Virus record (IMG/VR): IMGVR_UViG_3300045918_000320
Location: 1-64,000 of that record
DNA: 64,000 bases
Reading direction: 5' to 3' (one strand)
Origin: a virus
Both the position numbers and the translations under genes were made by a program. Position 1 is the stretch's first letter, and the number at the start of each line of letters is the position of its first letter. Below the pieces are notes generated by a model. That model did no database searches. It was given only the letters and a program-made list of their open reading frames with translations, and had not been told where the DNA came from. Below are positions 1 to 64,000 of this stretch, piece by piece.

Positions 1-144
1 TTTATTATAAAATTTTACACTAGAAATGTATATTTAGCTTTTGATATAGATGAATTAAATTTAGATATAGATAGAAAATATATTCTAGATATTAAAGTTT
101 CAGAAGCACCATTATTACGAATATTATTTGATGTTACTGAATAA
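1..144 (+). CDS. 3' end of a small early protein with the C-terminal PLLR-x-I-F motif (partial)
   Basis: An open frame from the first base to a TAA at 142-144 gives 47 residues ending APLLRILFDVTE. The start lies outside the window. The ending matches a motif seen at the C terminus of at least eight small plus-strand genes between 55 and 63 kb, which suggests that this is the tail of the same early module if the genome is circular or permuted. It converges on, and overlaps by 21 bases, the last late gene. Function unknown. The reading frame is supported mainly by the shared ending. Confidence 0.6.
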   Translation, partial: FIIKFYTRNVYLAFDIDELNLDIDRKYILDIKVSEAPLLRILFDVTE

Positions 145-453
145 TCCCAATTTATACATTGCTACAATTATAGCTGCACTGGCAGGAATTAAATATTTTA
201 GTATCCATCCTACAGCATTTACGTGAGTAGCTATTGGCTCAAGTTTATCGTTAATTTCTTTATATTGCTCTTTTTCTTCTTCTTTTAGACGTTCTAATTC
301 CATTTCTAGAATTTTTAATTTATGTTCGGCTAAGTCTGTACGTTTTTCGTGAATGATTAGGGATTGTGTATTACGTTCAAGAATTCGAGACTGTTTCTCA
401 ATTTCTAATAATATTGCATCAATTTTAGTTTCAAGGCTACTTTTTTGTTCCAT
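124..453 (-). CDS. Coiled-coil protein with C-terminal membrane helix (XhlA/holin-accessory-like)
   Basis: 109 residues. Residues 1-75 are a charged heptad-rich helix. Residues about 80-103 (WILKYLIPASAAIIVAMY) form one membrane segment with a short tail. This layout is that of the XhlA/hemolysin-type phage proteins that work with holins, and also of some tail-end structural proteins. It is the last gene of the late transcript and overlaps the upstream ejection-type gene by 17 bases. A lysis role is inferred from architecture and position only, since no holin or spanin signature is diagnostic here. Confidence 0.7.
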   Translation of the reverse strand: MEQKSSLETKIDAILLEIEKQSRILERNTQSLIIHEKRTDLAEHKLKILEMELERLKEEEKEQYKEINDKLEPIATHVNAVGWILKYLIPASAAIIVAMYKLGLFSNIK

Positions 454-2557
454 CTTTAATTCCTAGAGTATTTTTTAACGATGTACGTAATGCTGGGCTA
501 TTTAAAATAATATTCATTATTGCTTTCTTTTTTCCTTCGTCTTCAGATTCTGCTATTTTAGATACTAAACTTTTTAAAGTAGGAGATTGAATATGAGGAG
601 CTATATTTTTTAATTGAGATGGATTAGCTAGAACGTCTTTTAAAGCTGTATTAGCTATTAGGGGAGTATTTACTACATTTGTACCTCTGCCTACTAGAGC
701 AATTCCTTTTCTGGCTAACGTAAGAGGATTATACACGTTACCTTTATTTGTAAGAGTAGATAGTTCGTAATTTCTAGCCGGGGTTTCTAGAGCTTGCATT
801 TTTGAAGCAAGTTCAGTTTCCCCTAACCCAGATAATAATTGTTGAGCTTCTTTATTTTGTCTAGTTATTGCGTCTGAAGTAATTCCGCCTTCACCTTTAG
901 CTGCTTTGTATACTCTATTCGCATACTCATCTGCAGATTTAATTGCTTCTGCACCAAATTCTTTACTTGGATTTTTTAAAGCTAAATCTCTAGCTGTTAA
1001 AGCTTTACTAGTATTCGATACTGCTTGAGAATATTCCGGACTAGCATCTTTCATTTTTTCTGAAAGTACTTTACGTAAATCTTCAGAAAAATTTTGGACA
1101 GGTTGAGCTAATCCGCCTTCTAGTGGACTAATACCTTTTAACATATCATTAATTTCTAATTGTGCTTCTGGAGATAGATTTTCTAATCCCCCATACTTTT
1201 GAGCTAGAAATTCCATTCTACCTTGTAATTTATTTATATCTCCAGAAAATTCTGGATTATAAGTTGTGTTTTCTACTGGAGGTTGAGCTGCTACTTTTTG
1301 GGCTTCTTGTAATTCATTTTCTAAAGTTGATTTTTTAGCTGCTAAAGATTCTATTTTTTTAGAATTTACTTCATTTATTTTAGTTATATCTTGTTGTATT
1401 GTAGATGCTTCATTATTTACAGAATCTACATGTTTTGCAATACTATCAAAACTCGCTAAAGATTTTTCATCTTCAGATAACATAGCTTTTGCCATAGCAT
1501 CATTTTTAGCTTGTTTTAAATCTTGTAATTGTTTTAATTTCTCTTGTAACTTTTTAGTATTTTCTGAAAGTCTATCATTTACTGTATCAGATACTTCTTT
1601 TAATTGACTATTAACGTCTTCTAATTTTTTAGCTACTTCTGGAACTTTATTTTCAGCAGGAGTTAACTTCGATACGCCAAATTTAGATTTAATACCTTGT
1701 TGCATTTCTGCTACTTCTGGAGCAATATTAAGTTCTGGTAAAGTACTAGCGGCTAAAGTTTGTTGTTTTCCAAATTTACCGCCTAAATTTTTTAATTCAT
1801 TTACTACAGGCTCACCTTGAGCTACTAAATTTTCGTAATTAGCAGTTTGTGCAGGTTCTCCTAATATTTTTGTTCCGGTAGCTTCTTTACCTAAAATATC
1901 GGCTAATTCAGCATACGTACTAATATTTTCTTTTGCAAAATTATGAACACCTTTAGCCATTTTACCAGCTACAGGTAATGTAGCTCCTAAAACTCCTCCA
2001 GTAGCTCCTCCTAATAAAGCACCTTGTCCTGCAGCACTAGCTAAATTTTTATCAGCCTCTCCTACATTTTCTACAGCACCATATCCAGCACCTGTTAAAG
2101 CACCTTCTCCGGCTCCTAAAGCCATCCTAGCACCTAATCCAGCACCTGATGCTAATTCAGGTAATATGCCCAATGCACCAACGCCTTTTGCTACAGCACC
2201 TGCAGGAATTAAACTACCAGCTATTTTACCAGCAGTAGTTAAATATGGATGAGCACTTTCTGCAGATTCAATATATTTTCTTACAGCATCTCTTTTTTGT
2301 TCGTAGTCGGATACAGAAGGAGATTGAATATTAGCACCTAATAAATTAGAAGCTGCTTGCATAGCTCCAACTGGATTTTGAATAGCACCTAATAGTTCAT
2401 CTCCAAAACCTGCAGTAAGTCCTTGTCCAGCACCTGTTAAAGTAGATGCTATTGATCCGGGAACATCTTCTTCTGAAGTTTGTTTAGAAGCTAAATATCT
2501 ATCAGGATTAAATTCTTCCTGTTTCTTTTTTAAATATGCGTCTGGATCAAAAGCCAT
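437..2557 (-). CDS. Internal virion / DNA-ejection-type protein
   Basis: 706 residues. The N terminus has a short duplicated motif (FDPDAYLKKKQ, then FNPDRYLASKQ). Residues about 35-200 are Gly/Ala-rich and weakly hydrophobic, like the membrane-active parts of podovirus ejection proteins. Residues about 275-430 are predicted coiled coil. No enzymatic motif was seen. It is followed by a 1-base stop/start overlap with the neighbouring 512-residue gene, and the three consecutive large Gln/Ala/Asn-rich genes recall the P22 gp7/gp20/gp16 set in size and composition. Homology to those was not verified. Confidence 0.65.
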   Translation of the reverse strand: MAFDPDAYLKKKQEEFNPDRYLASKQTSEEDVPGSIASTLTGAGQGLTAGFGDELLGAIQNPVGAMQAASNLLGANIQSPSVSDYEQKRDAVRKYIESAESAHPYLTTAGKIAGSLIPAGAVAKGVGALGILPELASGAGLGARMALGAGEGALTGAGYGAVENVGEADKNLASAAGQGALLGGATGGVLGATLPVAGKMAKGVHNFAKENISTYAELADILGKEATGTKILGEPAQTANYENLVAQGEPVVNELKNLGGKFGKQQTLAASTLPELNIAPEVAEMQQGIKSKFGVSKLTPAENKVPEVAKKLEDVNSQLKEVSDTVNDRLSENTKKLQEKLKQLQDLKQAKNDAMAKAMLSEDEKSLASFDSIAKHVDSVNNEASTIQQDITKINEVNSKKIESLAAKKSTLENELQEAQKVAAQPPVENTTYNPEFSGDINKLQGRMEFLAQKYGGLENLSPEAQLEINDMLKGISPLEGGLAQPVQNFSEDLRKVLSEKMKDASPEYSQAVSNTSKALTARDLALKNPSKEFGAEAIKSADEYANRVYKAAKGEGGITSDAITRQNKEAQQLLSGLGETELASKMQALETPARNYELSTLTNKGNVYNPLTLARKGIALVGRGTNVVNTPLIANTALKDVLANPSQLKNIAPHIQSPTLKSLVSKIAESEDEGKKKAIMNIILNSPALRTSLKNTLGIKDGTKK

Positions 2558-4095
2558 TACTTTACTCCATGTAATTTTAGAATTTGCTCTGCTCTAGGAT
2601 CTTTTGGATTAGATTTAGCCCATTCTATAGCTTGTTTATCTTCGTCTGTAACTTCTGCTGTATTAGCCATTTGATTAGTTTGACCTAATCCTACAGTTTC
2701 TAATCCTGCTTGTTTTAATTCTTGCCAATCTTCAGGATGGTTAGCAATCCAATTTTTATTAGCTTTTTCTACTAAATTAAATTGAGGCTCTACTAATTTT
2801 CTAGATGTTTCAATCTGTCTATTTAGAGAATGTTTTAAAAAGTTAACTATGCCGGGAGCATTTGCTGGCATAGGCTCTCCAGTAATATTAGTCATAATAC
2901 GAGAAGCTTGAGCACTTAAAGGATTTTGAATAAGTTCATGCTTATCAGATTCCGTTAAAGCACTACCTTTAATCATACTAGCTAAAGCAACATATCCTTC
3001 AGATATAGCTGCTGCAGATAATTTACTTGGATCTGATTCACTATTTAACATATTCATCGCATGTACACCACGATTAGCCAATGCTAATTGTTGTCCCATT
3101 ACAGATCTAGAAGTAGCCATTAATCCGTTTACACTTTTAGCAATTTTGTCTCTAGTTTTTTCGTCAGCAGCAGACATTTTAGTTTGTCCTGCAGCTTGTC
3201 GGTTACTTGCTAATTCAGCATATTTTAATTTTCTATCTTCTGAAGCTTGTTCAAAAGCTTTAGCTTTTTCGTATAGAGGAGTTAATACTTTAAGTTGAGC
3301 AGCAGTAGCATTTTCAGGAACATTAGCTCCCATTCTTTTTGCAAATTCTCTGTATGCTCTACTAATTTCACTATCTGGTTTTCTAGATTCAGCTTCGCTA
3401 TCTAGAGTCATTTTTTCTTGTTGTTGTTTTCTTGCTAATGCTAACTGCTCTACTGGACTATTAGCTTGCCTACCTAATTGGTCAGCCATACTAGTATCAA
3501 TATCCACTTGTTTTCCGGCACCGTAAGTACCCGCACCAGAAATTAAATTTCCAAATACTTTAAGTAAATTTGCTGTAGTTGTATTTTGATTAGATGCTTG
3601 TAAAGCATTTTCCATTTCTTGATCACGTAACGGATTTGTTGCTATATCTTTAGAATTAGCTAATTGTGCTTGTTTTTCTGGAGAAGTATGTGCAGCTTCT
3701 TGAGCCGCTATTTGTTTTAATTCATTTCCAATTTTAGGAGATGCTGCTGGAGTAGGCTGGATATTAGGCTGCATTTCCGGAATATTGCTATCGGAAACTC
3801 CATTAGAATTATCAGCTAATCTATTATCTAAGTTTAAATTAGGGATATAAGAAGCTAGTTTACTTTCATTTAAGGAGTTATCTAAATCATTTAAACCTAA
3901 ATTATTTTCATTTTCAGATTCGGCAGATACTAAATTAGGAATTTGAGTTACAGCATTATTAAAAAATTCTGCATTTGGAGAAGGAGTACCTTCTGGAGTA
4001 ATTGTATCAGCATTAAAATCTTGAGCTGTTGGTAATTTACCATTCTTTTTATAGAAGTCAGCTAAAGCAGAATAACTAAGTTTATTATCAGCCAT
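2557..4095 (-). CDS. Gln/Asn/Ala-rich virion protein (ejection-type)
   Basis: 512 residues, low complexity, rich in Asn, Gln, Ala and Ser, with no catalytic motif. The C-terminal half (about 270-440) is helical. It lies between two other ejection-type genes and is read from the promoter at 5268-5286. A structural or ejection role is inferred from neighbours and composition. Confidence 0.6.
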   Translation of the reverse strand: MADNKLSYSALADFYKKNGKLPTAQDFNADTITPEGTPSPNAEFFNNAVTQIPNLVSAESENENNLGLNDLDNSLNESKLASYIPNLNLDNRLADNSNGVSDSNIPEMQPNIQPTPAASPKIGNELKQIAAQEAAHTSPEKQAQLANSKDIATNPLRDQEMENALQASNQNTTTANLLKVFGNLISGAGTYGAGKQVDIDTSMADQLGRQANSPVEQLALARKQQQEKMTLDSEAESRKPDSEISRAYREFAKRMGANVPENATAAQLKVLTPLYEKAKAFEQASEDRKLKYAELASNRQAAGQTKMSAADEKTRDKIAKSVNGLMATSRSVMGQQLALANRGVHAMNMLNSESDPSKLSAAAISEGYVALASMIKGSALTESDKHELIQNPLSAQASRIMTNITGEPMPANAPGIVNFLKHSLNRQIETSRKLVEPQFNLVEKANKNWIANHPEDWQELKQAGLETVGLGQTNQMANTAEVTDEDKQAIEWAKSNPKDPRAEQILKLHGVK

Positions 4096-4102
4096 ATTTT
4101 AC

Positions 4103-5251
4103 CTATACTTTTTTATTTGGATCTTGTTGAGTATTATTTGCAGTTTTACCCATTAGCGTACCTACAGCACCTGCTCCAGCATTGAAAATATTTCCAATAC
4201 CAGCCGCTTGAGATGAACCTTTATTTTGATTAAAAGTAGCCATGTTATTTTGTTGATTTTGTACAGCTCTATCTCTAGCGTTTTGTTGATTAGTATTAAA
4301 CTGAGATACTGAATCAGTAGCGTTTGCTTTAACTTGATTTCTGTTAAAGTCAGAAGTTAACATTTGATTTGTATTATTAGCTAAATTATTTAAAGCGTTT
4401 TGTTTAGCGTTAAAAGACATAGCTGCTAATTGATCACCTTGTTGTGATGTATTTTGTAATTGAGCTTGAGAAGCACCTAAAGACTGAGCTAATCCCATTC
4501 CTGAATTTCCCATACCTCTTCTAGCCATATTTTCAGAAATCTGATTTTGATTTGCTTGAAATTGTTGGTTAGATTGATTTCTAATATTGTTTAAATCCGC
4601 TTGATCTTGCGGAGTCAATCCCATTGTAGCACGATCTTGTAGACCTTGTAAAGCAGTACCTCTTGCCGCAAGCTGTTGAGCATTATCTTGTATCTTAGCT
4701 ACCTCTGGATCTTGTAAAATATTTAATCTATTAGCGGCATCTAACGCAGCTTGTTGATTAGCTGAAGCTGCATTTAATCCTTGATTACCTTTATTGTAAG
4801 CTGCCATAGCACCAGCAGTACCTAAAGCTCCAATACCTAAATTTCCTAAAGTTTGTCCAGAAATTTTACCTATAGAATTTCCATAGGCTTTTTTTAACAT
4901 GTCCATTGCTGAAGGGCTTTGTGGATTTTGTATTGCAGAGTTATCTTGCATTCTCATATCAGCATTACTAATTCCAGTAGAACTTGGTAATCTGGTTAAA
5001 TCGTGCATTTGACTAGTTTGAGTTCCTAATATATTATCTAAAGTACCGGAGTGTATTCCTAGAGTATCTAGTATATTAGTGCCCATTCCCGGATCGTATT
5101 GAGCTGGAGCTGTTTGCTTTAAAATATCATTAATTGTAGAATCTGGCATTTTCATCTCAGCAGGAGCTTCGTCTGAAATAGTACTAGGAGTATTTGCTAC
5201 CGTAGTATCTCCACCTGTAAAAGGATTGCCTAAAAAATCGTCCCAAGCCAT
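4103..5251 (-). CDS. Gln-rich virion protein, first gene after a phage promoter
   Basis: 382 residues. The middle (about 125-150) is Gly/Ala-rich and hydrophobic. Residues 160-350 are Gln/Asn-rich helix with repeated NQQ-type runs. The start has an AGGAG site and lies 17 bases after the inferred start of the T7-like promoter, so it heads the last late transcription unit (4103 down to 124). Probably an ejection or internal virion protein by composition and place. Confidence 0.6.
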   Translation of the reverse strand: MAWDDFLGNPFTGGDTTVANTPSTISDEAPAEMKMPDSTINDILKQTAPAQYDPGMGTNILDTLGIHSGTLDNILGTQTSQMHDLTRLPSSTGISNADMRMQDNSAIQNPQSPSAMDMLKKAYGNSIGKISGQTLGNLGIGALGTAGAMAAYNKGNQGLNAASANQQAALDAANRLNILQDPEVAKIQDNAQQLAARGTALQGLQDRATMGLTPQDQADLNNIRNQSNQQFQANQNQISENMARRGMGNSGMGLAQSLGASQAQLQNTSQQGDQLAAMSFNAKQNALNNLANNTNQMLTSDFNRNQVKANATDSVSQFNTNQQNARDRAVQNQQNNMATFNQNKGSSQAAGIGNIFNAGAGAVGTLMGKTANNTQQDPNKKV

Positions 5252-5267
5252 ATATTCTCCTCGTATT

Positions 5268-5286
5268 CCTATAAGTAGTTGTTAAT
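5268..5286 (-). promoter_or_regulatory. T7-like late promoter (consensus copy)
   Basis: On the minus strand this reads ATTAACAACTACTTATAGG, counted -17 to +2. It is followed by a short leader with an AGGAG site and the start at 5251. The core ACT..(C)TTATAGG resembles the T7 core ACTCACTATAGG. Confidence 0.8.
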
Positions 5287-5297
5287 TTTATAGTTAC

Positions 5298-5717
5298 TTA
5301 TTCATCAAAAAATGCTAAGTTATCTCCGCCTAATCCCTTAACCAGTAAATACACTTCTTTACCTGAGCTACAAGATACAAATCCTTGTTTTTCCATTGCT
5401 AATACCATCCCTTTTGTCGTGGTGTAATATTGCATATATTCAAAGCCTTGCTCTTTAGCTTGAGATACAATATACTCTAATAAATGTTCTAAAGCTTCTA
5501 GGCGACGAATAGAAGACTTATTTACTATTGTATATCCCATTAGTGCCATATTCGTATCTGTCTTTAAAAAACAGCTAAAAGCTATAGGTTCGTTTTCTCG
5601 GTATACAAAATAACTATTTTCTGGAATCATTTTGGAAGTAGGTGCTGCCCAATCCCATTCTGAAAACCATTTCATGAGTAATTCTAAATCTTGAGGACTA
5701 TACTTTTTTATGTGCAT
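5298..5717 (-). CDS. GNAT-like acetyltransferase
   Basis: 139 residues with a GNAT-type layout: an N-terminal strand/helix, a central strand (ENEPIAFSCFLKTD), then helix ALEHLLEYIVSQAKEQGF and the C-terminal MEKQGF segment typical of GNAT folds. The usual Q/RxxGxG/A acetyl-CoA loop is not clear (NKSSIRRLEA stands in its place), so activity is uncertain. It overlaps the end of the Hint-bearing virion gene by 20 bases and is the last gene of that late transcript. T7-like phages also carry acetyltransferase-like proteins near their virion genes, which fits. Substrate unknown. Confidence 0.6.
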   Translation of the reverse strand: MHIKKYSPQDLELLMKWFSEWDWAAPTSKMIPENSYFVYRENEPIAFSCFLKTDTNMALMGYTIVNKSSIRRLEALEHLLEYIVSQAKEQGFEYMQYYTTTKGMVLAMEKQGFVSCSSGKEVYLLVKGLGGDNLAFFDE

Positions 5718-8106
5718 TCATGTACACCTTTAATAGTCTATTTTTATTTTTCTGTGAGTTTAATTTTTCTAATCTTTCGTCTTCAGTATAATCTTGAGTA
5801 TCGTCTATTTCAGAAATATCCGCCCAGACTTGGTGATCTTTAGTTATAACAATATGCTTTTCGTTAGCTATAGGAACTACAACATGACTTTTTAAATCTG
5901 TAGATTTTGCTTGTTTACTATCTCCTACACGAATCCATTTACCATCTTCAAAAACAGCATGAGTAGAGGATACTAAAACATCTCCATAATATACCATTTT
6001 GTCAGCTACAGATTCTCCTACTCCATTTACTTTTCCGCCATGAAGCATTTCATCTCCAACTTTTAAATCTTTAACTTTTTTTAAAGATCCGTCAGCCATA
6101 AATATTTCAGTTTCTGGATCAAAACATACCCATTTTAAAGCATTAACTACAGCATTTCCTACTTTACCTGCAGTGCTACCTAAAGAATGAATTACGTTAC
6201 CAGCTAAGTCTACTGGATTTTTAACAAAAGTATCTATTAATCCTTGCCCTACACTTTTTGATAATTGTCCTAAACCTGTTCCGATATTTCCTCTAGTGAT
6301 ATTTTGTAATCCTTGCCCTGCACCTTTAAAAGAACGTACAACATTAGAAGCTGTATTACCCACACTATTTAATCCTATATTTCCTAAATCTGCTACTGCA
6401 TTTAAATTTCCCGAAACTAATCCTGAAGCACCTTTTACAGCATCTCCAGCTACTCCCATTCTATTTAAAGTATTACTATTTTTTATACTAGTAAGTCCAT
6501 TAGCTCCGGCCTGTAGAGTTTGTGGATTAACTATGTACGATAATCCTCCTGTAGCTCCAGCTAAGGCTGCCTGAGTAGCTGCTAACGCTGCAGCTTTCGC
6601 TGCTGCACTAGCTTTCTGTTCAGAGTTTCCTCCGCCTGAAAGTGACTTTAAAACATTTATAGCACCGCTTACTCCTCCCGGAATAGCTGATGCTGCTTGA
6701 TCACCTATTAAATTTGTAACTTGATCTGCTGCAAAATTTTGAGCTTGATTTTGAGCTAAGCTAGAAGCTGCTTGCCCAACATTACCGCTTGCTAAACCAT
6801 TTACTAATCCAGAAGTCATTCCAGAATCAGCTCCTGTATAATCAGAAATTAATCCTGACAAACTATTTGACACTTGCTGTTTTGCTAAATTTTGTATAGC
6901 TTGCTGAGGATTATTTATAGCTGATATACCTTGATTTAATAATCCGCCATCTATTCCTAAAGTATCTGCTACTTTATTTACAGCTTGATTTTGAACACTA
7001 GTAAAAGGATTAAATCCTGTAGCTTGCTGAATAGCATTTCCAGCTTGAGATTTTGTATCCTGAGCTTGCTGAATATATGGATTAGCTACAGCATTAGCTT
7101 GAGCTGCTACTGGTTTGTAAGCTGCCGTTGCTTGCTGATTAGCTTGTTGAAATACTGGCTGGGCAGCGTTATTAGCTGCTTTAGTAGCTTGTTGCTCTGC
7201 AAAACCTGCTACCATTTTTGGAACATCAGGTTTAGCCGAAGGTTTTTGATTTTGTGCTGCTTTTTTTATTTGTGCTTTTTGGACAGCATCATTTTGTTTC
7301 TGTACATTTTTTTCCATTTGTGACTGTTGGAATTTAGCAAAAGAACCTGAATTATTTTCAGCTTCTCCAGAATTAGTTTGTCCAAAATTATTTGCAAATT
7401 GATTTGAGAATTTATTTTGTCCGGAAAGTTTACTTCCAGACGCTAAGGCTCTACCTTCCAAATTAGGATTAATTACTGTATCTTCGTTTTTAGTAGTATT
7501 TGTAGTGCCGGTATCATTTATATCAAATTTTTTATCTGCCATTTGCTTTTTAGCAAAATCTGCAAATCCTCCAGAATTACCAAAGTTTTCTAAATCTCCA
7601 ATTTCATTTTTGTATACTAAGTTTCCACTAGCATCAAATCCTTGGAATTTATTTCCTTTAGATTCTAAATCTGAAAATTGATCTTTATTAAAATTATCTT
7701 CATAACTGCCGTTTTGAGCTTGAGGATTAGAAGTTTTAAATAAATTTGTAGCATATTTAAATTGAGTTTTATCTAGAGATTTTATATCTCCATCTTGTTT
7801 TACAACTGGATTACCATCTTTATCAAATCCGTAAAAATTACCTTTAAGGGAATCATATAATTTTTGTTGAGATTCATTATCAGCTTTATCTTGATCTGAC
7901 ATAGCAGATTGGTTAGCTTGTTGAGCCTGAGCTTGTTGTATTTGACTATTTATATCATTTATTTTTTGTAATAAAGAAGAACTTTGAGTTTGTTGATTTT
8001 TTCTAGCTACTGTATCGCTAGGGTCAGAGTAAGTTTTATTATTTATAGCAGTATATTGCTGATTTAATATCGCTAATTGTTGTTGAAGTGAAGCTATATC
8101 TGCCAT
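5698..8106 (-). CDS. Large virion protein with C-terminal Hint (hedgehog/intein-type) domain
   Basis: 802 residues. Residues 1-640 are Gln/Ala/Asn-rich and probably structural. From Cys661 (WVCFDPETEIFMADGS) to the end there is a Hint domain: catalytic Cys, an LKVGDEM turn, and an SSTHAVFEDGKW block with the conserved His. Hint domains cleave the peptide bond before the Cys. There is no C-terminal extein or HN/C splice end, so cleavage rather than splicing would be expected. It lies in the tail/ejection part of the late module between two virion genes. The structural role of the N-terminal part is inferred. Confidence 0.75.
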   Translation of the reverse strand: MADIASLQQQLAILNQQYTAINNKTYSDPSDTVARKNQQTQSSSLLQKINDINSQIQQAQAQQANQSAMSDQDKADNESQQKLYDSLKGNFYGFDKDGNPVVKQDGDIKSLDKTQFKYATNLFKTSNPQAQNGSYEDNFNKDQFSDLESKGNKFQGFDASGNLVYKNEIGDLENFGNSGGFADFAKKQMADKKFDINDTGTTNTTKNEDTVINPNLEGRALASGSKLSGQNKFSNQFANNFGQTNSGEAENNSGSFAKFQQSQMEKNVQKQNDAVQKAQIKKAAQNQKPSAKPDVPKMVAGFAEQQATKAANNAAQPVFQQANQQATAAYKPVAAQANAVANPYIQQAQDTKSQAGNAIQQATGFNPFTSVQNQAVNKVADTLGIDGGLLNQGISAINNPQQAIQNLAKQQVSNSLSGLISDYTGADSGMTSGLVNGLASGNVGQAASSLAQNQAQNFAADQVTNLIGDQAASAIPGGVSGAINVLKSLSGGGNSEQKASAAAKAAALAATQAALAGATGGLSYIVNPQTLQAGANGLTSIKNSNTLNRMGVAGDAVKGASGLVSGNLNAVADLGNIGLNSVGNTASNVVRSFKGAGQGLQNITRGNIGTGLGQLSKSVGQGLIDTFVKNPVDLAGNVIHSLGSTAGKVGNAVVNALKWVCFDPETEIFMADGSLKKVKDLKVGDEMLHGGKVNGVGESVADKMVYYGDVLVSSTHAVFEDGKWIRVGDSKQAKSTDLKSHVVVPIANEKHIVITKDHQVWADISEIDDTQDYTEDERLEKLNSQKNKNRLLKVYMNAHKKV

Positions 8107-8496
8107 TTAACTAACCGCCAAAACATTTATTATAAATTTAGTACTAACTGGTAATCCAGCAATGTGCGTAATTATAGCATTGTTTTTATTTATTGTAAAG
8201 TTAATAAAAGGAGCACTAGTGGGAAATATTCCATTAGTATTTGTAGCCGAGGTTACAATAAATCCTTTAAATCCATTAACCTGAGAAAGAGGTAATATAA
8301 CCTGATTTGTAGGTACACCAAATGCATCTACTATAACCTCAAAGGTTATATATTCATAGCTTAAAGTATTAGATAAAGCTTTACTAACCTCATCAAAAAA
8401 TGGGTTAAGTGATCTTGCCAATCTTGCCATATCATCTTTAGCAGTAGAGGAAAAATCATTTACATTAATTTTTTTAGTTTGTAAATTCTTAGCCAT
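8107..8496 (-). CDS. Small virion protein (tail-associated)
   Basis: 129 residues. A helical N terminus (MARLARSLNPFFDEVSKALSN) is followed by a beta-rich C-terminal half. It overlaps the upstream 1077-residue tail gene by one base. Proteins of this size and layout occur beside ring/tail genes in podoviruses. Virion role inferred from place. Confidence 0.55.
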   Translation of the reverse strand: MAKNLQTKKINVNDFSSTAKDDMARLARSLNPFFDEVSKALSNTLSYEYITFEVIVDAFGVPTNQVILPLSQVNGFKGFIVTSATNTNGIFPTSAPFINFTINKNNAIITHIAGLPVSTKFIINVLAVS

Positions 8497-11400
8497 TATT
8501 TATATGCCCTATCGCTATATTCGTTAAATGTAATTGCTATACCATACAAGGAATAAGTTTCCAAAGCACCGGTATGTTGAAATCTAGCACCTATAAATCT
8601 TGATCTTTGTTTTTTTCTTGGGATATACGTACGTAACGGAGCCTTGTCCCCAGCACCTCCCCATACAGCACCATCTCCGAAAACGAAATCGCCAAAATTA
8701 CCGGCACTATTAAGGGAAAAATCAATATACTCAAAATCCGTTGATAAGTCACTATTAAATCCTAGTTTAGCCAGAAAAAAGCTTCTGTATTCAAAAACAG
8801 CTTGAGCTGTTGAGAATTGTTTAAAATTAATTGGATCTCCGCCATGTTGAGGAACATATTCTACTTCAGTAGCTATTGCTTTATAAAGTGTAATATCACC
8901 TTCTAAAAATGGCAAGGAATATTTTAAATAAATATCATTATTAGAAATATTTCTAGCTGTAATTATCCCTTCAAAATTAACACTTCCTGTTGATTTAGGA
9001 TAGTTTGAAAAGAATACTGTAGGAGATTGATTTAATCTGTCTACTATTTTATTCCATTCAGTTTGAATTGTAACTACATTATTTGTTCCAGAAAATACGT
9101 AAGAAGTATTTCCCCAAGTATCTGTGAAACTACTTGTATCTCTGACATTTAATTCATTTACTAAAGATGTAATTCTTGATGCTAAGTTTTCTCCCGGCAA
9201 TGGTGAAAAATCTGGATACATTGCGGAGTGACCTTCGGATAAAAATACGTCAATATCTAGCATTTTTAATAGTTGATTAAATCTAGCTATAGTGATATAC
9301 TGAGTTTGAATTAAAACATCTCCGGCTTCCATTTGTGAAGCACCTGAAGGCTTAATTATATTCCCATTTGTAGAAAGTGTAGGCAAAGATACTAAAATCT
9401 CTCTATCTGCATAATCCATTCTGTCAAAATTCTTTCTTTCAATTTCTATTACGTTAGCATCTCCGCTACCAAAATATAAAGTATCATTATCATTATTTAA
9501 AACAGCACAAGTTTTAGAAATCTGCCAGCTAGTCCAGCATCCTGTTTCCACATTAAATCGGTATGCTATTTTAGCTACTGTATCATTTTTAGTTAATACT
9601 GTCCAAAGCATATAGCTTCTATCTGTTTCGTATGCTATTCCAAATCCTACTTCAGCTAAAACTGGAGAAGTAGTAATAAAAGGTAAAAGCTTATCTTGAA
9701 TTGGTTTTGAAATTACATCTTTTCCAACTTCTGATACTTTTGCCACACCCTGCGTTCCATAATAATAAATTTCGTTATTTAAAACAGCTACACTATCTGG
9801 AACTTTTAATAATATTGTGTTATCAAAAAGACTTACTGTAAAATCACTAGAAGAAAATCCTGATAATCGAAATAGACCATCAGTTTTAAATATAAATAAA
9901 GATTCTCTGAGAGCTTTAATTCTTAAAATAGGAGCATCAGAACTACCTACTAAAATTACGTTTAGCAAAGGTACAGATTCCGGCTCGTCTTGTTTTGAAA
10001 AATAAATAGCATTTACAGATTGAGAACTTGAACTTTCAGATTTTGGATCTGCAGACAAATTTGGGTAAAATGCTGTAGCAATTGTTGTATCTGTAGTTGT
10101 TGTAATAAATGCAGTATCAACTAAAGTTTTACGTATTAAAAGAATTTTACCGGGACTATCATTTGTTCCGGAAATATATTGAGCGGTAACTATTGAATTA
10201 GGATTTTGATTAATTATTCTAACTAAAGATTGAGCTGTAGCCTGAACTGCAGAAGAATCTATTGGATCATCTGATAAAAATACTTCAAATAAAGAAGCAT
10301 TTTCACCATCTCCATTTTGAGTAGTATTAAAAGTAAAATGAGTTTTATATGCAGAAATTGTAGAATCTGCTGTAGCGTCTGCATATCCATTATAAGTGTT
10401 AGCGACAGTTATAGTGCCTCCAACATTGTTTATAGTAAAATCATAAGGGGCTACTGCCTGAACTGCTAAAACAACTTTAGCAGCTACTGAAGCTGAAGTT
10501 ATATCTGCTGATAAACTAGAAATATCTACTTTAATTCCTACTCTACCATAAGTTTCTGCTGTAACTGGTTCTACAGTAGAACCTGATTTGTCAAACCAAA
10601 CAAAATATTTAGTTTCGTTATTAGCACTATTTAAAAAAAAGTAAGACTGATTTGTAATAAATCCGTAAGCATTTACTGCTATTGTGGAAACTTCTGCACT
10701 ACCTACAAAAACATAAGTTTCAGTATTTGTACCATCTGAAATAATAAAATTAGATACTCCAGTGGTAAAATCTGTAACATCCTGCAAAGATATTTCTTTA
10801 AAATGTCTTAAACGAGTATTAGCATAAAATACGTGATTATTAAATAATTCTACATCTACTGCAAATGGAGGTTTAAAGTTAGCAGAGTTAATGCCTCCTC
10901 CTGAAATAGGATTGGTATATAATGGTGTTCCTCCGAGTCTAAAATCTTCAGACAGTCGGTCTACGTAAAATAATTTTTTAGCAGATAATTCTCCAGAAGT
11001 AGGATTACCTTCAAATACTAAATTGTATTCATCAGACAATTCTCCGTTTACGTCTTTTAATTCGCAACGAAATACTCTGAAAATAAAATCTGTATTTGTA
11101 ACCTCGTAGGGTATAAATATTTCTAATTGTGCTGATGCGTTATTTTCTGTTGTAAAATTTTCTACTGTAACTGAGTTACTCGGAATACCTTCGATAAATA
11201 AATCATTTGTATCCTTGTATGCCCAAGTAATTTTATAAGCTGTTTTTTGATTACTAGGCACAAATCCCAATTCATCGTAAATTAAAAGAGCTTTAGCTCC
11301 TATAGATACTACTCCACCAGCTTCTTTAATGCTAGAAGTAGTAAAATCACTAGCACTTTTTGCAGATAACTTTTGCACTCCAATATCTGAAGTAAAATAT

Positions 11401-11729
11401 AAGTTACCTTTAGTTTCTATTGATTTAATTCTTGTTATTGTATTGGGTTGATTAAAATTACCAGCAAAATCAGTAAAAGTACCAGAAGCGTTATCATAAG
11501 CTATTGTACTCCCAACATGTCTTAATATTCTTGATTTATATTTTAATAATTGTTTAGCCGGACTAGCCATTATTTCAGAATAATATTTTATACCTCTTCT
11601 AGGTTCTAAAATACCTTCTCTATTTATTACTGTATTATTTGCTTTAAGTAAACTACCTTCTGGAACAGAAGCTAGATTGTTAAAATATGTATATAACCCT
11701 TTCGGTGTTAATGTGAGAGTTTTTGACAC
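8496..11729 (-). CDS. Large tail / stabilisation protein
   Basis: 1077 residues, mostly beta-rich. The N terminus (LYTYFNNLASVPEGSLLKANNTVINREGILEPRRG) has the pattern of podovirus tail-tubular-B or 'stabilisation' proteins, in which a beta-propeller shell caps the tail machine. Translation begins at a GTG at 11727-11729, preceded by AAGGAG at good spacing. It directly follows the ring-protein gene. Assignment by N-terminal pattern, size and order. Confidence 0.65.
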   Translation of the reverse strand: MSKTLTLTPKGLYTYFNNLASVPEGSLLKANNTVINREGILEPRRGIKYYSEIMASPAKQLLKYKSRILRHVGSTIAYDNASGTFTDFAGNFNQPNTITRIKSIETKGNLYFTSDIGVQKLSAKSASDFTTSSIKEAGGVVSIGAKALLIYDELGFVPSNQKTAYKITWAYKDTNDLFIEGIPSNSVTVENFTTENNASAQLEIFIPYEVTNTDFIFRVFRCELKDVNGELSDEYNLVFEGNPTSGELSAKKLFYVDRLSEDFRLGGTPLYTNPISGGGINSANFKPPFAVDVELFNNHVFYANTRLRHFKEISLQDVTDFTTGVSNFIISDGTNTETYVFVGSAEVSTIAVNAYGFITNQSYFFLNSANNETKYFVWFDKSGSTVEPVTAETYGRVGIKVDISSLSADITSASVAAKVVLAVQAVAPYDFTINNVGGTITVANTYNGYADATADSTISAYKTHFTFNTTQNGDGENASLFEVFLSDDPIDSSAVQATAQSLVRIINQNPNSIVTAQYISGTNDSPGKILLIRKTLVDTAFITTTTDTTIATAFYPNLSADPKSESSSSQSVNAIYFSKQDEPESVPLLNVILVGSSDAPILRIKALRESLFIFKTDGLFRLSGFSSSDFTVSLFDNTILLKVPDSVAVLNNEIYYYGTQGVAKVSEVGKDVISKPIQDKLLPFITTSPVLAEVGFGIAYETDRSYMLWTVLTKNDTVAKIAYRFNVETGCWTSWQISKTCAVLNNDNDTLYFGSGDANVIEIERKNFDRMDYADREILVSLPTLSTNGNIIKPSGASQMEAGDVLIQTQYITIARFNQLLKMLDIDVFLSEGHSAMYPDFSPLPGENLASRITSLVNELNVRDTSSFTDTWGNTSYVFSGTNNVVTIQTEWNKIVDRLNQSPTVFFSNYPKSTGSVNFEGIITARNISNNDIYLKYSLPFLEGDITLYKAIATEVEYVPQHGGDPINFKQFSTAQAVFEYRSFFLAKLGFNSDLSTDFEYIDFSLNSAGNFGDFVFGDGAVWGGAGDKAPLRTYIPRKKQRSRFIGARFQHTGALETYSLYGIAITFNEYSDRAYK

Positions 11730-11739
11730 TAGTCACTCC

Positions 11740-12705
11740 TTAAAAAATACCTCTAGAAAATCGACCACGGATATTTCTTAATACTCCACGGTTTACAATT
11801 TTATGAACAGCACCTTCTACTCTATCATCTAAAAGTACACCAGATTTACTTTCCATATCTTGTAATTTAGCATTAGCATTAGTTAACCCTTGAGTATCCC
11901 CAATTGCTTCTAAAACTCTACAAGCTACTCTTTGAGCTAGTACTGGATGTAATTCTGTAGGAATATTTGGTACGCAAGTTTCCCCAGCGACAGAGATACT
12001 ATCTCCAACAATTAAATCTTTAGGAATGTCTGTAGGATTTAAAGTTATAGTTTTTGTAGCTAAGTTGATATCAGTAACAGATACATCAATTTTTATAATA
12101 CTGTGAGGAGAACGTACTCTTATAAAGTCAAATTGTTGATCTGCACTGAAAGTACTTGGAACACTAGTTAAAACTAATTGTCCTGAAGTTCTATCTATAG
12201 ATTTAATTGAGCCTACCATATTATCTTTTACTAAAGAATTTGGTCGCATATAGTAATAAAATACTAAAGATCCTACTACGCCTTGGTTATTATTTATTTC
12301 AGGGTATGGAATAATATCCGATCCCTTAACATAAAATTGTCTCATAAATCCAAATTGACGAGATAAACCTATGCCGATATATTTTTCGTCTAGATTTACT
12401 TGAGTCATTTCAAATTCATTAGATCCATCCCAATAGCTTACTTCATTTAATTTACTTCCTAAAGCTCTTTCAGGAATTGTATAGTTTGGTTTACCTGTTT
12501 CAAGAGGTACAATTTCACTATAAATTAAATAATTATCTTTCATCTGTAAAATAGTAGGTACTAATCCAATTAACATTTCTTCATTTAAAAATGAAATTAA
12601 ATCGTCATCGGAAAATGCGATCTGAGCACTTGGGATCATACAACGCATTTTTATAGATGCTAATAATTTATTAGTAGTAAGAGATGCTTTTGAAGCATTG
12701 CCCAT
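11740..12705 (-). CDS. Head-tail ring / tail tubular A-like protein
   Basis: 321 residues. The N-terminal helix bundle includes FSDDDLISFLNEEMLIGLVPTILQM, as in adaptor or tubular-A proteins, and is followed by a beta-rich middle (YSEIVPLETGKPNYTIPERALG) and a C-terminal helical segment. This is the typical order for podovirus connector rings. It is followed after 10 bases by the large tail gene. Called from architecture and synteny. Confidence 0.6.
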   Translation of the reverse strand: MGNASKASLTTNKLLASIKMRCMIPSAQIAFSDDDLISFLNEEMLIGLVPTILQMKDNYLIYSEIVPLETGKPNYTIPERALGSKLNEVSYWDGSNEFEMTQVNLDEKYIGIGLSRQFGFMRQFYVKGSDIIPYPEINNNQGVVGSLVFYYYMRPNSLVKDNMVGSIKSIDRTSGQLVLTSVPSTFSADQQFDFIRVRSPHSIIKIDVSVTDINLATKTITLNPTDIPKDLIVGDSISVAGETCVPNIPTELHPVLAQRVACRVLEAIGDTQGLTNANAKLQDMESKSGVLLDDRVEGAVHKIVNRGVLRNIRGRFSRGIF

Positions 12706-12728
12706 ATAGTATCCTTTTAGTATCTATT

Positions 12729-13115
12729 TTAACAATTAATTTTTTTAGCTTTTAATTCTGCAAGTTGCTTTTCTAATTCAGCAATTTTTGAATCATCAGA
12801 ATCGCCTTCCATAGATTCGTCTTCGCCTAATTCTTCTTCGGGAGATTCCAAAGATTCTTCATCAGAAGATTCTTCTAGAGGATTTTTAGAAACTATGCCT
12901 TTAGCCATTTCTAAACCTTTTTCTAATCCGGCTTTATTTGGAGCTGCTACAGAAACTTTTTTTAAGCCTCCTATATCTTCAGCCATTCCGCCTTTTAACA
13001 TATCCATAATTCCTTGAACAACAGATTTTTTAGCATCTAAATGTTTTTGGTCTACTGGATTTTTTGATTGCTCTGCAGCTTTCTTTTTTAATAAGTCAAT
13101 AAATTCTTTTTCCAT
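12729..13115 (-). CDS. Small acidic protein, first gene after a phage promoter
   Basis: 128 residues: a helical N terminus, a middle (about 75-108) made mostly of Glu, Ser and Asp, and a short C-terminal coiled coil (AELEKQLAELKAKK). No family recognised. It heads a late transcription unit 21 bases after the T7-like promoter start at 13136. An assembly or virion role is possible but unproven. Confidence 0.6.
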   Translation of the reverse strand: MEKEFIDLLKKKAAEQSKNPVDQKHLDAKKSVVQGIMDMLKGGMAEDIGGLKKVSVAAPNKAGLEKGLEMAKGIVSKNPLEESSDEESLESPEEELGEDESMEGDSDDSKIAELEKQLAELKAKKINC

Positions 13116-13134
13116 ACATTCTCCTACAAATGTT

Positions 13135-13153
13135 TCTATATATAGTTGTTATT
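13135..13153 (-). promoter_or_regulatory. T7-like late promoter
   Basis: The minus strand reads AATAACAACTATATATAGAA from about -17. It keeps TAACAACTA and TATAG. It precedes the gene starting at 13115 and drives the ring/tail unit. Confidence 0.7.
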
Positions 13154-13591
13154 TTAGCGGTTTATGGCTAAATCTTTTAAATAATTATCTATCTCTAAAG
13201 GGGTAGTATCATCCGTTACCCAATCTAATTTCAATGCTTTACCTACAAATTCAGAACAAATAAACTGACTATTGTCGTTTTTTGAAAATAATTTAATGCC
13301 AATTAGGAATTTTGTAGCTATGTTTAGTATTTGTTTATACGAATATGGCTTTCCTAATTGTTTTTTTACAAATTCAAAATCTACAGATTCGTCGGAAATC
13401 TCGTATTGGTGGATTATTTCATTTTCTACTAAAAAATTATCCATATGCATACAGTTTACAAATCCGTGAGAAGCTTGGTATACTAAATCGTCTTTAATAA
13501 TTAAAACATGAGAAAAACTAGTATTTTGATAAAATTTTATTAAGGCTGCACCAATTTTAAATTTTTTAGGACTAGATGTTGCTATAATCAT
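13154..13591 (-). CDS. Permuted papain-like (YiiX/NlpC-P60 type) hydrolase
   Basis: 145 residues. The motifs fit the circularly permuted NlpC/P60 (YiiX/LRAT-like) fold: early His28 in FSHVLI, a GKPYSYKQIL turn, then Cys112 in FICSEFVGKALKL and a TPLEIDNYL ending. Members cleave amide, thioester or peptide bonds. In a tail-fibre operon it could act on the cell envelope during entry. The start overlaps the previous gene by four bases (ATGA). Fold call moderately sure; substrate unknown. Confidence 0.65.
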   Translation of the reverse strand: MIIATSSPKKFKIGAALIKFYQNTSFSHVLIIKDDLVYQASHGFVNCMHMDNFLVENEIIHQYEISDESVDFEFVKKQLGKPYSYKQILNIATKFLIGIKLFSKNDNSQFICSEFVGKALKLDWVTDDTTPLEIDNYLKDLAINR

Positions 13592-13992
13592 AAACCGTTC
13601 TCCTGTTCAAATAAATTAACTTTAAGGATAACGCTATCAAATATATCTGAATGGCTCGTATAAGCCAATTTAAGTTGTCCTAAAGCACTTCTAGCTGTAC
13701 CTAGTGCTCCTGTTTCCAATAAAGCTCTAATTGGAGCTAAATTAGTTAGCATAGAAGTAACCTGACTAGAAGTTAAAGATAATATTTTATTTCTAGCTCC
13801 TAAAAGCTCTATACAATCATTAGATAAGGTTAATCCAAATTCTCTTTTCTTTTTTGCTAATATTCTTTCTGTAAATTCTGATTCAGATACAATTTCAAAT
13901 TTTAATAAATTATTATCTTGGCAGAATTGAATAGCTTCTGCTTTATCTATGAATTCTATTTTACAATTTTCAAATATTAGTAAATATTTCAT
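13588..13992 (-). CDS. Fibre-operon protein, possible fibre assembly factor
   Basis: 134 residues, mixed alpha/beta, with no family recognised with confidence. It lies right after a large fibre gene with a 2-base gap and overlaps the hydrolase gene by four bases. Small proteins in this place are often fibre chaperones. That role is inferred only from position. Confidence 0.5.
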   Translation of the reverse strand: MKYLLIFENCKIEFIDKAEAIQFCQDNNLLKFEIVSESEFTERILAKKKREFGLTLSNDCIELLGARNKILSLTSSQVTSMLTNLAPIRALLETGALGTARSALGQLKLAYTSHSDIFDSVILKVNLFEQENGL

Positions 13993-13994
13993 TA

Positions 13995-16900
13995 TTACCT
14001 AATTGTCGTATATAATTTTTGTAAATCATAATAATCTACATCTATAGCTTTTGCTGCGGCATTTGTAGAGCCTGAATTCATTTTTACCATTGGAGCCATT
14101 ACAATGGCAGTAGGTAAATTTGTATTAATAGTTCCTATATAAGTATTATTTAAATAAAAGTATGCTACTGTTCCTGCTGCATTTACTATAAAACTTGCTT
14201 TATACCAAGTACCTGCCACTACTTGTACTGTAGTATCTAATGTTGTAGTTGTAGCAGCATTAGATGAGAATGCAAAAATATTAGCTGCAGTAGCTGCGGT
14301 TCCTTGGTAAGAAAAGCCAATTGCATTTAAAGGATTTGTTCCCGGAGTTACGTTTGTAGCTGCGTTTAATAATCCTCCACAATAAGATAACTGATTTGCT
14401 GCAGTTCCACCGATTGCTGGAAAAGATATTCTCTGTTCACAAAAAGTTACACTATTATTTAATAATATTTGAGAAGCTGTCCCTAAGTTTAAAGCACCTG
14501 CTGTAGCATTACCTGTACCAGTATTTACTCTTATTACTCCATTAGATGCTCCTGCAGACACTTGATATGCTACTGTACCTGATGTTATTGTCCATCCTAA
14601 AGCACCAATTTGATTTGTTGTAGCAGATGCTGATACAAAATCATCATATAGTCTAAAACTACCATAATCTATACCATAAGTTCCAATATTCCAAATTCCA
14701 GCAACTGAAGTATTATCTACTAAAATAGCTTTTATCTCTTTTGTTGGAATTATAAAAGATTGAAAAGTTCCAGCAGCATCTTTTAAATTAACTAATGGAT
14801 CTGATTTATTTACAAAATAAAAAGTATCTCCTAAAGTTAAAGTTGTAGCGTCTGGTAGAGTTACTACTTGTCCTCCTACAGTTCCTACAAATATTTTACC
14901 TTTATTACTTGCTGAAGTTAAAGCTAAAGTAGAAGCAGATACCGTTACAGAATCCCAAACTAAAGAACTTCCTCCTCCTGATGGAGTGGCTGGCGACCAA
15001 GTAGAACCGGTATAAGTCAATACTTGTCCTGTACTAGGTGCTGTAGCTGAAATTGCTACACCTTTAATTTTATCTACTGTAGATGCTCCTAAAGTTCCAG
15101 AAACATCTCCAGCTATAGTTTTAGCTGTATCTGCAGTGTTATTTACGTTACCTAAACCTACTGAAGTAGAATTTAAAGTTTGCCAAGATTTATCACCTCG
15201 CCAATATTGAGCTGTAGTACCTGCGGTGATACTAGCCTCTTTACTATTTAGAGCAGTTTGAGTAGCTGTAGAAATAGGTTTATTTAAATCACTTGTATTA
15301 TCAACATTGCCTAAACCTACAGATGTTTTATCTAAAGTTTGGAATGTTTTATCTCCTCTATAGTATTGAGAAGTAGTTCCAGCCGTAATTGTAGGTTCTT
15401 TTGCATTTAACTGAGTTTGTATCGCTGATGTTACTCCTGATACATTAGCTAATTCTGCAGAAGTTACTGTAGATATAGCTACTTTACCAGAAGCATCAGA
15501 TACTAAAGCTCTAGATACTGTTAAATTAGAACTAGTAATTGTTGTTGCAGCTCCAGTTATTGCATCTTGTTTTCCGTTCCACGTAGTTTTTTCTGTATCT
15601 GTTACGAATCTGTGGTTTGCATCTTGAGTAATATTTGCTGGATTAGTAGTATCTATATTTACAACATTTCCTAAACCGACATCTGATTTTGTAATTCCTG
15701 TAGGAGTAGTGATACTAGGGGAGCTTAGTGTAGCTCCTGATGCTCTAACAAAATTACCAGTACCTGTGCCGGTATATTCTGTTTGAGTAAGGTGATATTG
15801 TTGTCCAGTAGTACCCCCTTGTAATCCTCCCAAGTCATTATGAGCTAGGATTAGTGGAGTTTCTACATAAGAATAATGAGTAGTACCTGAATGTACAAAA
15901 GATAAAGTTACTGGAGTTGAGGTAGAATGGCTAGCATATAATTTAAATACTAGTCTATCAGTAGCTGCTACTGTAAATGTAGGTTGAGCTGTAGTTAGTG
16001 TATATTTACTTACAGCAGTATTAGTTATATTTACACTAGGAGTAGTAAATAATAAAGTTTCTACTCCAGCAGTAGTTCTAGAGTAAACAGAAAGATTTAT
16101 AGAGGTAGTACCAGAAAGGGAACTAACGTATGAATAAATATTAAAATTCCAAATACCGGCATCAACTGTAGTTTTATGAAAAGGAACGTCTGAAATATAA
16201 GGATCAACTAATATAGGGCTAGTAGTGCTATCTACAGATACAGATTCTATAACTTCTGCGACATTATCTGGAGTTTTTTGCATATAGTCGTATCCAGAAA
16301 CATCAGAGGCAGTAGCTGTAAAGAAATAGGCTACTCCGGCTCCGGCTCCAGTTACTGCTCCAGCTCCGTTAATCCAAGCTACACCGTTCCATTTTAAAAC
16401 TTCATCTAATTGCGGAGAAGATACCGAAAAATCTGTTAAATAACTTGTATCTATTGTATGAAATGTTTTATCACCTCTAAAAAATTGAGAAGTGGTTCCT
16501 GAAGTTATACTATTTTCTTTTCCATTTAATGCTGTTTGAGTAGCAGTGCTAATTGGTTTATTTAAATCAGAAGTATTATCTACGTTTGCTAAACCTACAG
16601 CAGTTTTATCTAATGTCTGCCAAGATTTATCACCTCTCCAATATTGAGCTGTAGTACCAGTAGCTATTGGAGCTTCTTTGCTATTCCAAGTAGTTTTTTC
16701 TGTATCTGTTACGAATCTGTGGTTTGCATCTTGAGTAATATTAGAGGCTACTGTAGCATCTACATTAGGTACATTTCCTAATCCTACTGCAGCTTTATCT
16801 AAAGTTTGAAATGTTTTATCACCACGAAAATACTGAGAAGTAGTTCCGGATGTGATTGTCGGCTCTTTACTATTTAAAGCAGTTTGGGTAGCCGTGCTTA

Positions 16901-17315
16901 TAGGTTTATTTAAGTCAGAAGTATTGTCAGCATTTCCTAAACCTACTTGAGATTTAGTTACTGAGTGAGGATTGCTTGTATTTGCAATATGAGTATCAAT
17001 TTGAGTATGTGAATTTGTTCCAATATTTTGTAATAGAGAATGATCAATACCTGTAGCATCTACATCATATGTAATTGTGTTAGCTGGATCGTTATAAGTA
17101 GCTACTACTGTAGTAGAGTTTGCGGTCATTGCTCCTACAATATCTTGTACATTTTCTGTAGTAAGAGTAGTTCCGGGAGTAGCGTAAGTTGTAACTGTAC
17201 CGGCATCATCTACAGTTTCTATAGCATTTGTAGTGCTGCTAATATAAATTGAAACTTCTCCTGCATCAGGAAGTAAAGTTGGAGTCGCTTGTTTTTTAAC
17301 TACTATATCAGACAT
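13995..17315 (-). CDS. Tail fibre with GLGNVDNTSD repeats and LamG-like C-terminal domain
   Basis: 1106 residues. It has at least five copies of a GTTSQYFRGDKTFQTLDK-type unit, interleaved with GLGNVDNTSDLNKPISTATQ-type units, typical of phage fibre shafts. The C-terminal ~230 residues (SFRLYDDFVSAS ... GTVAYFYLNNTYIGTI) look like a concanavalin/LamG-type receptor-binding domain. The start overlaps the previous small gene by 13 bases. The repeats are shared with the other fibre genes at 20.7 and 23.9 kb. Receptor unknown. Confidence 0.8.
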   Translation of the reverse strand: MSDIVVKKQATPTLLPDAGEVSIYISSTTNAIETVDDAGTVTTYATPGTTLTTENVQDIVGAMTANSTTVVATYNDPANTITYDVDATGIDHSLLQNIGTNSHTQIDTHIANTSNPHSVTKSQVGLGNADNTSDLNKPISTATQTALNSKEPTITSGTTSQYFRGDKTFQTLDKAAVGLGNVPNVDATVASNITQDANHRFVTDTEKTTWNSKEAPIATGTTAQYWRGDKSWQTLDKTAVGLANVDNTSDLNKPISTATQTALNGKENSITSGTTSQFFRGDKTFHTIDTSYLTDFSVSSPQLDEVLKWNGVAWINGAGAVTGAGAGVAYFFTATASDVSGYDYMQKTPDNVAEVIESVSVDSTTSPILVDPYISDVPFHKTTVDAGIWNFNIYSYVSSLSGTTSINLSVYSRTTAGVETLLFTTPSVNITNTAVSKYTLTTAQPTFTVAATDRLVFKLYASHSTSTPVTLSFVHSGTTHYSYVETPLILAHNDLGGLQGGTTGQQYHLTQTEYTGTGTGNFVRASGATLSSPSITTPTGITKSDVGLGNVVNIDTTNPANITQDANHRFVTDTEKTTWNGKQDAITGAATTITSSNLTVSRALVSDASGKVAISTVTSAELANVSGVTSAIQTQLNAKEPTITAGTTSQYYRGDKTFQTLDKTSVGLGNVDNTSDLNKPISTATQTALNSKEASITAGTTAQYWRGDKSWQTLNSTSVGLGNVNNTADTAKTIAGDVSGTLGASTVDKIKGVAISATAPSTGQVLTYTGSTWSPATPSGGGSSLVWDSVTVSASTLALTSASNKGKIFVGTVGGQVVTLPDATTLTLGDTFYFVNKSDPLVNLKDAAGTFQSFIIPTKEIKAILVDNTSVAGIWNIGTYGIDYGSFRLYDDFVSASATTNQIGALGWTITSGTVAYQVSAGASNGVIRVNTGTGNATAGALNLGTASQILLNNSVTFCEQRISFPAIGGTAANQLSYCGGLLNAATNVTPGTNPLNAIGFSYQGTAATAANIFAFSSNAATTTTLDTTVQVVAGTWYKASFIVNAAGTVAYFYLNNTYIGTINTNLPTAIVMAPMVKMNSGSTNAAAKAIDVDYYDLQKLYTTIR

Positions 17316-17551
17316 AATTGACCTCTTATAATTAAAGTTCCCTCTACTCTAATTCTTCGTTTAACTATCATTTGTTGATTAATTGGTATTGTAACTGTGG
17401 TACTAGCTGGTACATTATTATATGAGAAATTGTCAGAGTCTCCAGTTCCAGTAAACCCTATATGAGTAAGAGCATTTGATAAATCATATTCAGTAGGAAT
17501 ATCTAATTCCACTCCGTCTACTTCTAATACTGCTACTTTAATTGTTCCCAT
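17303..17551 (-). CDS. Small beta-rich protein of the fibre operon
   Basis: 82 residues, beta-rich, with ELDIPTEYDLSNALTHIGFTG in the middle and a C-terminal VKRRIRVEGTLIIRGQ segment. It starts just after the terminator hairpin at 17563-17590 and overlaps the next fibre gene by 13 bases. No promoter was recognised, so its transcription probably depends on read-through. Function unknown; structural by place. Confidence 0.55.
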   Translation of the reverse strand: MGTIKVAVLEVDGVELDIPTEYDLSNALTHIGFTGTGDSDNFSYNNVPASTTVTIPINQQMIVKRRIRVEGTLIIRGQLCLI

Positions 17552-17562
17552 TTTTATCCTTT

Positions 17563-17590
17563 AAAAGAAGCCTCGTATTTCTACGAGGCC
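17563..17590 (-). terminator. Intrinsic terminator after the 494-residue fibre gene
   Basis: On the minus strand GCCTCGTA-GAAA-TACGAGGC forms an eight-base stem followed by TTCTTTT. It lies 31 bases past the stop of the gene at 17621. Confidence 0.8.
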
Positions 17591-17620
17591 CTTACTTACC
17601 CCCCGAAAAGAGTAAGGTGA

Positions 17621-19105
17621 TTAAGCGTTCTTTTTAACGTGAGATACATTTAAGATCAAATCTGTTGCATTTTTAGCTTCACCAGCTAACCATACGTTGT
17701 TACCAGATCCACTTGGAATAGAAGTTGATAAAGCACTTCCTGTCCAGTAATATTTTGCACCTGCAGTAGCACTAGTTAAAACACCAGCACAAATAGATTC
17801 AACTGCTTTTACGTAAACAATTTGACCTACAGTAACTGCATTCATTGCTATACCTATAGCTTGAGTGTTGTTAGCTAAAGTTGAGTATACAGATACAGTA
17901 TCGTTTGCTGACATATAAACTAATTGACCTTTAGCAATTGTTCCACCAGCAGTATAAGGTTGACCTACACTTGCAGCAGCAGCAGCTAATTGTTGTAAAG
18001 CAGCTTCTACGTTATCAGTAGAAAAAAAAGATCCAGCATCTGCAATTGGCATATCAACAGCAGAAACTTGTCCTGCTCCTGTACCAAAATCAATCATAGT
18101 ATCTTTAATACCTAAAGCTTTTACTCGTAAAGTATCAACATTTATTTCGATAGAAGAAGCATCTACATTTACTGATAGTACTCCTGAAGAAAATCCTAAT
18201 CCAGCTCCGGCAGCAGAAGAGTCAATTTGAATATCATTACCTACTTTTACTAATCCAGTAGACGCCGTAATAGAATCAGCAGCATTAAAGAATACAAAGT
18301 TAATTGCATCTGTACCAATTGTTACTACTGTACCTTGTTGTACAAAAGCTTTACCAGCGTTAGAACCTAATTGAACAGCAGTATACGCACCATTGATTTC
18401 GTCAATTGGAGTAATAGCATCAAAATCAGTAGCTCTAACTGGAGCACCTGAAGCTTGAACGATATAGATACCATTTTCAGCAGGAGCAACTTGATCCTTA
18501 ATTAAAATACGCACTCCAGCTACTAAAGTTACAGTATCTACTACTTGACCAGCAGCAAAAGACGTAGCTAAAGTTCCAGCTACTACAGTAGCAACAGAAA
18601 CAGCAGCTTTTGGCTTAAGACCTTGTTGGTAAGATTGTAAAGTTTGTAAATTAACAGCATCTGTACCTGTAGATGGATCTGCTAAGTTAGTTAACTTAAA
18701 TCCGCCCATAGATTGAGCACCTGTAAATGCTCTAGTACCATCAGCTTTAGTATAGATAGTGTGGTCATCATCACCTAATCCAGCTAAAGTTCCGTGATCT
18801 AATGCAGCGTTTAAAACTGAAGTATTAATCAATGAATTGATATACCCAGCAGCATCAGTTTGAACAGGTTTTGAAGCATCAGCTACTCCAGCAGAAGATG
18901 AAATAAATTCATTTTCTCTGAAATAACGAGCATCATGAATGTGTTCGTCTGCAGCATCAGCACCATCAACTAAGTGACCTAACTTTGTATCAGTTAGTTC
19001 TTTTGTTGCAGTTTTAAATGATGCAAGTTGTAGAGAGTCCGTTGCAGCCGAGGCTTCTTGATCGAAACCGTCTGCGTTTTTGTAAATTACCTTAATATCA
19101 GCCAT
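17621..19105 (-). CDS. Fibre/decoration protein
   Basis: 494 residues. The middle (DEHIHDARYF, LNAALDHGTLAGLGDDDHT, GFKLTNLADPSTGTDAVNLQTLQ) is typical of phage fibre shafts. The last ~110 residues (TIAKGQLVYMSANDTVSVYS ... IGIAMNAVTVGQIVYVKAV) resemble the 143-residue neighbour at 19501, so a decoration or trimer domain is probably shared. It has its own possible promoter and a clear terminator, which suggests a highly made virion protein. Confidence 0.75.
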   Translation of the reverse strand: MADIKVIYKNADGFDQEASAATDSLQLASFKTATKELTDTKLGHLVDGADAADEHIHDARYFRENEFISSSAGVADASKPVQTDAAGYINSLINTSVLNAALDHGTLAGLGDDDHTIYTKADGTRAFTGAQSMGGFKLTNLADPSTGTDAVNLQTLQSYQQGLKPKAAVSVATVVAGTLATSFAAGQVVDTVTLVAGVRILIKDQVAPAENGIYIVQASGAPVRATDFDAITPIDEINGAYTAVQLGSNAGKAFVQQGTVVTIGTDAINFVFFNAADSITASTGLVKVGNDIQIDSSAAGAGLGFSSGVLSVNVDASSIEINVDTLRVKALGIKDTMIDFGTGAGQVSAVDMPIADAGSFFSTDNVEAALQQLAAAAASVGQPYTAGGTIAKGQLVYMSANDTVSVYSTLANNTQAIGIAMNAVTVGQIVYVKAVESICAGVLTSATAGAKYYWTGSALSTSIPSGSGNNVWLAGEAKNATDLILNVSHVKKNA

Positions 19106-19132
19106 TCTTTCCTCCTATTAGTAGTGTATAGC

Positions 19133-19151
19133 TACAATACTAGTTGTTAAT
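19133..19151 (-). promoter_or_regulatory. Possible degenerate T7-like promoter
   Basis: The minus strand reads TTAACAACTAGTATTGTAGC. The upstream TTAACAACTA is intact but the TATAG part is degenerate. It overlaps the stop of the gene at 19147 and lies 30 bases before the start at 19105. Confidence 0.35.
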
Positions 19152-19488
19152 CTATAATTTCTCCAGTATTGGGATTGTAACTGAATTTATCACTTTCTAG
19201 CTCGTGATTTTTCATAATATCTCCCATAGCCGCAGTATATAAAGCCTTTTCCTGCGAGTATTTATGGTGACATTCTCCCACTACTCTTTTTTGTCTTTCT
19301 ATTTGAGCTTCCATAAGCTTGTATTCTAAAATCATATTCTTAAGTAACTGTTCTTCTACTGCCATTTTTAATTTAGCATTTTCTATAGTTAAAGGCATAG
19401 TTTCTACTTTTAGCCTTTCGTCTATTGTTAAAACTTTACTTACTGGTTCTTCTTGTACTTCTTGCTGTCTTTTACTTACTTTTGCCAT
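19147..19488 (-). CDS. Small coiled-coil protein
   Basis: 113 residues. Residues 30-80 form a helix or coiled coil (LTIENAKLKMAVEEQLLKNMILEYKLMEAQIERQ). The C-terminal SYNPNTGEIID is a polar tail. No family recognised. It is set among fibre/decoration genes, with an AAGGAG site before the start. Confidence 0.55.
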   Translation of the reverse strand: MAKVSKRQQEVQEEPVSKVLTIDERLKVETMPLTIENAKLKMAVEEQLLKNMILEYKLMEAQIERQKRVVGECHHKYSQEKALYTAAMGDIMKNHELESDKFSYNPNTGEIID

Positions 19489-19500
19489 AAAATCTCCTTA

Positions 19501-19932
19501 TTAAATGAATACTGGTCTTAGTGGATTAATAAATACTTCTCCATTTCCGTAAGATCTACCTACTACTGTAGTTGAAGATGCGGCTGGAGTATTAGGTTTT
19601 GTGTCAGTAGTAGCTCCGGCAGTATCTAAAAATATAGTAGAATTTAAAGGAAATACATTAAATGCTGGATCGTTAATTATTCCCATAATTAAAACATCTA
19701 CTAAATTTCCTGCTGTAACATTATTTAAAGCCATACCAACTACAAATGCATCGTCAGGAGTAGTATTATTATTAGCTAATTTTACTTCTCCTATTGCATT
19801 ATAAGATAGTACATCTGTTCTAACTATATCTTCAGCCGCTATTCTCTGAATAACTAAATACGTAGAGCTATCGGCTGTAATAGCATCTGTAAAATCTAAA
19901 GTGCCTGTAAATGGATTCCATCTATAAGCCAT
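19501..19932 (-). CDS. Capsid/fibre decoration-type protein
   Basis: 143 residues, beta-rich. The span LVIQRIAAEDIVRTDVLSYNAIGEV ... FVVGMALNNVTAGNLVDVLIMG parallels the C-terminal domain of the 494-residue fibre at 17621, so the two are probably paralogous domains. Such small beta-rich domains occur in capsid decoration and fibre-head proteins. It lies directly after the 245-residue gene. Confidence 0.6.
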   Translation of the reverse strand: MAYRWNPFTGTLDFTDAITADSSTYLVIQRIAAEDIVRTDVLSYNAIGEVKLANNNTTPDDAFVVGMALNNVTAGNLVDVLIMGIINDPAFNVFPLNSTIFLDTAGATTDTKPNTPAASSTTVVGRSYGNGEVFINPLRPVFI

Positions 19933-20670
19933 TTATATTTTCCTAACTCTAGTTAATACTCTTTTTGTAGCATCTGAGTATGTTATTTCTATTGTTGTAG
20001 CTAAAGTTGAAGTTAAATAATAAGCATATTGCTCTGTTGTAGAAGTAGGATATACTACTTGTATTTCATCAAATTGAATATTAGATAACAGGGAACCTTG
20101 CATTTTTGTATCAATACTCTGCAAGGAATTATTTCCTGTTACTTGGTTAGCCGATGTAGCCAAAGCTCCAGCACCGCTTAGTACTGCTGTAACACTATCT
20201 TGACTACTATTTAAATTTCTAATATTCTGAGTGTTTGCTGGCTCAGTTTTTTGTTCTAATTCTGTTAGTATAGTATCTTGTTTAGCTAAAATATTATTTA
20301 ATTGTCCAATTTGAATAGACTGATTAAATGCAGAGGCATCTCCTCCCCCAGAAGTTCCCCCGGAGGCTACGTGAAATCCACTACCAATAATTTCTACATA
20401 AGTAGAATTTGAAGAGTATGTAGTACAAGTAATTTCTAGAAAATCAAATAGAGAAATATCAAAAACTACTTCTTGACTACCTACTATTGTTCCTATTAAT
20501 CCAAAAGAATCTTTGCCTTGTATCTTTCCTCTAATTTGAAATATGTTTGTAGATGCAGCATTTATTACCTCAAATTTAGCTTGAGTGTCTTCATCAATAT
20601 CAAATATCCCCAGATTTTTCACTGAGGATACGTATTGATTTATGCCGAATTTACCTGAAGAAGAAGCCAT
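19933..20670 (-). CDS. Virion adaptor-type protein, paralogue of the gene at 22087
   Basis: 245 residues. The N-terminal ~110 residues (KFGINQYVSSVKNLGIFDIDEDT ... SLFDFLEITC ... VEIIGSGFHVASGG) match the N terminus of the 230-residue protein at 22087 position for position in key residues. The remainder is helical (ILAKQDTILTELEQK). It is the first gene after the promoter at 20688-20706. Probably the base of a fibre; inferred. Confidence 0.65.
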   Translation of the reverse strand: MASSSGKFGINQYVSSVKNLGIFDIDEDTQAKFEVINAASTNIFQIRGKIQGKDSFGLIGTIVGSQEVVFDISLFDFLEITCTTYSSNSTYVEIIGSGFHVASGGTSGGGDASAFNQSIQIGQLNNILAKQDTILTELEQKTEPANTQNIRNLNSSQDSVTAVLSGAGALATSANQVTGNNSLQSIDTKMQGSLLSNIQFDEIQVVYPTSTTEQYAYYLTSTLATTIEITYSDATKRVLTRVRKI

Positions 20671-20687
20671 TTTAACCCTTAATAATT

Positions 20688-20706
20688 CCTATAAGTAGTT
20701 GTTAAA
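20688..20706 (-). promoter_or_regulatory. T7-like late promoter (consensus copy)
   Basis: The minus strand reads TTTAACAACTACTTATAGG exactly as the consensus, followed by AATT and the start at 20670. Confidence 0.85.
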
Positions 20707-20724
20707 GGTAGGTTTTACCCTACC
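20707..20724 (-). terminator. Hairpin between fibre genes, possible weak terminator
   Basis: On the minus strand GGTAGG-GTAAAA-CCTACC is a six-base stem followed only by TTTAAC, which is already the upstream edge of the next promoter. It could be a weak terminator or an RNA-processing site. Confidence 0.45.
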
Positions 20725-20732
20725 CTAATGGC

Positions 20733-22076
20733 TTAAATATTGGTAACTGTAGCTCTGAATTTAATTGTGTTAGATACAAATCCAGCAGAGTTAGCTGAAG
20801 TATATTGTACTTGTCCACCTGAAGTTATACTAAACACTACTCCAGAATCATCTCCTACGCCATTTACAGACATTACAAATCCTGTACCTGTTTGTATACC
20901 CATTAGTTCGAAAGTCTCGTATAAGCTTGCTGTAGCGTTTATAGCAACACTTACTTGAGCTTTAAAGCTTCTAACTACTGAACTAGAAAAAGCTAGACCA
21001 GTTACATTTGCCACAGAAGTTACGTTATTAGATGCTGAAAAAGAAGTGTGAGAAATATCCCCTAAAGTAGAAGAAGATCCAATTAAAGAATCGGCATAAG
21101 CTTTAACAGCTTTTGCTGAAGGTAAAGTATCATCACTAGCAGATACGGAACTTAAATCTGTATCTAATACTCCAGAAGCTAACATAGCTACTGTTAAATT
21201 AGAAATTGTATTACTAGAAGCATCAATTGTTTTGTTAGTTAAAGTAGCTGTAGCACTATTTTTTGTAGCATCAGAAGTATTGTCAACATTTCCTAACGAA
21301 ACATCAGATTTAGTAAGAGTTACTACTCCGGTTTGTCCGTTTACCGAAACTACAGTATTAGAATTAATTGACTTTTCCCAAATTGAACCAGAATAAACTG
21401 CCCAATCACCTACTGCAAAAGATATTGCACCTGCACCAAAATTATAAGATCCGGCTACACTTGCTAAATAAACCATACCAGCATTAGCAGCAGAATCTCC
21501 ATTTAAAAGTGGAGTAGCTGGAGTAGCTGAAGCATCAAAAGTTCCTTCATAAGTCATTACTGAGTTTGGAAGTTGAGAAGCTGGAACTTTACCTCCAGCA
21601 TCTAGAGTAGCTACACCTGAATTAGCACCTTTTTCAGAAGTGTTAATTTTTAATGCTAAAGCGTCAAATACAGCGTTTTGAGAAGGAGCTACATCTGTAA
21701 CTGCATCTGCGATACTATCTGCTACTGCAGCAGATTTTGCGGCTGAAGAAAAGTCAGAAATTGTAGCTGCTAATTGAGTACCAGTATGGTTAGCTCTATT
21801 AGTAGCGTCTACATTTGGTACATTTCCTAATCCAACTTGTGCTTTTGTAACACTATGGGGATTAGAAGTATTACTTGTATGCGAAGTTAAATCACTTGCA
21901 TTAGCTTTATTTCCAATTTGAGTTTGAATTGCACTGGTAACTCCGGATAAATATCCAAGTTCAGTGTTAGATACTGCAGAAGATTCAACTTCTCCAGAAG
22001 CACTAATTTGTAATGCTTTACTTGCCGTTTCTGCTGGGAGTTTTAACTTCCCTGTAATTTTAAATGGTGCTGTCAT
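20733..22076 (-). CDS. Tail fibre sharing its C-terminal domain with the gene at 28820
   Basis: 447 residues. Fibre-shaft units occur twice: SVTKAQVGLGNVPNVDATNRA near residue 80, and VTLTKSDVSLGNVDNTSDAT near residue 260. They are followed by the ASDDTLPSAKAVKAYADS segment that also occurs in the 1649-residue fibre. The last ~100 residues (SVVRSFKAQVSV ... FELMGIQTGTGFVMSVNG ... GQVQYTSAN ... IKFRATV) match the C terminus of the protein at 28820. Probably a second, shorter fibre built from the same modules. Confidence 0.75.
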   Translation of the reverse strand: MTAPFKITGKLKLPAETASKALQISASGEVESSAVSNTELGYLSGVTSAIQTQIGNKANASDLTSHTSNTSNPHSVTKAQVGLGNVPNVDATNRANHTGTQLAATISDFSSAAKSAAVADSIADAVTDVAPSQNAVFDALALKINTSEKGANSGVATLDAGGKVPASQLPNSVMTYEGTFDASATPATPLLNGDSAANAGMVYLASVAGSYNFGAGAISFAVGDWAVYSGSIWEKSINSNTVVSVNGQTGVVTLTKSDVSLGNVDNTSDATKNSATATLTNKTIDASSNTISNLTVAMLASGVLDTDLSSVSASDDTLPSAKAVKAYADSLIGSSSTLGDISHTSFSASNNVTSVANVTGLAFSSSVVRSFKAQVSVAINATASLYETFELMGIQTGTGFVMSVNGVGDDSGVVFSITSGGQVQYTSANSAGFVSNTIKFRATVTNI

Positions 22077-22086
22077 AGTTTTCTCC

Positions 22087-22779
22087 TTATTCTATTATTA
22101 TTTTTCCTACAAACCGAGTATCGGGCGTAATCACTGCATAAATTGTTATATTATTACTTGTATCAATATTTACTGGAGCAATTAATAAATCAAAACTACT
22201 TCCATTATTTTCGTAACAATTTACTACAGGATTTGCTATAGCATGTGTACTAAATGGAATAGTTAAGACATATTCTCCAGAAAATGTAGCCCAATCTGTT
22301 AAAGTAATAGTTTTAACATATTTTGTAGCTAAGCTAGAGCCTCCTCCGCCTACAGATCTAATATCTATAATATTTGGAGAAATGCTAGAAATAATTACAC
22401 TACTATCACTAGAAATTAATTCTAAAGTATCTAATCCTGTTAAATCTCCGTCAGGAGTAGTTATAGTATGTACTCCAGAAGTTAATTGAAATCCGCTACC
22501 AACTAATTCAACTAATCCGCCTATTGCTGAGAATACTGTACATTCTAATCTGACAAAATCATACATACTAACAGTAAAATCTTTTTGACCAGATCCAGTT
22601 AGAGTATCAACTATTGTCCAAGTATCCTGACCAGCAATTCTTCCGTATAAAACTATAGTATTACTCGGAGCTGCTCGATTAGTAATTAATCTTATTTTTG
22701 TATCATCCGTAATGTCAATTTCGGGAGCAAATACACTTGCACCTTGTAGGTATTCTTTAATACCAAATTTATTTGACAT
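22087..22779 (-). CDS. Virion adaptor-type protein, paralogue of the gene at 19933
   Basis: 230 residues. The N terminus KFGIKEYLQGASVFAPEIDITDDT, then GRIAGQDTWTIVDTLTGSG and SMYDFVRLECTVFS, aligns with the 245-residue protein at 19933. The C-terminal half differs and is beta-rich. Each paralogue sits directly next to the 447-residue fibre gene, which suggests that each adaptor goes with a fibre. Inferred virion role. Confidence 0.65.
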   Translation of the reverse strand: MSNKFGIKEYLQGASVFAPEIDITDDTKIRLITNRAAPSNTIVLYGRIAGQDTWTIVDTLTGSGQKDFTVSMYDFVRLECTVFSAIGGLVELVGSGFQLTSGVHTITTPDGDLTGLDTLELISSDSSVIISSISPNIIDIRSVGGGGSSLATKYVKTITLTDWATFSGEYVLTIPFSTHAIANPVVNCYENNGSSFDLLIAPVNIDTSNNITIYAVITPDTRFVGKIIIE

Positions 22780-22791
22780 TTTATTCCTTTT

Positions 22792-23214
22792 TTATTTTAC
22801 TCTTCTAGAAATTTTATAAACTAACACTTCTAAACTATCAGCTTGCCCAGCTAATAAATTTTGTGTACCTACTGATACTGAAGGATCTTTACAAGCTTGA
22901 TCTAACATTGTTAAAGTAGCTTGTAATTGTTTTAGAATTTCCATATAAAATTCTTTATTTTCCGAAACACCTTTAGTTTTTAATTGAGATAAAATCTCTG
23001 TAGCTTTTTGATTAATTAACATTAAATCTACATGTTCTTCGCCATTTAATCCAATATGTCTTTCAATTAATTGATCGTAAAAATCTTCTGCTTGTCCGTA
23101 AACTTCAGCAAAAAATGCATGGTCGGGGAAGAATGCTACTTTAGCAGCTAAATGGTGAGCTTGTACAGCAAAAAGGTATAAAGCACGATAATGAACAGCA
23201 ATTTGTAACAACAT
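22792..23214 (-). CDS. Helical fibre-operon protein
   Basis: 140 residues, all helical, including AKVAFFPDHAFFAEVYGQAEDFYDQLIERH and a C-terminal amphipathic helix. No motif recognised with confidence. His- and Asp/Glu-containing helices could suggest a four-helix or ferritin-like bundle, but this is weak. It lies between the 197-residue protein and a fibre-adaptor gene. Confidence 0.5.
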   Translation of the reverse strand: MLLQIAVHYRALYLFAVQAHHLAAKVAFFPDHAFFAEVYGQAEDFYDQLIERHIGLNGEEHVDLMLINQKATEILSQLKTKGVSENKEFYMEILKQLQATLTMLDQACKDPSVSVGTQNLLAGQADSLEVLVYKISRRVK

Positions 23215-23223
23215 AAAAAGCTC

Positions 23224-23817
23224 CTATATTTTAGCTCTAAGTACTGCTATTTGATTATCTATTGATACTATAAAACTATTATCTCCAGAAATTACAGCTT
23301 CTCTTACTCTTCTTGGAGTAATACTAGCTTCTAATTCTGCTATTTCTTTTTGTATAGCTTCTTTAGAATTTTTTAATTCTACTACAGCTACAAAGTCAAA
23401 TAATTCATCTCTAGTTGGACATGGAATATTCGTAAATCTCCAATCCTGAATTTGTCCATTTACAATATTTATAGAATCATTTTCTGTATCTCTCAATGCA
23501 GATTTATCTTTTAAATATTCTTCAATTAATATTGCTATATCAATTTCTTTTATACAGATATTTTTGTGAGCATTTAAAATTTCTTCTGTAGAAGGAAATA
23601 CTTCAAAATAAGTTTCTGTTGCCTGAATAGTTTCGTCGTATGCTGGTAAAGCAGATTCAATTACAGTCTCTCCATTCATTCTAGCCGGTACTGCATCGTG
23701 ATGAATTACTTGATCCACAATTCTAGTCTTAGCTATTTTGTCAAATCCTGTAGAAGTGATTACAAAATCTACTCCTTCTTTTAATCCAAATTGTTCTAAT
23801 ATTTTTTTATAGTTCAT
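23224..23817 (-). CDS. Possible fibre assembly protein
   Basis: 197 residues: an alpha/beta N terminus, a Glu-rich middle and a C-terminal helix (KEAIQKEIAELEASITPRRV ... DNQIAVLRAKI) like those of tail-fibre assembly proteins. It lies directly downstream of the largest fibre gene, the usual place for its chaperone. Assignment tentative. Confidence 0.5.
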   Translation of the reverse strand: MNYKKILEQFGLKEGVDFVITSTGFDKIAKTRIVDQVIHHDAVPARMNGETVIESALPAYDETIQATETYFEVFPSTEEILNAHKNICIKEIDIAILIEEYLKDKSALRDTENDSINIVNGQIQDWRFTNIPCPTRDELFDFVAVVELKNSKEAIQKEIAELEASITPRRVREAVISGDNSFIVSIDNQIAVLRAKI

Positions 23818-23832
23818 TTTCTATCCTTTGCT

Positions 23833-23852
23833 GTGTTATGTACTTGTAACAC
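23833..23852 (-). other. Hairpin after the large fibre gene
   Basis: On the minus strand GTGTTA-CAAGTACA-TAACAC forms a six-base stem at the fibre stop codon with no U-run. An RNA-processing or stability element is more likely than a terminator. Confidence 0.4.
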
Positions 23853-26800
23853 TATTTAATTTTTTCTATTAAGAACGATGTATAAATTTCATTTTCCCCA
23901 TCAGTAAATGCAGCACCTCTACCGTTTGTCTGTGCCCCTATATCTTGTAATTCAAATATACAAGTTTGAGTTATAGTAAATATTCCATCAATTGTAGAAG
24001 TATTTGCATCTGCTATTGCTGATACTCTACCTAATTTTAAACCTACTGCTGAAGTAGTTCCTGTAGTTATATTTCTAAGTCTTGAACTTAAAGAAGATGC
24101 ACCTGCTGAACCTGTATAAAAAGAAACTCCTCCACTAATAGAATAAGTTCCTGCTGCTAATTGAACTTGAGTATTAGTACCGTTTGTTCCTGTAAATGCT
24201 GAAGAGTTTTGTACAATTCCAAAAGGGTCTATTAAAGTATTTATTGGTCTAGCTGAAAAAGATGATAATGTATTTCCACCATTTGTACCTGAAGTATATT
24301 GAGTAGAAATATGTGCAATCTTTGGCATTAAATTAGGTAACGAAACTAAACTAGGTGATTTTGAAGCATTGATTACGAAGTAACCTGAAGTGTAAGAACT
24401 TGCTGCAGCATCTTGTCCAATATACCTTACTGTGCTAGTTAAAAATGGAGAACCTGCATCAATTGTTAATACTCCAGTTACTTCATTATACATAACCCGT
24501 GTACCAATTTCAGTGTTTGTGCTGAATATTGACCAATCTGTACTTATAGTTGTACTTTTTGCTAAAGCAGCATAAGCATTTACTTGATAAGATTTTAATC
24601 CAATTCCAATAAATATATCTGCCCTAGCTGGTAAAGCTGAAGTTGATGCGGTATTATATGGTCTTGAAAAGATCTGAATACCGTTTGTATTCATAGAACT
24701 TGTAGTTTGAGTAGGTGCCGTATTAGCTATGACAGCACTAACACTGTTAGCAGCATAAGTATAAGTATTAAAAGTCCCTATAGCATCCGAAGTAGTGATA
24801 GCAGTACTCTTAAATACAAAACTCATTGTATCTGAACTTACTTGTTGAGTTGGAGAGGCTGTAGCTCCGTTGTCGGCTGTGGCTAGGATATTTACTTGTG
24901 TAAAACCAGTTAAATTAGTGCTAGACCTTTGTAATCTTATTACATCGTTAGCTGTTAATCTTATTGTAGTAGATGCACCAATAAAATAAATATTAGATGT
25001 ATCTTCTACTGCCATTATTCCATTAGGTACTCCAGTAGTAAGAGTTGTTGAGTTTTTTGTTACATAATAAGTAGTAGTACCTGAAGCAGTAGCATTTGCA
25101 CTTAATGTAAATGCACAATCTTTTAATGCTTTAAAGCTAGTACCATTCACAGAATCACTAATGACTTGAATTACTCCAACATTTGTATTCTTGGTTATGT
25201 TTAAAACTGGTACACCTGTATTTGTAGAACCAAAAGTTGATGTAGCTGTTAATGCTTCAATCGCTTCTGTATCAGTAGTCTTCATATTCACAAAAGGGGT
25301 TACGTCTACTGAGGTTAAATTAGGTTTACCGACTTTTGAGATAGTGAATTTAGCTTCAAATGTTCCATCTGAACCTGTAGATGTTCCGTTAGAGTGTGCT
25401 CTTATTACATCTCCTGCTTGTAAGTATCCTTGCCAAGAAACTGTATTCGAGTATGATGAGTTCTCCGAGTGAGAGTTAGATAAAACTTCAGAAGGATTGG
25501 CTAGTAAAAATATATTTACAGTTGGTTGAGTTGTATTTTTTGTAATACCGAACTCAGAAACTGTGGAAAAAAGATCTGAGTATGATATACCATAAGTTCC
25601 ACTTGTATTTACAGTAAAATACCCACCTAAAGCAGCATCATCAGTATAAGTAATATCTCCACCAATATTTTGAACAGTATTAGAAAATCTTCTAATTTTT
25701 GTATTAGTACTCCCATACCCATTTGCAGTACGTAGTTGAACACAAGAATCCGACTGACTCCACTGAGGTAAAACATTAGAGAAATTTGCTGCAATTGACG
25801 TTTCTGTGAGTGAGAGATTAAATTGATTTGTCCCTACCGAAACTATAGTAGTATTTCCAGATATTCTTATTTTATCTCCTATATTTACATACCCACTCCA
25901 CGACAGAGTCTTAACTCTCGAAGCCACGTTACTTGATACCGACATAGCCTCGCTAGCTAGTGGATCTGTAGTAAGCACTTGCATATTTTTAGTAATAAAG
26001 AATGTACCGTCAGCAGAATTTACGGAAGCATTTACCGATAAACTCCCTGCTTTATTTACCGTAACCACTGTACCGTTAGCGGCACTATTTACTACACTCC
26101 ACGCATCCCCTTGAGTAATAGTTTGTGTGTCAAACTTTACCGTGTAGGTATCTGTACTCCCTCTAGCACTAGCACCTTCAAATCTCAATTGATGAGTTGG
26201 GATAGTGATTTTAGAATCAGAAGATACGTTAAGTTGTTTTAGTGAACCCTGTTTAGAGATACTAAATTTAGCTTCTAAAGTACCGTTTGTTCCTGCCGGA
26301 GAACCATTTGTATGACATCTTATAACATCATTTACATATAAATATCTTGTAGTTTGTGCTGTGCTGAATAAGTTAGCAGCGGAGCCGACACCAATTGCAA
26401 TTAATTCTGAAGCATTTGTTAGTGAATCCACGTTTGTAGTTGGTTGGGTAGTATTTAAAGTAATACCAACATATGGAGCAGTGTTTACTGCTTCTACAAA
26501 CATCATTGAGTACATACCCTCTTCTTTAATTACAAAAGAAGCTCCTAAAGCAGCATCATCAATATACTGAATTGAACTTCCTAAATTTTGATGTATATTT
26601 GAAAATCTTCTAATTTTAGTATTAGTTGAGCCGTATCCATTAGCAGTTCTTACTGCAATAATACTATCAGGAGTCTGAACTAATTGAGCTGTAGTAAGAG
26701 GGATTGTAGTAGTTGTAGAAGTAGAAGCTGTTAGTCCTGCAATTGGTACTGAAGCAAAGAAAGAAAAAGTCATACCAGAAGTAGCAAAAACCGAGCCTGT

Positions 26801-28801
26801 TACTTTTGTCAATCCAGCATTTGAGCCGTTTTGAATACCAAATGTCATATATGTAACAGATGGCTCAATTAAAGTTTCCCAAACTGACCCAGAAGCAGTT
26901 AATGATGTCATGTGACCAATCATAGATATACTAGGAATTATAGAACTACTTGCACTTGTAGCTGAATTTGGTAAAGATATTCTAGCCTCTACAGCAGTAG
27001 TAGTCCCAGAAACAAACTTACCTCTAATCTCGTAATTTTCCCCAACTTGTCTCCATTCAAATTCTACAGCAGATGGTGTACCAAATCCTGTAAATGTTGG
27101 AGTATAGCTAGTCCAAGAAGTACTGTTAAAAGTATTCGTTGTAATACTTGTACTAGTTAAAGCTGTGGCTGTTAATTGTACTACAATGTCATCTAAATAT
27201 GATTCTGTATTGGCTTCAACTACTGAAGAAATTGTATAAGACAAACTTAAGCAATTGGCTGGTACATCAAAACTAAATGATTTTCTATTTACTAAATCTG
27301 AAATTCTAATACCTGTAGATACACCTGTAGCAGCTTGAGATAGAGTAGCTGTTAAAGTAGAAGTATTTAAAGCTGTAATTGTTGTACCAACTGGAATAGC
27401 ACTACCTGTAATTACCATACCTACTTTAAGTGTATTAAATGCACTTGTAGTCATTCCTGTAAGAGAGGTAGAAGCATTAGCAGTAGTAGCTGTTAAAGCT
27501 TGAGAGTTAGTAGCTATAGCTTGAGATGCTTTTAAAGTAGTAGAATTAGTTTCATCTGTAATTAATATATTTAAATTACCTGAAGTAGCAGTTGATACTA
27601 CATCTAAATTTAATGTTAAGTTTTTACCTCTAAACTTTTTATCTACTGCAATTACTTTTTTGAATGATTTAATTGAAGTAGAGTGTTGTAGTCTAAATGA
27701 TTTTGTACCATGAAGTACTATTGGAGTATCTAATATTTCTAAGCCAGTTTGAGTATAATCTGTTAAAGAAGAGTTATCGGCTATATCTGAATTTAGTATA
27801 CTAACATCAGAAATACCTCCAGCTCCACCTACTGCTGATAATAAATTATTTTTAATTACAAAAGTTTCTTGAGTATCTGTAGCAAAAACCATCTGACCGT
27901 CAGTAGCAGTTAATGCATAAGTAGTTAAATTAGACTTAGTATCTTTTTTTAAGTCTAGTCTAATTGGAGATTGTATACTAGCCCCTGTAATAGTTTTATT
28001 TGTAAGGGTAGCTGTAGCACTATTTTTTGTAGCATCTGAGGTGTTATCTACGTTTCCTAATCCTACCATAGTTTTATCGATACCAGATACAGTACCAGTA
28101 AAAGTTGGAGAGGATATATTAGCTTTTAAATTTAAAGCAGTTTGAGTAGCTGTAGATACCGGTTTATTTACATCAGAAGTATTGTCAACATTACTTAAGC
28201 CGACATCAGATTTTGTAATTCCTGTAGGTGTGTTAATTACAGGAGAAGTTAAAGTTTTATTTGTAAGAGTTTGTGTATCTGTAGTTCCTACTACATCACC
28301 TATTACTCCATGCACTCCAGAATTAGCATTTATGTGAGCATAAGCATCAGTTATAGTACTTGATAAATCAGCAGCAATTACTTCTATAGCAGCTTGAACA
28401 TTTGTAGCTCCTAATACAGTAACAGTATCATCGTAAATTATTTCAGAGGCTTCATCTTTAGATTGAATTCTTGTATCAACATAACTTTTTACTGCTTTAG
28501 CAGACGGAAGTGTGTCGTCAGAAGCGGATACAGAAGTAAGGTCAGTATCTAATACTCCTGATGCTAGCATTGGAACAGTAATATTACTTACAGTATTATT
28601 TGCTGCATCTATATTTTTATTAGTTAAAGTTTGAGCTTGATCTGCTGTAATTATTTCTCTTACTGCACCATTTAAATATGCTTTTAAAAGATGAGAAGTA
28701 GAGTTTACAAATAATGCACCTTCTATATTATCTGAAATATCTGTAGTATTTCCTCTTAATTCTATACCTTTTACAAAATAACGTAAATTGCTTGTTGACA
28801 T
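23852..28801 (-). CDS. Giant tail fibre with repeated C1q-like modules
   Basis: 1649 residues. The N-terminal third has fibre-shaft units (GLSNVDNTSDVNKPVSTATQ, GLGNVDNTSDATKNSATATL). The middle carries at least two close copies of a ~140-residue unit that begins RTANGYGSTNTKIRRFSN and ends EAKFSISKxG, and two more divergent copies (starting near GASARGSTDT and ATSTFGSTNTG). The C terminus (AAGTYSISGGVSFYTGS ... FTITQTCIFELQDIG) also looks C1q/TNF-like. This is probably the main receptor-binding fibre. Such tandem beta-modules are a usual target of host-range change. Confidence 0.8.
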   Translation of the reverse strand: MSTSNLRYFVKGIELRGNTTDISDNIEGALFVNSTSHLLKAYLNGAVREIITADQAQTLTNKNIDAANNTVSNITVPMLASGVLDTDLTSVSASDDTLPSAKAVKSYVDTRIQSKDEASEIIYDDTVTVLGATNVQAAIEVIAADLSSTITDAYAHINANSGVHGVIGDVVGTTDTQTLTNKTLTSPVINTPTGITKSDVGLSNVDNTSDVNKPVSTATQTALNLKANISSPTFTGTVSGIDKTMVGLGNVDNTSDATKNSATATLTNKTITGASIQSPIRLDLKKDTKSNLTTYALTATDGQMVFATDTQETFVIKNNLLSAVGGAGGISDVSILNSDIADNSSLTDYTQTGLEILDTPIVLHGTKSFRLQHSTSIKSFKKVIAVDKKFRGKNLTLNLDVVSTATSGNLNILITDETNSTTLKASQAIATNSQALTATTANASTSLTGMTTSAFNTLKVGMVITGSAIPVGTTITALNTSTLTATLSQAATGVSTGIRISDLVNRKSFSFDVPANCLSLSYTISSVVEANTESYLDDIVVQLTATALTSTSITTNTFNSTSWTSYTPTFTGFGTPSAVEFEWRQVGENYEIRGKFVSGTTTAVEARISLPNSATSASSSIIPSISMIGHMTSLTASGSVWETLIEPSVTYMTFGIQNGSNAGLTKVTGSVFATSGMTFSFFASVPIAGLTASTSTTTTIPLTTAQLVQTPDSIIAVRTANGYGSTNTKIRRFSNIHQNLGSSIQYIDDAALGASFVIKEEGMYSMMFVEAVNTAPYVGITLNTTQPTTNVDSLTNASELIAIGVGSAANLFSTAQTTRYLYVNDVIRCHTNGSPAGTNGTLEAKFSISKQGSLKQLNVSSDSKITIPTHQLRFEGASARGSTDTYTVKFDTQTITQGDAWSVVNSAANGTVVTVNKAGSLSVNASVNSADGTFFITKNMQVLTTDPLASEAMSVSSNVASRVKTLSWSGYVNIGDKIRISGNTTIVSVGTNQFNLSLTETSIAANFSNVLPQWSQSDSCVQLRTANGYGSTNTKIRRFSNTVQNIGGDITYTDDAALGGYFTVNTSGTYGISYSDLFSTVSEFGITKNTTQPTVNIFLLANPSEVLSNSHSENSSYSNTVSWQGYLQAGDVIRAHSNGTSTGSDGTFEAKFTISKVGKPNLTSVDVTPFVNMKTTDTEAIEALTATSTFGSTNTGVPVLNITKNTNVGVIQVISDSVNGTSFKALKDCAFTLSANATASGTTTYYVTKNSTTLTTGVPNGIMAVEDTSNIYFIGASTTIRLTANDVIRLQRSSTNLTGFTQVNILATADNGATASPTQQVSSDTMSFVFKSTAITTSDAIGTFNTYTYAANSVSAVIANTAPTQTTSSMNTNGIQIFSRPYNTASTSALPARADIFIGIGLKSYQVNAYAALAKSTTISTDWSIFSTNTEIGTRVMYNEVTGVLTIDAGSPFLTSTVRYIGQDAAASSYTSGYFVINASKSPSLVSLPNLMPKIAHISTQYTSGTNGGNTLSSFSARPINTLIDPFGIVQNSSAFTGTNGTNTQVQLAAGTYSISGGVSFYTGSAGASSLSSRLRNITTGTTSAVGLKLGRVSAIADANTSTIDGIFTITQTCIFELQDIGAQTNGRGAAFTDGENEIYTSFLIEKIK

Positions 28802-28819
28802 TTTATTTTCTCCGAATAA

Positions 28820-29287
28820 TTAAGAATTAAGTATACCAATGCCTCTAAATTTAATTAATCCAGAATATAGTCCGGAAGTTAAATTAGAAGATTTATATTG
28901 TACTTGCCCTTGTAATGTTATATCAAATGTTACTCCAGAATTACCTATACCGTCTTGTTGCAGTATCCATCCTGTACTTGTACGCAATCCTACTAATACA
29001 AATTCTTCTGCTAATTCAATAGCACCTGAAGTACGATAAATATTTCCACGTACTGCAAAAGATCTAACTATAGTTGGATTAAATTTAAAATCAGGAATAT
29101 CTGTAAGTGTTGTAACATTGTTTGCAATAATAGCTGCAGTTTCGAGAATGTCTGAAGTACCTTTTAGGGAATTAAGTACTTTAGTAACTTCGGCAGCCCA
29201 TCCAGTAGCATTCTCTCCCCAAGGCGGATTTTCACCATTCTCTGGATAGTCGAATGGAATATTATTTACTGTTAGTGTTATAGCCAA
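28820..29287 (-). CDS. Small fibre/decoration protein with shared C-terminal domain, TTG start
   Basis: 155 residues. The N terminus FDYPENGENPPWGENATGWAAEVTKVLNSL resembles short virion fibre-base proteins. The C-terminal ~100 residues (TIVRSFAVRGN ... FVLVGLRTSTGWILQQDG ... GQVQYKSSN ... IKFRGIG) match the end of the 447-residue fibre at 20733. The frame has no ATG near its start; TTG at 29285-29287 follows an AGAGGTG site. First gene after the promoter at 29312-29330. Confidence 0.65.
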   Translation of the reverse strand: MAITLTVNNIPFDYPENGENPPWGENATGWAAEVTKVLNSLKGTSDILETAAIIANNVTTLTDIPDFKFNPTIVRSFAVRGNIYRTSGAIELAEEFVLVGLRTSTGWILQQDGIGNSGVTFDITLQGQVQYKSSNLTSGLYSGLIKFRGIGILNS

Positions 29288-29311
29288 AATACACCTCTCA
29301 AAAGGAAATTC

Positions 29312-29330
29312 TCTATAAGTAGTTGTTAAA
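29312..29330 (-). promoter_or_regulatory. T7-like late promoter (consensus copy)
   Basis: The minus strand reads TTTAACAACTACTTATAGA, then GAAT. It starts the long fibre unit 29287 down to 20733. Confidence 0.85.
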
Positions 29331-29366
29331 ACTCCGAATTAGAGATGTATTTTAGATGAAAATAGA

Positions 29367-30092
29367 TTATTCTGGTAACTTATTGGATTTTTTAATGTTA
29401 TCTACTGCCCACATAGGTTTTAAATTACTGTAATGACAAAGCTTATATATTTCTTCTACTGTTTTTGCTGAATCTAGCGGTACATGGTGATCGATATGAA
29501 TATTTCCAGCATATACTTCCTCCCAAGACATATTTCCAGTAAATTGATTCTCTATATGTTGTCTAAATTCTCCTTCTGAACACCCTATATACTCTACAAA
29601 TTTACGTTTTGCAGTCCATCCTTTTTTTCTTAATGCGTCATGAGTTCTACATCTACATCTTCTTTTTAAAACAAAAATAGAATCTGATTTATATCTTTCT
29701 TTTTGTCTTCTATTTGCATTTTTAAATATTTTTTCCTTATTATTTTTATAATAAGTAATTACTTTTTCTTTAATAATTTCTTTATTTTTAATATACCTTA
29801 TTTTTGATTTTATTACTCTGCAAGATTTACATTCTGCAAAAAGTCCATTACTATTATTTTTATCTTTGTGAAAATTATCAAAAGGTAGCCAATTAGTACA
29901 TAGACAACATCTTTTAGTATTGTTTTCTAAATTTACTACTACCTCTCTGGGTTTGCATCCACTTAATCTACGTTTTTCTGATTTTCTGCAGTCATTACAT
30001 TGATGATGCGGAATTCTTTTTCCAGATTGAGTTTTTACTGAAAGATATTCTATTAATGATTTTTCTATTTTACAAAGATTACAAATTTTCAT
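29367..30092 (-). CDS. HNH homing-type endonuclease with N-terminal zinc motifs
   Basis: 241 residues. Two Cys4-type pairs near the N terminus (CNLC ... CNDC; CCLC ... CKSC) probably bind zinc. The C terminus has the HNH core HIDHHVPLDSA ... NLKPMWAVDNIKKSNKL. It is a free-standing endonuclease lying between the capsid terminator and the fibre unit. It has its own variant promoter at 30110-30128 and is not homologous to its neighbours. Probably a mobile homing endonuclease. Confidence 0.8.
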   Translation of the reverse strand: MKICNLCKIEKSLIEYLSVKTQSGKRIPHHQCNDCRKSEKRRLSGCKPREVVVNLENNTKRCCLCTNWLPFDNFHKDKNNSNGLFAECKSCRVIKSKIRYIKNKEIIKEKVITYYKNNKEKIFKNANRRQKERYKSDSIFVLKRRCRCRTHDALRKKGWTAKRKFVEYIGCSEGEFRQHIENQFTGNMSWEEVYAGNIHIDHHVPLDSAKTVEEIYKLCHYSNLKPMWAVDNIKKSNKLPE

Positions 30093-30109
30093 ATTACTCC
30101 TAACAGTAT

Positions 30110-30128
30110 TCTACTAGTAGTTGTTAAA
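30110..30128 (-). promoter_or_regulatory. T7-like promoter variant before the HNH gene
   Basis: The minus strand reads TTTAACAACTACTAGTAGA. The upstream half is consensus, and TTATAG is changed to TAGTAG. Confidence 0.6.
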
Positions 30129-30168
30129 TAAGTCAAGCTTTTGTAGTTATTTTGGTATAAATAAAATG

Positions 30169-30195
30169 AAAAAAAAAGGGAGCCTGACGGCTCCC
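30169..30195 (-). terminator. Strong intrinsic terminator after the capsid gene
   Basis: On the minus strand GGGAGCC-GTCA-GGCTCCC is followed by nine T. It lies 30 bases past the capsid stop. Confidence 0.95.
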
Positions 30196-30224
30196 AAAAC
30201 TTAAAGAACTTAAGTTAGCAAAGT

Positions 30225-31457
30225 TTATGGATGTGTAATTCCGCTAAGTAATAGTGTTCTACCTATTGCTTTAGAGAACAAAGCTTGATTAGAATAACAT
30301 CTTAACTCATATCCAGCATTGTTTGGAGCGATAGTTAAGAAATTATCTGGTAATCCCGGAAGAGAGAAAGTTACATCAGTAGCACCGATTCTTAAGAAAT
30401 CTTCAGTAGCTATAACGTAAGCATATCCTTCTTTACAGTAAATAGAAGAATGAATTTCGATTTTTCCAGCTTGGTGGAAGAATTCGATAGCCATAGTTCC
30501 ATTTTCTAATTTCTTAGTTGAATAAGAAGAATCGAAACGTCTTAAAGCAGCTTGATCTTTCATTAAAGAAGCCCAAGTTTTTGGGTTAACGATACAGATA
30601 GTATCTGACTCTAAACCTTTTTCTACTGGACGAGACATTTTTTTAATAAGTACTTCAAAAGTAAGTTCTCCACCTACGTTTTCTACGTTACCTTTCCACA
30701 ATTCGTATTGAGCAGCATTAATATCGAAAAGTGTGCTTGTATTAGATAAGATTTTATGTAATCCAGCAGCTTCTTTTCCGTTAGCTCCGGCAGGAAGAAT
30801 AACGTCAAGATCTTGAACAGCAGCAGAAGAAGTTGTAAAAACTACTCTTTTGTTATCAAAATCAATAGAAGAAATTACGAATACACCACGAGATGTAGCA
30901 AAAGTTGGATCGAAAATTTCAACTTTCATATCTTTAGCTCCAGAGAAAACTCCCGGTGCCCATTCAGCAGCTACGATATCGATTTGTGAACTAGTTACTG
31001 AACCAGCTTTTACAACACCAATATTAGTTTGACCGTACATTAAAGAAACTTCAAGTTTCTTTGACATAGATTCCGCCATTGCTTGAACGATATATTTAGT
31101 AGCGTTTTCGAAAGCTCTTTGTCCTTTTGCTGGAGCTGATGCCAATAGATCGTAAGCGATTACTGATCTAAGTAACATTTGAGCACCTTTTACTCTTGCA
31201 TGTTTAGTTACAGAAGAGATAGCGTCATTAAGAGCGAAAGCTCCATCATCAGCGTCTGCATAAGTAACACCGTGCTCTAATTGAAGAGCTAATGGTTGGT
31301 TGTAATAGTTACCCGGCATTTTTTCTCTTGCACCGAATTTAATTAAACCTTGAAGTTTAGATTGAATAGGTATCATGTTTGATACATTGTCTGCGTACGT
31401 TTCTTTTACTAGACCGTTAAGCGTATCTAGGTTTGCTGCACCTGCTGGTAAAGCCAT
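30225..31457 (-). CDS. Major capsid protein
   Basis: 410 residues, close to the size of P22-type coat proteins. The N-terminal segment (LNGLVKETYADNVSNMIPIQSKLQGLIKF), the long helix with AESMSKKLEVSLMYGQ, and the C-terminal domain ending in a beta strand match the order of HK97-fold coats of the P22/podovirus kind. It stands alone between its own promoter with a ~140-base leader and a strong terminator, as expected for the most abundant virion protein. Codon ends look more GC-rich than in the neighbouring genes. Confident by synteny, less so for family name. Confidence 0.85.
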   Translation of the reverse strand: MALPAGAANLDTLNGLVKETYADNVSNMIPIQSKLQGLIKFGAREKMPGNYYNQPLALQLEHGVTYADADDGAFALNDAISSVTKHARVKGAQMLLRSVIAYDLLASAPAKGQRAFENATKYIVQAMAESMSKKLEVSLMYGQTNIGVVKAGSVTSSQIDIVAAEWAPGVFSGAKDMKVEIFDPTFATSRGVFVISSIDFDNKRVVFTTSSAAVQDLDVILPAGANGKEAAGLHKILSNTSTLFDINAAQYELWKGNVENVGGELTFEVLIKKMSRPVEKGLESDTICIVNPKTWASLMKDQAALRRFDSSYSTKKLENGTMAIEFFHQAGKIEIHSSIYCKEGYAYVIATEDFLRIGATDVTFSLPGLPDNFLTIAPNNAGYELRCYSNQALFSKAIGRTLLLSGITHP

Positions 31458-31482
31458 GTGAAATTCTCCTGTTAAATTGTTG

Positions 31483-31511
31483 TTGACAAAAAATTAATTT
31501 TGCTATAAACT
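31483..31511 (+). promoter_or_regulatory. Host-type promoter antisense to the capsid leader
   Basis: TTGACA at 31483-31488, 17 bases, then TAAACT at 31506-31511, the same -10 as the promoter at 50535. Transcription would run rightwards against the capsid leader. No ORF or U-run was found downstream. It could be chance in AT-rich DNA. Confidence 0.4.
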
Positions 31512-31534
31512 ATTTCAACATTCAGTTGGTTTCA

Positions 31535-31549
31535 GGGCTAATGCTTGCT
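31535..31549 (-). promoter_or_regulatory. Leader element shared with the scaffold mRNA (copy 1)
   Basis: On the minus strand AGCAAGCATTAGCCC lies in the capsid leader, inside a hairpin GTTTCAG...CTGAAAC. Almost the same string occurs in the scaffold leader at 32707-32722. A protein- or RNA-binding site is possible. Confidence 0.5.
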
Positions 31550-31595
31550 GAAACGCCTAGTTCTACTCGGTTTAGTAGCAGCAGAGTTATTCTGC

Positions 31596-31614
31596 TCTAT
31601 AAATAGTTGTTAAA
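31596..31614 (-). promoter_or_regulatory. T7-like late promoter of the capsid gene
   Basis: The minus strand reads TTTAACAACTATTTATAGA. Its inferred start lies 140 bases before the capsid ATG, giving a structured leader with GCAGAATAACTCTGC and GTTTCAG...CTGAAAC hairpins. Confidence 0.8.
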
Positions 31615-31660
31615 ATTATTCAATTTTAGTGTTAAAATCCTGTAATTACTCAAATAAAAT

Positions 31661-31683
31661 AAAAAAAGGGAGCCTAAGCTCCC
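31661..31683 (-). terminator. Intrinsic terminator after the scaffold gene
   Basis: On the minus strand GGGAGC-TTAG-GCTCCC is followed by seven T. It lies 30 bases past the scaffold stop and just before the capsid promoter. Confidence 0.9.
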
Positions 31684-31712
31684 AATATTATTACATATTG
31701 TAATTTGTGATA

Positions 31713-32654
31713 CTAGAAATGATCATCCCCTAAAGATTTCCAGAAGTCTCTTGGGCTAGGTTTTTTTGTATCAGTCTTTGGCTCCGGTCTTCTTCCTGTA
31801 TCCTGTACTTTTACTGCCTGAGAGTTTTTAGATCTTACAGATTGTATACGTTTATTACGAATTGATTTAACTCTATCAGGAGTTACTAATTCTTCTAATA
31901 CTTCATCTGGTAATTTACCCATCATATCACGCATATCTTTTAAATAAGCTTGTTTTACTAGAGGTACAATGTCTTTAGCATCTACATCTATTCCATTATC
32001 AAAAGCTACTGCTAACATTTGAGCCATTTTATTTACAATATAAGGAGAATTAGGTAAATCTCCAGTATCTATTGCTGAAATAATTTCATTTTGAATATGT
32101 TGAGAAGCTTCTTGCTCTAATCTTTCCATTTCAGCTTTTTCTTTAGCTTTAGATAATGAAGTTCTTTCATCTTCTAATTCTTGTAATCTTTTTCTAGCTT
32201 TTTCTAATTCAATTTGCTCAGGAGATTTCATTTCTTCTTCAATTTTTTGTTGAAGAATTAATTCTGCTATTTGTTCTAAATTAATTCCTAATTCTGGATG
32301 TTTTAAAATTTCTAAAGGATTAGATTTTAAACGCTCAATAAAAGCATTCATTTCAGCATTAGTTTGCTCTAATTGTTTTTTAGCCGCAGCAGATGATTGA
32401 AATGCTTCTTGGGCAGCAGCTTCCATTTGTAAAGCTTTACGAATACGAGATTCGTCGTTTAAATCAATTTTAGATTTAACTTCTTTTCCATTTACTTTTA
32501 ACAAATATTCTCTTTCTAGCTTTTCAATTACTTTTTGCTCTACTGGAGAACTTTCACTACTTTCTGATTCCATTGATTCCAATTCTACTGGATCAATAGT
32601 ATCTGCACTTGATTGTTGAGATGTTGCGGCTGAGTCGCCTGAGTTTTCTGACAT
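31713..32654 (-). CDS. Scaffolding protein
   Basis: 313 residues, highly charged and almost entirely helical. The Ser/Glu-rich N terminus is followed by coiled coil at about 75-190 (LEKARKRLQELEDERTSLSKAKEKAEMERLEQEA), and a basic C terminus (RRPEPKTDTKKPSPRDFWKSL) fits a coat-binding tail. It stands directly before the capsid gene and has its own promoter and terminator. Family-specific homology was not verified. Confidence 0.75.
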   Translation of the reverse strand: MSENSGDSAATSQQSSADTIDPVELESMESESSESSPVEQKVIEKLEREYLLKVNGKEVKSKIDLNDESRIRKALQMEAAAQEAFQSSAAAKKQLEQTNAEMNAFIERLKSNPLEILKHPELGINLEQIAELILQQKIEEEMKSPEQIELEKARKRLQELEDERTSLSKAKEKAEMERLEQEASQHIQNEIISAIDTGDLPNSPYIVNKMAQMLAVAFDNGIDVDAKDIVPLVKQAYLKDMRDMMGKLPDEVLEELVTPDRVKSIRNKRIQSVRSKNSQAVKVQDTGRRPEPKTDTKKPSPRDFWKSLGDDHF

Positions 32655-32706
32655 AAATTTTCCTTGTTTAGCCCTAATTTCCTATAGGGGTATAAATATT
32701 GGTAGA

Positions 32707-32722
32707 GGGCGTAATGCTTGCT
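32707..32722 (-). promoter_or_regulatory. Leader element shared with the capsid mRNA (copy 2)
   Basis: On the minus strand AGCAAGCATTACGCCC begins at the inferred scaffold transcript start. It differs from the capsid-leader copy by one inserted base. Confidence 0.5.
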
Positions 32723-32740
32723 CCAAATATAGTTGTTAAA
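32722..32740 (-). promoter_or_regulatory. T7-like promoter variant of the scaffold gene
   Basis: The minus strand reads TTTAACAACTATATTTGGA. The TAACAACTA part is intact and the start region is TTTGG, as in the variants at 47394 and 47483. Confidence 0.65.
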
Positions 32741-32760
32741 TTAATAAGTTATAGGAAAGT

Positions 32761-32789
32761 TTGACATAAATTAGGTATTATGCTAACCT
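32761..32789 (+). promoter_or_regulatory. Host-type promoter of the plus-strand muralytic gene
   Basis: TTGACA at 32761-32766, 17 bases, then TAACCT at 32784-32789. The gene starts at 32806 after an AGAGG site. Confidence 0.7.
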
Positions 32790-32805
32790 AAACAAAGAGG
32801 TACTA

Positions 32806-33231
32806 ATGATTTATTTTCAGCCAAAAATTATAAAAGAAGAAACTTTAAACATTATTCGTAAAATAGAATCTAATAATGGCAAGGATACAAAACATAAGTC
32901 TGACGCTTTCGGAGACTATGGCATTAGAATAAACACTGCTAAAGAATTAGGTTATATTATTACAAAAAAGAATGAAAGAAAAGTAGCTAGTGCTTTTTAC
33001 GATGAGATTACAAAAAAGTTAAATACAAATAATCCAGAAGTGGTAGTTTACGCTTGGTTGAAAGGAATTTATGGAGCTAAAAAGCAAATAAATAAACCTT
33101 TATATTATAGACCTATTTCTAGTCATTGGCATGTTAAGAAATATAGAAAGTATGTTAGTTATTACGATAATTTTATTACTGATATAAATAAAATATTAAC
33201 TAATTCCCAATTTACGTCTAAGAGCATTTAA
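32806..33231 (+). CDS. Possible lytic transglycosylase / muralytic enzyme on the opposite strand
   Basis: 141 residues. IIRKIESNNGKDTKHK ... GDYGIRINTAKELGYI has the layout of transglycosylase/SLT-type lysozymes: a catalytic Glu in I-E-S-x-x-G, then G-x-Y-G-I-x-x-N-T-A near residue 40. There is no signal peptide. It is transcribed from its own sigma-70-type promoter against the surrounding late genes, and its 3' end overlaps the convergent 82-residue gene by 36 bases. Such placement suggests an inserted or separately regulated gene. The fold call is from motif only. Confidence 0.55.
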   Translation: MIYFQPKIIKEETLNIIRKIESNNGKDTKHKSDAFGDYGIRINTAKELGYIITKKNERKVASAFYDEITKKLNTNNPEVVVYAWLKGIYGAKKQINKPLYYRPISSHWHVKKYRKYVSYYDNFITDINKILTNSQFTSKSI

Positions 33232-33444
33232 ATATTTTAATTTATTTGGATGTCTAAATCCTTCTTCTTGAATTGCTTTATCTGCTTGGATAGCATCTAC
33301 TTGTTTTGATGGAGCTTCATCTAAATGATCTCCCGCCATTAAATGCCGTACAATTTTTTCTGTACCTTGTTGCTGAATAGGCTTACTCGGATCATATTTT
33401 TTAGATAATTCTGGAAATAAATCATACAGTCTTTTAACGTCCAT
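33196..33444 (-). CDS. Small portal-operon protein ending in LRRKLGIS
   Basis: 82 residues, helical and charged, no family. Last gene of the portal transcript, overlapping the previous gene by 11 bases. Its end (LNALRRKLGIS) echoes the L-K-x-K-L-G-I/V motif at or near the ends of the three genes upstream. Function unknown. Confidence 0.55.
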   Translation of the reverse strand: MDVKRLYDLFPELSKKYDPSKPIQQQGTEKIVRHLMAGDHLDEAPSKQVDAIQADKAIQEEGFRHPNKLKYLNALRRKLGIS

Positions 33445-34204
33445 ATAATTTCTCTTTCAATTGCTGTGCTTTCATAAATTTTTCAGGATTATCGTCGCCT
33501 TTACCTAAAGATTCCGGCTCGACCATTTGCTTAACTTCTCCTAATACTGGAGTCATATCAGCTATATCAGATACAGCTCCTACATTATCCCCTGCTTGAG
33601 CTTTATTATAAGCTCCTAAAGCACCTAAGCCCATTCCAGCCACTCCTAGTCCTTTCATTACTGGAGCTAAATATCCTGCAGCTAATTTACCATTTTTAAG
33701 CAATTTTTGCCATGCTTCTTTTTCAAAAAATCCTACTTGGTGATGATCTCCAAATGCTTTCAGTGCATCCGGTAATCCTGAACCTTTTAGAGCTGAAGTT
33801 GTTTCTTCTAATGGTGCTATAGCTTTAAATCCTTTATTAGCTACTTCGTCTGCATGTCCAAATTCATGCATTTTATTTCCCATTTGTCTACTAGGAATTT
33901 CTAAATTTTCATGAGGTAAATATATTTTATTTTCTGAGAGATTATATTTACCAGCAATGTTATCTGGCAATTTTGTATATTCTACTGGAACTTGTTCTAA
34001 TAATTTTTTATTTTCAAAGGCATTTAAAGGATTATCATAATTTTTTCTAACATGTTGTCCTAAACCTGTAGATAATTCATCTCTAATAGTCATTGGACTT
34101 TTATTACGTAACAAATCTTCTACGGCATCATCGTCGCCTATTTGTAGGTATTTTGCTAAATCATCAAATAACGCTTGACGTTTTTTTGGAATGCTTTCGC
34201 CCAT
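33434..34204 (-). CDS. Portal-operon protein with HExxH metallopeptidase motif
   Basis: 256 residues. HEFGH at about 113-117 (MGNKMHEFGHADE), preceded by ENKIYLPHENLEIPSR, suggests a zinc metallopeptidase fold at 60-120. Residues about 175-200 are Gly/Ala-rich and hydrophobic (LAPVMKGLGVAGMGLGALGAYNKAQAGD). The region after 190 (DIADMTPVLGEVKQMVEPESLGKGDDN) parallels the 228-residue neighbour. Could be a maturation protease or a packaged toxin-like internal protein. The metal site is seen; the role is inferred. Confidence 0.65.
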   Translation of the reverse strand: MGESIPKKRQALFDDLAKYLQIGDDDAVEDLLRNKSPMTIRDELSTGLGQHVRKNYDNPLNAFENKKLLEQVPVEYTKLPDNIAGKYNLSENKIYLPHENLEIPSRQMGNKMHEFGHADEVANKGFKAIAPLEETTSALKGSGLPDALKAFGDHHQVGFFEKEAWQKLLKNGKLAAGYLAPVMKGLGVAGMGLGALGAYNKAQAGDNVGAVSDIADMTPVLGEVKQMVEPESLGKGDDNPEKFMKAQQLKEKLYGR

Positions 34205-34890
34205 TATTTAACTCCGAGCTTCTTTTTTAATGGATCTAAAACTGGATTATTAGATATTTCATTTTGCATATCTTCGTATCGTACTGGATTTTCTCTTTTT
34301 GTATCGTTTACTAAATATGGAGTCATGTCTGCTGGTTTTAAATTAGATACGTCATCACTACCTTTTCCTAAACCTTCGCTTCCTAGAGCCATTTTAGCCT
34401 CTCCTACACCGGGTACAAAGTTACTCGCTGTATCTGCTGCATCTAGTCCAGCACCTTTTAAATCGCCAGCCATAGCCTTCTGACCAGCTCCCATTATGCC
34501 CATCATTCCGCCACCAATAGCTAAAGTTTTTGCTAAAGGGCCTAGCATTGCTAACATTTTTCCAGCTTTTGGAATTCTACTAATTATACCGCCAGCTTCT
34601 GAAGCTTCTTCGGCTAAAGGACTAGCTTTTCTCAATTCACTTGGAATATTTACTTTACTTTTTACCATATCCGGTAAATCTTGTAAATTTTCATAAGCTT
34701 TACCTTGATTTTTAAAATGAAATGTAGTTTTAGCATTTAGATCTTTATACTGTTCTTGACTTAAAGAACCAGCATCGTAAGCTTGTCTAACTTTATTTTT
34801 AATATCTTGCCAATCAGGAGTACTGGCAGAAGCATCTCCAATTTTTTTGTAATATTGTGATAAATATTTTGCTAAACTATCAAAATCCAT
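34204..34890 (-). CDS. Portal-operon protein with hydrophobic centre, partial paralogue of the next gene
   Basis: 228 residues. A helical N terminus, then a Gly/Met-rich hydrophobic stretch (about 118-140: MLGPLAKTLAIGGGMMGIMGAG), then AGLDAADTASNFVPGVGEAKMALGSEGLGKGSDD, which aligns with the same region of the 256-residue neighbour. It ends DPLKKKLGVK. One-base stop/start overlaps on both sides. A membrane-active internal virion protein is possible. Confidence 0.6.
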   Translation of the reverse strand: MDFDSLAKYLSQYYKKIGDASASTPDWQDIKNKVRQAYDAGSLSQEQYKDLNAKTTFHFKNQGKAYENLQDLPDMVKSKVNIPSELRKASPLAEEASEAGGIISRIPKAGKMLAMLGPLAKTLAIGGGMMGIMGAGQKAMAGDLKGAGLDAADTASNFVPGVGEAKMALGSEGLGKGSDDVSNLKPADMTPYLVNDTKRENPVRYEDMQNEISNNPVLDPLKKKLGVK

Positions 34891-35072
34891 TATAACCTCT
34901 TAGTATGATATAAATCACCAATATGATTTCTAAATCCTTTATCAAATTTCGCTTTTTCTTTTTTTATTTTAGGAATAGTTGAAACTTTTTGCTTAGGTAC
35001 AGATTCCATTTCTGGTTCTTTAGCTTCTGGTTGTTTAATTCCTAATTTTTCTTTTAGTTTTTGGAATTTCAT
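34890..35072 (-). CDS. Small basic portal-operon protein
   Basis: 60 residues, Lys-rich, starting MKFQKLKEKLGIKQPE. The same LKEKLGI string recurs in the C termini of the following genes. The start codon overlaps the portal stop by one base, so translation is probably coupled. No family recognised. Confidence 0.6.
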   Translation of the reverse strand: MKFQKLKEKLGIKQPEAKEPEMESVPKQKVSTIPKIKKEKAKFDKGFRNHIGDLYHTKRL

Positions 35073-37105
35073 TATTGTCCGTTTCCTGTTATATTTGCTA
35101 AACCTTGTTGCGGAGTAGCTACACCTTGAGGAGGCTCTGCTGGACTCGGCTGATTTGGCATATTTTGATTTGGCATTTGCCCTTGATCTTGCATTATATC
35201 TCCTGCACTTGGATTTGGTGCTTGTTGCATTTGTCCTTGAGGTGCTTGCCCTTGAGGCTGTTGAGGAGCTGCTATAGGCTGGTATCCTAATACTTGTAGT
35301 AAAGCTGGATCTACAGTTTGTCCTAATGTAATATGTTCTTGAATATGATTCAAAATTAAAGCTGCATGTTGATCATCATCTCTAATATCTGGATCATCTA
35401 ATAAACTAGCATGTTCTTTAATATGTTCAGCATGGTCGTCAATAGCTAAAGCTTTAATTTGCTTTCCATCCATTAACTTTTCATTTTCCATTTCAATTTG
35501 ATTCATTCTTCTAGTATTTCTATCAGTCATTACTTCAAGTTTACCAGTATTAATAACTTGAATATACTGATCAATAGTAAATTCATCAGCTTTCATTTGT
35601 AATAATTGTTCCGCCATTTGAATTCTACCGGCAGTAGTTTTAGCTAAAGGATTTCCCACATCAACTACTACTCTATTTACTTCTTGAATATCATCTGATT
35701 TAAATTGTTTTAAATATGCTTTATTATTTCTACCAATAATACTAGCTACTCTAGGCTCTGTGGCATAATCTTTTAATACTTCAATTATAGCTGTACCAAC
35801 GTCCTCTAAAAGCTGAACGTATTGTTGCTGAAGCCCAGAAATAAATTGAATAGACATCGATTGTACTAATGCCAATGAAGTTCCAGACTTTAAATTAGCT
35901 TCAGGATTACCTCTAGTAACTGAGTTTACTCCTGAAAGTGTTTCCATTAATCCTTCCAACTTATTTACTAAATCAAATGACATTGGATTAGTGCCAAGTA
36001 AATTCATTACTTCAGGTTTTTCCAAACCTTCAATAATATTTAATCCACCTGATAAATTAGACATAGAAACATTAGAACCGGTTTTAACAAAAATATTTTG
36101 TGTACCAAAAGCTACTTGATTTGAAAAAATAGAAGTATAAACTGTATTCACTGCCTCTTGGAGAGGAATTAAATCGAAGAGGCTGGAATAACCCATTGTT
36201 GTACCTAGTACTTCATTCGGAGCAATTCGGTATACTGGAATTTGTTTATATGGTAAATCTTGATCTGTTAAAATAACTTTTTCTGAAAGAAATACTACTT
36301 CTCTACCATTAGGTAAAGAGTCTGTTGGTCTGTGGTAAAAAGTAAATATGGGAACTTCGTCTGTTGCCATTTGTTTATTCATTACTAAAGTTTGATATTT
36401 ATCTTTACCGTCTAATCCTAAAATATCATCTTCATATTCTGGAAATTTAGCAATTAAATCATATCTATTTTTAAAATCAATTGTAATCATCCAATCATGG
36501 TTCGTGCTATCTTTAGAAATGTCAAAAATGACTTCAAAGGGGGATAGATTAGAGAATTTAATATCTCCTTCACGAATAACTGTACCGGTTTCTTCGTCTT
36601 CTTCAACGATTTTACCAATACTAGTATCCCATTCCATTTTAATATAACCAGCACCAAGTACAATAGCATATTCCACCGCAGTTGAGATGAATCTTTCTAA
36701 TCTCTTTTCTCTCATATAATAATCTAAAAGTCCAGTAGCAAGTTGAGCTTGTATTAAACTTTTTGGATCAGTATTTGCGGCTCTAGCCTCTAAAGCTGGT
36801 CTAGAAGCGATAGTCATAGTCTTAATGTGTTGAGCAATATTTCTGATATGATTTACTGGAAGGTTAGCTAACTCGCCCTGCTCTCCCCCAAAAGAAATTT
36901 GGTGAGAACCAGCGAAAGATTGAAAAAACATACCATGGTAACTAGCCCAGCATTGTTTAATTTTATCGGAGTAGCCCATAGCTTTAGAAGTAGCTTGCCA
37001 CTCTCCAACTTTACCAATTAATACTTCAGCTAAATCAGTACCTTCTTTTTTAGCAAAATATACATTATCGGTTTTTTGTTTTTTTGTAAAATTAAAACTA
37101 TCCAT
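35072..37105 (-). CDS. Portal protein
   Basis: 677 residues from the chosen ATG at 37105 (MDSFNFTKK), preceded by GGAG. A longer frame to 37162 would include the T7-like promoter inside the gene, so the internal start is preferred. The sequence has the order of P22-type portals: an N-terminal wing (LPVNHIRNIAQHIKTM), the ARAANTDPKSLIQAQLATGLLDYYMRE helix, the VEYAIVLGAGYIKMEWD strand, and a Gln/Pro-rich C-terminal tail (about 630-677). It is followed by four tightly coupled small genes. Size and synteny with TerL and scaffold support the call. Confidence 0.85.
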   Translation of the reverse strand: MDSFNFTKKQKTDNVYFAKKEGTDLAEVLIGKVGEWQATSKAMGYSDKIKQCWASYHGMFFQSFAGSHQISFGGEQGELANLPVNHIRNIAQHIKTMTIASRPALEARAANTDPKSLIQAQLATGLLDYYMREKRLERFISTAVEYAIVLGAGYIKMEWDTSIGKIVEEDEETGTVIREGDIKFSNLSPFEVIFDISKDSTNHDWMITIDFKNRYDLIAKFPEYEDDILGLDGKDKYQTLVMNKQMATDEVPIFTFYHRPTDSLPNGREVVFLSEKVILTDQDLPYKQIPVYRIAPNEVLGTTMGYSSLFDLIPLQEAVNTVYTSIFSNQVAFGTQNIFVKTGSNVSMSNLSGGLNIIEGLEKPEVMNLLGTNPMSFDLVNKLEGLMETLSGVNSVTRGNPEANLKSGTSLALVQSMSIQFISGLQQQYVQLLEDVGTAIIEVLKDYATEPRVASIIGRNNKAYLKQFKSDDIQEVNRVVVDVGNPLAKTTAGRIQMAEQLLQMKADEFTIDQYIQVINTGKLEVMTDRNTRRMNQIEMENEKLMDGKQIKALAIDDHAEHIKEHASLLDDPDIRDDDQHAALILNHIQEHITLGQTVDPALLQVLGYQPIAAPQQPQGQAPQGQMQQAPNPSAGDIMQDQGQMPNQNMPNQPSPAEPPQGVATPQQGLANITGNGQ

Positions 37106-37126
37106 TAGTACTCCATGAGTATAAAT

Positions 37127-37145
37127 CTCATAAGTAGTTGTTAAT
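37127..37145 (-). promoter_or_regulatory. T7-like promoter of the portal unit
   Basis: The minus strand reads AATTAACAACTACTTATGAG. TAACAACTACTTAT is consensus and the start is GAG. It lies 23 bases before the chosen portal ATG. Confidence 0.7.
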
Positions 37146-37194
37146 TTCTCGAATTTACTCAAAAACTACGAAAAAATCACAGCTTTAAGCTAAA

Positions 37195-38613
37195 TTATTT
37201 TCTTTTTTTAAATGGATTAAATAAATTTTTAAGCTCTTGATGAAATTCTGGTAACTTAGATACTTGATTTGTCTCCCAGAGTGTTCCCGAAGGTAAAAAA
37301 TGACCAGAAGGATACGGATTTTTATTATATTGTACGTTTCTTACAAAATAAATTAAAGCATCTAAAGTATCGAAATGTCCATGCTGAGTATCTCTATCAA
37401 ATCCTGTTCTTTTTGTATTCCATGTAGCGTATTTTAAATGGTCTATTAAATATTTACATTTAGGGCTAATTAAAATAGATTCATTTTGAACTAGTAAACG
37501 TAATTTACTTATTGCGGCTTCTTTATTATCTTTTGCTGTAGGAATAAATACTAAATTATATGGTTCTTGAGATAATTCATTTAGTAAAATTAAATTATTA
37601 TTATCTGCATATCTTAAATAAGGTTTTGCTAACCAAAGTTCAGATTCTTTTTCAGAAATTCCGGCATGAAGGGATCTAGTAGTTACTTTATTTCCTTTAA
37701 CAACGTACTCATCTTCGATTACTACTTTATTTTGTAAAAAATCATAATATCCAAAAATTATTGCTGTAAAATCTTTAAATCCAATATCCATAGCAACATA
37801 ACAATCAAAAAATGCAGGTCTAGGTTGTTCACCTATTATTAATTTCATTTTTTCTTCTGTAGCTTCTGGTACTACTGCTGATTCTTGATCTGTAATCATG
37901 ATATTTAAATATTCACGTTTAAAATCTACAGAATCGTATCCACCAACTTCTTCAGCAAATCCATCAACATCAGTTCTAGTATATCTAGGGCAAGAAAATA
38001 TATCTTTTTTAATCAAAGTTCCATCAAATTCTGCTTTTTTTACAAGCTCCCAATATTCATGTTCCGCAGATTTAGGAAGAGTACTACATAAAAGCATTTT
38101 ACCTTTTGTAGTGTTGAGTTTAGGATACAAAACAGATCTTAATCCGTATTTTAATTCATCCATAAATCCGCACTCGTCAACGATAACTAAAACCGCTTTT
38201 CCACCTCGTTGAGATTCTATTTCTCCAGCATTAAATCCTCCAAGTTCTAGTCTAGCTCCATTTGGAAATAGGTAACAAGATTCTTGAGTTTTATATTCCG
38301 GCTGCATATCTTGAGGACATGTTTTTAATATTTCTAAAAGAGTAGCTCTAATAATTTTTTTACCTTGATTTAATCTAGGAGAAATATAAATTACTGTAGC
38401 ATTTGGAGACTTTAAACATTTCTCTACTGCAATAGTAACTAGAGAAAAAGTTTTACCCATTTGCCGAGAAAATACTGCAATTAAAGTTTTTCTTGGAGAT
38501 TTTGTATAATGTTCGTAAATTTCTTTTTGATTAGCATCGAGTAAGAATTCAGAAATATTTCCAGATTCCCAGATTAATCTTCTAGCTTCTGCTGGAGTAA
38601 TATCTCTAGCCAT
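37195..38613 (-). CDS. terL: Terminase large subunit
   Basis: 472 residues. The ATPase has Walker A SRQMGKT near residue 50, Walker B VLVIVDE near 145 and the coupling motif LLCSTLP near 175. The nuclease domain has MDIGFKD near 275, a YADNN block near 340 and a C-terminal HFDTLDALIYF near 430 supplying Asp residues. It packages DNA into the prohead through the portal encoded next to it. It is preceded by GGAG and follows a possible small subunit at a 1-base gap. Confident. Confidence 0.95.
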   Translation of the reverse strand: MARDITPAEARRLIWESGNISEFLLDANQKEIYEHYTKSPRKTLIAVFSRQMGKTFSLVTIAVEKCLKSPNATVIYISPRLNQGKKIIRATLLEILKTCPQDMQPEYKTQESCYLFPNGARLELGGFNAGEIESQRGGKAVLVIVDECGFMDELKYGLRSVLYPKLNTTKGKMLLCSTLPKSAEHEYWELVKKAEFDGTLIKKDIFSCPRYTRTDVDGFAEEVGGYDSVDFKREYLNIMITDQESAVVPEATEEKMKLIIGEQPRPAFFDCYVAMDIGFKDFTAIIFGYYDFLQNKVVIEDEYVVKGNKVTTRSLHAGISEKESELWLAKPYLRYADNNNLILLNELSQEPYNLVFIPTAKDNKEAAISKLRLLVQNESILISPKCKYLIDHLKYATWNTKRTGFDRDTQHGHFDTLDALIYFVRNVQYNKNPYPSGHFLPSGTLWETNQVSKLPEFHQELKNLFNPFKKRK

Positions 38614-38614
38614 T

Positions 38615-39019
38615 TTAATTCTCCGAATCTTCCGGACTAGATTTTAAAGCTATCTCAATTAATTCTTGAGGAGAGTATTGTTTAACTGTATCTTTAGACT
38701 TAGGTTTTTCGGCTAAATCTTTACCTTTTATTGCTAATAAAGTTTTTGTATATAGCTCTACTAATTTTGCTTCAGAATATTCTAAAGGTTTTTGTTGGCA
38801 TTTTACAAAAAGTCTACCTAATTCTATCTTACAAATTTCTTCTTCATTGCTAGCTATAGCAAGGCTATGAGAATTATGTTTAATTAAATCTTCTAAATGT
38901 TTTTTTTTATTTTCTACTTCTTTTAATTGACTTTGTAATACTAAATTAGTTTGCACTAGTCTTTCCGCAAATTCTCTTAATTCTTTTTCTGTTTTATACT
39001 GTGATAAGTCTACTATCAT
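38615..39019 (-). CDS. Possible terminase small subunit
   Basis: 134 residues, helical, with a central coiled coil (LVLQSQLKEVENKKKHLEDLIKH). It lies directly upstream of TerL, the usual place of a small terminase, and overlaps the preceding gene by four bases (ATGA). No HTH is obvious, so the call is by position. Confidence 0.5.
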   Translation of the reverse strand: MIVDLSQYKTEKELREFAERLVQTNLVLQSQLKEVENKKKHLEDLIKHNSHSLAIASNEEEICKIELGRLFVKCQQKPLEYSEAKLVELYTKTLLAIKGKDLAEKPKSKDTVKQYSPQELIEIALKSSPEDSEN

Positions 39020-39294
39020 TTTTTAAATCCACCTAGAGATTGTACAAATTGATCTTTAGTCTTTATACTCTCTACATTATTTCTTAAATTTGTTATTTCT
39101 TCTTTTACTTTGTTAATTTCTTCAGCCTGAACTTCATTTAATTTCTCAATTTTCTTAATTTCTACTACCTTATTTATTAAATTATAGAAAATAATACTAA
39201 TTGCGATTACTGAATCAGCAAATCCTATAGGTCTAACAATACATTTTATTAAAAATAGACAAGCAATTGTGAAAAAGACATTCTTTTTTGACAT
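39016..39294 (-). CDS. Small membrane/coiled-coil protein, first gene of the packaging unit
   Basis: 92 residues. Two hydrophobic stretches (about 6-18 and 26-42) are followed by a helix EKLNEVQAEEINKVKEEITNLRNNVES. It could be a holin-like or membrane-anchored spacer protein. It heads the unit read from the promoter at 39391-39409 after a ~100-base leader. No family recognised. Confidence 0.6.
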   Translation of the reverse strand: MSKKNVFFTIACLFLIKCIVRPIGFADSVIAISIIFYNLINKVVEIKKIEKLNEVQAEEINKVKEEITNLRNNVESIKTKDQFVQSLGGFKK

Positions 39295-39390
39295 TTTTTT
39301 TACTTCCTTATAAAAAGAGACTGCATGGTAAGTCGTTAACAGCTCGGCTCAAGTATTACTATTGGTAGTCTGACTTGACTTTGAGCACTC

Positions 39391-39409
39391 TCTATAAGTA
39401 GTTGTTAAA
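39391..39409 (-). promoter_or_regulatory. T7-like late promoter of the packaging unit
   Basis: The minus strand reads TTTAACAACTACTTATAGA, then GAGT. It is the rightmost promoter of the late module. Confidence 0.85.
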
Positions 39410-39684
39410 AAGGCATAGTTTGGGCTTTCAGTTCTATTTTAGGCATATGTATACTGTAGCGTAACATAAGAGAAGCTACAGGAACTTCAGCCATTATATC
39501 CAAAATGTTAAATTTGTAAATATATATTATTATAAATTATATTAAATGTCAATAAAAATAATAAGATATAGACAAATACAAAAGATAAATATTATTAATT
39601 TTACCAAAAAAACATAGTTATTCAGTATTCCACCAAGGAACTTTTAAATTTTAATATATATTTTATATTTTGTCAACTTTTTTC

Positions 39685-39719
39685 TTGACTGTAAGATATT
39701 TTGTGGTATTATTCTTACA
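39685..39719 (+). promoter_or_regulatory. Host-type early promoter overlapped by a dyad (possible operator)
   Basis: TTGACT at 39685-39690, 16 bases, then TATTAT at 39707-39712. TGTAAGA (39690-39696) and TCTTACA (39713-39719) are exact inverted copies that frame the spacer and -10, as a repressor site would. Confidence 0.65.
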
Positions 39720-39736
39720 AGGTCTTTAATACGTTT

Positions 39737-39781
39737 GGGAGAGATGTCGCACTACACTCTCCCTTTTTTGTTTTTGGGAGA
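39737..39781 (+). terminator. Terminator / ribosome-binding-site switch before the M15 gene
   Basis: GGGAGAG (39737-39743) pairs with CTCTCCC (39757-39763), followed by six T: an intrinsic terminator about 45 bases after the promoter start. The same CTCTCCC can instead pair with GGGAGAT at 39776-39782, the ribosome site of the next gene. The two pairings exclude each other. Confidence 0.75.
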
Positions 39782-39784
39782 TTT

Positions 39785-40192
39785 ATGTTAATTAAAATTC
39801 AAAAAGGTCAACCTGTTCAAATAACTAATCACTTTTCTAGCACAGAATTTGAATGTCCCTGTACAAATTGTACAATAAATTATGTTGATGATCAATTAGT
39901 AAATAAATTAGAAGATTTAAGAGTTGATTATGGATCACCAATTAGAATAACTTCAGGATATCGATGTCCAAAACACAATGAAGAAGTGGGGGGAGTATCT
40001 GCTTCTGCCCACCAATCAGGCTTGGCGGCTGATATACAACCTTCAGTAGTTAATGTTGACGAATTAGATAAATTATATGATTTAGCTTATATTTCTTTTG
40101 ACAATATTGGCGATGGTAGACGTTTAAAATTTGTACACCTTGACGTTCGCCCATCTAAACCGGATGGAAAAAAAAGAACTTGGACATATTAA
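39785..40192 (+). CDS. M15-type D-Ala-D-Ala peptidase (endolysin-like)
   Basis: 135 residues from ATG 39785, chosen because GGGAG lies just upstream. Peptidase M15_3 motifs: ITSGYRCPKHN, the zinc ligands in SAHQSGLAADI (H-x6-D), and a final His in FVHLDVRP. CPCTNC near residue 22 may bind a further metal. M15 peptidases cut peptidoglycan cross-bridges or stem peptides. There is no signal peptide. Unlike most endolysins it is the first early gene, behind a terminator switch. Enzyme class confident, role (lysis or entry) open. Confidence 0.85.
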   Translation: MLIKIQKGQPVQITNHFSSTEFECPCTNCTINYVDDQLVNKLEDLRVDYGSPIRITSGYRCPKHNEEVGGVSASAHQSGLAADIQPSVVNVDELDKLYDLAYISFDNIGDGRRLKFVHLDVRPSKPDGKKRTWTY

Positions 40193-40196
40193 TTTA

Positions 40197-40224
40197 TTGA
40201 CAAATTAATTATATTTGATATACT
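40197..40224 (+). promoter_or_regulatory. Host-type promoter giving a leaderless HU-like mRNA
   Basis: TTGACA at 40197-40202, 16 bases, then TATACT at 40219-40224. The ATG is at 40232, seven bases after the -10, where transcription should begin. No ribosome site precedes the ATG. Confidence 0.7.
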
Positions 40225-40231
40225 GTAGCCG

Positions 40232-40597
40232 ATGAAAAAAACTAAAGACTTTACTTCAGAAAATTATGTTAGAATTATAGGTAATGAATCTTATAAAAGA
40301 ATTTTAGATAAAATGTCTAAAACTACAGGTTTAAGTTATACATATTTGGACTTATTATTGCGACAATTTGCTACAGAATTTGCTGACGAAATGGCAGTTT
40401 CTGAGATTGTATCAGTACCTCTTATGGGTAATTTTAAAATAGTTAGACCGGATGGATCAACTCCTAGAGTTAGATTTTTAGCCGGAAAAACTTTTATGGA
40501 AATTTTTAAAAATGGAGGAACAGATGCGAATAAATCTCTCAGAGAACTCGGTATTATTGCTAAAGGAGCTATTACAGAGCGGAAAGGAGATAGCTGA
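40232..40597 (+). CDS. HU/IHF-like DNA-binding protein
   Basis: 121 residues. Residues 25-95 follow the HU fold: helices (YLDLLLRQFATEFADEMAVSEIVSV), then PLMGNFKIVRP in place of the HU GFGTF.. strand, and PRVRFLAGKTFMEIF as the C-terminal strand/helix with a basic arm. HU-like proteins bend or coat DNA. It probably has a leaderless message. The downstream gene starts inside its 3' end at 40524. Confidence 0.65.
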   Translation: MKKTKDFTSENYVRIIGNESYKRILDKMSKTTGLSYTYLDLLLRQFATEFADEMAVSEIVSVPLMGNFKIVRPDGSTPRVRFLAGKTFMEIFKNGGTDANKSLRELGIIAKGAITERKGDS

Positions 40598-40865
40598 ACA
40601 GGCTGATGATAATGTTCAATTATCTTACTATATACAATTAGAAAAACAATTAACTAGACATAATTTTGCTAATTTCAAAAACCATCAAATGGAATGTCTT
40701 TGGTATCTTGCTGACACAGGAAAAATATTAGCAGATACAGCTAAAGAAAATGCAGGAGAAAATGAAATAGCTTTAAAAAAAGCTGAAAAAATTTCTGCAG
40801 CATATGATGAAATAAAAACGCACATACAAGAAGTAATTATAGCTAACTCACCACGAAAACTTTAA
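40524..40865 (+). CDS. Small helical protein overlapping the HU-like gene
   Basis: 113 residues from ATG 40524, preceded by GGAGG at 40515-40519 inside the HU-like gene. The sequence is helical throughout with no recognised motif. The 74-base overlap means translational coupling with the HU-like gene. Function unknown. Confidence 0.55.
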   Translation: MRINLSENSVLLLKELLQSGKEIAEQADDNVQLSYYIQLEKQLTRHNFANFKNHQMECLWYLADTGKILADTAKENAGENEIALKKAEKISAAYDEIKTHIQEVIIANSPRKL

Positions 40866-40884
40866 TAATTAAGGGGGATTTTTA

Positions 40885-42507
40885 ATGTCAGAATTTGATG
40901 TTTTTTCAAACAAATTTGCTCAGGATATTTTTTTACAAAAGTATTCTATGGATGGACAAGAAACTTGGGAACAAACCGCACGAAGAGTTACAGAAGCTGT
41001 ATGTAATCAGCTAGTAGATAATCAAACAAAAGAAAAAATATTCAAATTAATTAAAGATAGAAAATTTATTCCGGGAGGAAGATATTTATATTCTGCTGGA
41101 AGACCGTTTCACCAAGTAAATAATTGCTTTCTTTTTAGAGCTGAAGATTCTAGAGAAGGATGGGCAGACGCTACTTATAAAGCTACTAGTGCCTTAATGA
41201 CAGGAGGAGGAATTGGATTCGACTATTCCGCTCTTCGACCATCTGGTGCAATTATTAAACGAACTGGAGGAACTTCTACAGGGCCTTTAGCTTTAATGAA
41301 TATTATTAATGAGACAGGTAGATACGTAATGCAAGGTGGACAAAGACGTTCAGCTATTTATGGATCTTTAAACTGGCAACACGGAGATATACAAGCATTT
41401 TTAAAATGTAAAGATCATTCTCCAGAACTACGAGCAGCTAAAGAAAAAGATTTTAATTTTCCTCTACCTCTAGAACTTACAAATATTTCTGTAAACTATG
41501 ATACAGAATTTTTTGTAGCTATTGAAAATGAAGAGCATCCAAAACATAAACAAGCTAAAGAAATATTTATGCAGAATTTTAGACAAGCTGTAACTTCTGC
41601 AGAGCCGGGATTTAGTTTTAATTATTTAAAAGATAATGAAACTTTAAGAAATGCTTGTACTGAGGTGACTAGTGAAGATGATAGTGATAAGTGCAATTTG
41701 GGTACTCTATGGATTAATCGCTTTAGAGATCGTAAGGAGTTTGCCGAAGGTGTCAAATTTTCTACTATTTTTCTACTTTGCGGTGGTATTTATTCTGACG
41801 TACCTAATGACAAAATACGTGAAGTAGGATTAAAAAATAATAGAATTGGATTGGGACTTGGCGGTATGCATGAATGGTTAATGCTTCGTGGAGAAAAATA
41901 CGAAGTTACTCCAGAGTTACACAAATGGTTACGAGTATACGAACAAGAGTCTAATTCAGCAGCATTTATTTATGCAAAAGAATTAGGAGTAGCAGTACCT
42001 AAAGGTATTAGAGCTATAGCACCAACAGGCACTATTGGAATTATTGCTGAAACAACTACAGGAATTGAGCCTTTATTCTGTAAATCATACAAAAGAAGAT
42101 ATTTTAAAGATGGAAAATGGTTAACTCAGTTTGTAATTGATGGATCTGTAAAAAGACTTTTAGATAAAGGTGTAAAGATAGAAGATATACAAGATAGTTA
42201 TGATTTAACTTTCCAACAAAGAGTTAAATTTCAAGCTGATGTTCAAAATTATGTTGACATGGCAATTTCTTCTACTTGTAACATGGCTCCTTGGGGATCT
42301 GATGAAAATAATGAAAAATCTTTAGAAAAAAATGCTAAAATTTTATTAAAATATGCAAAGAGACTACGTGGATTTACAGTATATCCTGATGGATGTCGTG
42401 GTGGGCAGCCTTTAACTAGAGTAGACTTATCCGAAGCTTTAGGTAAAGAAGGGCAAGTATTTGAAGAAAATATGACAGAATGTATAGGCGGTGTTTGCGG
42501 ATTATGA
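40885..42507 (+). CDS. nrdJ: Class II (adenosylcobalamin-type) ribonucleotide reductase
   Basis: 540 residues. Active-site residues are visible: Cys81 (NNCF) and the NACTE motif (N256, C258, E260), with Cys270 in DKCNLGT. The nucleotide loop is APTGTIGI near residue 385. The C-terminal redox pair is Cys533 and Cys538 (CIGGVC). No NrdB-type gene lies nearby, and the compact size fits the monomeric B12-dependent class, which makes dNTPs for phage replication. Ribosome site GGGGGA. Its stop overlaps the next start (ATGA). Confidence 0.9.
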   Translation: MSEFDVFSNKFAQDIFLQKYSMDGQETWEQTARRVTEAVCNQLVDNQTKEKIFKLIKDRKFIPGGRYLYSAGRPFHQVNNCFLFRAEDSREGWADATYKATSALMTGGGIGFDYSALRPSGAIIKRTGGTSTGPLALMNIINETGRYVMQGGQRRSAIYGSLNWQHGDIQAFLKCKDHSPELRAAKEKDFNFPLPLELTNISVNYDTEFFVAIENEEHPKHKQAKEIFMQNFRQAVTSAEPGFSFNYLKDNETLRNACTEVTSEDDSDKCNLGTLWINRFRDRKEFAEGVKFSTIFLLCGGIYSDVPNDKIREVGLKNNRIGLGLGGMHEWLMLRGEKYEVTPELHKWLRVYEQESNSAAFIYAKELGVAVPKGIRAIAPTGTIGIIAETTTGIEPLFCKSYKRRYFKDGKWLTQFVIDGSVKRLLDKGVKIEDIQDSYDLTFQQRVKFQADVQNYVDMAISSTCNMAPWGSDENNEKSLEKNAKILLKYAKRLRGFTVYPDGCRGGQPLTRVDLSEALGKEGQVFEENMTECIGGVCGL

Positions 42508-42668
42508 AAGCAACAAAAATGTATAATAAATTTGTAAAAATAAAATGCCCATATTGTGAGTCAGCAGTAAAAGTAGATTTTAATTTTGCTAAAGAAAATG
42601 GCAGAGTATTTTGCGGAACTTGCTGTAAAAGCTTTGATGTAGAAATAGATGATACTGAAGAAGAATAG
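42504..42668 (+). CDS. Small zinc-ribbon protein
   Basis: 54 residues from ATG 42504, which overlaps the reductase stop. CPYC and CGTC pairs make a zinc ribbon like those of transcription or redox adaptors. The position behind the reductase suggests coupling to it, but the function is unknown. Confidence 0.65.
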   Translation: MKATKMYNKFVKIKCPYCESAVKVDFNFAKENGRVFCGTCCKSFDVEIDDTEEE

Positions 42669-42670
42669 TG

Positions 42671-42699
42671 TTGACATATAAAAATTATTATGATACAAT
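42671..42699 (+). promoter_or_regulatory. Strong host-type promoter for a short RNA
   Basis: TTGACA at 42671-42676, 17 bases, then TACAAT at 42694-42699, near consensus. Confidence 0.85.
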
Positions 42700-42703
42700 A
42701 TAA

Positions 42704-42785
42704 GAGTCTCCTTAAACTTTAGATTAGTTTTAGAGACTCCTTTGGTTAGCCAGCTAGTTGTTCCCTCCTTCTAGCTGGTTTTTTT
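42704..42785 (+). ncRNA. Candidate small RNA with CCUCC loop and intrinsic terminator
   Basis: The inferred transcript is about 80 bases. GAGTCTC (42704-42710) pairs with GAGACTC (42733-42739). CCAGCTAG (42750-42757) pairs with CTAGCTGG (42771-42778), followed by seven T. The terminator loop contains TTCCCTCCTT, complementary to ribosome binding sites. It could also be an attenuated leader of the gene at 42798. No ORF inside. Confidence 0.65.
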
Positions 42786-42797
42786 ATTTGAGGTTAT

Positions 42798-43082
42798 ATG
42801 TTTAATAAATTAAAATTTAGTATAAAAAAAATTATAGACTTAAGAATTATAAAAGTAAAAGTATTAATTACTTCTCATAATTTAGATGCGTTTGAAGCTT
42901 ACTTGGATAAACTTCCAGTAGAAGGCTCTTCTATATTTGCTTTAGATATAGAAAGATCTAAGAACTATGGACAAAACCTCTATTCTTGGATAGATGTAAC
43001 TAAAATGACAAAAGTAGGTGATGTATATCATATTTTAGATTGCTTAGATAGAAAATTTGTAGTAAGGGTATTGACAGAATAA
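42798..43082 (+). CDS. Small protein of unknown function
   Basis: 94 residues, alpha/beta, with a basic N terminus and a C-terminal DCLDRKFVVRVLTE. It begins 13 bases after the terminator of the candidate sRNA, with a GAGG site, so expression may depend on read-through. No family recognised. Confidence 0.6.
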   Translation: MFNKLKFSIKKIIDLRIIKVKVLITSHNLDAFEAYLDKLPVEGSSIFALDIERSKNYGQNLYSWIDVTKMTKVGDVYHILDCLDRKFVVRVLTE

Positions 43083-43099
43083 TATAATTGATTTATGAT
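43071..43099 (+). promoter_or_regulatory. Host-type promoter at the end of the 94-residue gene
   Basis: TTGACA at 43071-43076, 17 bases, then TATGAT at 43094-43099. The next gene starts at 43122 after GGAGGG. Confidence 0.75.
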
Positions 43100-43121
43100 T
43101 TAAATATAAGTGGAGGGACTT

Positions 43122-43337
43122 ATGGAAATCAAAAAAAATCAAATTTACATTTTTAAAAAGTCGATGGAAATTGTAACAGTAATTAAAGTAAATGAAAACA
43201 AAGTAGCTTTATTATTTAACGAAACCGAAAAAGAATATGAAGTACTTACAGTAGATTTAAATTTTATGACAGAAGATAAGTTTAAGTATATAGGAGAATA
43301 TCGTGGACAAAATAGAAAGTTACAACAGGTGGCATAA
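43122..43337 (+). CDS. Small beta-rich protein
   Basis: 71 residues from ATG 43122, eight bases after GGAGGG. The sequence suggests a small beta-barrel (NQIYIFKKSMEIVTVIKVNENKVALLF). No family recognised. The next gene starts inside its 3' end at a GTG. Confidence 0.55.
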   Translation: MEIKKNQIYIFKKSMEIVTVIKVNENKVALLFNETEKEYEVLTVDLNFMTEDKFKYIGEYRGQNRKLQQVA

Positions 43338-44037
43338 TCCTAATCACGGATTTGAATTACAGCCGGATGTTAATGGAGGCCCTAGAATAACTACTGAAAA
43401 TGGTATTTTGTATCAATCTGAATTTGTAATGCTGCAGGATATTATTGGTACTCTGGACGATATGGATAAATCTAGATTTTCTAGAACGGTAGATGCTCTA
43501 GAATTAGAGCCGGGATTATATTGTCGTTCTCGACAAGAAAAATCTGAAGACTCAGCTACTAGACGTACAATATCTCAAGACAATATAGATGGTATAGTTT
43601 ATGGCGGATTAATTTGTGGTACAGATAGATACAGTAAAGACGTAGCAAAATACGCACTAAAACACTTTGGAATATTTAATAATACTTCTAGATTTGTATT
43701 ACCTCTAAACCCTGGAAATTTCTTTGACTGGTTTTTATCAGGGGGATATTTTATCTTGTCTATTTTCTTTTTACCAGTATTTATTATTAACTATTTACTT
43801 ACTATACATAAAGATAAGAATAATACGAGTTCTAAAAAACTATACCTACTTTGTCTTTATGCTATGCGTAAAACAAAAATTATGAGATATTTTTATAGAC
43901 ATTTCTGTGAGCATATGGTAGAAATGTATGGAGAGGAATTTATATCTGAAATTTATAAGATATACTATCCAGCCGAGCATCCTTTAAATTTTTTTGCTAA
44001 AGGTATAAAGTATACTAATGGAGTATTTACAAAATGA
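43303..44037 (+). CDS. Protein with one or two membrane helices, GTG start
   Basis: 244 residues. The soluble N-terminal part (about 1-135) is followed by a hydrophobic stretch (YFILSIFFLPVFIINYLLTI, about 150-170). The C-terminal part has CEHMVEMYGEEFISEIYKIYYP. GTG 43303 follows AGGAG and overlaps the previous gene by 35 bases. No family recognised. A role at the membrane is likely. Confidence 0.6.
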   Translation: MDKIESYNRWHNPNHGFELQPDVNGGPRITTENGILYQSEFVMLQDIIGTLDDMDKSRFSRTVDALELEPGLYCRSRQEKSEDSATRRTISQDNIDGIVYGGLICGTDRYSKDVAKYALKHFGIFNNTSRFVLPLNPGNFFDWFLSGGYFILSIFFLPVFIINYLLTIHKDKNNTSSKKLYLLCLYAMRKTKIMRYFYRHFCEHMVEMYGEEFISEIYKIYYPAEHPLNFFAKGIKYTNGVFTK

Positions 44038-44297
44038 ATAAGTTAGATAATGAAACACTTTTGGAATTAGTAGAGGTAGATTTTGATAAAATCAAATTCG
44101 AGAAAGAGAGCGATGGTGGAGTTAGTATTGTTTTTACTGACGAGTCCGAGAAGATCAAGTTGGAAAACATCGCTCTTAGGGCTTTTAAGGTTAAAAAAGA
44201 TACTGTTAAAGCTCGTGAGAAAAACCTAGTAAAGCTTATAGAAATTTTATTAAATGAAGCTTTTAGATCTTTAGGAGATGAAGATGTACAAGTTTAA
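44034..44297 (+). CDS. Small charged protein
   Basis: 87 residues, acidic and helical, overlapping the previous stop by four bases (ATGA). The middle (SEKIKLENIALRAFKVKKDTVK) is basic. No family recognised. Confidence 0.5.
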   Translation: MNKLDNETLLELVEVDFDKIKFEKESDGGVSIVFTDESEKIKLENIALRAFKVKKDTVKAREKNLVKLIEILLNEAFRSLGDEDVQV

Positions 44298-44478
44298 AAA
44301 AGAACCAGATTCTAACAATGAATTTGATATTTCAGAAGTTGTCTTTACTGTAGACGCTAATACTGCAACTGAATTAACTACAGAAATGTTTTATTTCCTA
44401 TTAGCTTGTGGATTTCAAAAAGAATCTATATTAAATTCATTATCAGCTCTTATCGAGGAACACAATGAAGAAGTCTGA
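44284..44478 (+). CDS. Small acidic protein
   Basis: 64 residues from ATG 44284, chosen over ATG 44278 because it has the better spacing from the GGAG at 44274-44277. Acidic, helical C-terminal half. No family recognised. Confidence 0.5.
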   Translation: MYKFKKEPDSNNEFDISEVVFTVDANTATELTTEMFYFLLACGFQKESILNSLSALIEEHNEEV

Positions 44479-44644
44479 ATTAATAGAAGCAGTTCTAAAA
44501 GAAAGCATGTCTCTTTGTAATAAAGAGCAAGTAATACAGAATTTAGAGATACTGGAAAGATTAGGAATGAAACCTCCAGTAACTAAAGACTATGAAAATT
44601 TTGAAGAACATTTTGGTGTAGCGTTTAAATGGGATGAGGAATGA
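44465..44644 (+). CDS. Small helical protein
   Basis: 59 residues from ATG 44465 after GAGG, ending at a TGA that overlaps the next ATG. Mostly helix (ELIEAVLKESMSLCNKEQVIQNLEILERLG), then FEEHFGVAFKWDEE. Coupled on both sides, which supports that it is real. Function unknown. Confidence 0.6.
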   Translation: MKKSELIEAVLKESMSLCNKEQVIQNLEILERLGMKPPVTKDYENFEEHFGVAFKWDEE

Positions 44645-44931
44645 TTACAAAAAAAGAAGCTTACGAAAATATGATGGGATTTGATTCTCATCCTCCTGTC
44701 ACTACTATGTCTTTAATAAATGAGATAGTAGATATTTCTAGTAAGCTTGGTCAGCAAGCTATCTCAATTTATGTACCAATAAAATCTTTAGAAAAATTTA
44801 AAAACTCTTTGCGTAAAAGAGGATTTGGCGTGCAGTATGTTACATTTAAAGCTATGCCCGAAGTAGCATATATAACTATAGTTTGGGATGTAGCAGATTT
44901 TATAGCTAGCGAAGCTGGTAAGGAGATTTAA
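44641..44931 (+). CDS. Small alpha/beta protein
   Basis: 96 residues with a helix-strand pattern (ISIYVPIKSLEKFKNSLRKRGFGVQYVTF). No family recognised. It lies four bases before the dUTPase-like gene. Confidence 0.55.
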   Translation: MITKKEAYENMMGFDSHPPVTTMSLINEIVDISSKLGQQAISIYVPIKSLEKFKNSLRKRGFGVQYVTFKAMPEVAYITIVWDVADFIASEAGKEI

Positions 44932-44934
44932 ATA

Positions 44935-45438
44935 ATGTTTTATACTTTTACAGCACTAGCAATATATTTTATTACAAAAATTATTTTAAGAGATAGTAGA
45001 ACTATAAATGTAAAAGTAGTTAGATCTTTAAATGCTCAAGTATTTTCTAATCCTCCTAGACCTAGAAATAATTCTTTAGAGAATGTTGGGATAGACTTAT
45101 ATGTAGACCGAGTAGAGGATTGCGGATCTTATTTTAGAGTATATACTGGAGTATGCGTACAGCCGCCAAAAGGATATTATTTTGACGCAGTACCTAGATC
45201 TAGTATTTATAAAAAAGGCTTGATATTGTATAATTCTTGTGGTATAATAGATCAGTCGTATACAGGAGAGATACAAGCAATGTTTTTTAAAACTCCTAAT
45301 TGCGAAGCTCCGGTAGTTGGAGAAAGATTAATACAACTAATACCTAGAGAAAATTTATTAGTTGAGTTTGAAGAAGTATCGGAATTAGAAGTTAGCGAGC
45401 GTGGGAATAAAGGTTTTGGAGAAAATAGTGGACGATAA
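44935..45438 (+). CDS. dut: dUTPase with N-terminal hydrophobic segment
   Basis: 167 residues. All five trimeric-dUTPase motifs are visible: GIDLYVD, PRSSIYKKG, GIIDQSYTGEIQ, GERLIQL and a C-terminal RGNKGFGENSG. It would remove dUTP and supply dUMP beside the reductase. Unusually, residues 1-18 (MFYTFTALAIYFITKIIL) are hydrophobic and could be a membrane anchor. No later Met exists before the dUTPase core. AAGGAG precedes the ATG. Enzyme call confident. Confidence 0.85.
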   Translation: MFYTFTALAIYFITKIILRDSRTINVKVVRSLNAQVFSNPPRPRNNSLENVGIDLYVDRVEDCGSYFRVYTGVCVQPPKGYYFDAVPRSSIYKKGLILYNSCGIIDQSYTGEIQAMFFKTPNCEAPVVGERLIQLIPRENLLVEFEEVSELEVSERGNKGFGENSGR

Positions 45439-45907
45439 TCATAAAAAGATTATGAGATTCATGAAATCTAGTTGGACTAATATGAACATTAGATGTGGAA
45501 AGTATAAACATCTACAAACTAAAAGTAAGTCTAAATCTTATATGGGATTAGAAGTTTTATTTTCTAGAAAAGAATATAAAGATTTTTGTTTTAGCCACAA
45601 AGAGGAGATTCTAAATTTAGAAAAGCCTAGTGTGGATAGAATAGATTCTTCTAAGTCATACTCCCTAGATAATATAAGATTTATAGAATTGTCCGAGAAT
45701 ATACGGATTAAAAAATATGGTAATCAATATCATGGCGGTCAATTAAGTAACACTAAACGAGGAATAAAGTCTGTAGGAAAAAAATTTGCAGCCAGAATTA
45801 CTCATAGATCTAAAGAAAAACATTTAGGAGTTTTTGAGACACAAGAAGAGGCTTACGAAGCATATAAGAAAGAGTATATAAATATCTATGGAAAGGAACC
45901 ATTTTAA
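45428..45907 (+). CDS. HNH/AP2-type mobile endonuclease-like protein
   Basis: 159 residues from GTG 45428, spaced from GGAG inside the end of the dUTPase gene. SVDRIDSSKSYSLDNIRFIELSENI near residue 75 is the pattern of phage HNH-like proteins that lack a full HNH. KKFAARITHRSKEKHLGVFETQEEAYEAY near residue 120 is an AP2/ERF-like DNA-binding repeat. Probably a homing-type endonuclease inserted after dut. The missing classical HNH residues leave activity open. Confidence 0.65.
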   Translation: MDDNHKKIMRFMKSSWTNMNIRCGKYKHLQTKSKSKSYMGLEVLFSRKEYKDFCFSHKEEILNLEKPSVDRIDSSKSYSLDNIRFIELSENIRIKKYGNQYHGGQLSNTKRGIKSVGKKFAARITHRSKEKHLGVFETQEEAYEAYKKEYINIYGKEPF

Positions 45908-45908
45908 A

Positions 45909-46163
45909 ATGAACGAAAAACAAATATTAGAATCTCTGCAGGAAGCAGATAGAGCGTTAAATTTAGCAGTAGTTCGGATAAAGGAATTAGAAGATCTACT
46001 TGCTTTTTATGCTAATCCCCAAACTTGGGAAAGAAATAGTTTTAAGCTAGCCACAGCTATACCTCAAGATACGGATAGCTTAGTAGGATATGATGCTCAG
46101 AATAAAACACATTACAATTTTGGCGGAGCCAAAGCAAGGAGTTATTTTTATGGTAAAAATTAA
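45909..46163 (+). CDS. Small protein with N-terminal helix
   Basis: 84 residues from ATG 45909 after AAGGAAC. The helix NEKQILESLQEADRALNLAVVRIKELEDLL is followed by a polar C-terminal part. No family recognised. The following signal-peptide gene starts inside its 3' end. Confidence 0.55.
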   Translation: MNEKQILESLQEADRALNLAVVRIKELEDLLAFYANPQTWERNSFKLATAIPQDTDSLVGYDAQNKTHYNFGGAKARSYFYGKN

Positions 46164-46425
46164 AACACTACTAGTATTAGGCTTATTAAGTTTTAACGCT
46201 ATATCTGTTGAAATTCCAAAATTTCAATATGGAGATAAAGTAAGAATAAAAAAGTCTGTAACATCTTCTGAGATAGAATTTTATAATCTTCATAAAAAAA
46301 TTGCAACAATTAGAACTTATACTGAGGGAGTATGTATGGCATATTCTATAACCTATAAAGAATACTATATACCTAACGCTACTATCTGTGAAAAGGATTT
46401 GGAGTTAATTAATGGAAAAAAATAG
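46150..46425 (+). CDS. Secreted small protein with signal peptide
   Basis: 91 residues from ATG 46150 after AAGGAG. Residues 1-19 (MVKIKTLLVLGLLSFNAIS) are a signal peptide without a lipobox Cys. The mature part is beta-rich with two Cys (about 62 and 79), possibly a disulphide. It would be exported to the periplasm or surface. Function unknown; other exported early proteins follow at 52-56 kb. Confidence 0.65.
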   Translation: MVKIKTLLVLGLLSFNAISVEIPKFQYGDKVRIKKSVTSSEIEFYNLHKKIATIRTYTEGVCMAYSITYKEYYIPNATICEKDLELINGKK

Positions 46426-46807
46426 TAGACTACAATTCTGGCATGAAAGAAAATGGCATTGTGATTATTATTTTGATGGATCTGAACATACTACAATATT
46501 TGCTAAAGGTGGAATTACTTTAGCCGTTCTTGTACCCACTCTAGCTGAGATTGAGGCTATGGAAATAAGTGGAGAGTACGGACTACAACTAGGTATTGCC
46601 AAGTGTCATGAGGATGATAATTTTAATAAAAGAATTGGTAGAGTAGTTTCTACTGGAAGAATGGCAGAAGTAAAAGCGAAGGTACTAGAAAAATTTATTT
46701 TACATGATCAAATCTACATTACACTTAGAGTACATAATATTGATATACAAATTTATAAAAGATTTGACAAAGAAATAGCTAGAATCGATTGCGTGGAGAT
46801 TGTATAA
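46412..46807 (+). CDS. Small alpha/beta protein
   Basis: 131 residues. The N terminus WHERKWHCDYYFDGSEHTT is rich in aromatic residues and His. The remainder is alpha/beta. It overlaps the previous gene by 14 bases and the next start by one. No family recognised. Confidence 0.55.
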   Translation: MEKNSRLQFWHERKWHCDYYFDGSEHTTIFAKGGITLAVLVPTLAEIEAMEISGEYGLQLGIAKCHEDDNFNKRIGRVVSTGRMAEVKAKVLEKFILHDQIYITLRVHNIDIQIYKRFDKEIARIDCVEIV

Positions 46808-46875
46808 TGATTGGAATATGTTTATTTAGTATGTCTGTATATATTTTCCTATTAGGATTTGTGGTGTTAAAATGA
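46807..46875 (+). CDS. Tiny single-helix membrane peptide (22 residues)
   Basis: ATG 46807 overlaps the previous stop (TAATG), and the TGA at 46873-46875 overlaps the next ATG. The peptide MIGICLFSMSVYIFLLGFVV is one membrane helix with a Lys end. Coupling on both sides and a GGAG site support a real gene. Function unknown. Confidence 0.55.
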   Translation: MIGICLFSMSVYIFLLGFVVLK

Positions 46876-47057
46876 GAGTATTAATTGATACAAAAACTGA
46901 TACTACTTTTATACTTGAGTATGATCATATTACTTATATGGCTACACTTACCGATAAAAAAGGTAATGAGTTAAAGTATAGTTATATACAAGAACTACCA
47001 ATAGATTTACACGTATTTCTTGTATTTTTACATAATGAGTTTATAATATTAGACTAG
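46872..47057 (+). CDS. Small beta-rich protein
   Basis: 61 residues starting at the ATG that overlaps the preceding tiny gene. Beta-rich, ending VFLVFLHNEFIILD. It is the last plus-strand gene before the noncoding hub, and converges on the minus-strand zinc-ribbon gene. No family recognised. Confidence 0.5.
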   Translation: MRVLIDTKTDTTFILEYDHITYMATLTDKKGNELKYSYIQELPIDLHVFLVFLHNEFIILD

Positions 47058-47068
47058 ACGAGAGACTG

Positions 47069-47386
47069 TCACTCTTCTTTAACTTTATTTGTATCTCTAC
47101 GACAGCTCTCGCACTTCCTATGCGAACCTCGCTTTAGAGTAATCATATTCGAACAGCCATCAGCGATACATTGTACCTCCTGTCCAATCGGCTTGTGACC
47201 AAGCTTTAAACGTCTACCAGCATCATACTCGGCCTTATGCTTTAGAGCACAGTCAGGACATCTCCTGCCTGACCATCTCCGGCCTTTATCATCCAAATAT
47301 ATTATGTTAGTACCTTGCTGCCCTATCAGGGATCTAGTATGCCATTCCCGGCAAAAGGGACAAACAACTCCATCTAGATTATTCAT
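47069..47386 (-). CDS. Double zinc-ribbon protein read from a phage promoter
   Basis: 105 residues. CPFC ... CPDC and CIADGC ... CESC make two likely zinc-binding units with a basic stretch between them. This gene is clearly more GC-rich than its neighbours and is the only minus-strand gene in the early half. It has a GGAGG site and a T7-like promoter variant just upstream, so it would be made late. Could be an HNH relic or a nucleic-acid-binding regulator; no catalytic motif was seen. Confidence 0.7.
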   Translation of the reverse strand: MNNLDGVVCPFCREWHTRSLIGQQGTNIIYLDDKGRRWSGRRCPDCALKHKAEYDAGRRLKLGHKPIGQEVQCIADGCSNMITLKRGSHRKCESCRRDTNKVKEE

Positions 47387-47393
47387 AGTAGCC

Positions 47394-47412
47394 TCCAGTA
47401 ATAGTTGTTAAG
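47394..47412 (-). promoter_or_regulatory. T7-like promoter variant of the zinc-ribbon gene
   Basis: The minus strand reads GCTTAACAACTATTACTGGA. TAACAACTA is intact, with CTGG at the start site. Confidence 0.6.
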
Positions 47413-47482
47413 CTTACATAATATTGAACCTATAGTTTCGGCTAACCACTTATGCTGCATAGTGTACATAATATAATACTCG

Positions 47483-47501
47483 TTTAACAACTACCTGTGG
47501 A
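47483..47501 (+). promoter_or_regulatory. T7-like promoter variant, plus strand
   Basis: TTTAACAACTACCTGTGGA. It is the only plus-strand copy. The transcript would begin with the hairpin GAATAT-GAATA-ATATTC and run through the GC-rich island. Confidence 0.65.
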
Positions 47502-47750
47502 ATATGAATAATATTCTAGTACCCTTCTCTTAGGAACGTGAAATAGAGCTAACCACTCAGGGACGGTCGGGACACAGGCTACCTAGCCCATAAAACGATT
47601 ACTGGAATGTCGAAGGTCAGAAGACACCAGCGTAAGGCCTAGCAGAAGAATCTTATTTACCAGAACAACTTCAGATGAAACATAAACTAGTAACCCTGAA
47701 GTAGATAATCAAGTAACTTTTACAGGGACTAGAGATCTACTTACCCAAAT
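47500..47750 (+). ncRNA. Candidate structured RNA downstream of the plus-strand phage promoter
   Basis: There is no ORF, and GC is about 50% over 47531-47650 in AT-rich DNA. Possible stems include GGCT-ACCT-AGCC, TTCAG...CTGAA and AAGTAGAT...ATCTACTT. It matches no RNA family I know (not tRNA, tmRNA, RNase P or group I intron). The end is uncertain. Confidence 0.4.
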
Positions 47751-48178
47751 ATGACACACTACATAATATTGAATACATAACTCACTATAGCCTTTATAGG
47801 CTGACTACCCTAAAACATAACTCATACTATAGCCCCAAAGCCTAAAATAGCTGTATTAAGCTCTAATAGAGGCTTAGGACATGATACAAGAATGCTAAAT
47901 GAATAATAGACATTACATATTAGATAGTTATGAGAGTGCATAATATATAGATAAGTGTGTGTAGACATAGATATATATATTTTTATTCAGTTATAGAGTT
48001 ACCTACCCCCCTACCCTGCCAACAATATCTGTCACTTGACTTGGCATGACACTTGCATTGCAATCGATAAGCCAAATAAGAAGTGGCATGCTAATTGTAT
48101 AAGCAATATTGATGCCAAGAATATGTAATCTCTACCCGATAACTACTATTATAAGGTATAGAATATAGGTGCAATATA

Positions 48179-48193
48179 ATTGCAAGTTGCAAT
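48179..48193. repeat. TTGCAA dyad
   Basis: ATTGCAA-G-TTGCAAT is a perfect seven-base inverted repeat. GCAATAT strings lie on both sides and again near 48105. Confidence 0.6.
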
Positions 48194-48324
48194 ATGTAAA
48201 GTAAACTATACATTATTCGACAAGATTTTAGGGTAAAAAATTAAAGATATTCAAATATAAAGCATATTATATAAACGTAAGATTATATTATTCAAACACT
48301 TGTTTTATTTTAACCTACATATAT

Positions 48325-48392
48325 TTAACACTGTAATGTTAATATATTCAATATATTGCTAATTTACCATAAATCAACACTATAATGTTAAT
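48325..48392. repeat. Two TTAACA/TGTTAA dyads
   Basis: TTAACA-CTGTAA-TGTTAA at 48325-48342 and the near copy TCAACACTATAATGTTAA starting at 48374. A possible protein-binding pair ahead of the 48.56-kb operon. Confidence 0.55.
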
Positions 48393-48503
48393 CCTACAAT
48401 ATTGAACTATCTATATTAGAAGCTATCAACTTACTTTCAATCAATACAACTACTTTATATTATTCGAATGGTGAAATTATTTTAGAATAATAATAGTTTC
48501 TAG

Positions 48504-48532
48504 TTGCTATTTAATGCATCATGTTATATACT
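48504..48532 (+). promoter_or_regulatory. Probable host-type promoter of the 48.56-kb operon
   Basis: TTGCTA, 17 bases, then TATACT just upstream of 48535. The gene starts at 48564 after AGAGG. Confidence 0.55.
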
Positions 48533-48563
48533 AGTATTAAGAAAACAAACGAAAGAGGTATAT

Positions 48564-48758
48564 ATGAATAATTATGAAACAATACTTACCTTTGAAGAAC
48601 CTACACTTACTATAATTATTTTAGCCGATGGAAATAATGGCTTTAAATATTACTTAGAATCTTTAGATGGTTACCCTTTAACTAACGTCTATAGCTCTGA
48701 AAAAAGAGATTTAATAAGTACTATTGAACAGGCTAAGGCATTATCTAAACAATATTAA
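48564..48758 (+). CDS. Small protein of unknown function
   Basis: 64 residues from ATG 48564 after AGAGG. A beta-strand pattern (TILTFEEPTLTIIILADGNNGFKYYLESL) is followed by a C-terminal helix. First gene of its operon. No family recognised. Confidence 0.6.
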   Translation: MNNYETILTFEEPTLTIIILADGNNGFKYYLESLDGYPLTNVYSSEKRDLISTIEQAKALSKQY

Positions 48759-48770
48759 AAGGGGCATAAA

Positions 48771-48992
48771 ATGCAATTAAAATATAAAAGAGTATCAAGT
48801 TATATTATCGAGACTATTTACGATGATACTACAATTAGAATAGGAAAGGACTATGGCAGTCATGGCAGATGTAAACCATTTTACTATGTAGAGTCAGATA
48901 ATAAAGTTATAATGCATGGCTTTACTACTCAAAAAGAAGCAAAGAAGTATGTTTTAACTCAAATAGGGATAGACTTTAAAAAGGCGGTATAA
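48771..48992 (+). CDS. Small beta-rich protein
   Basis: 73 residues after AAGGGG. It resembles small sheet-plus-helix proteins (HGFTTQKEAKKYVLTQIGI). No family recognised. Confidence 0.55.
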   Translation: MQLKYKRVSSYIIETIYDDTTIRIGKDYGSHGRCKPFYYVESDNKVIMHGFTTQKEAKKYVLTQIGIDFKKAV

Positions 48993-48993
48993 T

Positions 48994-49260
48994 ATGAAAT
49001 ATGACACTTGGAAACTAGATAACAATGAAAAATCAACTACTTGCGATTGTTGTGAATGTAAAATTGATAGTAATGATGGAATATTAGCCAAAGGATATAA
49101 AAACAATGATTTAGAACTAATCTGCGAAAAATGTAGTGAAGATTTATTTATATGTGATAGATGTAATTATGCTTGTACTGAAAATGAATGTAGCTATGGA
49201 CAAGATTTATGCGATGACTGTTGTGATTTAATAGCGGAAAGATATTCCGACAATGATTAA
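48994..49260 (+). CDS. Cys-rich zinc-finger protein
   Basis: 88 residues with repeated CxxC pairs (CDCC, CEKC, CDRC, CDDCC), enough for two or three zinc sites. An acidic protein probably used in protein or nucleic-acid contacts. It starts two bases after the previous stop. Function unknown. Confidence 0.65.
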   Translation: MKYDTWKLDNNEKSTTCDCCECKIDSNDGILAKGYKNNDLELICEKCSEDLFICDRCNYACTENECSYGQDLCDDCCDLIAERYSDND

Positions 49261-49271
49261 AAGGGGGATTT

Positions 49272-49568
49272 ATGGGCTATGTAGCTTTAGACAAAATCTA
49301 TTTAACTAAAAAAGGTAACTTAAGAGCTAAAATATTAATTGAAACTAAAGATAATACGGACAGTCATATTTTAAAGATAACTAATAAAACTAATAGCTTT
49401 ATTTCAGGCAATGGCTATGCTTTTTTTGTAACTTTAATCGATATAGAAAAACAAATTATTAAAATTACTATACAAAATAAAAGCTATAATGCTATAAAAT
49501 TAAATCATTTTATTAATGTAGGGGGCAAAATTACAATTGATACTTTAATAAATGAAACTAATATATAA
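49272..49568 (+). CDS. Small beta-rich protein
   Basis: 98 residues, beta-rich (KIYLTKKGNLRAKILIETK ... FFVTLIDIEKQIIKITIQN), preceded by AAGGGGGA. No family recognised. Confidence 0.55.
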   Translation: MGYVALDKIYLTKKGNLRAKILIETKDNTDSHILKITNKTNSFISGNGYAFFVTLIDIEKQIIKITIQNKSYNAIKLNHFINVGGKITIDTLINETNI

Positions 49569-49577
49569 AAATAATGT

Positions 49578-49606
49578 TTGACACAATGAATTAAAAATGC
49601 TATTAT
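49578..49606 (+). promoter_or_regulatory. Host-type promoter with shared TTGACACAATGAATTAA block (copy 1)
   Basis: TTGACA at 49578-49583, 17 bases, then TATTAT at 49601-49606. The 17-base block from 49578 is identical in two other promoters. Confidence 0.8.
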
Positions 49607-49638
49607 TAATTATTGAAACAAAAACAAAGGGGAATTAT

Positions 49639-50493
49639 ATGACAAGTTTAAATTTAATTCATTCACCGGCTGACTATTTAACTACAAAATACCATACTTT
49701 AAATACTTTAGATTTAACTTCTCAATTTAACAGAGTGGGCTTTAATATTGCTAATGAAGGAAAATCAACTTTAAGAATTCCGGTTAATCCTGAATTAACT
49801 AGACTATTTAATACTTATACTCAAGAAAAACAATTAGAGCTAATTAATCAATATAATACTAAAATGACAAGATACAATCAGAGATTAGGACATGAAAAGC
49901 ATTTTATTAGATTTCAATCGAATGAATTAAAAAGTACTCGAAAAGATCATGATTTATACTTAAGAGTATCAAATTCGTATGACGGCACAAGTTCTTTAAA
50001 AGTAAGTTTAGACATTTTAAGACTAGTTTGCTTAAATGGAATGGTAGCCCCAAGAAATATTTTCGAATTTTCAGTATCTCATCGCTCTAAAAATATTTAT
50101 AATGATGCAATTGAGGCAAGTTATAAAATATTAGCTAAAAAAGAAATTATTGACAATCAAATTGAGGCAATGACTTCTAAAGTATTAAATACTGATGAGA
50201 AATTGCAACTAGTTGATAATATGCTAAAGTTTAGATTTGATGATAGGGAAATAATTATGGCAGAATCTCAAAAATTAAATTTATTAAGACCGGTAAGACA
50301 AGCGGAAATGAATGATAATTTATATCAAAATTTCAATACAATACAAGAAAAACTAACTAAAGGGGCTAGAATTGCTTTATTAGACGAGAATGGCAATCCT
50401 TTTCATAGTACTGTAAGAGCGGTAAGATCTCAAGTTACTGCAGATAATTTTAATGATCAAGCTTGGCAGTTTGCTACTAGTTTAGTTGGATAA
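49639..50493 (+). CDS. DUF932-like phage protein
   Basis: 284 residues from ATG 49639 after AAGGGG. The middle has the DUF932 pattern (SLDILRLVCLNGMVAP ... FEFSVSHRSKNIYNDAIEAS), then a long helical C-terminal half. DUF932 proteins are common on phages and plasmids near recombination genes; their function is not firmly known. It stands alone between its promoter and a terminator, suggesting strong expression. Confidence 0.7.
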   Translation: MTSLNLIHSPADYLTTKYHTLNTLDLTSQFNRVGFNIANEGKSTLRIPVNPELTRLFNTYTQEKQLELINQYNTKMTRYNQRLGHEKHFIRFQSNELKSTRKDHDLYLRVSNSYDGTSSLKVSLDILRLVCLNGMVAPRNIFEFSVSHRSKNIYNDAIEASYKILAKKEIIDNQIEAMTSKVLNTDEKLQLVDNMLKFRFDDREIIMAESQKLNLLRPVRQAEMNDNLYQNFNTIQEKLTKGARIALLDENGNPFHSTVRAVRSQVTADNFNDQAWQFATSLVG

Positions 50494-50499
50494 TATTAA

Positions 50500-50524
50500 G
50501 AGGGAATTTAATTCCCTCTTTTTT
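50500..50524 (+). terminator. Intrinsic terminator after the DUF932-like gene
   Basis: GAGGGAATT-TA-AATTCCCTC is followed by a run of six or more T. Confidence 0.9.
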
Positions 50525-50534
50525 CAAATAAATA

Positions 50535-50563
50535 TTGACACAATGAATTAATTTTGATAAACT
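50535..50563 (+). promoter_or_regulatory. Host-type promoter with shared block (copy 2)
   Basis: TTGACA at 50535-50540, 17 bases, then TAAACT at 50558-50563. Same 17-base block as at 49578. Confidence 0.8.
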
Positions 50564-50593
50564 AATTAAGAGAACCAAACAAGAGGGGATAAA

Positions 50594-51211
50594 ATGAAAT
50601 TAAAACTTTTAACTAGTAATTCAAAATTAAAAAAAGATTCAATTTTTAACTTTGATATTCCGGCATATAAATCTAGTACCGGATTAATCACTTGCCCACA
50701 CGCTAAAGACTGTATTTCTAATTGCTATGCTCGACAAGGTACTTATATTTTTAGCAATGTAAAAGCTAAACATGAAAAAAACTTACAGGCTACTTTAGAA
50801 AATGATTTTTGCGAAAACATGATAATAGATGTTATTGAATCTAAAGCTAATATAATTAGAATTCATTCAGCCGGTGACTTTTATAATAAAGAATATATTT
50901 CTAAATGGTTAAAAATTATTGACGCTTTGCCTCATGTAACTTTTTATGCATATACTAAAAGTTTTAAAATGTTTGATGGTATTGAATTGCCTAAAAATTT
51001 TAAAATTATTCAATCTCAAGGGGGGATTTATGAGATTGACGAAAATAAAGCTCATTCTAAAGTTTTTGAAAATGAATCTGATATACCTAAAAATTATTCT
51101 AAAGCTATAGAATCGGATTTAAATGCGGTATATAATGATAAAATAGCTTTAGTTTACCATGGCAGTAAAAAACATAATGGCAATAGTTTTATTAATAAAA
51201 AAATAGCTTAG
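50594..51211 (+). CDS. GP88-like Cys-containing phage protein
   Basis: 205 residues. FDIPAYKSSTGLITCPHAKDCISNCYARQG near the N terminus and IIRIHSAGDFYNKEYISKWLKII follow the pattern of the mycobacteriophage 'gene product 88' family. CPHAKDCISNCYA gives three Cys that could hold a metal or Fe-S cluster. No activity is firmly known for the family. It has its own promoter and an AGAGGGG site. Confidence 0.7.
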   Translation: MKLKLLTSNSKLKKDSIFNFDIPAYKSSTGLITCPHAKDCISNCYARQGTYIFSNVKAKHEKNLQATLENDFCENMIIDVIESKANIIRIHSAGDFYNKEYISKWLKIIDALPHVTFYAYTKSFKMFDGIELPKNFKIIQSQGGIYEIDENKAHSKVFENESDIPKNYSKAIESDLNAVYNDKIALVYHGSKKHNGNSFINKKIA

Positions 51212-51214
51212 TAC

Positions 51215-51243
51215 TTGACACAATGAATTAAAAATGTAATAAT
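51215..51243 (+). promoter_or_regulatory. Host-type promoter with shared block (copy 3)
   Basis: TTGACA at 51215-51220 followed by CAATGAATTAAAAATG and TAATAAT. Same 17-base block as the two promoters upstream. Confidence 0.75.
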
Positions 51244-51260
51244 AAATAAAAGGAGGATTT

Positions 51261-51521
51261 ATGGAATTAAGATCGAAACAAATTAGACAATTAGTAGGTA
51301 ACAAATTTTTTACGGTAGAATTTATTAAAAAAGACGGTACTATTCGAGTAATGAATTGTAGATTGAACGTAAAAAAACATTTGAAAGGGGGAGAATTAAA
51401 ACATAATCCCGAAGCTTTAAATCATTTAATTGTTTTTGATGTAGTAGCTAAAGAATATCGAACTATTAATTTAAATACACTTTTAAGAGTAAAATTTAAT
51501 GGAATTGAACTATCATTTTAA
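51261..51521 (+). CDS. Small basic beta-rich protein
   Basis: 86 residues after AAGGAGG. Basic (KHLKGGELKHN), with a beta pattern like small SH3/WYL-type folds (IRVMNCRLNVKKHL). No family recognised with confidence. Confidence 0.55.
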   Translation: MELRSKQIRQLVGNKFFTVEFIKKDGTIRVMNCRLNVKKHLKGGELKHNPEALNHLIVFDVVAKEYRTINLNTLLRVKFNGIELSF

Positions 51522-51536
51522 TACAAGGGGGATTTT

Positions 51537-52091
51537 ATGGGAACACGACACTTAATAATGGTACAATTAGATAATGAATATAAAGTAACTCAATACGGTC
51601 AATGGGATGGCTATCCTACCGGTACGGGCAAAGATATAGTAGAGATACTAAAAAAGATTGACTTAAACCGGTTTAAAGCTCAATTGAGAGACTTTACTTT
51701 GTTAGTACCTGAGGACATGGCATTCAATTCAGACATTGAAAATATGCTAGGTAATGACTTTAGTTCAAATTATCCTGAATTGTCGAGAAATACAGGGGCT
51801 AAAATACTTGAATTAATTTATAATACTAATACAGGGTTAATTTTAGCCGATAATTTAGATTTTGGGAATGATTCGCTGTATTGTGAATGGGCGTATTGTA
51901 TAAATCTAGATAAAAATACTTTAGAAATTTATCAGGGATTTAATAAAGATAGCTCTAAAGTAAATTATAGATTTGATAAAAATGCTAAAATTAGTATGGA
52001 CTATTCAGCCGTAAAGTTTATAGGGGAATATCCTTTAGAAATGATTAGTGAGTCTTTAATGGAAAGATTAGAAAAAACTTTAGGAGAATAA
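51537..52091 (+). CDS. MGTRHL-type conserved phage protein
   Basis: 184 residues. It starts MGTRHLIMVQLDNEYKVTQ and continues YGQWDGYPTGTGKDIVEIL, a well-known N terminus of conserved phage/bacterial hypotheticals. The C-terminal part is acidic. The function of the group is not known to me. Ribosome site AAGGGGG. Confidence 0.65.
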   Translation: MGTRHLIMVQLDNEYKVTQYGQWDGYPTGTGKDIVEILKKIDLNRFKAQLRDFTLLVPEDMAFNSDIENMLGNDFSSNYPELSRNTGAKILELIYNTNTGLILADNLDFGNDSLYCEWAYCINLDKNTLEIYQGFNKDSSKVNYRFDKNAKISMDYSAVKFIGEYPLEMISESLMERLEKTLGE

Positions 52092-52092
52092 T

Positions 52093-52269
52093 ATGAGTAC
52101 ATTTACTTTTAAGCAATTAAAATTTACATCTAAAATTAAAGCCTGTAAAGATTATATAACAGGGCAAGGGCTAAAGGTTAGTGATTTAAGATTAGATGAA
52201 ACTTATACTATTTTATGGCAAAATGATAATTTCCAATATGCTCATTCTGGAAAATATATAGGAGAATAA
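52093..52269 (+). CDS. Small protein of unknown function
   Basis: 58 residues from ATG 52093 after AGGAG, with one base between the previous stop and this start. Sequence begins MSTFTFKQLKFTSKIKAC and ends FQYAHSGKYIGE, whose codons supply the GGAG site of the next gene. No family recognised. Confidence 0.6.
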   Translation: MSTFTFKQLKFTSKIKACKDYITGQGLKVSDLRLDETYTILWQNDNFQYAHSGKYIGE

Positions 52270-52270
52270 T

Positions 52271-52489
52271 ATGAAAGTACTATTTAAAAGATCGGAGAAG
52301 GCAGCTAATAGTTTTAAAATTGAAAGACAATGTTATAACATAAATGAAACTTTTACTAAATATGACAAGTTAACTAGTTTAGATTTAGTAACTAAAATAG
52401 AAGGTAAGGAATATAGATTTGAATTAAATAGAAATGAGATTTTAGATTTAATTAAACGTCTAAATGATTCTTTAAATGGAGGCTATTAA
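52271..52489 (+). CDS. Small charged protein
   Basis: 72 residues, one base after the previous stop. A beta N terminus and a C-terminal helix LNRNEILDLIKRLNDSLN. No family recognised. Confidence 0.55.
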   Translation: MKVLFKRSEKAANSFKIERQCYNINETFTKYDKLTSLDLVTKIEGKEYRFELNRNEILDLIKRLNDSLNGGY

Positions 52490-52490
52490 A

Positions 52491-52679
52491 ATGAAACAAT
52501 TTTTATTTATAACTACAATATTTTTAAGTTTTTGTTTAGGAATGTACTCAATAATTGAAATGGTTCAAATTAAAACAATCCTAAAGCATTATCCTAAAGC
52601 TAAAATTTCAATGGCAATAGGCATTAAAATAGATAAACCTAAAGGATGTAACAACACTTTTAAATGTAGAGTAGGATAA
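52491..52679 (+). CDS. Small membrane-anchored protein
   Basis: 62 residues from ATG 52491 after GGAGG. The N-terminal MKQFLFITTIFLSFCLGMYSII is a signal anchor. The short outer part has two Cys (CNNTFKC). It lies directly before the lipoprotein protease. Function unknown. Confidence 0.6.
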   Translation: MKQFLFITTIFLSFCLGMYSIIEMVQIKTILKHYPKAKISMAIGIKIDKPKGCNNTFKCRVG

Positions 52680-52683
52680 TTTT

Positions 52684-53169
52684 ATGAGAATAATAATATT
52701 AAGTTTATTTCTAATTGGATGCGGTAAACCTAAAATATTAAGTATTGAACCTAAAATGCAATACTTGATAAATAATTTTGAACAAAAATCTAAAATACTA
52801 GGTAAACCTATCAAAATTGATAACTTGATATTAGAATTTAAAGATACTTATAACAATGAGTCAATTTTGGGACAGTGCGGTATTAAGAATAATACTCCTA
52901 AAATAACTATTAAAAAGAGCTATTTTGAGGCATCTAATAAGGCATTAAAAGAAATTATAGTATTCCACGAGCTTGGACATTGTTTATTAAATAGAGATCA
53001 TTTAAGCGGATACGATTATGGAAATCATAGATTGTATAGTATAATGAATGCTTATGAGTTTAATGATGAAATGTATAAATTAAATTATGATTATTACCTA
53101 AAGGAGCTTTTCGGAGTAATTAATTATACTGAAATTCCGACTAGGACAGATTTTATATTTGAAGATTAA
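52684..53169 (+). CDS. Lipoprotein with metzincin-like zinc protease motifs
   Basis: 161 residues. The N terminus MRIIILSLFLIGC is a short lipoprotein signal with lipobox LIGC (Cys12). The zinc motif HELGHCLLNRDH lies at about 100-111, with an Asp at the third-ligand place (as in snapalysin-like proteases) and a nearby His. YSIMNAY downstream resembles a Met-turn. It would sit on the outside of a membrane and cleave proteins or peptides. An early, exported phage protease is unusual; substrate unknown. Confidence 0.75.
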   Translation: MRIIILSLFLIGCGKPKILSIEPKMQYLINNFEQKSKILGKPIKIDNLILEFKDTYNNESILGQCGIKNNTPKITIKKSYFEASNKALKEIIVFHELGHCLLNRDHLSGYDYGNHRLYSIMNAYEFNDEMYKLNYDYYLKELFGVINYTEIPTRTDFIFED

Positions 53170-53204
53170 GATTTAAAACTAAAGGAAAAAAGGAGGATAA
53201 GAAA

Positions 53205-53462
53205 ATGTTAACAGAAATTTTAAGTGGTATAGTCTTAGTAATATTAGCAGTAACCTTGCTTATAGTGGTACTGGCACTATTAGGCTTTGCCTTTACAGGA
53301 TTGTTAATTGAAAATAGAAATGTTGTTAGTAAAGCTTTTGGAATATTTATGGGAATTTGGGGGAGCTTTTTAATTACTGGATTGTGCTTAATAACTTTAC
53401 ACTGGACATCTATTCCTACAGAGGTTAAAGCTCAATGGAATGGATTTACTAAAGGAGTATAG
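53205..53462 (+). CDS. Two-helix membrane protein
   Basis: 85 residues. Two membrane helices (about 5-34 and 43-66) joined by a polar loop, and a short cytosolic or periplasmic tail. AGGAGG site. A holin-like or exclusion role is possible; no family recognised. Confidence 0.6.
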   Translation: MLTEILSGIVLVILAVTLLIVVLALLGFAFTGLLIENRNVVSKAFGIFMGIWGSFLITGLCLITLHWTSIPTEVKAQWNGFTKGV

Positions 53463-53463
53463 A

Positions 53464-53682
53464 ATGAATACAGTAAAAAAATATGAAAACAGAAAACTTT
53501 ATTTTGATGGAAAATATATAACATTATTAGATATTATTGCAATGTTAAAACGAGGTGAATCTGTTACAGTAGTTAGCCATAAAGACGGTTTAGACGTTAC
53601 CAATAGCGTTTTAAAAGAAGCTTTATTATTTTTAAATATAAGTACAGACTCACTAATTGAAATGGTTAAAAAAGGCGAATAA
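53464..53682 (+). CDS. Small DNA- or protein-binding-like protein
   Basis: 72 residues from ATG 53464 after AAAGGAG. The sequence KLYFDGKYITLLDIIAMLKRGESVTVVSHKDGLDVT resembles the PHB/PhaR-type accumulation-regulator N-terminal DNA-binding domain (YDTxxxxYITLxDI..L). This is a motif impression only. No other function seen. Confidence 0.5.
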   Translation: MNTVKKYENRKLYFDGKYITLLDIIAMLKRGESVTVVSHKDGLDVTNSVLKEALLFLNISTDSLIEMVKKGE

Positions 53683-53683
53683 T

Positions 53684-53794
53684 ATGCTTAAAACAATAAG
53701 ACATTTTGAAGATCAAATATTATTTATAATTATAGCCGGCAATTGTTTAGTATGGCTTTACAGTTTTACACTGGCTCAGTTGTTTAATTATTAA
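53684..53794 (+). CDS. Tiny membrane protein (36 residues)
   Basis: ATG 53684, one base after the previous stop. One hydrophobic helix (QILFIIIAGNCLVWLYSFTLA). Coupling supports it, but the ribosome site is weak. Function unknown. Confidence 0.45.
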   Translation: MLKTIRHFEDQILFIIIAGNCLVWLYSFTLAQLFNY

Positions 53795-53869
53795 AACTCC
53801 CTAAAGGAGCTTTACAGTTAAACTTTTTTGTGATAGATTTATAAATAGGGAAATACCCTTGGAGGAAAT

Positions 53870-53977
53870 ATGAGTAAAATAATTTTAATTTTAGCAGCAA
53901 TAAGCATTTTAGCAAGTTGCACCACTAACACAGTAAAAAAGAATATTATTCCTCGGCAAGGATCTAGCCGAAATTAA
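53870..53977 (+). CDS. Tiny lipoprotein (35 residues)
   Basis: ATG 53870 after GGAGG. MSKIILILAAISILASC is a classical lipoprotein signal with lipobox LASC (Cys17). The mature part is only 19 residues, TTNTVKKNI then Arg/Gly/Ser-rich. Size and layout recall entericidin-like or colicin-lysis lipoproteins. An envelope function is likely; lysis or exclusion is inferred. Confidence 0.65.
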   Translation: MSKIILILAAISILASCTTNTVKKNIIPRQGSSRN

Positions 53978-54001
53978 TAATCAAATACCTAGGAGGTACG
54001 T

Positions 54002-54196
54002 ATGTTTACAGGTATTACAAATGCAGAAATGAGAGAGTTTGAAGAATTTCTAGAATCAGAAGCAGCGGATGCTTTAATGGCAGATCCTGATGTAATAGCT
54101 TTTTTTAAAGCTTTACGAGATGAAGTAGTGGATAGCTATTATCCTCCATTGGTTTTGGAGGAAGATGTTGAAGAGGAATATCCGGAGGTGGCGTAA
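54002..54196 (+). CDS. Small acidic protein
   Basis: 64 residues, very acidic (EDVEEEYPE end), helical, after AGGAGG. No family recognised. Its small size and acidity recall DNA mimics or inhibitors, without further evidence. Confidence 0.6.
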   Translation: MFTGITNAEMREFEEFLESEAADALMADPDVIAFFKALRDEVVDSYYPPLVLEEDVEEEYPEVA

Positions 54197-54414
54197 TGAG
54201 TGCTAATGCAGCTTATTTAATCACTAAAGTATATTCTAACCTGAAACAAAGAGGAGAAGAAGAATTGGCAATGCCTTTAGAATTATTGTATAAAAGATAC
54301 AATAAAGCTCACCAAAGAGATAAAGGAAAAATATTCCAAGATTTTCTTGACTATTGTAATGATTATGATATAAATATAAGAGAAGAACAAATTTCAGAAA
54401 AGGAAGCGGCATAG
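54196..54414 (+). CDS. Small helical protein
   Basis: 72 residues, helical, overlapping the previous stop by one base. Its stop codon lies inside a very stable hairpin (54402-54422). No family recognised. Confidence 0.55.
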   Translation: MSANAAYLITKVYSNLKQRGEEELAMPLELLYKRYNKAHQRDKGKIFQDFLDYCNDYDINIREEQISEKEAA

Positions 54415-54422
54415 CCGCTTCC
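54402..54422 (+). other. Nine-base-pair hairpin at a stop codon
   Basis: GGAAGCGGC-ATA-GCCGCTTCC, with the TAG at 54412-54414 in it. No U-run follows, so it is more likely an RNA stability or processing element than a terminator. Confidence 0.6.
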
Positions 54423-54438
54423 CCTTGAGGGAGGATTT

Positions 54439-54849
54439 ATGAAATTAATTATACTTTTATTTTTTGTATCTCTGCTGCAAAGTTGTGCTAGCCATTTAAC
54501 TAAAGAAGATAAGCAGGCTGTAGTCCGAGTACATACTAGATGTACTCTAGAATTTCTAGACATTTTAAAAACAAATGACCAAAGATTTACTGCTGAATAT
54601 TGCCGGAGATTTTTAAGTAAGATAGCCGGTTCAGATCAACATGATGTACCTAAATTAGTATTTAATTATAAAGCTAAAATTAATGTAGCCAGAATATTAA
54701 AAACTGGAACTATAAAAGATATACAAGATTTACCTATTGAGTATGCAACAGAAACGGCTAAACAAATTGATGATACATTTAATGAAACTACAGAATTCTT
54801 TTACGAAAAAGAAATGGACAATAGAATAAATACTAAATTAGGAGTATAG
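54439..54849 (+). CDS. Lipoprotein, helical
   Basis: 136 residues. MKLIILLFFVSLLQSC is a lipoprotein signal (lipobox LQSC, Cys16). The mature part is helical with two more Cys (CTLEFLDIL, EYCRRFL). Third lipoprotein within 2.2 kb. It could bind an envelope protein to block superinfection, as known phage lipoproteins do. Inferred. Confidence 0.65.
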   Translation: MKLIILLFFVSLLQSCASHLTKEDKQAVVRVHTRCTLEFLDILKTNDQRFTAEYCRRFLSKIAGSDQHDVPKLVFNYKAKINVARILKTGTIKDIQDLPIEYATETAKQIDDTFNETTEFFYEKEMDNRINTKLGV

Positions 54850-54850
54850 G

Positions 54851-55171
54851 ATGAGAATAATTAAAGCTATAGCACATTTTATAATGAGGATATTAGGACT
54901 TAGAGTTTATCCTATTGGTAGCTTATTATTTCAAACTCAGCACCATTTATATTTTATCTTAGAAGATTATCAGGAAGGTAGAGCTATTTTAATTGACGAA
55001 TTTGGAATGTTACTGTATATTAAAAAAGAAGATCTTAAAGCCAATTTTGAAGAAGTATTAGCAGTATTTAGAGATGGTAAAATTCAGTCAGTGAAGGAAA
55101 TAATAGGAGATACTGTTTACTTAGATAATGAAACGGTAATGCTTTCAGATTTAAACGAAGGGAGTAACTAA
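54851..55171 (+). CDS. Small protein with hydrophobic N-terminal helix
   Basis: 106 residues. The N terminus MRIIKAIAHFIMRILGLRVYPIG is an amphipathic or membrane-associating helix. The remainder is beta-rich. It starts one base after the lipoprotein stop. No family recognised. Confidence 0.55.
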   Translation: MRIIKAIAHFIMRILGLRVYPIGSLLFQTQHHLYFILEDYQEGRAILIDEFGMLLYIKKEDLKANFEEVLAVFRDGKIQSVKEIIGDTVYLDNETVMLSDLNEGSN

Positions 55172-55332
55172 TGAATTATGTAGAGTATGTATTAAGTTTA
55201 ATAAATGATAAAAACGAAATAGTAGTAGACGATAGATTTAAATTACAAGTAGCTATTACTATTATAAATCAACATGATCATTTAAAAAGAGCTTTAGAAT
55301 TAGGTGTTAAAGATAAGGTTAAATTACAATAA
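55171..55332 (+). CDS. Small protein of 53 residues
   Basis: ATG 55171 overlaps the previous stop, and the stop overlaps the next ATG by one base. GGGAG site. Mixed sequence (DRFKLQVAITIINQHDHLKRALELG). Coupling on both sides supports it. Function unknown. Confidence 0.55.
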   Translation: MNYVEYVLSLINDKNEIVVDDRFKLQVAITIINQHDHLKRALELGVKDKVKLQ

Positions 55333-55541
55333 TGAAATGTACTAATAAAGACGATACTTATTTTTTACAAGATAGCAGTAATGATACTTTTATTTCGTAT
55401 TTTGATTCATTAGTAAATATTTTTGGAGAATGGACTCCTCACAAATATGGAGCATTAGGTACTAGAGGCGGATATTGGGGAAACGAAATTAAAGTGGAGG
55501 TTTTTAGATCTCCTCTAATTATAGTAATATTTAAAGGATAA
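55332..55541 (+). CDS. Small protein ending in SPLIIVIFKG (PLLR-x-I-Y/F set)
   Basis: 69 residues. The last residues, SPLIIVIFKG, are a divergent form of the C-terminal motif shared by small early proteins. The last codons also provide the AAGGA site of the next gene. No family recognised. Confidence 0.6.
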   Translation: MKCTNKDDTYFLQDSSNDTFISYFDSLVNIFGEWTPHKYGALGTRGGYWGNEIKVEVFRSPLIIVIFKG

Positions 55542-55544
55542 TAA

Positions 55545-55901
55545 ATGAAATTACACGAATTGGCTAAAGAATTAAACACAAAAGCTACAGAATTATTAAA
55601 AAAAGCTACAGAGCTTAACATGGAAATTAAATCTGTAAATGCTCACGTAAGCTTAGAGGACGAGCAAACTTTAAGAAATGAGTTTGGAATTGTTGTATCG
55701 GGAGGCTCGCTAATTACTCCTATTGCCTTTGTAAGACGTTTAGGATTGGATGCTAACAATATGATGAGATACGAATTAGTTGAAGCTGAAATTTGTGAGA
55801 ATGGATTTGTAGAAATTAAATCTAGAAAAGAATTTAATAGTCGTACCAGAGCATTCCATGAATTAGGATACAAAAATGGTCATTTAGAAATGGATGTATA
55901 A
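55545..55901 (+). CDS. IF2_N-like domain protein
   Basis: 118 residues. Residues 1-50 (MKLHELAKELNTKATELLKK, then an ELNMEIKSVNAHVSLEDEQ stretch) match the IF2_N domain found at the N terminus of bacterial translation initiation factor IF-2: LAKEL, K-x-LLxK, E-IKS and the SLEDEQ end. No GTPase follows. The C-terminal part (FVRRLGLDANNMMRYELVEAEI) is unknown. A free-standing IF2_N unit could compete with or steer the host ribosome; that is inference. Confidence 0.7.
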   Translation: MKLHELAKELNTKATELLKKATELNMEIKSVNAHVSLEDEQTLRNEFGIVVSGGSLITPIAFVRRLGLDANNMMRYELVEAEICENGFVEIKSRKEFNSRTRAFHELGYKNGHLEMDV

Positions 55902-56081
55902 ATGAAATTTATTTGTAATATAGCATCTTTAGTATCTATGTTTATGTTTGTAGGCTGTACAGCAATTTCATTGCTTACAGCTATTAATTTAGATTTTGGT
56001 GCGAGTATTGGCTATGGACTTTTAGCTGGTGTTCATTTTGTTCTTATGGTAATATTTGGATATATTTCTATAAAAGCTTAG
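55902..56081 (+). CDS. Small two-helix membrane protein
   Basis: 59 residues from ATG 55902. Helix 1 (IASLVSMFMFVGCTAISLL) contains FVGC, a possible lipobox. Helix 2 is YGLLAGVHFVLMVIFGYISI. Either a membrane protein or a lipoprotein with one further helix. No family recognised. Confidence 0.55.
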   Translation: MKFICNIASLVSMFMFVGCTAISLLTAINLDFGASIGYGLLAGVHFVLMVIFGYISIKA

Positions 56082-56090
56082 GGAGTTTTT

Positions 56091-56456
56091 ATGTGGAAAA
56101 TTTTGAATAAAAGTAATGGTCAGGAATTAATATTTAAAACTGATAGCGACTTTTGTCAGTGGTATGACAATACACATTTAGCACAATACGAAAGCTCAGT
56201 AGGTGCTATGGATCAAGCTAAAGATCAGCAAAATGGATACTATATAGGTTTAGGATACTATTTAAACTATATTGATATTCCGGATTACGTATCCTATCCG
56301 CCTAAAAAAGAAGAAACTAAAACTTGTCAGCATCCCAGAAAATATTTAAATAAAATTAGCAATAGTTTAGAATTTATGGTTTGTCCGGATTGTAAAGAAG
56401 AAGTAAAAGAAGAGCCAGTAGTTAATAAAAATACTGGATGGGAATGGGGATTTTGA
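56091..56456 (+). CDS. Protein with C-terminal zinc ribbon
   Basis: 121 residues. The N-terminal part has aromatic residues (FCQWYDNTH). The C-terminal CQHPRKYLNKISNSLEFMVCPDCKEE has one Cys/His plus a CPDC pair, as in small zinc ribbons. It overlaps the nuclease gene by up to 19 bases. Function unknown. Confidence 0.6.
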   Translation: MWKILNKSNGQELIFKTDSDFCQWYDNTHLAQYESSVGAMDQAKDQQNGYYIGLGYYLNYIDIPDYVSYPPKKEETKTCQHPRKYLNKISNSLEFMVCPDCKEEVKEEPVVNKNTGWEWGF

Positions 56457-57304
56457 AACTGTCACACTCTGCTAAAGATCTTTGGAAAACCTGCAAATAC
56501 AAATGGCATTTACATTACCAAAAAAGATATCGCTCTGTCAGAGTTAGCTCTGCATTAGCTTTTGGAAATAGCTTTGACTTAGCTTTAAACGAATTATTGC
56601 TAACTAAAGATTTGCTAAAAGCTGCAGATGTTTTCTGGAATAGCTGGGAAGAATGGAAATATAAACCACTAATTGATTTTTATAAATCTGATTTTAATTC
56701 AGATTTATTATCCAAATCAGATCTAGACGAAATTCAAGCAGTAGAGGCAGATGCCGATCTACAGGATCATTTATTAAATTGGTACTCACTCCGAGCTAAA
56801 GGTCTTAGGATGCTAGCAGAATATGATCTTCAGATCATGCCTAGCCTAGCTGAGATCATTTCTATTCAAGGAGAGTTTGAAATACCTATCCCAAATACAG
56901 AACACACTGTAGGAGGTAAATTAGATTTAATAGCACGTATTGGAGAACACACTTATATTCTAGATAACAAAACTACTAGTCAGCCTTATGCCAAAAATAG
57001 TTGTCAAACTAAAGAGCAGACAGCTTTATATGCAAGAGGAGTGCCAGAATACGATTCTAATGTAGGATTTTTAACTATAAACAAAAAAGATTTTAGAACA
57101 CAAATTTTGTTAGGGCAAGCTCCTAAAGAATTACAAGAATCTGTAATGCAAGATTTTGTATCTATGGCTACAGAAATTGATAATACTACAGAATTTGACA
57201 AGAATAAAAAAGGATGTTATTCTTTTGGTAGCAAGTGTCAGTTTTATTCGCATTGCTGGGGAGAAGGATTCAGTGAAAACATTTATGAAGCTGAAAAAGA
57301 ATAA
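56438..57304 (+). CDS. PD-(D/E)XK nuclease with likely Fe-S cluster (Cas4/RecB type)
   Basis: 288 residues. KLSHSAKDLWKTCKYKWHLHY is the typical N terminus of the PDDEXK_1/RecB-like family. VGGKLDLIA and YILDNKTTSQ supply the D...(D/E)xK site near residues 165-185. An N-terminal Cys plus three C-terminal Cys (CYSFGSKCQFYSHCW) match the Cas4/AddB-type Fe-S cluster. The start may be TTG 56453 (MKLSHSA), which overlaps the previous stop. Together with the ERF gene nearby it fits end-resection and annealing in recombination. Confidence 0.85.
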   Translation: MGMGILKLSHSAKDLWKTCKYKWHLHYQKRYRSVRVSSALAFGNSFDLALNELLLTKDLLKAADVFWNSWEEWKYKPLIDFYKSDFNSDLLSKSDLDEIQAVEADADLQDHLLNWYSLRAKGLRMLAEYDLQIMPSLAEIISIQGEFEIPIPNTEHTVGGKLDLIARIGEHTYILDNKTTSQPYAKNSCQTKEQTALYARGVPEYDSNVGFLTINKKDFRTQILLGQAPKELQESVMQDFVSMATEIDNTTEFDKNKKGCYSFGSKCQFYSHCWGEGFSENIYEAEKE

Positions 57305-57495
57305 TGAAAAGAAATAATTTACATAATTATTATACCGCCCACAGATTATCACATGATATACTATATCTATTAAAAGGATATGCACCTTGGATTACAGGCA
57401 CTTATGTAAAGTATTACGGAAAGGAAACTCACTATCTTATAGATATGGTAACAATAGATAATGCAAAATTATTAAGGATTATTTTTGAAATATAA
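57304..57495 (+). CDS. Small protein ending in KLLRIIFEI (PLLR-x-I-Y/F set)
   Basis: 63 residues, overlapping the nuclease stop by one base. Aromatic- and His-rich N-terminal half. The last nine residues, KLLRIIFEI, match the shared C-terminal motif with Lys for Pro. Followed by a coupled TTG-start gene. Confidence 0.6.
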   Translation: MKRNNLHNYYTAHRLSHDILYLLKGYAPWITGTYVKYYGKETHYLIDMVTIDNAKLLRIIFEI

Positions 57496-57664
57496 AAACA
57501 CAGAATTATATTTTATCTACAGATCAAAACTCCGATACTGTTTTACAGGTTTAAATTACTTATATGATACTTACGAAATATTAAATCTAACAAATAATGA
57601 AAAAATTTTTTTAAATAGAAAAATATTAATATCTCCTATGCTGAGAGAAATTTATGAGTTATAA
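57485..57664 (+). CDS. Small protein ending in SPMLREIYEL (PLLR-x-I-Y/F set), TTG start
   Basis: 59 residues from TTG 57485, seven bases after AAGG. It overlaps the previous gene by 11 bases and the next ATG (57654) by 11. Contents: a Tyr-rich N terminus and the shared ending SPMLREIYEL. No ATG is available in the frame, but the motif and the tight packing support it. Confidence 0.55.
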   Translation: MKYKNTELYFIYRSKLRYCFTGLNYLYDTYEILNLTNNEKIFLNRKILISPMLREIYEL

Positions 57665-57848
57665 ATTAAAAACTAGTGATTTAGTTTGTATATTTTGGGA
57701 TAAAGATTTTGATATAGGATTTTACGTGCATCTAAATAATAAACATTTATATACTAAAAATAGTTCATTTGTTAGCAATTTACCAAAATATAAAATAGAA
57801 TTAATAAGTAGTCCTTTACTTAGAGTAATTTACACTGGAGATTTTTAA
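57654..57848 (+). CDS. Small protein ending in SPLLRVIYTGDF (PLLR-x-I-Y/F set)
   Basis: 64 residues, beta-rich (DLVCIFWDKDFDIGFYVHLNN), with the clearest form of the motif (ISSPLLRVIY) 11 residues from the end. No family recognised. Confidence 0.6.
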   Translation: MSYKLKTSDLVCIFWDKDFDIGFYVHLNNKHLYTKNSSFVSNLPKYKIELISSPLLRVIYTGDF

Positions 57849-57849
57849 A

Positions 57850-58059
57850 ATGGAAAAAGCAATAAAGACTTACAAAATCATAAATGTATTAAGTATAATA
57901 TGTTTAGCTATTTGGGCAGCAGCATTTTTATTTTCAAATAAACCTATAGAAACTATTGACAAGATAATAATAGCTATGTTAGTATTTAAGAGTATTAATT
58001 ATAATCTAAAAGAAAATGAATTTTTAGATGAGTTTAAACCGGAGGAAAAAAATGAGTAA
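57850..58059 (+). CDS. Small membrane protein
   Basis: 69 residues. Helix 1 is about 10-28 (INVLSIICLAIWAAAFLF) and helix 2 is about 37-50. Acidic C terminus. Its 3' end contains the GGAGG site and start of the ERF gene. Function unknown. Confidence 0.6.
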   Translation: MEKAIKTYKIINVLSIICLAIWAAAFLFSNKPIETIDKIIIAMLVFKSINYNLKENEFLDEFKPEEKNE

Positions 58060-58693
58060 TTTAATTTTTAAGAAAATGTCAGAAGTAATGAAAGATGTTG
58101 GATCTATTGGTAAAGACCAAAAGAATACAGCTCAAGGATTTAAATTCAGAGGTATAGACCAATTTGTAAATGCTTTGTATCCTGCTTTAACTAAACATGG
58201 AGTATTTATGGCTCCTAGATGTGTTAGAGAAGATCACGAAGTAAAAGATGTTACTAGATCTAACGGAAAGGCTGGAGTAGATAAACATGTTACTATTATG
58301 ATGGAATATGATTTCTTTGCTGAAGATGGATCTAAAGTAACTGTAGGGCCAATTCCTGCTGAAGGATTAGATTCTGGGGACAAAGCTACAAATAAAGCTT
58401 TATCAGCAGCTTTAAAATATGCTTTAATTCAGACTTTCAGTATCCCAACAGAAGATATGGCTGAAGCAGATTTAGAATCTCCAACTATCGGACAACAGTT
58501 AGTTGGGAATACCGGATTAACTACTATAACTTTAACTGATTCTTCATTTTCAAAAGGAGGAGCTGTATCAGGAAATACTGATGCTCCTCCTAAAATGACA
58601 GCAGCAGCCGCTACAGCAAAAGCAGTTGAGAAAAAAGTTAGTAGTATGCGAAAAGTAGAAGTTAAAAGTAACGATTCAGATTTAGACTTGTAG
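58052..58693 (+). CDS. ERF-family single-strand annealing protein
   Basis: 213 residues from ATG 58052 after CGGAGG. The ERF core is at 1-140: a lysine-rich N terminus with GKDQKNTAQGFKFRGIDQFVNALYPALTKHGV and GDKATNKALSAALKYALIQTFSIPTED, the typical ERF helix. The C-terminal ~60 residues are low-complexity with Ala/Lys. It anneals single strands for replication or recombination, and probably pairs with the nearby PD-(D/E)XK nuclease. Confidence 0.9.
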   Translation: MSNLIFKKMSEVMKDVGSIGKDQKNTAQGFKFRGIDQFVNALYPALTKHGVFMAPRCVREDHEVKDVTRSNGKAGVDKHVTIMMEYDFFAEDGSKVTVGPIPAEGLDSGDKATNKALSAALKYALIQTFSIPTEDMAEADLESPTIGQQLVGNTGLTTITLTDSSFSKGGAVSGNTDAPPKMTAAAATAKAVEKKVSSMRKVEVKSNDSDLDL

Positions 58694-58717
58694 GAGTTAA
58701 AATAAAAAGGAGTTATT

Positions 58718-58921
58718 ATGCGAGTAGCAATGCTAGGTATAGAAAATGATAAAATAAAAATCGGAGCATTAGAAGAAGTGGAAACTCTGAAAAAAGCAAG
58801 AGAATATATTCAAAATGAATTGAATAATATTCCATCTTTAAAAGACTGTAAGGTAGTAGTATTTGAAGTAGAAGATGATTTTGATATGTCAACTCTTATG
58901 TTTGATGATGGGGATGAATAA
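58718..58921 (+). CDS. Small acidic protein
   Basis: 67 residues, alpha/beta with a very acidic end (EVEDDFDMSTLMFDDGDE), after AAGGAG, overlapping the next start by one base. No family recognised. Confidence 0.6.
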   Translation: MRVAMLGIENDKIKIGALEEVETLKKAREYIQNELNNIPSLKDCKVVVFEVEDDFDMSTLMFDDGDE

Positions 58922-59187
58922 TGACTTTAGATGAATTTATTAATGAACAAATAGAAAAAGATCCCGAAGGTTTATTAGACATGCTATTAACTATGGCTCT
59001 CCAAGAAGGAGATAAATATAGTGCAGAGGATACAGAAAAAGACTTTATGGATGCTGCAGAAAATGCTTTTGAAGTTATTAAATTCATAAATGCATTAAAT
59101 AACCAACAGCCGCAATTAGAAGAAGATACTGAAGGATTAGAAGATTTAATATTACAATCAAACAGCAATGTAAAATTGCTACATTAG
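58921..59187 (+). CDS. Small acidic helical protein
   Basis: 88 residues, helical and acidic (DEFINEQIEKDPEGLLDMLLTMALQEGDK). Starts within the previous stop (TAATG). No family recognised. Confidence 0.6.
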   Translation: MTLDEFINEQIEKDPEGLLDMLLTMALQEGDKYSAEDTEKDFMDAAENAFEVIKFINALNNQQPQLEEDTEGLEDLILQSNSNVKLLH

Positions 59188-59196
59188 GAGATTAAA

Positions 59197-59469
59197 ATGT
59201 CAGAAGTAGGATTATTAAAAGAAGCTAAAAACAAAGACAAGAACGGAAAAACTGTTTTAACAATTGAAGTTACAAATGATATTACTTTAAAAAAAGGTGA
59301 TGTTATTTTTCTAAACGATCCAAAAGATTATTTAAACTTTATTGTTAAATCTGAAAAATCTTCAGATAAGCAAAGAGCTTGGGCAGAAGGGCAGTTAGAA
59401 GGATTTGAAACTGGTAAGTTAGGATTTATTAAAAAGAGATTACAACTTGCAAAACGCAAAGAAAACTAG
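59197..59469 (+). CDS. Small charged protein
   Basis: 90 residues. A beta N terminus (TVLTIEVTNDITLKKGDVIFLND) and a basic C-terminal helix (KLGFIKKRLQLAKRKEN). Could bind nucleic acid by charge. No family recognised. Followed by an overlapping TTG-start gene. Confidence 0.6.
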   Translation: MSEVGLLKEAKNKDKNGKTVLTIEVTNDITLKKGDVIFLNDPKDYLNFIVKSEKSSDKQRAWAEGQLEGFETGKLGFIKKRLQLAKRKEN

Positions 59470-59653
59470 GAAAAAGGGATACTTTTATGTATCCTTAGAA
59501 TATTATAATAGATCATTAAAACGTAAAGTTGAAAATCCAAATAGCTATGACATATATTTTAATGATTATGATAATACTTCTAAATCGTCTACACATTTAG
59601 ATATTAGAATTTTTTATAAAGGGTTACTAAAAGAAATATTCAAAGGAGTTTAA
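59447..59653 (+). CDS. Small protein ending in GLLKEIFKGV (PLLR-x-I-Y/F set), TTG start
   Basis: 68 residues if TTG 59447 is used; no ATG lies in the frame. Basic N terminus, Tyr/Asn-rich middle, and the shared ending FYKGLLKEIFKGV. Overlaps the previous gene by 23 bases. The end also carries the AAGGAG site of the ATPase gene. Confidence 0.5.
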   Translation: MQNAKKTRKKGYFYVSLEYYNRSLKRKVENPNSYDIYFNDYDNTSKSSTHLDIRIFYKGLLKEIFKGV

Positions 59654-59654
59654 A

Positions 59655-60803
59655 ATGCAAGTTAAAGATTTAAAGAGAGCTATTCCATATTTATTTAAAA
59701 CTAAAATCACACCACTACTAATTGGACTACACGGAAAAGGTAAAACATCTTTTGTATCTGAGTTAGCTCAGGAAATGGATGCTAATTTACTAGTGGTGCG
59801 TTTAGGTACATTGTCAGATTCAGGAGATCTAATTGGTTTACCGGCTCACCTACAAGATTCTTTAGGTAAAGCTATAGAAACTATTTATGTAGCACCTAGC
59901 TTCTTACCAGTAGCTAGAGAAGGATTTGACAATACCAGAAAGACTGTATTATTTCTAGATGAGATTAACAGATGCCACAAAGATTTAATTCAAGCTATTT
60001 TCCAGTTAGTAGAAAAAGGTGAACAGCTAGGGCCTCATAAATTAATTAATACTCACGTAATTGCTGCAGCTAACCCAGCTACAGACGACTATTCAGTAAT
60101 GGATATTTCAGATAAAGCTTTTACAGACAGATTTTGCCACTTAGCTTTCGAGCCTAGCACTCAAGAATTTTTAGATTATGGTAAAGCTAATTTTAACTCT
60201 CCATATTTAAATTTCTTATCTAATAGACCAGAAATGATTAGAAAAAAGAATGATCTAATTATAATTGATTATATTGATCAGTCTGAAAGATCTGCTGAAA
60301 AAATTTGTAGATTGGAATTAGCAGGACTACCTACAGATTTATTTCTAGAAGTAGCTTCGGGGATAGTAGGTACTGAAGCAGCCTCGGCAGCAGTAGCTTT
60401 TTACTTAGAAAATAATGTTAAAATCTCAGGAAATGATATTATTTATAATTACGAATCTGTAAAAGAAAAAGTATTAAAGCACAATATGCCAGCATTAGCA
60501 CTTGCTATAGACGAAATTGAAAAGATACTTATTGATAAAAAAGAAGAGCCGAACACTCAGCAAGAAATTGATAATTTTATTCAATTCCTAACTGACATTC
60601 CTGCAGATCTTTGTATTGGTACTATTATTAATTTTGCTAAAATTGAATCTTGGTCTAATGATGAACTTGTAATTCAAAACTTTTACGGGTACGATTCTGG
60701 AAAAGGTATTTCAGATACATGTTCTAAATTCCTAGATTATATTCGAGAAATGCGTAAAGCAGGTAAATTAAAATTGCCAGAAGAAAAGAAAGAAGAAAAT
60801 TAA
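59655..60803 (+). CDS. MoxR-type AAA+ ATPase
   Basis: 382 residues. Walker A GLHGKGKTS at about 24-32, Walker B VLFLDEINR near 99-107, sensor AANP near 137 and an arginine-finger-type TDRF near 152. MoxR-type ATPases act as chaperone-like remodelers with vWA partners. Here the partner gene follows directly. The C-terminal half is helical. Such pairs occur in phages but their job is not well known. Confidence 0.85.
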   Translation: MQVKDLKRAIPYLFKTKITPLLIGLHGKGKTSFVSELAQEMDANLLVVRLGTLSDSGDLIGLPAHLQDSLGKAIETIYVAPSFLPVAREGFDNTRKTVLFLDEINRCHKDLIQAIFQLVEKGEQLGPHKLINTHVIAAANPATDDYSVMDISDKAFTDRFCHLAFEPSTQEFLDYGKANFNSPYLNFLSNRPEMIRKKNDLIIIDYIDQSERSAEKICRLELAGLPTDLFLEVASGIVGTEAASAAVAFYLENNVKISGNDIIYNYESVKEKVLKHNMPALALAIDEIEKILIDKKEEPNTQQEIDNFIQFLTDIPADLCIGTIINFAKIESWSNDELVIQNFYGYDSGKGISDTCSKFLDYIREMRKAGKLKLPEEKKEEN

Positions 60804-60825
60804 TATTTACAACAGGAAAAATTAA

Positions 60826-61998
60826 ATGTCAGTACAACAAGCTATAATAGAATTAATTGTTTCTGGTAATCAATTTTATGCAAGTTTTTTAGCACAATGT
60901 AATAGAAAAATACGTTACGATTTACCAGCTCCGGCTGGTATTTCAGTAACCTCTTCTATTAATTTGTATATTAATCCAACATTATTTGATAAGTTTACTT
61001 TAAAGCAACAACAAGATATTTTAAAGCACGAAATAATGCATTTAATAAACGAACATTGTGGAGTTAAACCTTCAGATGAAAATTTATCAGCAAAGCAATT
61101 AAATATAGCTATGGACTGTGCTATAAACCAATTAGAAGGTATTGAGCAGTCAGTAGATGAGATTGGCGGAGTAACTTTAGAACGCTTTAAAAAAGCTTGC
61201 AGTGAGTTTATAGAACCCGATAGTATCAAGCCTAAAATGGACTTTAGATATTATGGTAGAATTATAAAACAATGTCAGGATAAATTTGACGAAGAGCAAG
61301 CTGGAAAAGAAATAGACGATCACTCCAAAATGGAGAATGATACTGAAGGCGATTCGAGAGAAACTACTTATGGAAAAGAATTCCAAAAGCAAGTTGTAAA
61401 AAATGCTGTAGGTAGAGCTAAAAATGCTGCTGGAAATGTTGGTGGAGATTTACAAAGATTAATTGATCAAATGTTTGCTAGTAAGGTAAACTGGAAACAG
61501 CAATTAACACGGATTGTTTCTAATGCTGTTACAATTAAAAAGACTACTACTAGAACACGTTTAAACAGACGTTACGGATTGATGTCACCCGGAAAAAAGA
61601 AAGATTATGTTCTTAAAGTCGGATATGTTTTAGATACTTCTGGTAGTATGTCTTCTTATAACCTAGCCCAAGGCTGGGGAGAAATTTCTAAATTACAATC
61701 TCTATTCCCAGAAATGGAAATTATTTTATACGAATGTGATGCAGACGTTCAGCCGGGAAGAAAATTTGATAGGAAATTGAAGCCAGAAGTTAAAGGTGGA
61801 GGAGGAACAGATATGAATCCTGCATTCCAATTAGCTTTAAAAGATGGTGCTGATTTAATTATATGTTTTACAGATGGTGATTTTTACGAAAATATAGATA
61901 ATCCAAATGTACCAGTTATTTTTTGTATCGACGGTAAAAATAGTTATAGCTACCCTTTTGGTAAAGTGTTATGTTTAGGTGAGCATAGAGATGGTTGA
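60826..61998 (+). CDS. Metallopeptidase-like / vWA domain protein (DUF2201 type), partner of the MoxR ATPase
   Basis: 390 residues. The N-terminal domain has HEIMH at 68-72 (a possible zinc site) and CAINQ further on. The C-terminal vWA domain has the MIDAS motif DTSGSM near 270, GGGTDM near 325 and FTDGD near 350. This is the layout of DUF2201 (metallopeptidase plus vWA) proteins that form pairs with MoxR ATPases. The middle (about 160-250) is charged. It might direct the ATPase to a protein target. Confidence 0.85.
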   Translation: MSVQQAIIELIVSGNQFYASFLAQCNRKIRYDLPAPAGISVTSSINLYINPTLFDKFTLKQQQDILKHEIMHLINEHCGVKPSDENLSAKQLNIAMDCAINQLEGIEQSVDEIGGVTLERFKKACSEFIEPDSIKPKMDFRYYGRIIKQCQDKFDEEQAGKEIDDHSKMENDTEGDSRETTYGKEFQKQVVKNAVGRAKNAAGNVGGDLQRLIDQMFASKVNWKQQLTRIVSNAVTIKKTTTRTRLNRRYGLMSPGKKKDYVLKVGYVLDTSGSMSSYNLAQGWGEISKLQSLFPEMEIILYECDADVQPGRKFDRKLKPEVKGGGGTDMNPAFQLALKDGADLIICFTDGDFYENIDNPNVPVIFCIDGKNSYSYPFGKVLCLGEHRDG

Positions 61999-62098
61999 TA
62001 AATTTATGGACAGTTATGTTGATGAATTTGTCAGGCAATACAGACGTATGAAATATAAAAATAAACCATTAATATATATTATTTACGGATTAGAATGA
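61991..62098 (+). CDS. Small protein ending in KPLIYIIYGLE (PLLR-x-I-Y/F set)
   Basis: 35 residues from ATG 61991, overlapping the vWA stop by eight bases and the next ATG by four. A short helix MDSYVDEFVRQYRRMKY and then the ending KPLIYIIYGLE. It is almost only the motif plus a basic helix. Confidence 0.55.
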   Translation: MVDKFMDSYVDEFVRQYRRMKYKNKPLIYIIYGLE

Positions 62099-62379
62099 TT
62101 TTAAATACAGACTATTTAGAAAATATTTTTAGAGGTATAGTTCCGGGGCCAGTGATTGTAACTAAAAGTTCTGAGAGAGATGGTTATAGAATTTGCATAG
62201 TTCATCCGTTCCCTGTATTGCCTTCATATTTTTATATTAATACCATAGAATTACATAGACCAAAATCCGATTTAGTTTATGAATTAGGAATTAGAGTTAA
62301 GTTTAATTCTATATTTAAAAAAGACGTAGAAGCCTTTAAAGCACCATTATTAAAAATTATTTATGGATATAGAGAATGA
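62095..62379 (+). CDS. Small protein ending in APLLKIIYGYRE (PLLR-x-I-Y/F set)
   Basis: 94 residues. Start in an ATGA overlap with the preceding gene. Beta-rich with a YELGIRVKFNS segment before the motif APLLKIIY. The ending is almost the same as that of the partial gene at 1-144. Followed by another overlap. Confidence 0.6.
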   Translation: MILNTDYLENIFRGIVPGPVIVTKSSERDGYRICIVHPFPVLPSYFYINTIELHRPKSDLVYELGIRVKFNSIFKKDVEAFKAPLLKIIYGYRE

Positions 62380-62720
62380 TGCAAACTTCCATGGACGACT
62401 ATAACTATGTATCAAAACATTTTGAAGTTGTCCGAAAAAAATATGGCACAGAAATTAACTTCACAATTAGCCCTATAGTAAACGAAAATTCTCAGCCTTG
62501 TATAATTAGTTTTTATACTTTAGTTACTGATTATTTCGGGTATATGGATTTTATATCTTTAGAGGGTATAGAATTGTGGGAAATGCTTGACAAAGTAAAG
62601 GTAATGAATTATGCTCTTACTGTGATGATTCGCAAAGCATTATTTAATTATGGAATAAAGGGATTAAAAGGAGAGAGATTATCCAAAACTCCTTTATTGA
62701 GATTAATTTATGAAGTATAA
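62376..62720 (+). CDS. Small protein ending in TPLLRLIYEV (PLLR-x-I-Y/F set)
   Basis: 114 residues, the longest complete member. The first 30 residues are beta/helix (DYNYVSKHFEVVRKKYG), the middle is hydrophobic and aromatic-rich, and the end is KTPLLRLIYEV. Overlaps the next gene by 11 bases. Confidence 0.6.
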   Translation: MMQTSMDDYNYVSKHFEVVRKKYGTEINFTISPIVNENSQPCIISFYTLVTDYFGYMDFISLEGIELWEMLDKVKVMNYALTVMIRKALFNYGIKGLKGERLSKTPLLRLIYEV

Positions 62721-62955
62721 ATTTCCCGGAGAGTATATTGAGTTACTACACGAAGAAACTGGATTAATAGAATGTCTAAATTGGTATGTAAAAAATGACG
62801 ATCATCAGTTTTTACTTCTTGACAATATAAGAGATGTTAATTTACTGGCAGTATGGACAGATTTACTAGATTCTAGAATTTTAGCAGGAAAATTGTTACC
62901 AATAATATTAGGAGAGGAATATGTATCAGAGATTTACAGAAACGCAAAAAGATAA
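62710..62955 (+). CDS. Small acidic protein upstream of the primase
   Basis: 81 residues, helical (EYIELLHEETGLIECLNWYV ... DSRILAGKLLPIILGEEY). It overlaps the primase start by 35 bases. LLPIIL near the end may be a faint trace of the shared motif, but it is internal. No family recognised. Confidence 0.55.
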   Translation: MKYKFPGEYIELLHEETGLIECLNWYVKNDDHQFLLLDNIRDVNLLAVWTDLLDSRILAGKLLPIILGEEYVSEIYRNAKR

Positions 62956-64000
62956 AGGTTTATTAGTTCCAGTAGGGACTGATGTATACAAATTAATGCG
63001 TAACGCTAACAAAGATTATTACACTTCATTTTATAGATATAACGATGAGCACAAAAAAGAATTCGATGCTAAAGGTTCTGTAGCTGGATTTAAAGGTGTT
63101 GTATCTGATTTGCTACCTTGGGATTTCGACAATGAATCAGATCCATCTATTGCTCAAGCAGATGCTTTAGAAATGGTTTACCGGCTAAAGAAAGACGGAT
63201 ACAAAGAAGAGAATATTAGAATATTTTTTTCAGGTATGAAAGGATTTGAGGTATCAGTACCTATTTCAGAATTGCTTACTCCGGCTGAATTAAAAAATGT
63301 ATGTTTAAATTATGCGGAAGGATTAAAAGCTGATACTAGTGTTTATAACGATACTAGAATATTCAGATTACCATTTACTAAACACAATAAATCTGGACTA
63401 TATAAAATTCCTTTAACACTGGAACAATTAGAATCTCTCAGTATTTCAGAAATTAGAGATGAAGCTAAAAGTATAGAAGGATTTGATAAGCATGAGATAT
63501 TAGCAGCTTATAAACCAGCTAAACTTACAGAAAAAATGAGACAATTTAAAGCTAAAACTCCAGAAGTAAAAGTTACTAGAGAATTATTAGAATCTATTAG
63601 TTTAGAAAATATCGATTGGGGAAAGAAGCCTAGAGATTTAACTCACGAAAAATATTTACTATCTTTAGGTTATTTCTCGCAAGGAAATCGTAGCGAGGCT
63701 TTAATTATTTTAGCAGCTACTTTAAAAAATTTAGGATGGAATGAAACTCAGGTATACTATGCTTGTAAAGCTGCAGCCGATTTACAGGCTAGCCGAACAG
63801 GCGAAGATAAATTTCCTAAAAATGAAATATACAAAAATATTATTGAGCAAGTCTTTGGGCCGAATTGGAAAAATGGTAGCTATTCTGTAAAAGATAATTC
63901 TTTATTGCAGCAATTATCTCTATTAGTTCCGGCTGAAGTGAGAATGACTTCTTCTGAGGATAATATTGTATCTATTACTGAATCTTTTGGATCTTTCAGT
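62921..64000 (+). CDS. Archaeo-eukaryotic-type primase (PrimPol-like), 3' end outside the window
   Basis: At least 360 residues, open to the end of the window. ATG 62921 follows GGAGAGG. The AEP core is visible: LPWDFDNES (Asp68, Asp70) and FFSGMKGFEVSVP at 102-114, in which the usual FSGxKGFH His is Glu. A later segment (ILAATLKNLGWNETQVYYACKAAAD) is a helical domain like those that follow AEP cores. It would make RNA/DNA primers for replication. A helicase domain may follow beyond 64000. Confidence 0.8.
   Translation, partial: MYQRFTETQKDKGLLVPVGTDVYKLMRNANKDYYTSFYRYNDEHKKEFDAKGSVAGFKGVVSDLLPWDFDNESDPSIAQADALEMVYRLKKDGYKEENIRIFFSGMKGFEVSVPISELLTPAELKNVCLNYAEGLKADTSVYNDTRIFRLPFTKHNKSGLYKIPLTLEQLESLSISEIRDEAKSIEGFDKHEILAAYKPAKLTEKMRQFKAKTPEVKVTRELLESISLENIDWGKKPRDLTHEKYLLSLGYFSQGNRSEALIILAATLKNLGWNETQVYYACKAAADLQASRTGEDKFPKNEIYKNIIEQVFGPNWKNGSYSVKDNSLLQQLSLLVPAEVRMTSSEDNIVSITESFGSFS

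Follow-up and report, generated by a model that had tools for sequence, protein, structure and literature searches.

A probable late promoter shared by a family of uncultured phages, and the RNA polymerase that may read it

Which RNA polymerase transcribes the late genes of a phage whose late units share one short upstream sequence? The question is raised by the first 64,000 nt (hereafter the window) of an 81,292-base viral record, labelled G000 among its relatives. The initial annotation had listed twelve such sites, read them as T7-like promoters of a late regulon, and proposed that they are recognised by a single-subunit phage RNA polymerase with its own specificity.

A repeated motif upstream of late genes

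All twelve sites were found where they had been placed. The exact sequence TTAACAACTA occurs 11 times in the window (10 minus, 1 plus), compared with 0.65 on average and at most 4 in 300 dinucleotide-preserving shuffles; the twelfth site, at 13136–13152, is one base off. Ten of the twelve lie in the structural half, upstream of late-strand gene starts. The 10-mer with at most one mismatch is modestly enriched (26 versus 16.2 expected, with 1 of 100 shuffles reaching 26), and the core ACTACTTATAGG, which is exact at only two places in the window, is not enriched when two mismatches are allowed (12 versus 10.5 expected). The signal is therefore TTAACAACT combined with position and strand.

The first minus-strand site, TTAACAACTACTTATAG at 5269–5285, precedes a 382-aa gene (4103–5251) whose start codon lies 34 nt after the first base of the motif; homologues of this gene in G001, G002 and G007 are also preceded by the motif. 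Further putative late promoters on the minus strand are ATAACAACTATATATAG at 13136–13152 (before gene 12729–13115), TTAACAACTAGTATTGT at 19134–19150 (before gene 17621–19105), and again TTAACAACTACTTATAG at 20689–20705 (before gene 19933–20670) and 29313–29329 (before gene 28820–29287). The site at 30111–30127 stands before gene 29367–30092, the product of which is HNH-like by eye and has no Pfam match. The coat gene (30225–31457) is preceded by the site at 31597–31613, with 156 nt to the start codon, and gene 31713–32654, a scaffold by position only, by that at 32723–32739. Upstream of the portal gene (ORF 35072–37162), the site at 37128–37144 is overlapped by the TTG-extended start of the ORF. 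The late half has its first late-type promoter at 39392–39408, before 39016–39294 and the terminase gene. Within the early half, a lone late-strand gene (47069–47386) has its minus-strand site at 47395–47411, where GGAGG begins at motif position 16. The plus-strand site, TTAACAACTACCTGTGG at 47484–47500, heads a candidate non-coding RNA that will be presented below.

Conservation across the phage family

A single scan yielded 137 coat relatives, and the related phage genomes measure about 70–95 kb. Over 86 loci with the coat gene, TTAACAA(A/C/G)T is present in 352 late-strand copies and 41 on the opposite strand; the reversed pattern, used as a control on the same loci, gave 68 and 63. The motif was also the top de novo motif of late-strand upstream regions in 9 of 13 records (G000–G003, G006–G008, G010 and G011). 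Clade-specific changes affect position 8 and the downstream part, which in relatives reads, for example, ATAATTGA, ATAAAGTGAA or ATTAAATGAA. The TTATAG-type start originally described is present at some copies, but the family as a whole does not share a TATAG end. In G005, the G014/G015/G016/G020/G049 group and G026, the motif is diverged or unclear. No earlier account of a TTAACAA-type late motif in phages was found in those parts of the literature that the search covered. Judging from these patterns, TTAACAA(C/A/G)T, continued by A/T-rich bases and a T–purine step, is probably the late promoter of this phage family, and its copies would act as promoters in the cell. The evidence supports the proposed late regulon and its phage-specific promoter, and extends both to the whole family.

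Start site and promoter geometry

Statistics were compiled over 278 kept sites. Motif position 15 is a T in 76% of them, and 87% have a purine at position 16. An ATG is found at position 16 in 7 sites and at position 17 in 4, and 9 of these 11 leaderless-type sites have no other in-frame ATG within the next 39 codons. The L016 homologue of gene 28820–29287 looks leaderless at its late promoter, as do the L110, L111 and L130 proteins, which by eye are like the product of that gene. Because of the leaderless genes and the T–purine step, it is presumed that transcription starts near position 16, which would place TTAACAACT near −15 to −7. At nine kept sites (L122, L157, L092, L093, L095, L113, L156, L159 and L139) a possible start codon precedes position 16; a later in-frame ATG is present at three of the four examined. 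Reading TATAAT at motif positions 10–15 as a sigma-70 element was rejected, since starts would fall downstream of Shine-Dalgarno sequences and leaderless start codons.

In G001 and G010, TACACA is found at −19 to −14 from the first base of the motif, that is at about −35, and in each of them none of 200 rotations gave a placement as good. The element is restricted to these two related records among the 38 loci tested. It is counted in favour of a multisubunit-type geometry, to which such a position would correspond.

Search for a phage polymerase or sigma factor

The 81,292-base record carries an exact 127-base terminal repeat, and the gene junction formed end to end is the same in G001, G002 and G007. 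Because its repeated ends meet at a junction also present in relatives, the record looks complete. A genome-wide search of this seemingly complete record revealed no T7-family RNA polymerase: the single-subunit family PF00940 matched none of 51 family records (G000 and 50 relatives), and the positive controls T7, N4, Syn5 and HTVC011P all matched, the divergent N4 polymerase at E 9.6e-15. One of the two observations named beforehand as speaking against a single-subunit enzyme, absence of its gene from the complete genome, has therefore been made; the other concerns transcript 5′ ends.

Multisubunit RNA polymerase families gave no match in 31 family records for PF04998, and none above the cut-off for PF00562, which had a weaker match in G003 (E 8.6e-4, 13.9 bits versus a cut-off of 23.4). 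With both families under the cut-off in the 31 records, and matching in AR9 as positive control, AR9-type subunits were rejected. With a threshold of E ≤ 1, Sigma70_r2 (PF04542) was absent from all 29 family records searched. This profile detects the phiEco32 sigma factor gp36 at only E 0.002, so that a diverged sigma factor could be missed; phmmer at E 0.01 likewise gave no match to gp36.

Large early proteins were also considered. The five early-strand ORFs of at least 380 aa in G000 are all assigned by Pfam (ribonucleotide reductase, AAA, VWA-like, DnaB-like helicase and DNA polymerase A), and G003 and G005 have a DNA polymerase B as their large early protein. None of the early-strand clusters built from ORFs of at least 380 aa extends over all ten large records. 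In a Pfam scan of 70 early-half proteins, 25 of the 42 matched families are among the matches listed.

Which enzyme would read the late promoter

As neither a viral RNA polymerase nor a sigma factor could be recognised in a seemingly complete genome, the phage probably reprograms the host polymerase. Early genes would be transcribed from TTGACA/TATAAT promoters by the unmodified host enzyme. For late genes, a specificity factor would bring the host core to the single element at about −15 to −7. We infer that the host core is the late enzyme and that the factor is phage-encoded, and consider it rather likely that this factor lies outside the recognised families.

Predicted host-type early promoters on the plus strand are TTGACA-N16-TATACT at 40197–40224, with TG before the −10, TTGACA-N17-TACAAT at 42671–42699 (with TG), TTGACA-N17-TATGAT at 43071–43099, TTGACA-N17-TATTAT at 49578–49606 (with TG) and TTGACA-N17-AATAAT at 51215–51243 (with TG). 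The initial annotation, in which host −35/−10 pairs were described as absent from the twelve sites, needs correction in that such pairs exist elsewhere in the genome on both strands; those on the late strand of G000 are at 39676, 39520, 33970 and 8199. With at least 11 of 12 matches, G000 has 7 on the early strand versus 4 on the late strand, G007 has 6 on the late versus 4 on the early strand, and G006 has equal numbers.

It is unlikely that a host alternative sigma factor, merely borrowed by the phage, reads the motif. The core is kept across records with 31–43% G+C and no phage factor was recognised, as would suit a host sigma, but position 8 and the downstream part vary by clade, as if they had coevolved with a phage factor. 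The related contigs moreover fall in MAG bins of differing taxa: alignment of the coat against genome contigs gave no match, and a portal search gave five related contigs in differently named bins (Bacteroidia, Bacteroidales, Flavobacteriaceae, Proteobacteria and Bdellovibrionales).

A diverged single-subunit polymerase missed by PF00940 is quite improbable as the reader of the motif. Like a T7 promoter, the element is contiguous up to the start site. The likeness to the T7 core pointed out earlier reaches 9 of 12 positions by eye in some copies, but holds for only some family members; variants in G010 such as TTAACAACTTACTATAG look even more T7-like. The T7 consensus has TATA at −4 to −1 and G at +1, hence A then G at the start, whereas here a T precedes the purine start, and TATAG is lost in several records in a clade-specific manner. 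No polymerase gene was found by a profile that detects the divergent N4 enzyme, and the large G000 early ORFs all have other assignments. That the element instead works as an operator, or serves in the processing or translation of mRNA, as its frequent proximity to start codons might suggest, is very improbable, given that its distance to the start codon varies from 15 to more than 180 nt and that three of the four copies of a non-coding RNA have it at their head.

A host core redirected by a phage factor would resemble, in form, the systems of T4 gp55 and the phiEco32 sigma factor. In phiEco32 and 7-11, late promoters consist of a single 9-bp element, TAATGTATA, which a phage sigma factor recognises, and early genes use host promoters (PMC4331800). 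The single short element and the host promoters of early genes are shared, as are the two convergent halves (phiEco32 has 77,554 bp) and an HNH family. The motif differs, no sigma gene was found here with Sigma70_r2 or gp36, and phiEco32 is without a clear homologue of the 150-aa family described below (best E 0.7). A phiEco32-type start about 7 nt downstream would here follow from the leaderless starts and the T–purine step; at nine sites a possible start codon comes earlier. In T4, host core with gp55 reads late promoters that likewise have no −35 region and a single short element roughly one helical turn before the start (PMC2988020); the sequence is different. AR9 late promoters, given in PMC5312081 as AACA-N6-T(A/G), where transcription begins at the final A or G, share the upstream AACA and the T followed by a purine start; the spacing is 8 here and 6 in AR9, which encodes its own multisubunit polymerase, of families that stay under the cut-off here.

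A candidate specificity factor

A widespread phage family with a sharp late promoter, and with a seemingly complete genome devoid of the polymerase and sigma families searched, would point to an undescribed takeover of bacterial RNA polymerase, for which the candidate genes form a short list. Alone among the early-strand proteins of G000, a 150-residue protein, encoded beyond the window at 80670–81122 of the record, has homologues in each of the ten large records; it also occurs in all 21 further large records searched (at least 63 kb). Other early proteins that are widely shared are a coiled-coil, zinc-ribbon-like protein (74482–74787 of the record) and an HNH protein (75548–75892). Its mean pLDDT rose from 56.6 in a first structure model with 10 sequences to 81.0 with 37 sequences, the latter model being all helical. 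No Pfam match to a sigma family and no PDB relative was found, the fold gave nothing significant with Foldseek and VIA-align against the PDB or with Foldseek against viral models, and tblastn against named phages gave no relative at E ≤ 1. In the 27 of 38 records with a clear motif variant and both proteins, nearest neighbours agreed in motif variant in 24 of 27 cases for this protein versus 23 of 27 for the coat protein, which is hardly better.

The 150-residue protein is, tentatively, a possible late specificity factor; a role in packaging or at the lysis stage would be equally possible. It is doubtful that it represents a new class of factor which, without sequence relationship to sigma-70, gp55 or AR9-type subunits, redirects the bacterial core to one-element late promoters across the family.

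A candidate structured RNA at the putative plus-strand promoter

The stretch after the plus-strand site at 47484 is without ORFs of at least 50 aa and holds a candidate structured RNA. This non-coding RNA, placed on the plus strand at 47501–47760 with a provisional 3′ boundary and supported by nhmmer, a covariance model and covariation, has a conserved core at 47529–47675. It is new and covarying, and has no Rfam match; for the non-coding stretch, z-scores of folding energy gave no information either way. The G000 and G002 copies lie on the early strand. As the late promoter marks both late genes and this new RNA, it aids the annotation of many uncultured phage contigs. In an exact-pattern scan of viral contigs, the RNA hairpin was recovered as two G002 copies and no others.

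Late-strand motif

All twelve sites that the initial annotation had read as T7-like late promoters are present in the window. The exact sequence TTAACAACTA occurs 11 times, 10 of them on the minus strand; across 300 dinucleotide shuffles it averages 0.65 copies and never exceeds 4. Enrichment of a looser 10-mer (one mismatch) and of the ACTACTTATAGG core (two mismatches) was weak or nil, indicating that the information sits in TTAACAACT and in its placement, which is ahead of late-strand genes, of an isolated late-strand gene within the early half, and of a non-coding stretch.

Relatives were gathered as 28 loci from coat and terminase searches, from which 12 records were picked (G001–G012) for comparison with the full record, G000; a coat alignment found 137 relatives, 80 of which were listed. 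An EM motif search of late-strand upstream regions ranked a TTAACAA-type sequence highest in 9 of 13 records. A different motif came first in G004, G005, G009, and G012; nonetheless, G004, G009, and G012 carry TTAACAAGT or TTAACAAAT at late genes, and G005 carries TARCAACCTTATA. In 86 coat-gene loci, some of them near-identical and not all independent, TTAACAA(A/C/G)T was found 352 times on the late strand versus 41 on the other, and the reversed-pattern control 68 versus 63 times. Once 73 late-strand sites deep within ORFs had been set aside, along with one at the end of a locus, 278 sites were left, in 79 of the 86 loci.

Leaders of about 80–185 nt separate the late promoter from the coat gene and from gene 31713–32654. 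Sequences recurring in relatives were noticed by eye in these leaders (31613–31457 and 32739–32654; for example GCAAGCA and CCGCACTAACGCGAT), which are possibly regulatory.

Predicted transcription start

Counting from the first base of the motif, the kept sites are A/T-rich at positions 10–14, with T at position 15 in 76% and a purine at position 16 in 87%. An ATG lies at position 16 in seven sites and at position 17 in four, and in 9 of these 11 the next 39 codons contain no other in-frame ATG. Those of loci L016, L110, L111, and L130 (sequence is shared between L110 and L111) open proteins with N-termini alike by eye, and the leaderless-type protein of L016 matches the window protein 28820–29287. 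The earliest Shine-Dalgarno sequences (CTGGAGG, TATAGGAG) start at position 16 or 17. Together with the T/purine step, these ATG and Shine-Dalgarno positions argue that transcription should start at about position 16, which would put TTAACAACT at −15 to −7. Speaking against such a start are nine kept sites in which a possible start codon precedes position 16; a later in-frame ATG exists in three of the four inspected, and in the fourth, L139, a different ATG was examined, which opens six codons only.

Only G001 and G010 have TACACA ahead of their late genes (L012 and L014). It occupies −19 to −14 counted from the motif, thus around −35, at a fixed 14 nt ahead of TTAACAACT. No other locus had a significant upstream block (38 tested, each with at least four distinct sites).

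Completeness of the genome and nature of the polymerase

G000 is 81,292 bases long, the window being its bases 1–64000, and has an exact terminal repeat of 127 bases. Repeats of 123, 127, and 127 bases are present in G002, G006, and G007; none was found in the other nine of thirteen records. In G001, G002, and G007, homologues of the first late gene (124–453) and of the last early gene (80670–81122) are adjacent and convergent, except that in G001 a different gene occupies the place of the former beside the latter. The repeat and this junction suggest that G000 represents the whole circular map, its ends lacking nothing.

The single-subunit polymerase that had been postulated outside the window was not recovered: PF00940 is absent from the complete-looking G000 and from all family records searched (13/13 and 38/38), whereas the T7, N4, Syn5, and HTVC011P controls all match. 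Of the multisubunit families, both matched by the AR9 control, PF04998 is absent in 31/31 family records and PF00562 exceeds the cut-off in 0/31, with a lone weaker match in G003 (E 8.6e-4, 13.9 bits versus a cut-off of 23.4). Sigma70_r2, against which phiEco32 gp36 itself reaches only E 0.002, is absent in 29/29. Each of the five G000 early-strand ORFs that reach 380 aa received a Pfam assignment. The early strand of G000 has seven host-type TTGACA/TATAAT promoters (at least 11/12 matches), of which six carry TG ahead of the −10; its late strand has four. Over ten records such promoters are more numerous on the early strand in eight, equal in G006 (1 and 1), and fewer in G007 (4 early, 6 late). 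The absence of these polymerase and sigma families, with the early-strand host-type promoters, leads us to infer that early genes are read by the host polymerase and late genes by a host core that has been redirected.

The proposed system is similar in working principle to late transcription in phiEco32 and in T4, with one short element, the host core, and a phage factor. The late promoter of AR9, AACA-N6-T(A/G) (PMC5312081), is the closest in sequence among those met, with a spacing of 6 versus 8 here. The system was not placed in the phiEco32 or AR9 families because the defining protein was sought and not found, nor was it assigned to the T4 family. It is best called a variation on a known working type, with an unrecognised specificity factor.

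Candidate specificity factor

A 150-residue protein (record 80670–81122) was the sole one found in 10/10 records by iterated profile searches seeded with G000 plus-strand ORFs, which cover the early proteins present in G000. Of 39 family records, 31 match its profile, among them G000 and each of the 21 others that reach 63 kb; the eight without a match are no longer than 52.3 kb. T7 and N4 gave no match. The partial Silvanigrella phage record CP017838 contains the protein (E 4.1e-6) and has GTAACACTTATAGTT, a possible variant of the late motif, ahead of two late genes. Beyond weak single matches no Pfam or PHROG family was found, nor any PDB relative at E ≤ 1; the model is all-helical (mean pLDDT 81), with no significant fold match. 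A motif-variant test gave no informative link to the protein. It is a candidate factor from its distribution, universal presence by itself showing no function.

Candidate structured non-coding RNA

The sole plus-strand exact motif site in the window, at 47484, heads about 1 kb without ORFs of at least 50 aa. The first part of this stretch matches G002 (45012–44850, minus; 55664–55800, plus) and G032 (70860–70673, minus), defining a candidate structured RNA at 47484–47760 (+) of the window, 45079–44740 (−) and 55640–55885 (+) of G002, and 70923–70673 (−) of G032. TTAACAA(C/A)T lies 45–67 nt upstream of the RNA core on the same strand in G000, the first G002 copy, and G032, and is missing from the second G002 copy. 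When the four copies are aligned, both partners vary in 12 of the 20 pairs. Pairing occurs in 82.5% of alignment cells versus a shuffled mean of 64.0% (0/500 shuffles as high) and 26–42% in slid versions, figures that favour the tested structure as the alignment was fitted to it. Pairing reaches 100% in helix 2, 91.7% in helix 3, 65.6% in helix 1, and 75% in helix 4, which is a single pair; the hairpin loop CGAAGGYCAGAAGA is conserved in three copies and altered in G032. No Rfam family was matched in the window; two sub-threshold matches fall outside the RNA core, and folding-energy z-scores do not set the stretch apart. The RNA is present in 3 of 35 records searched; two of the three built the model, and the G032 copy (E 1e-4) is an independent find. 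These compensated stems make it a candidate new RNA family, and its being headed by the motif supports the motif as a promoter.

Other features of the genome

The minus half of G000 codes for terminase, portal, coat, and one further protein with a weak internal-virion match. Close to the C-terminus of an 802-aa late protein (5698–8106, −) lies a Hint/intein-like segment, with a weak match to Pfam Hom_end_hint (E 0.0012). The plus half codes for ribonucleotide reductase, a DnaB-like helicase, DNA polymerase A, a polymerase exonuclease subunit, dNMP kinase, and AAA and VWA-like proteins. G003 and G005 have, in their early half, a family-B DNA polymerase (L059 10941–12476; L066 6140–8656) in place of the family-A enzyme. 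The ribonucleotide reductase (40885–42507, +) shares 74–77% identity with its counterparts in G006, G008, and G009, versus just 23–24% or so with the best matches in G001–G004, which suggests that the gene may have been exchanged between lineages.

Two small early proteins contain a PhaR-type DNA-binding domain (53440–53682, +; PHB_acc_N, E 1.9e-12; homologues in only 4/10 records) and an IF2 N-terminal domain (55545–55901, +; E 4.7e-9). Many short proteins of about 55–115 residues, otherwise dissimilar by eye, share a hydrophobic APLLRIIYG-like C-terminus (55332–55541, 57304–57848, 59447–59653, 62095–62720, and in the early half past the window), and are possibly a paralogous or module-swapped family. 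The terminal repeat of G000 likewise encodes such an end.
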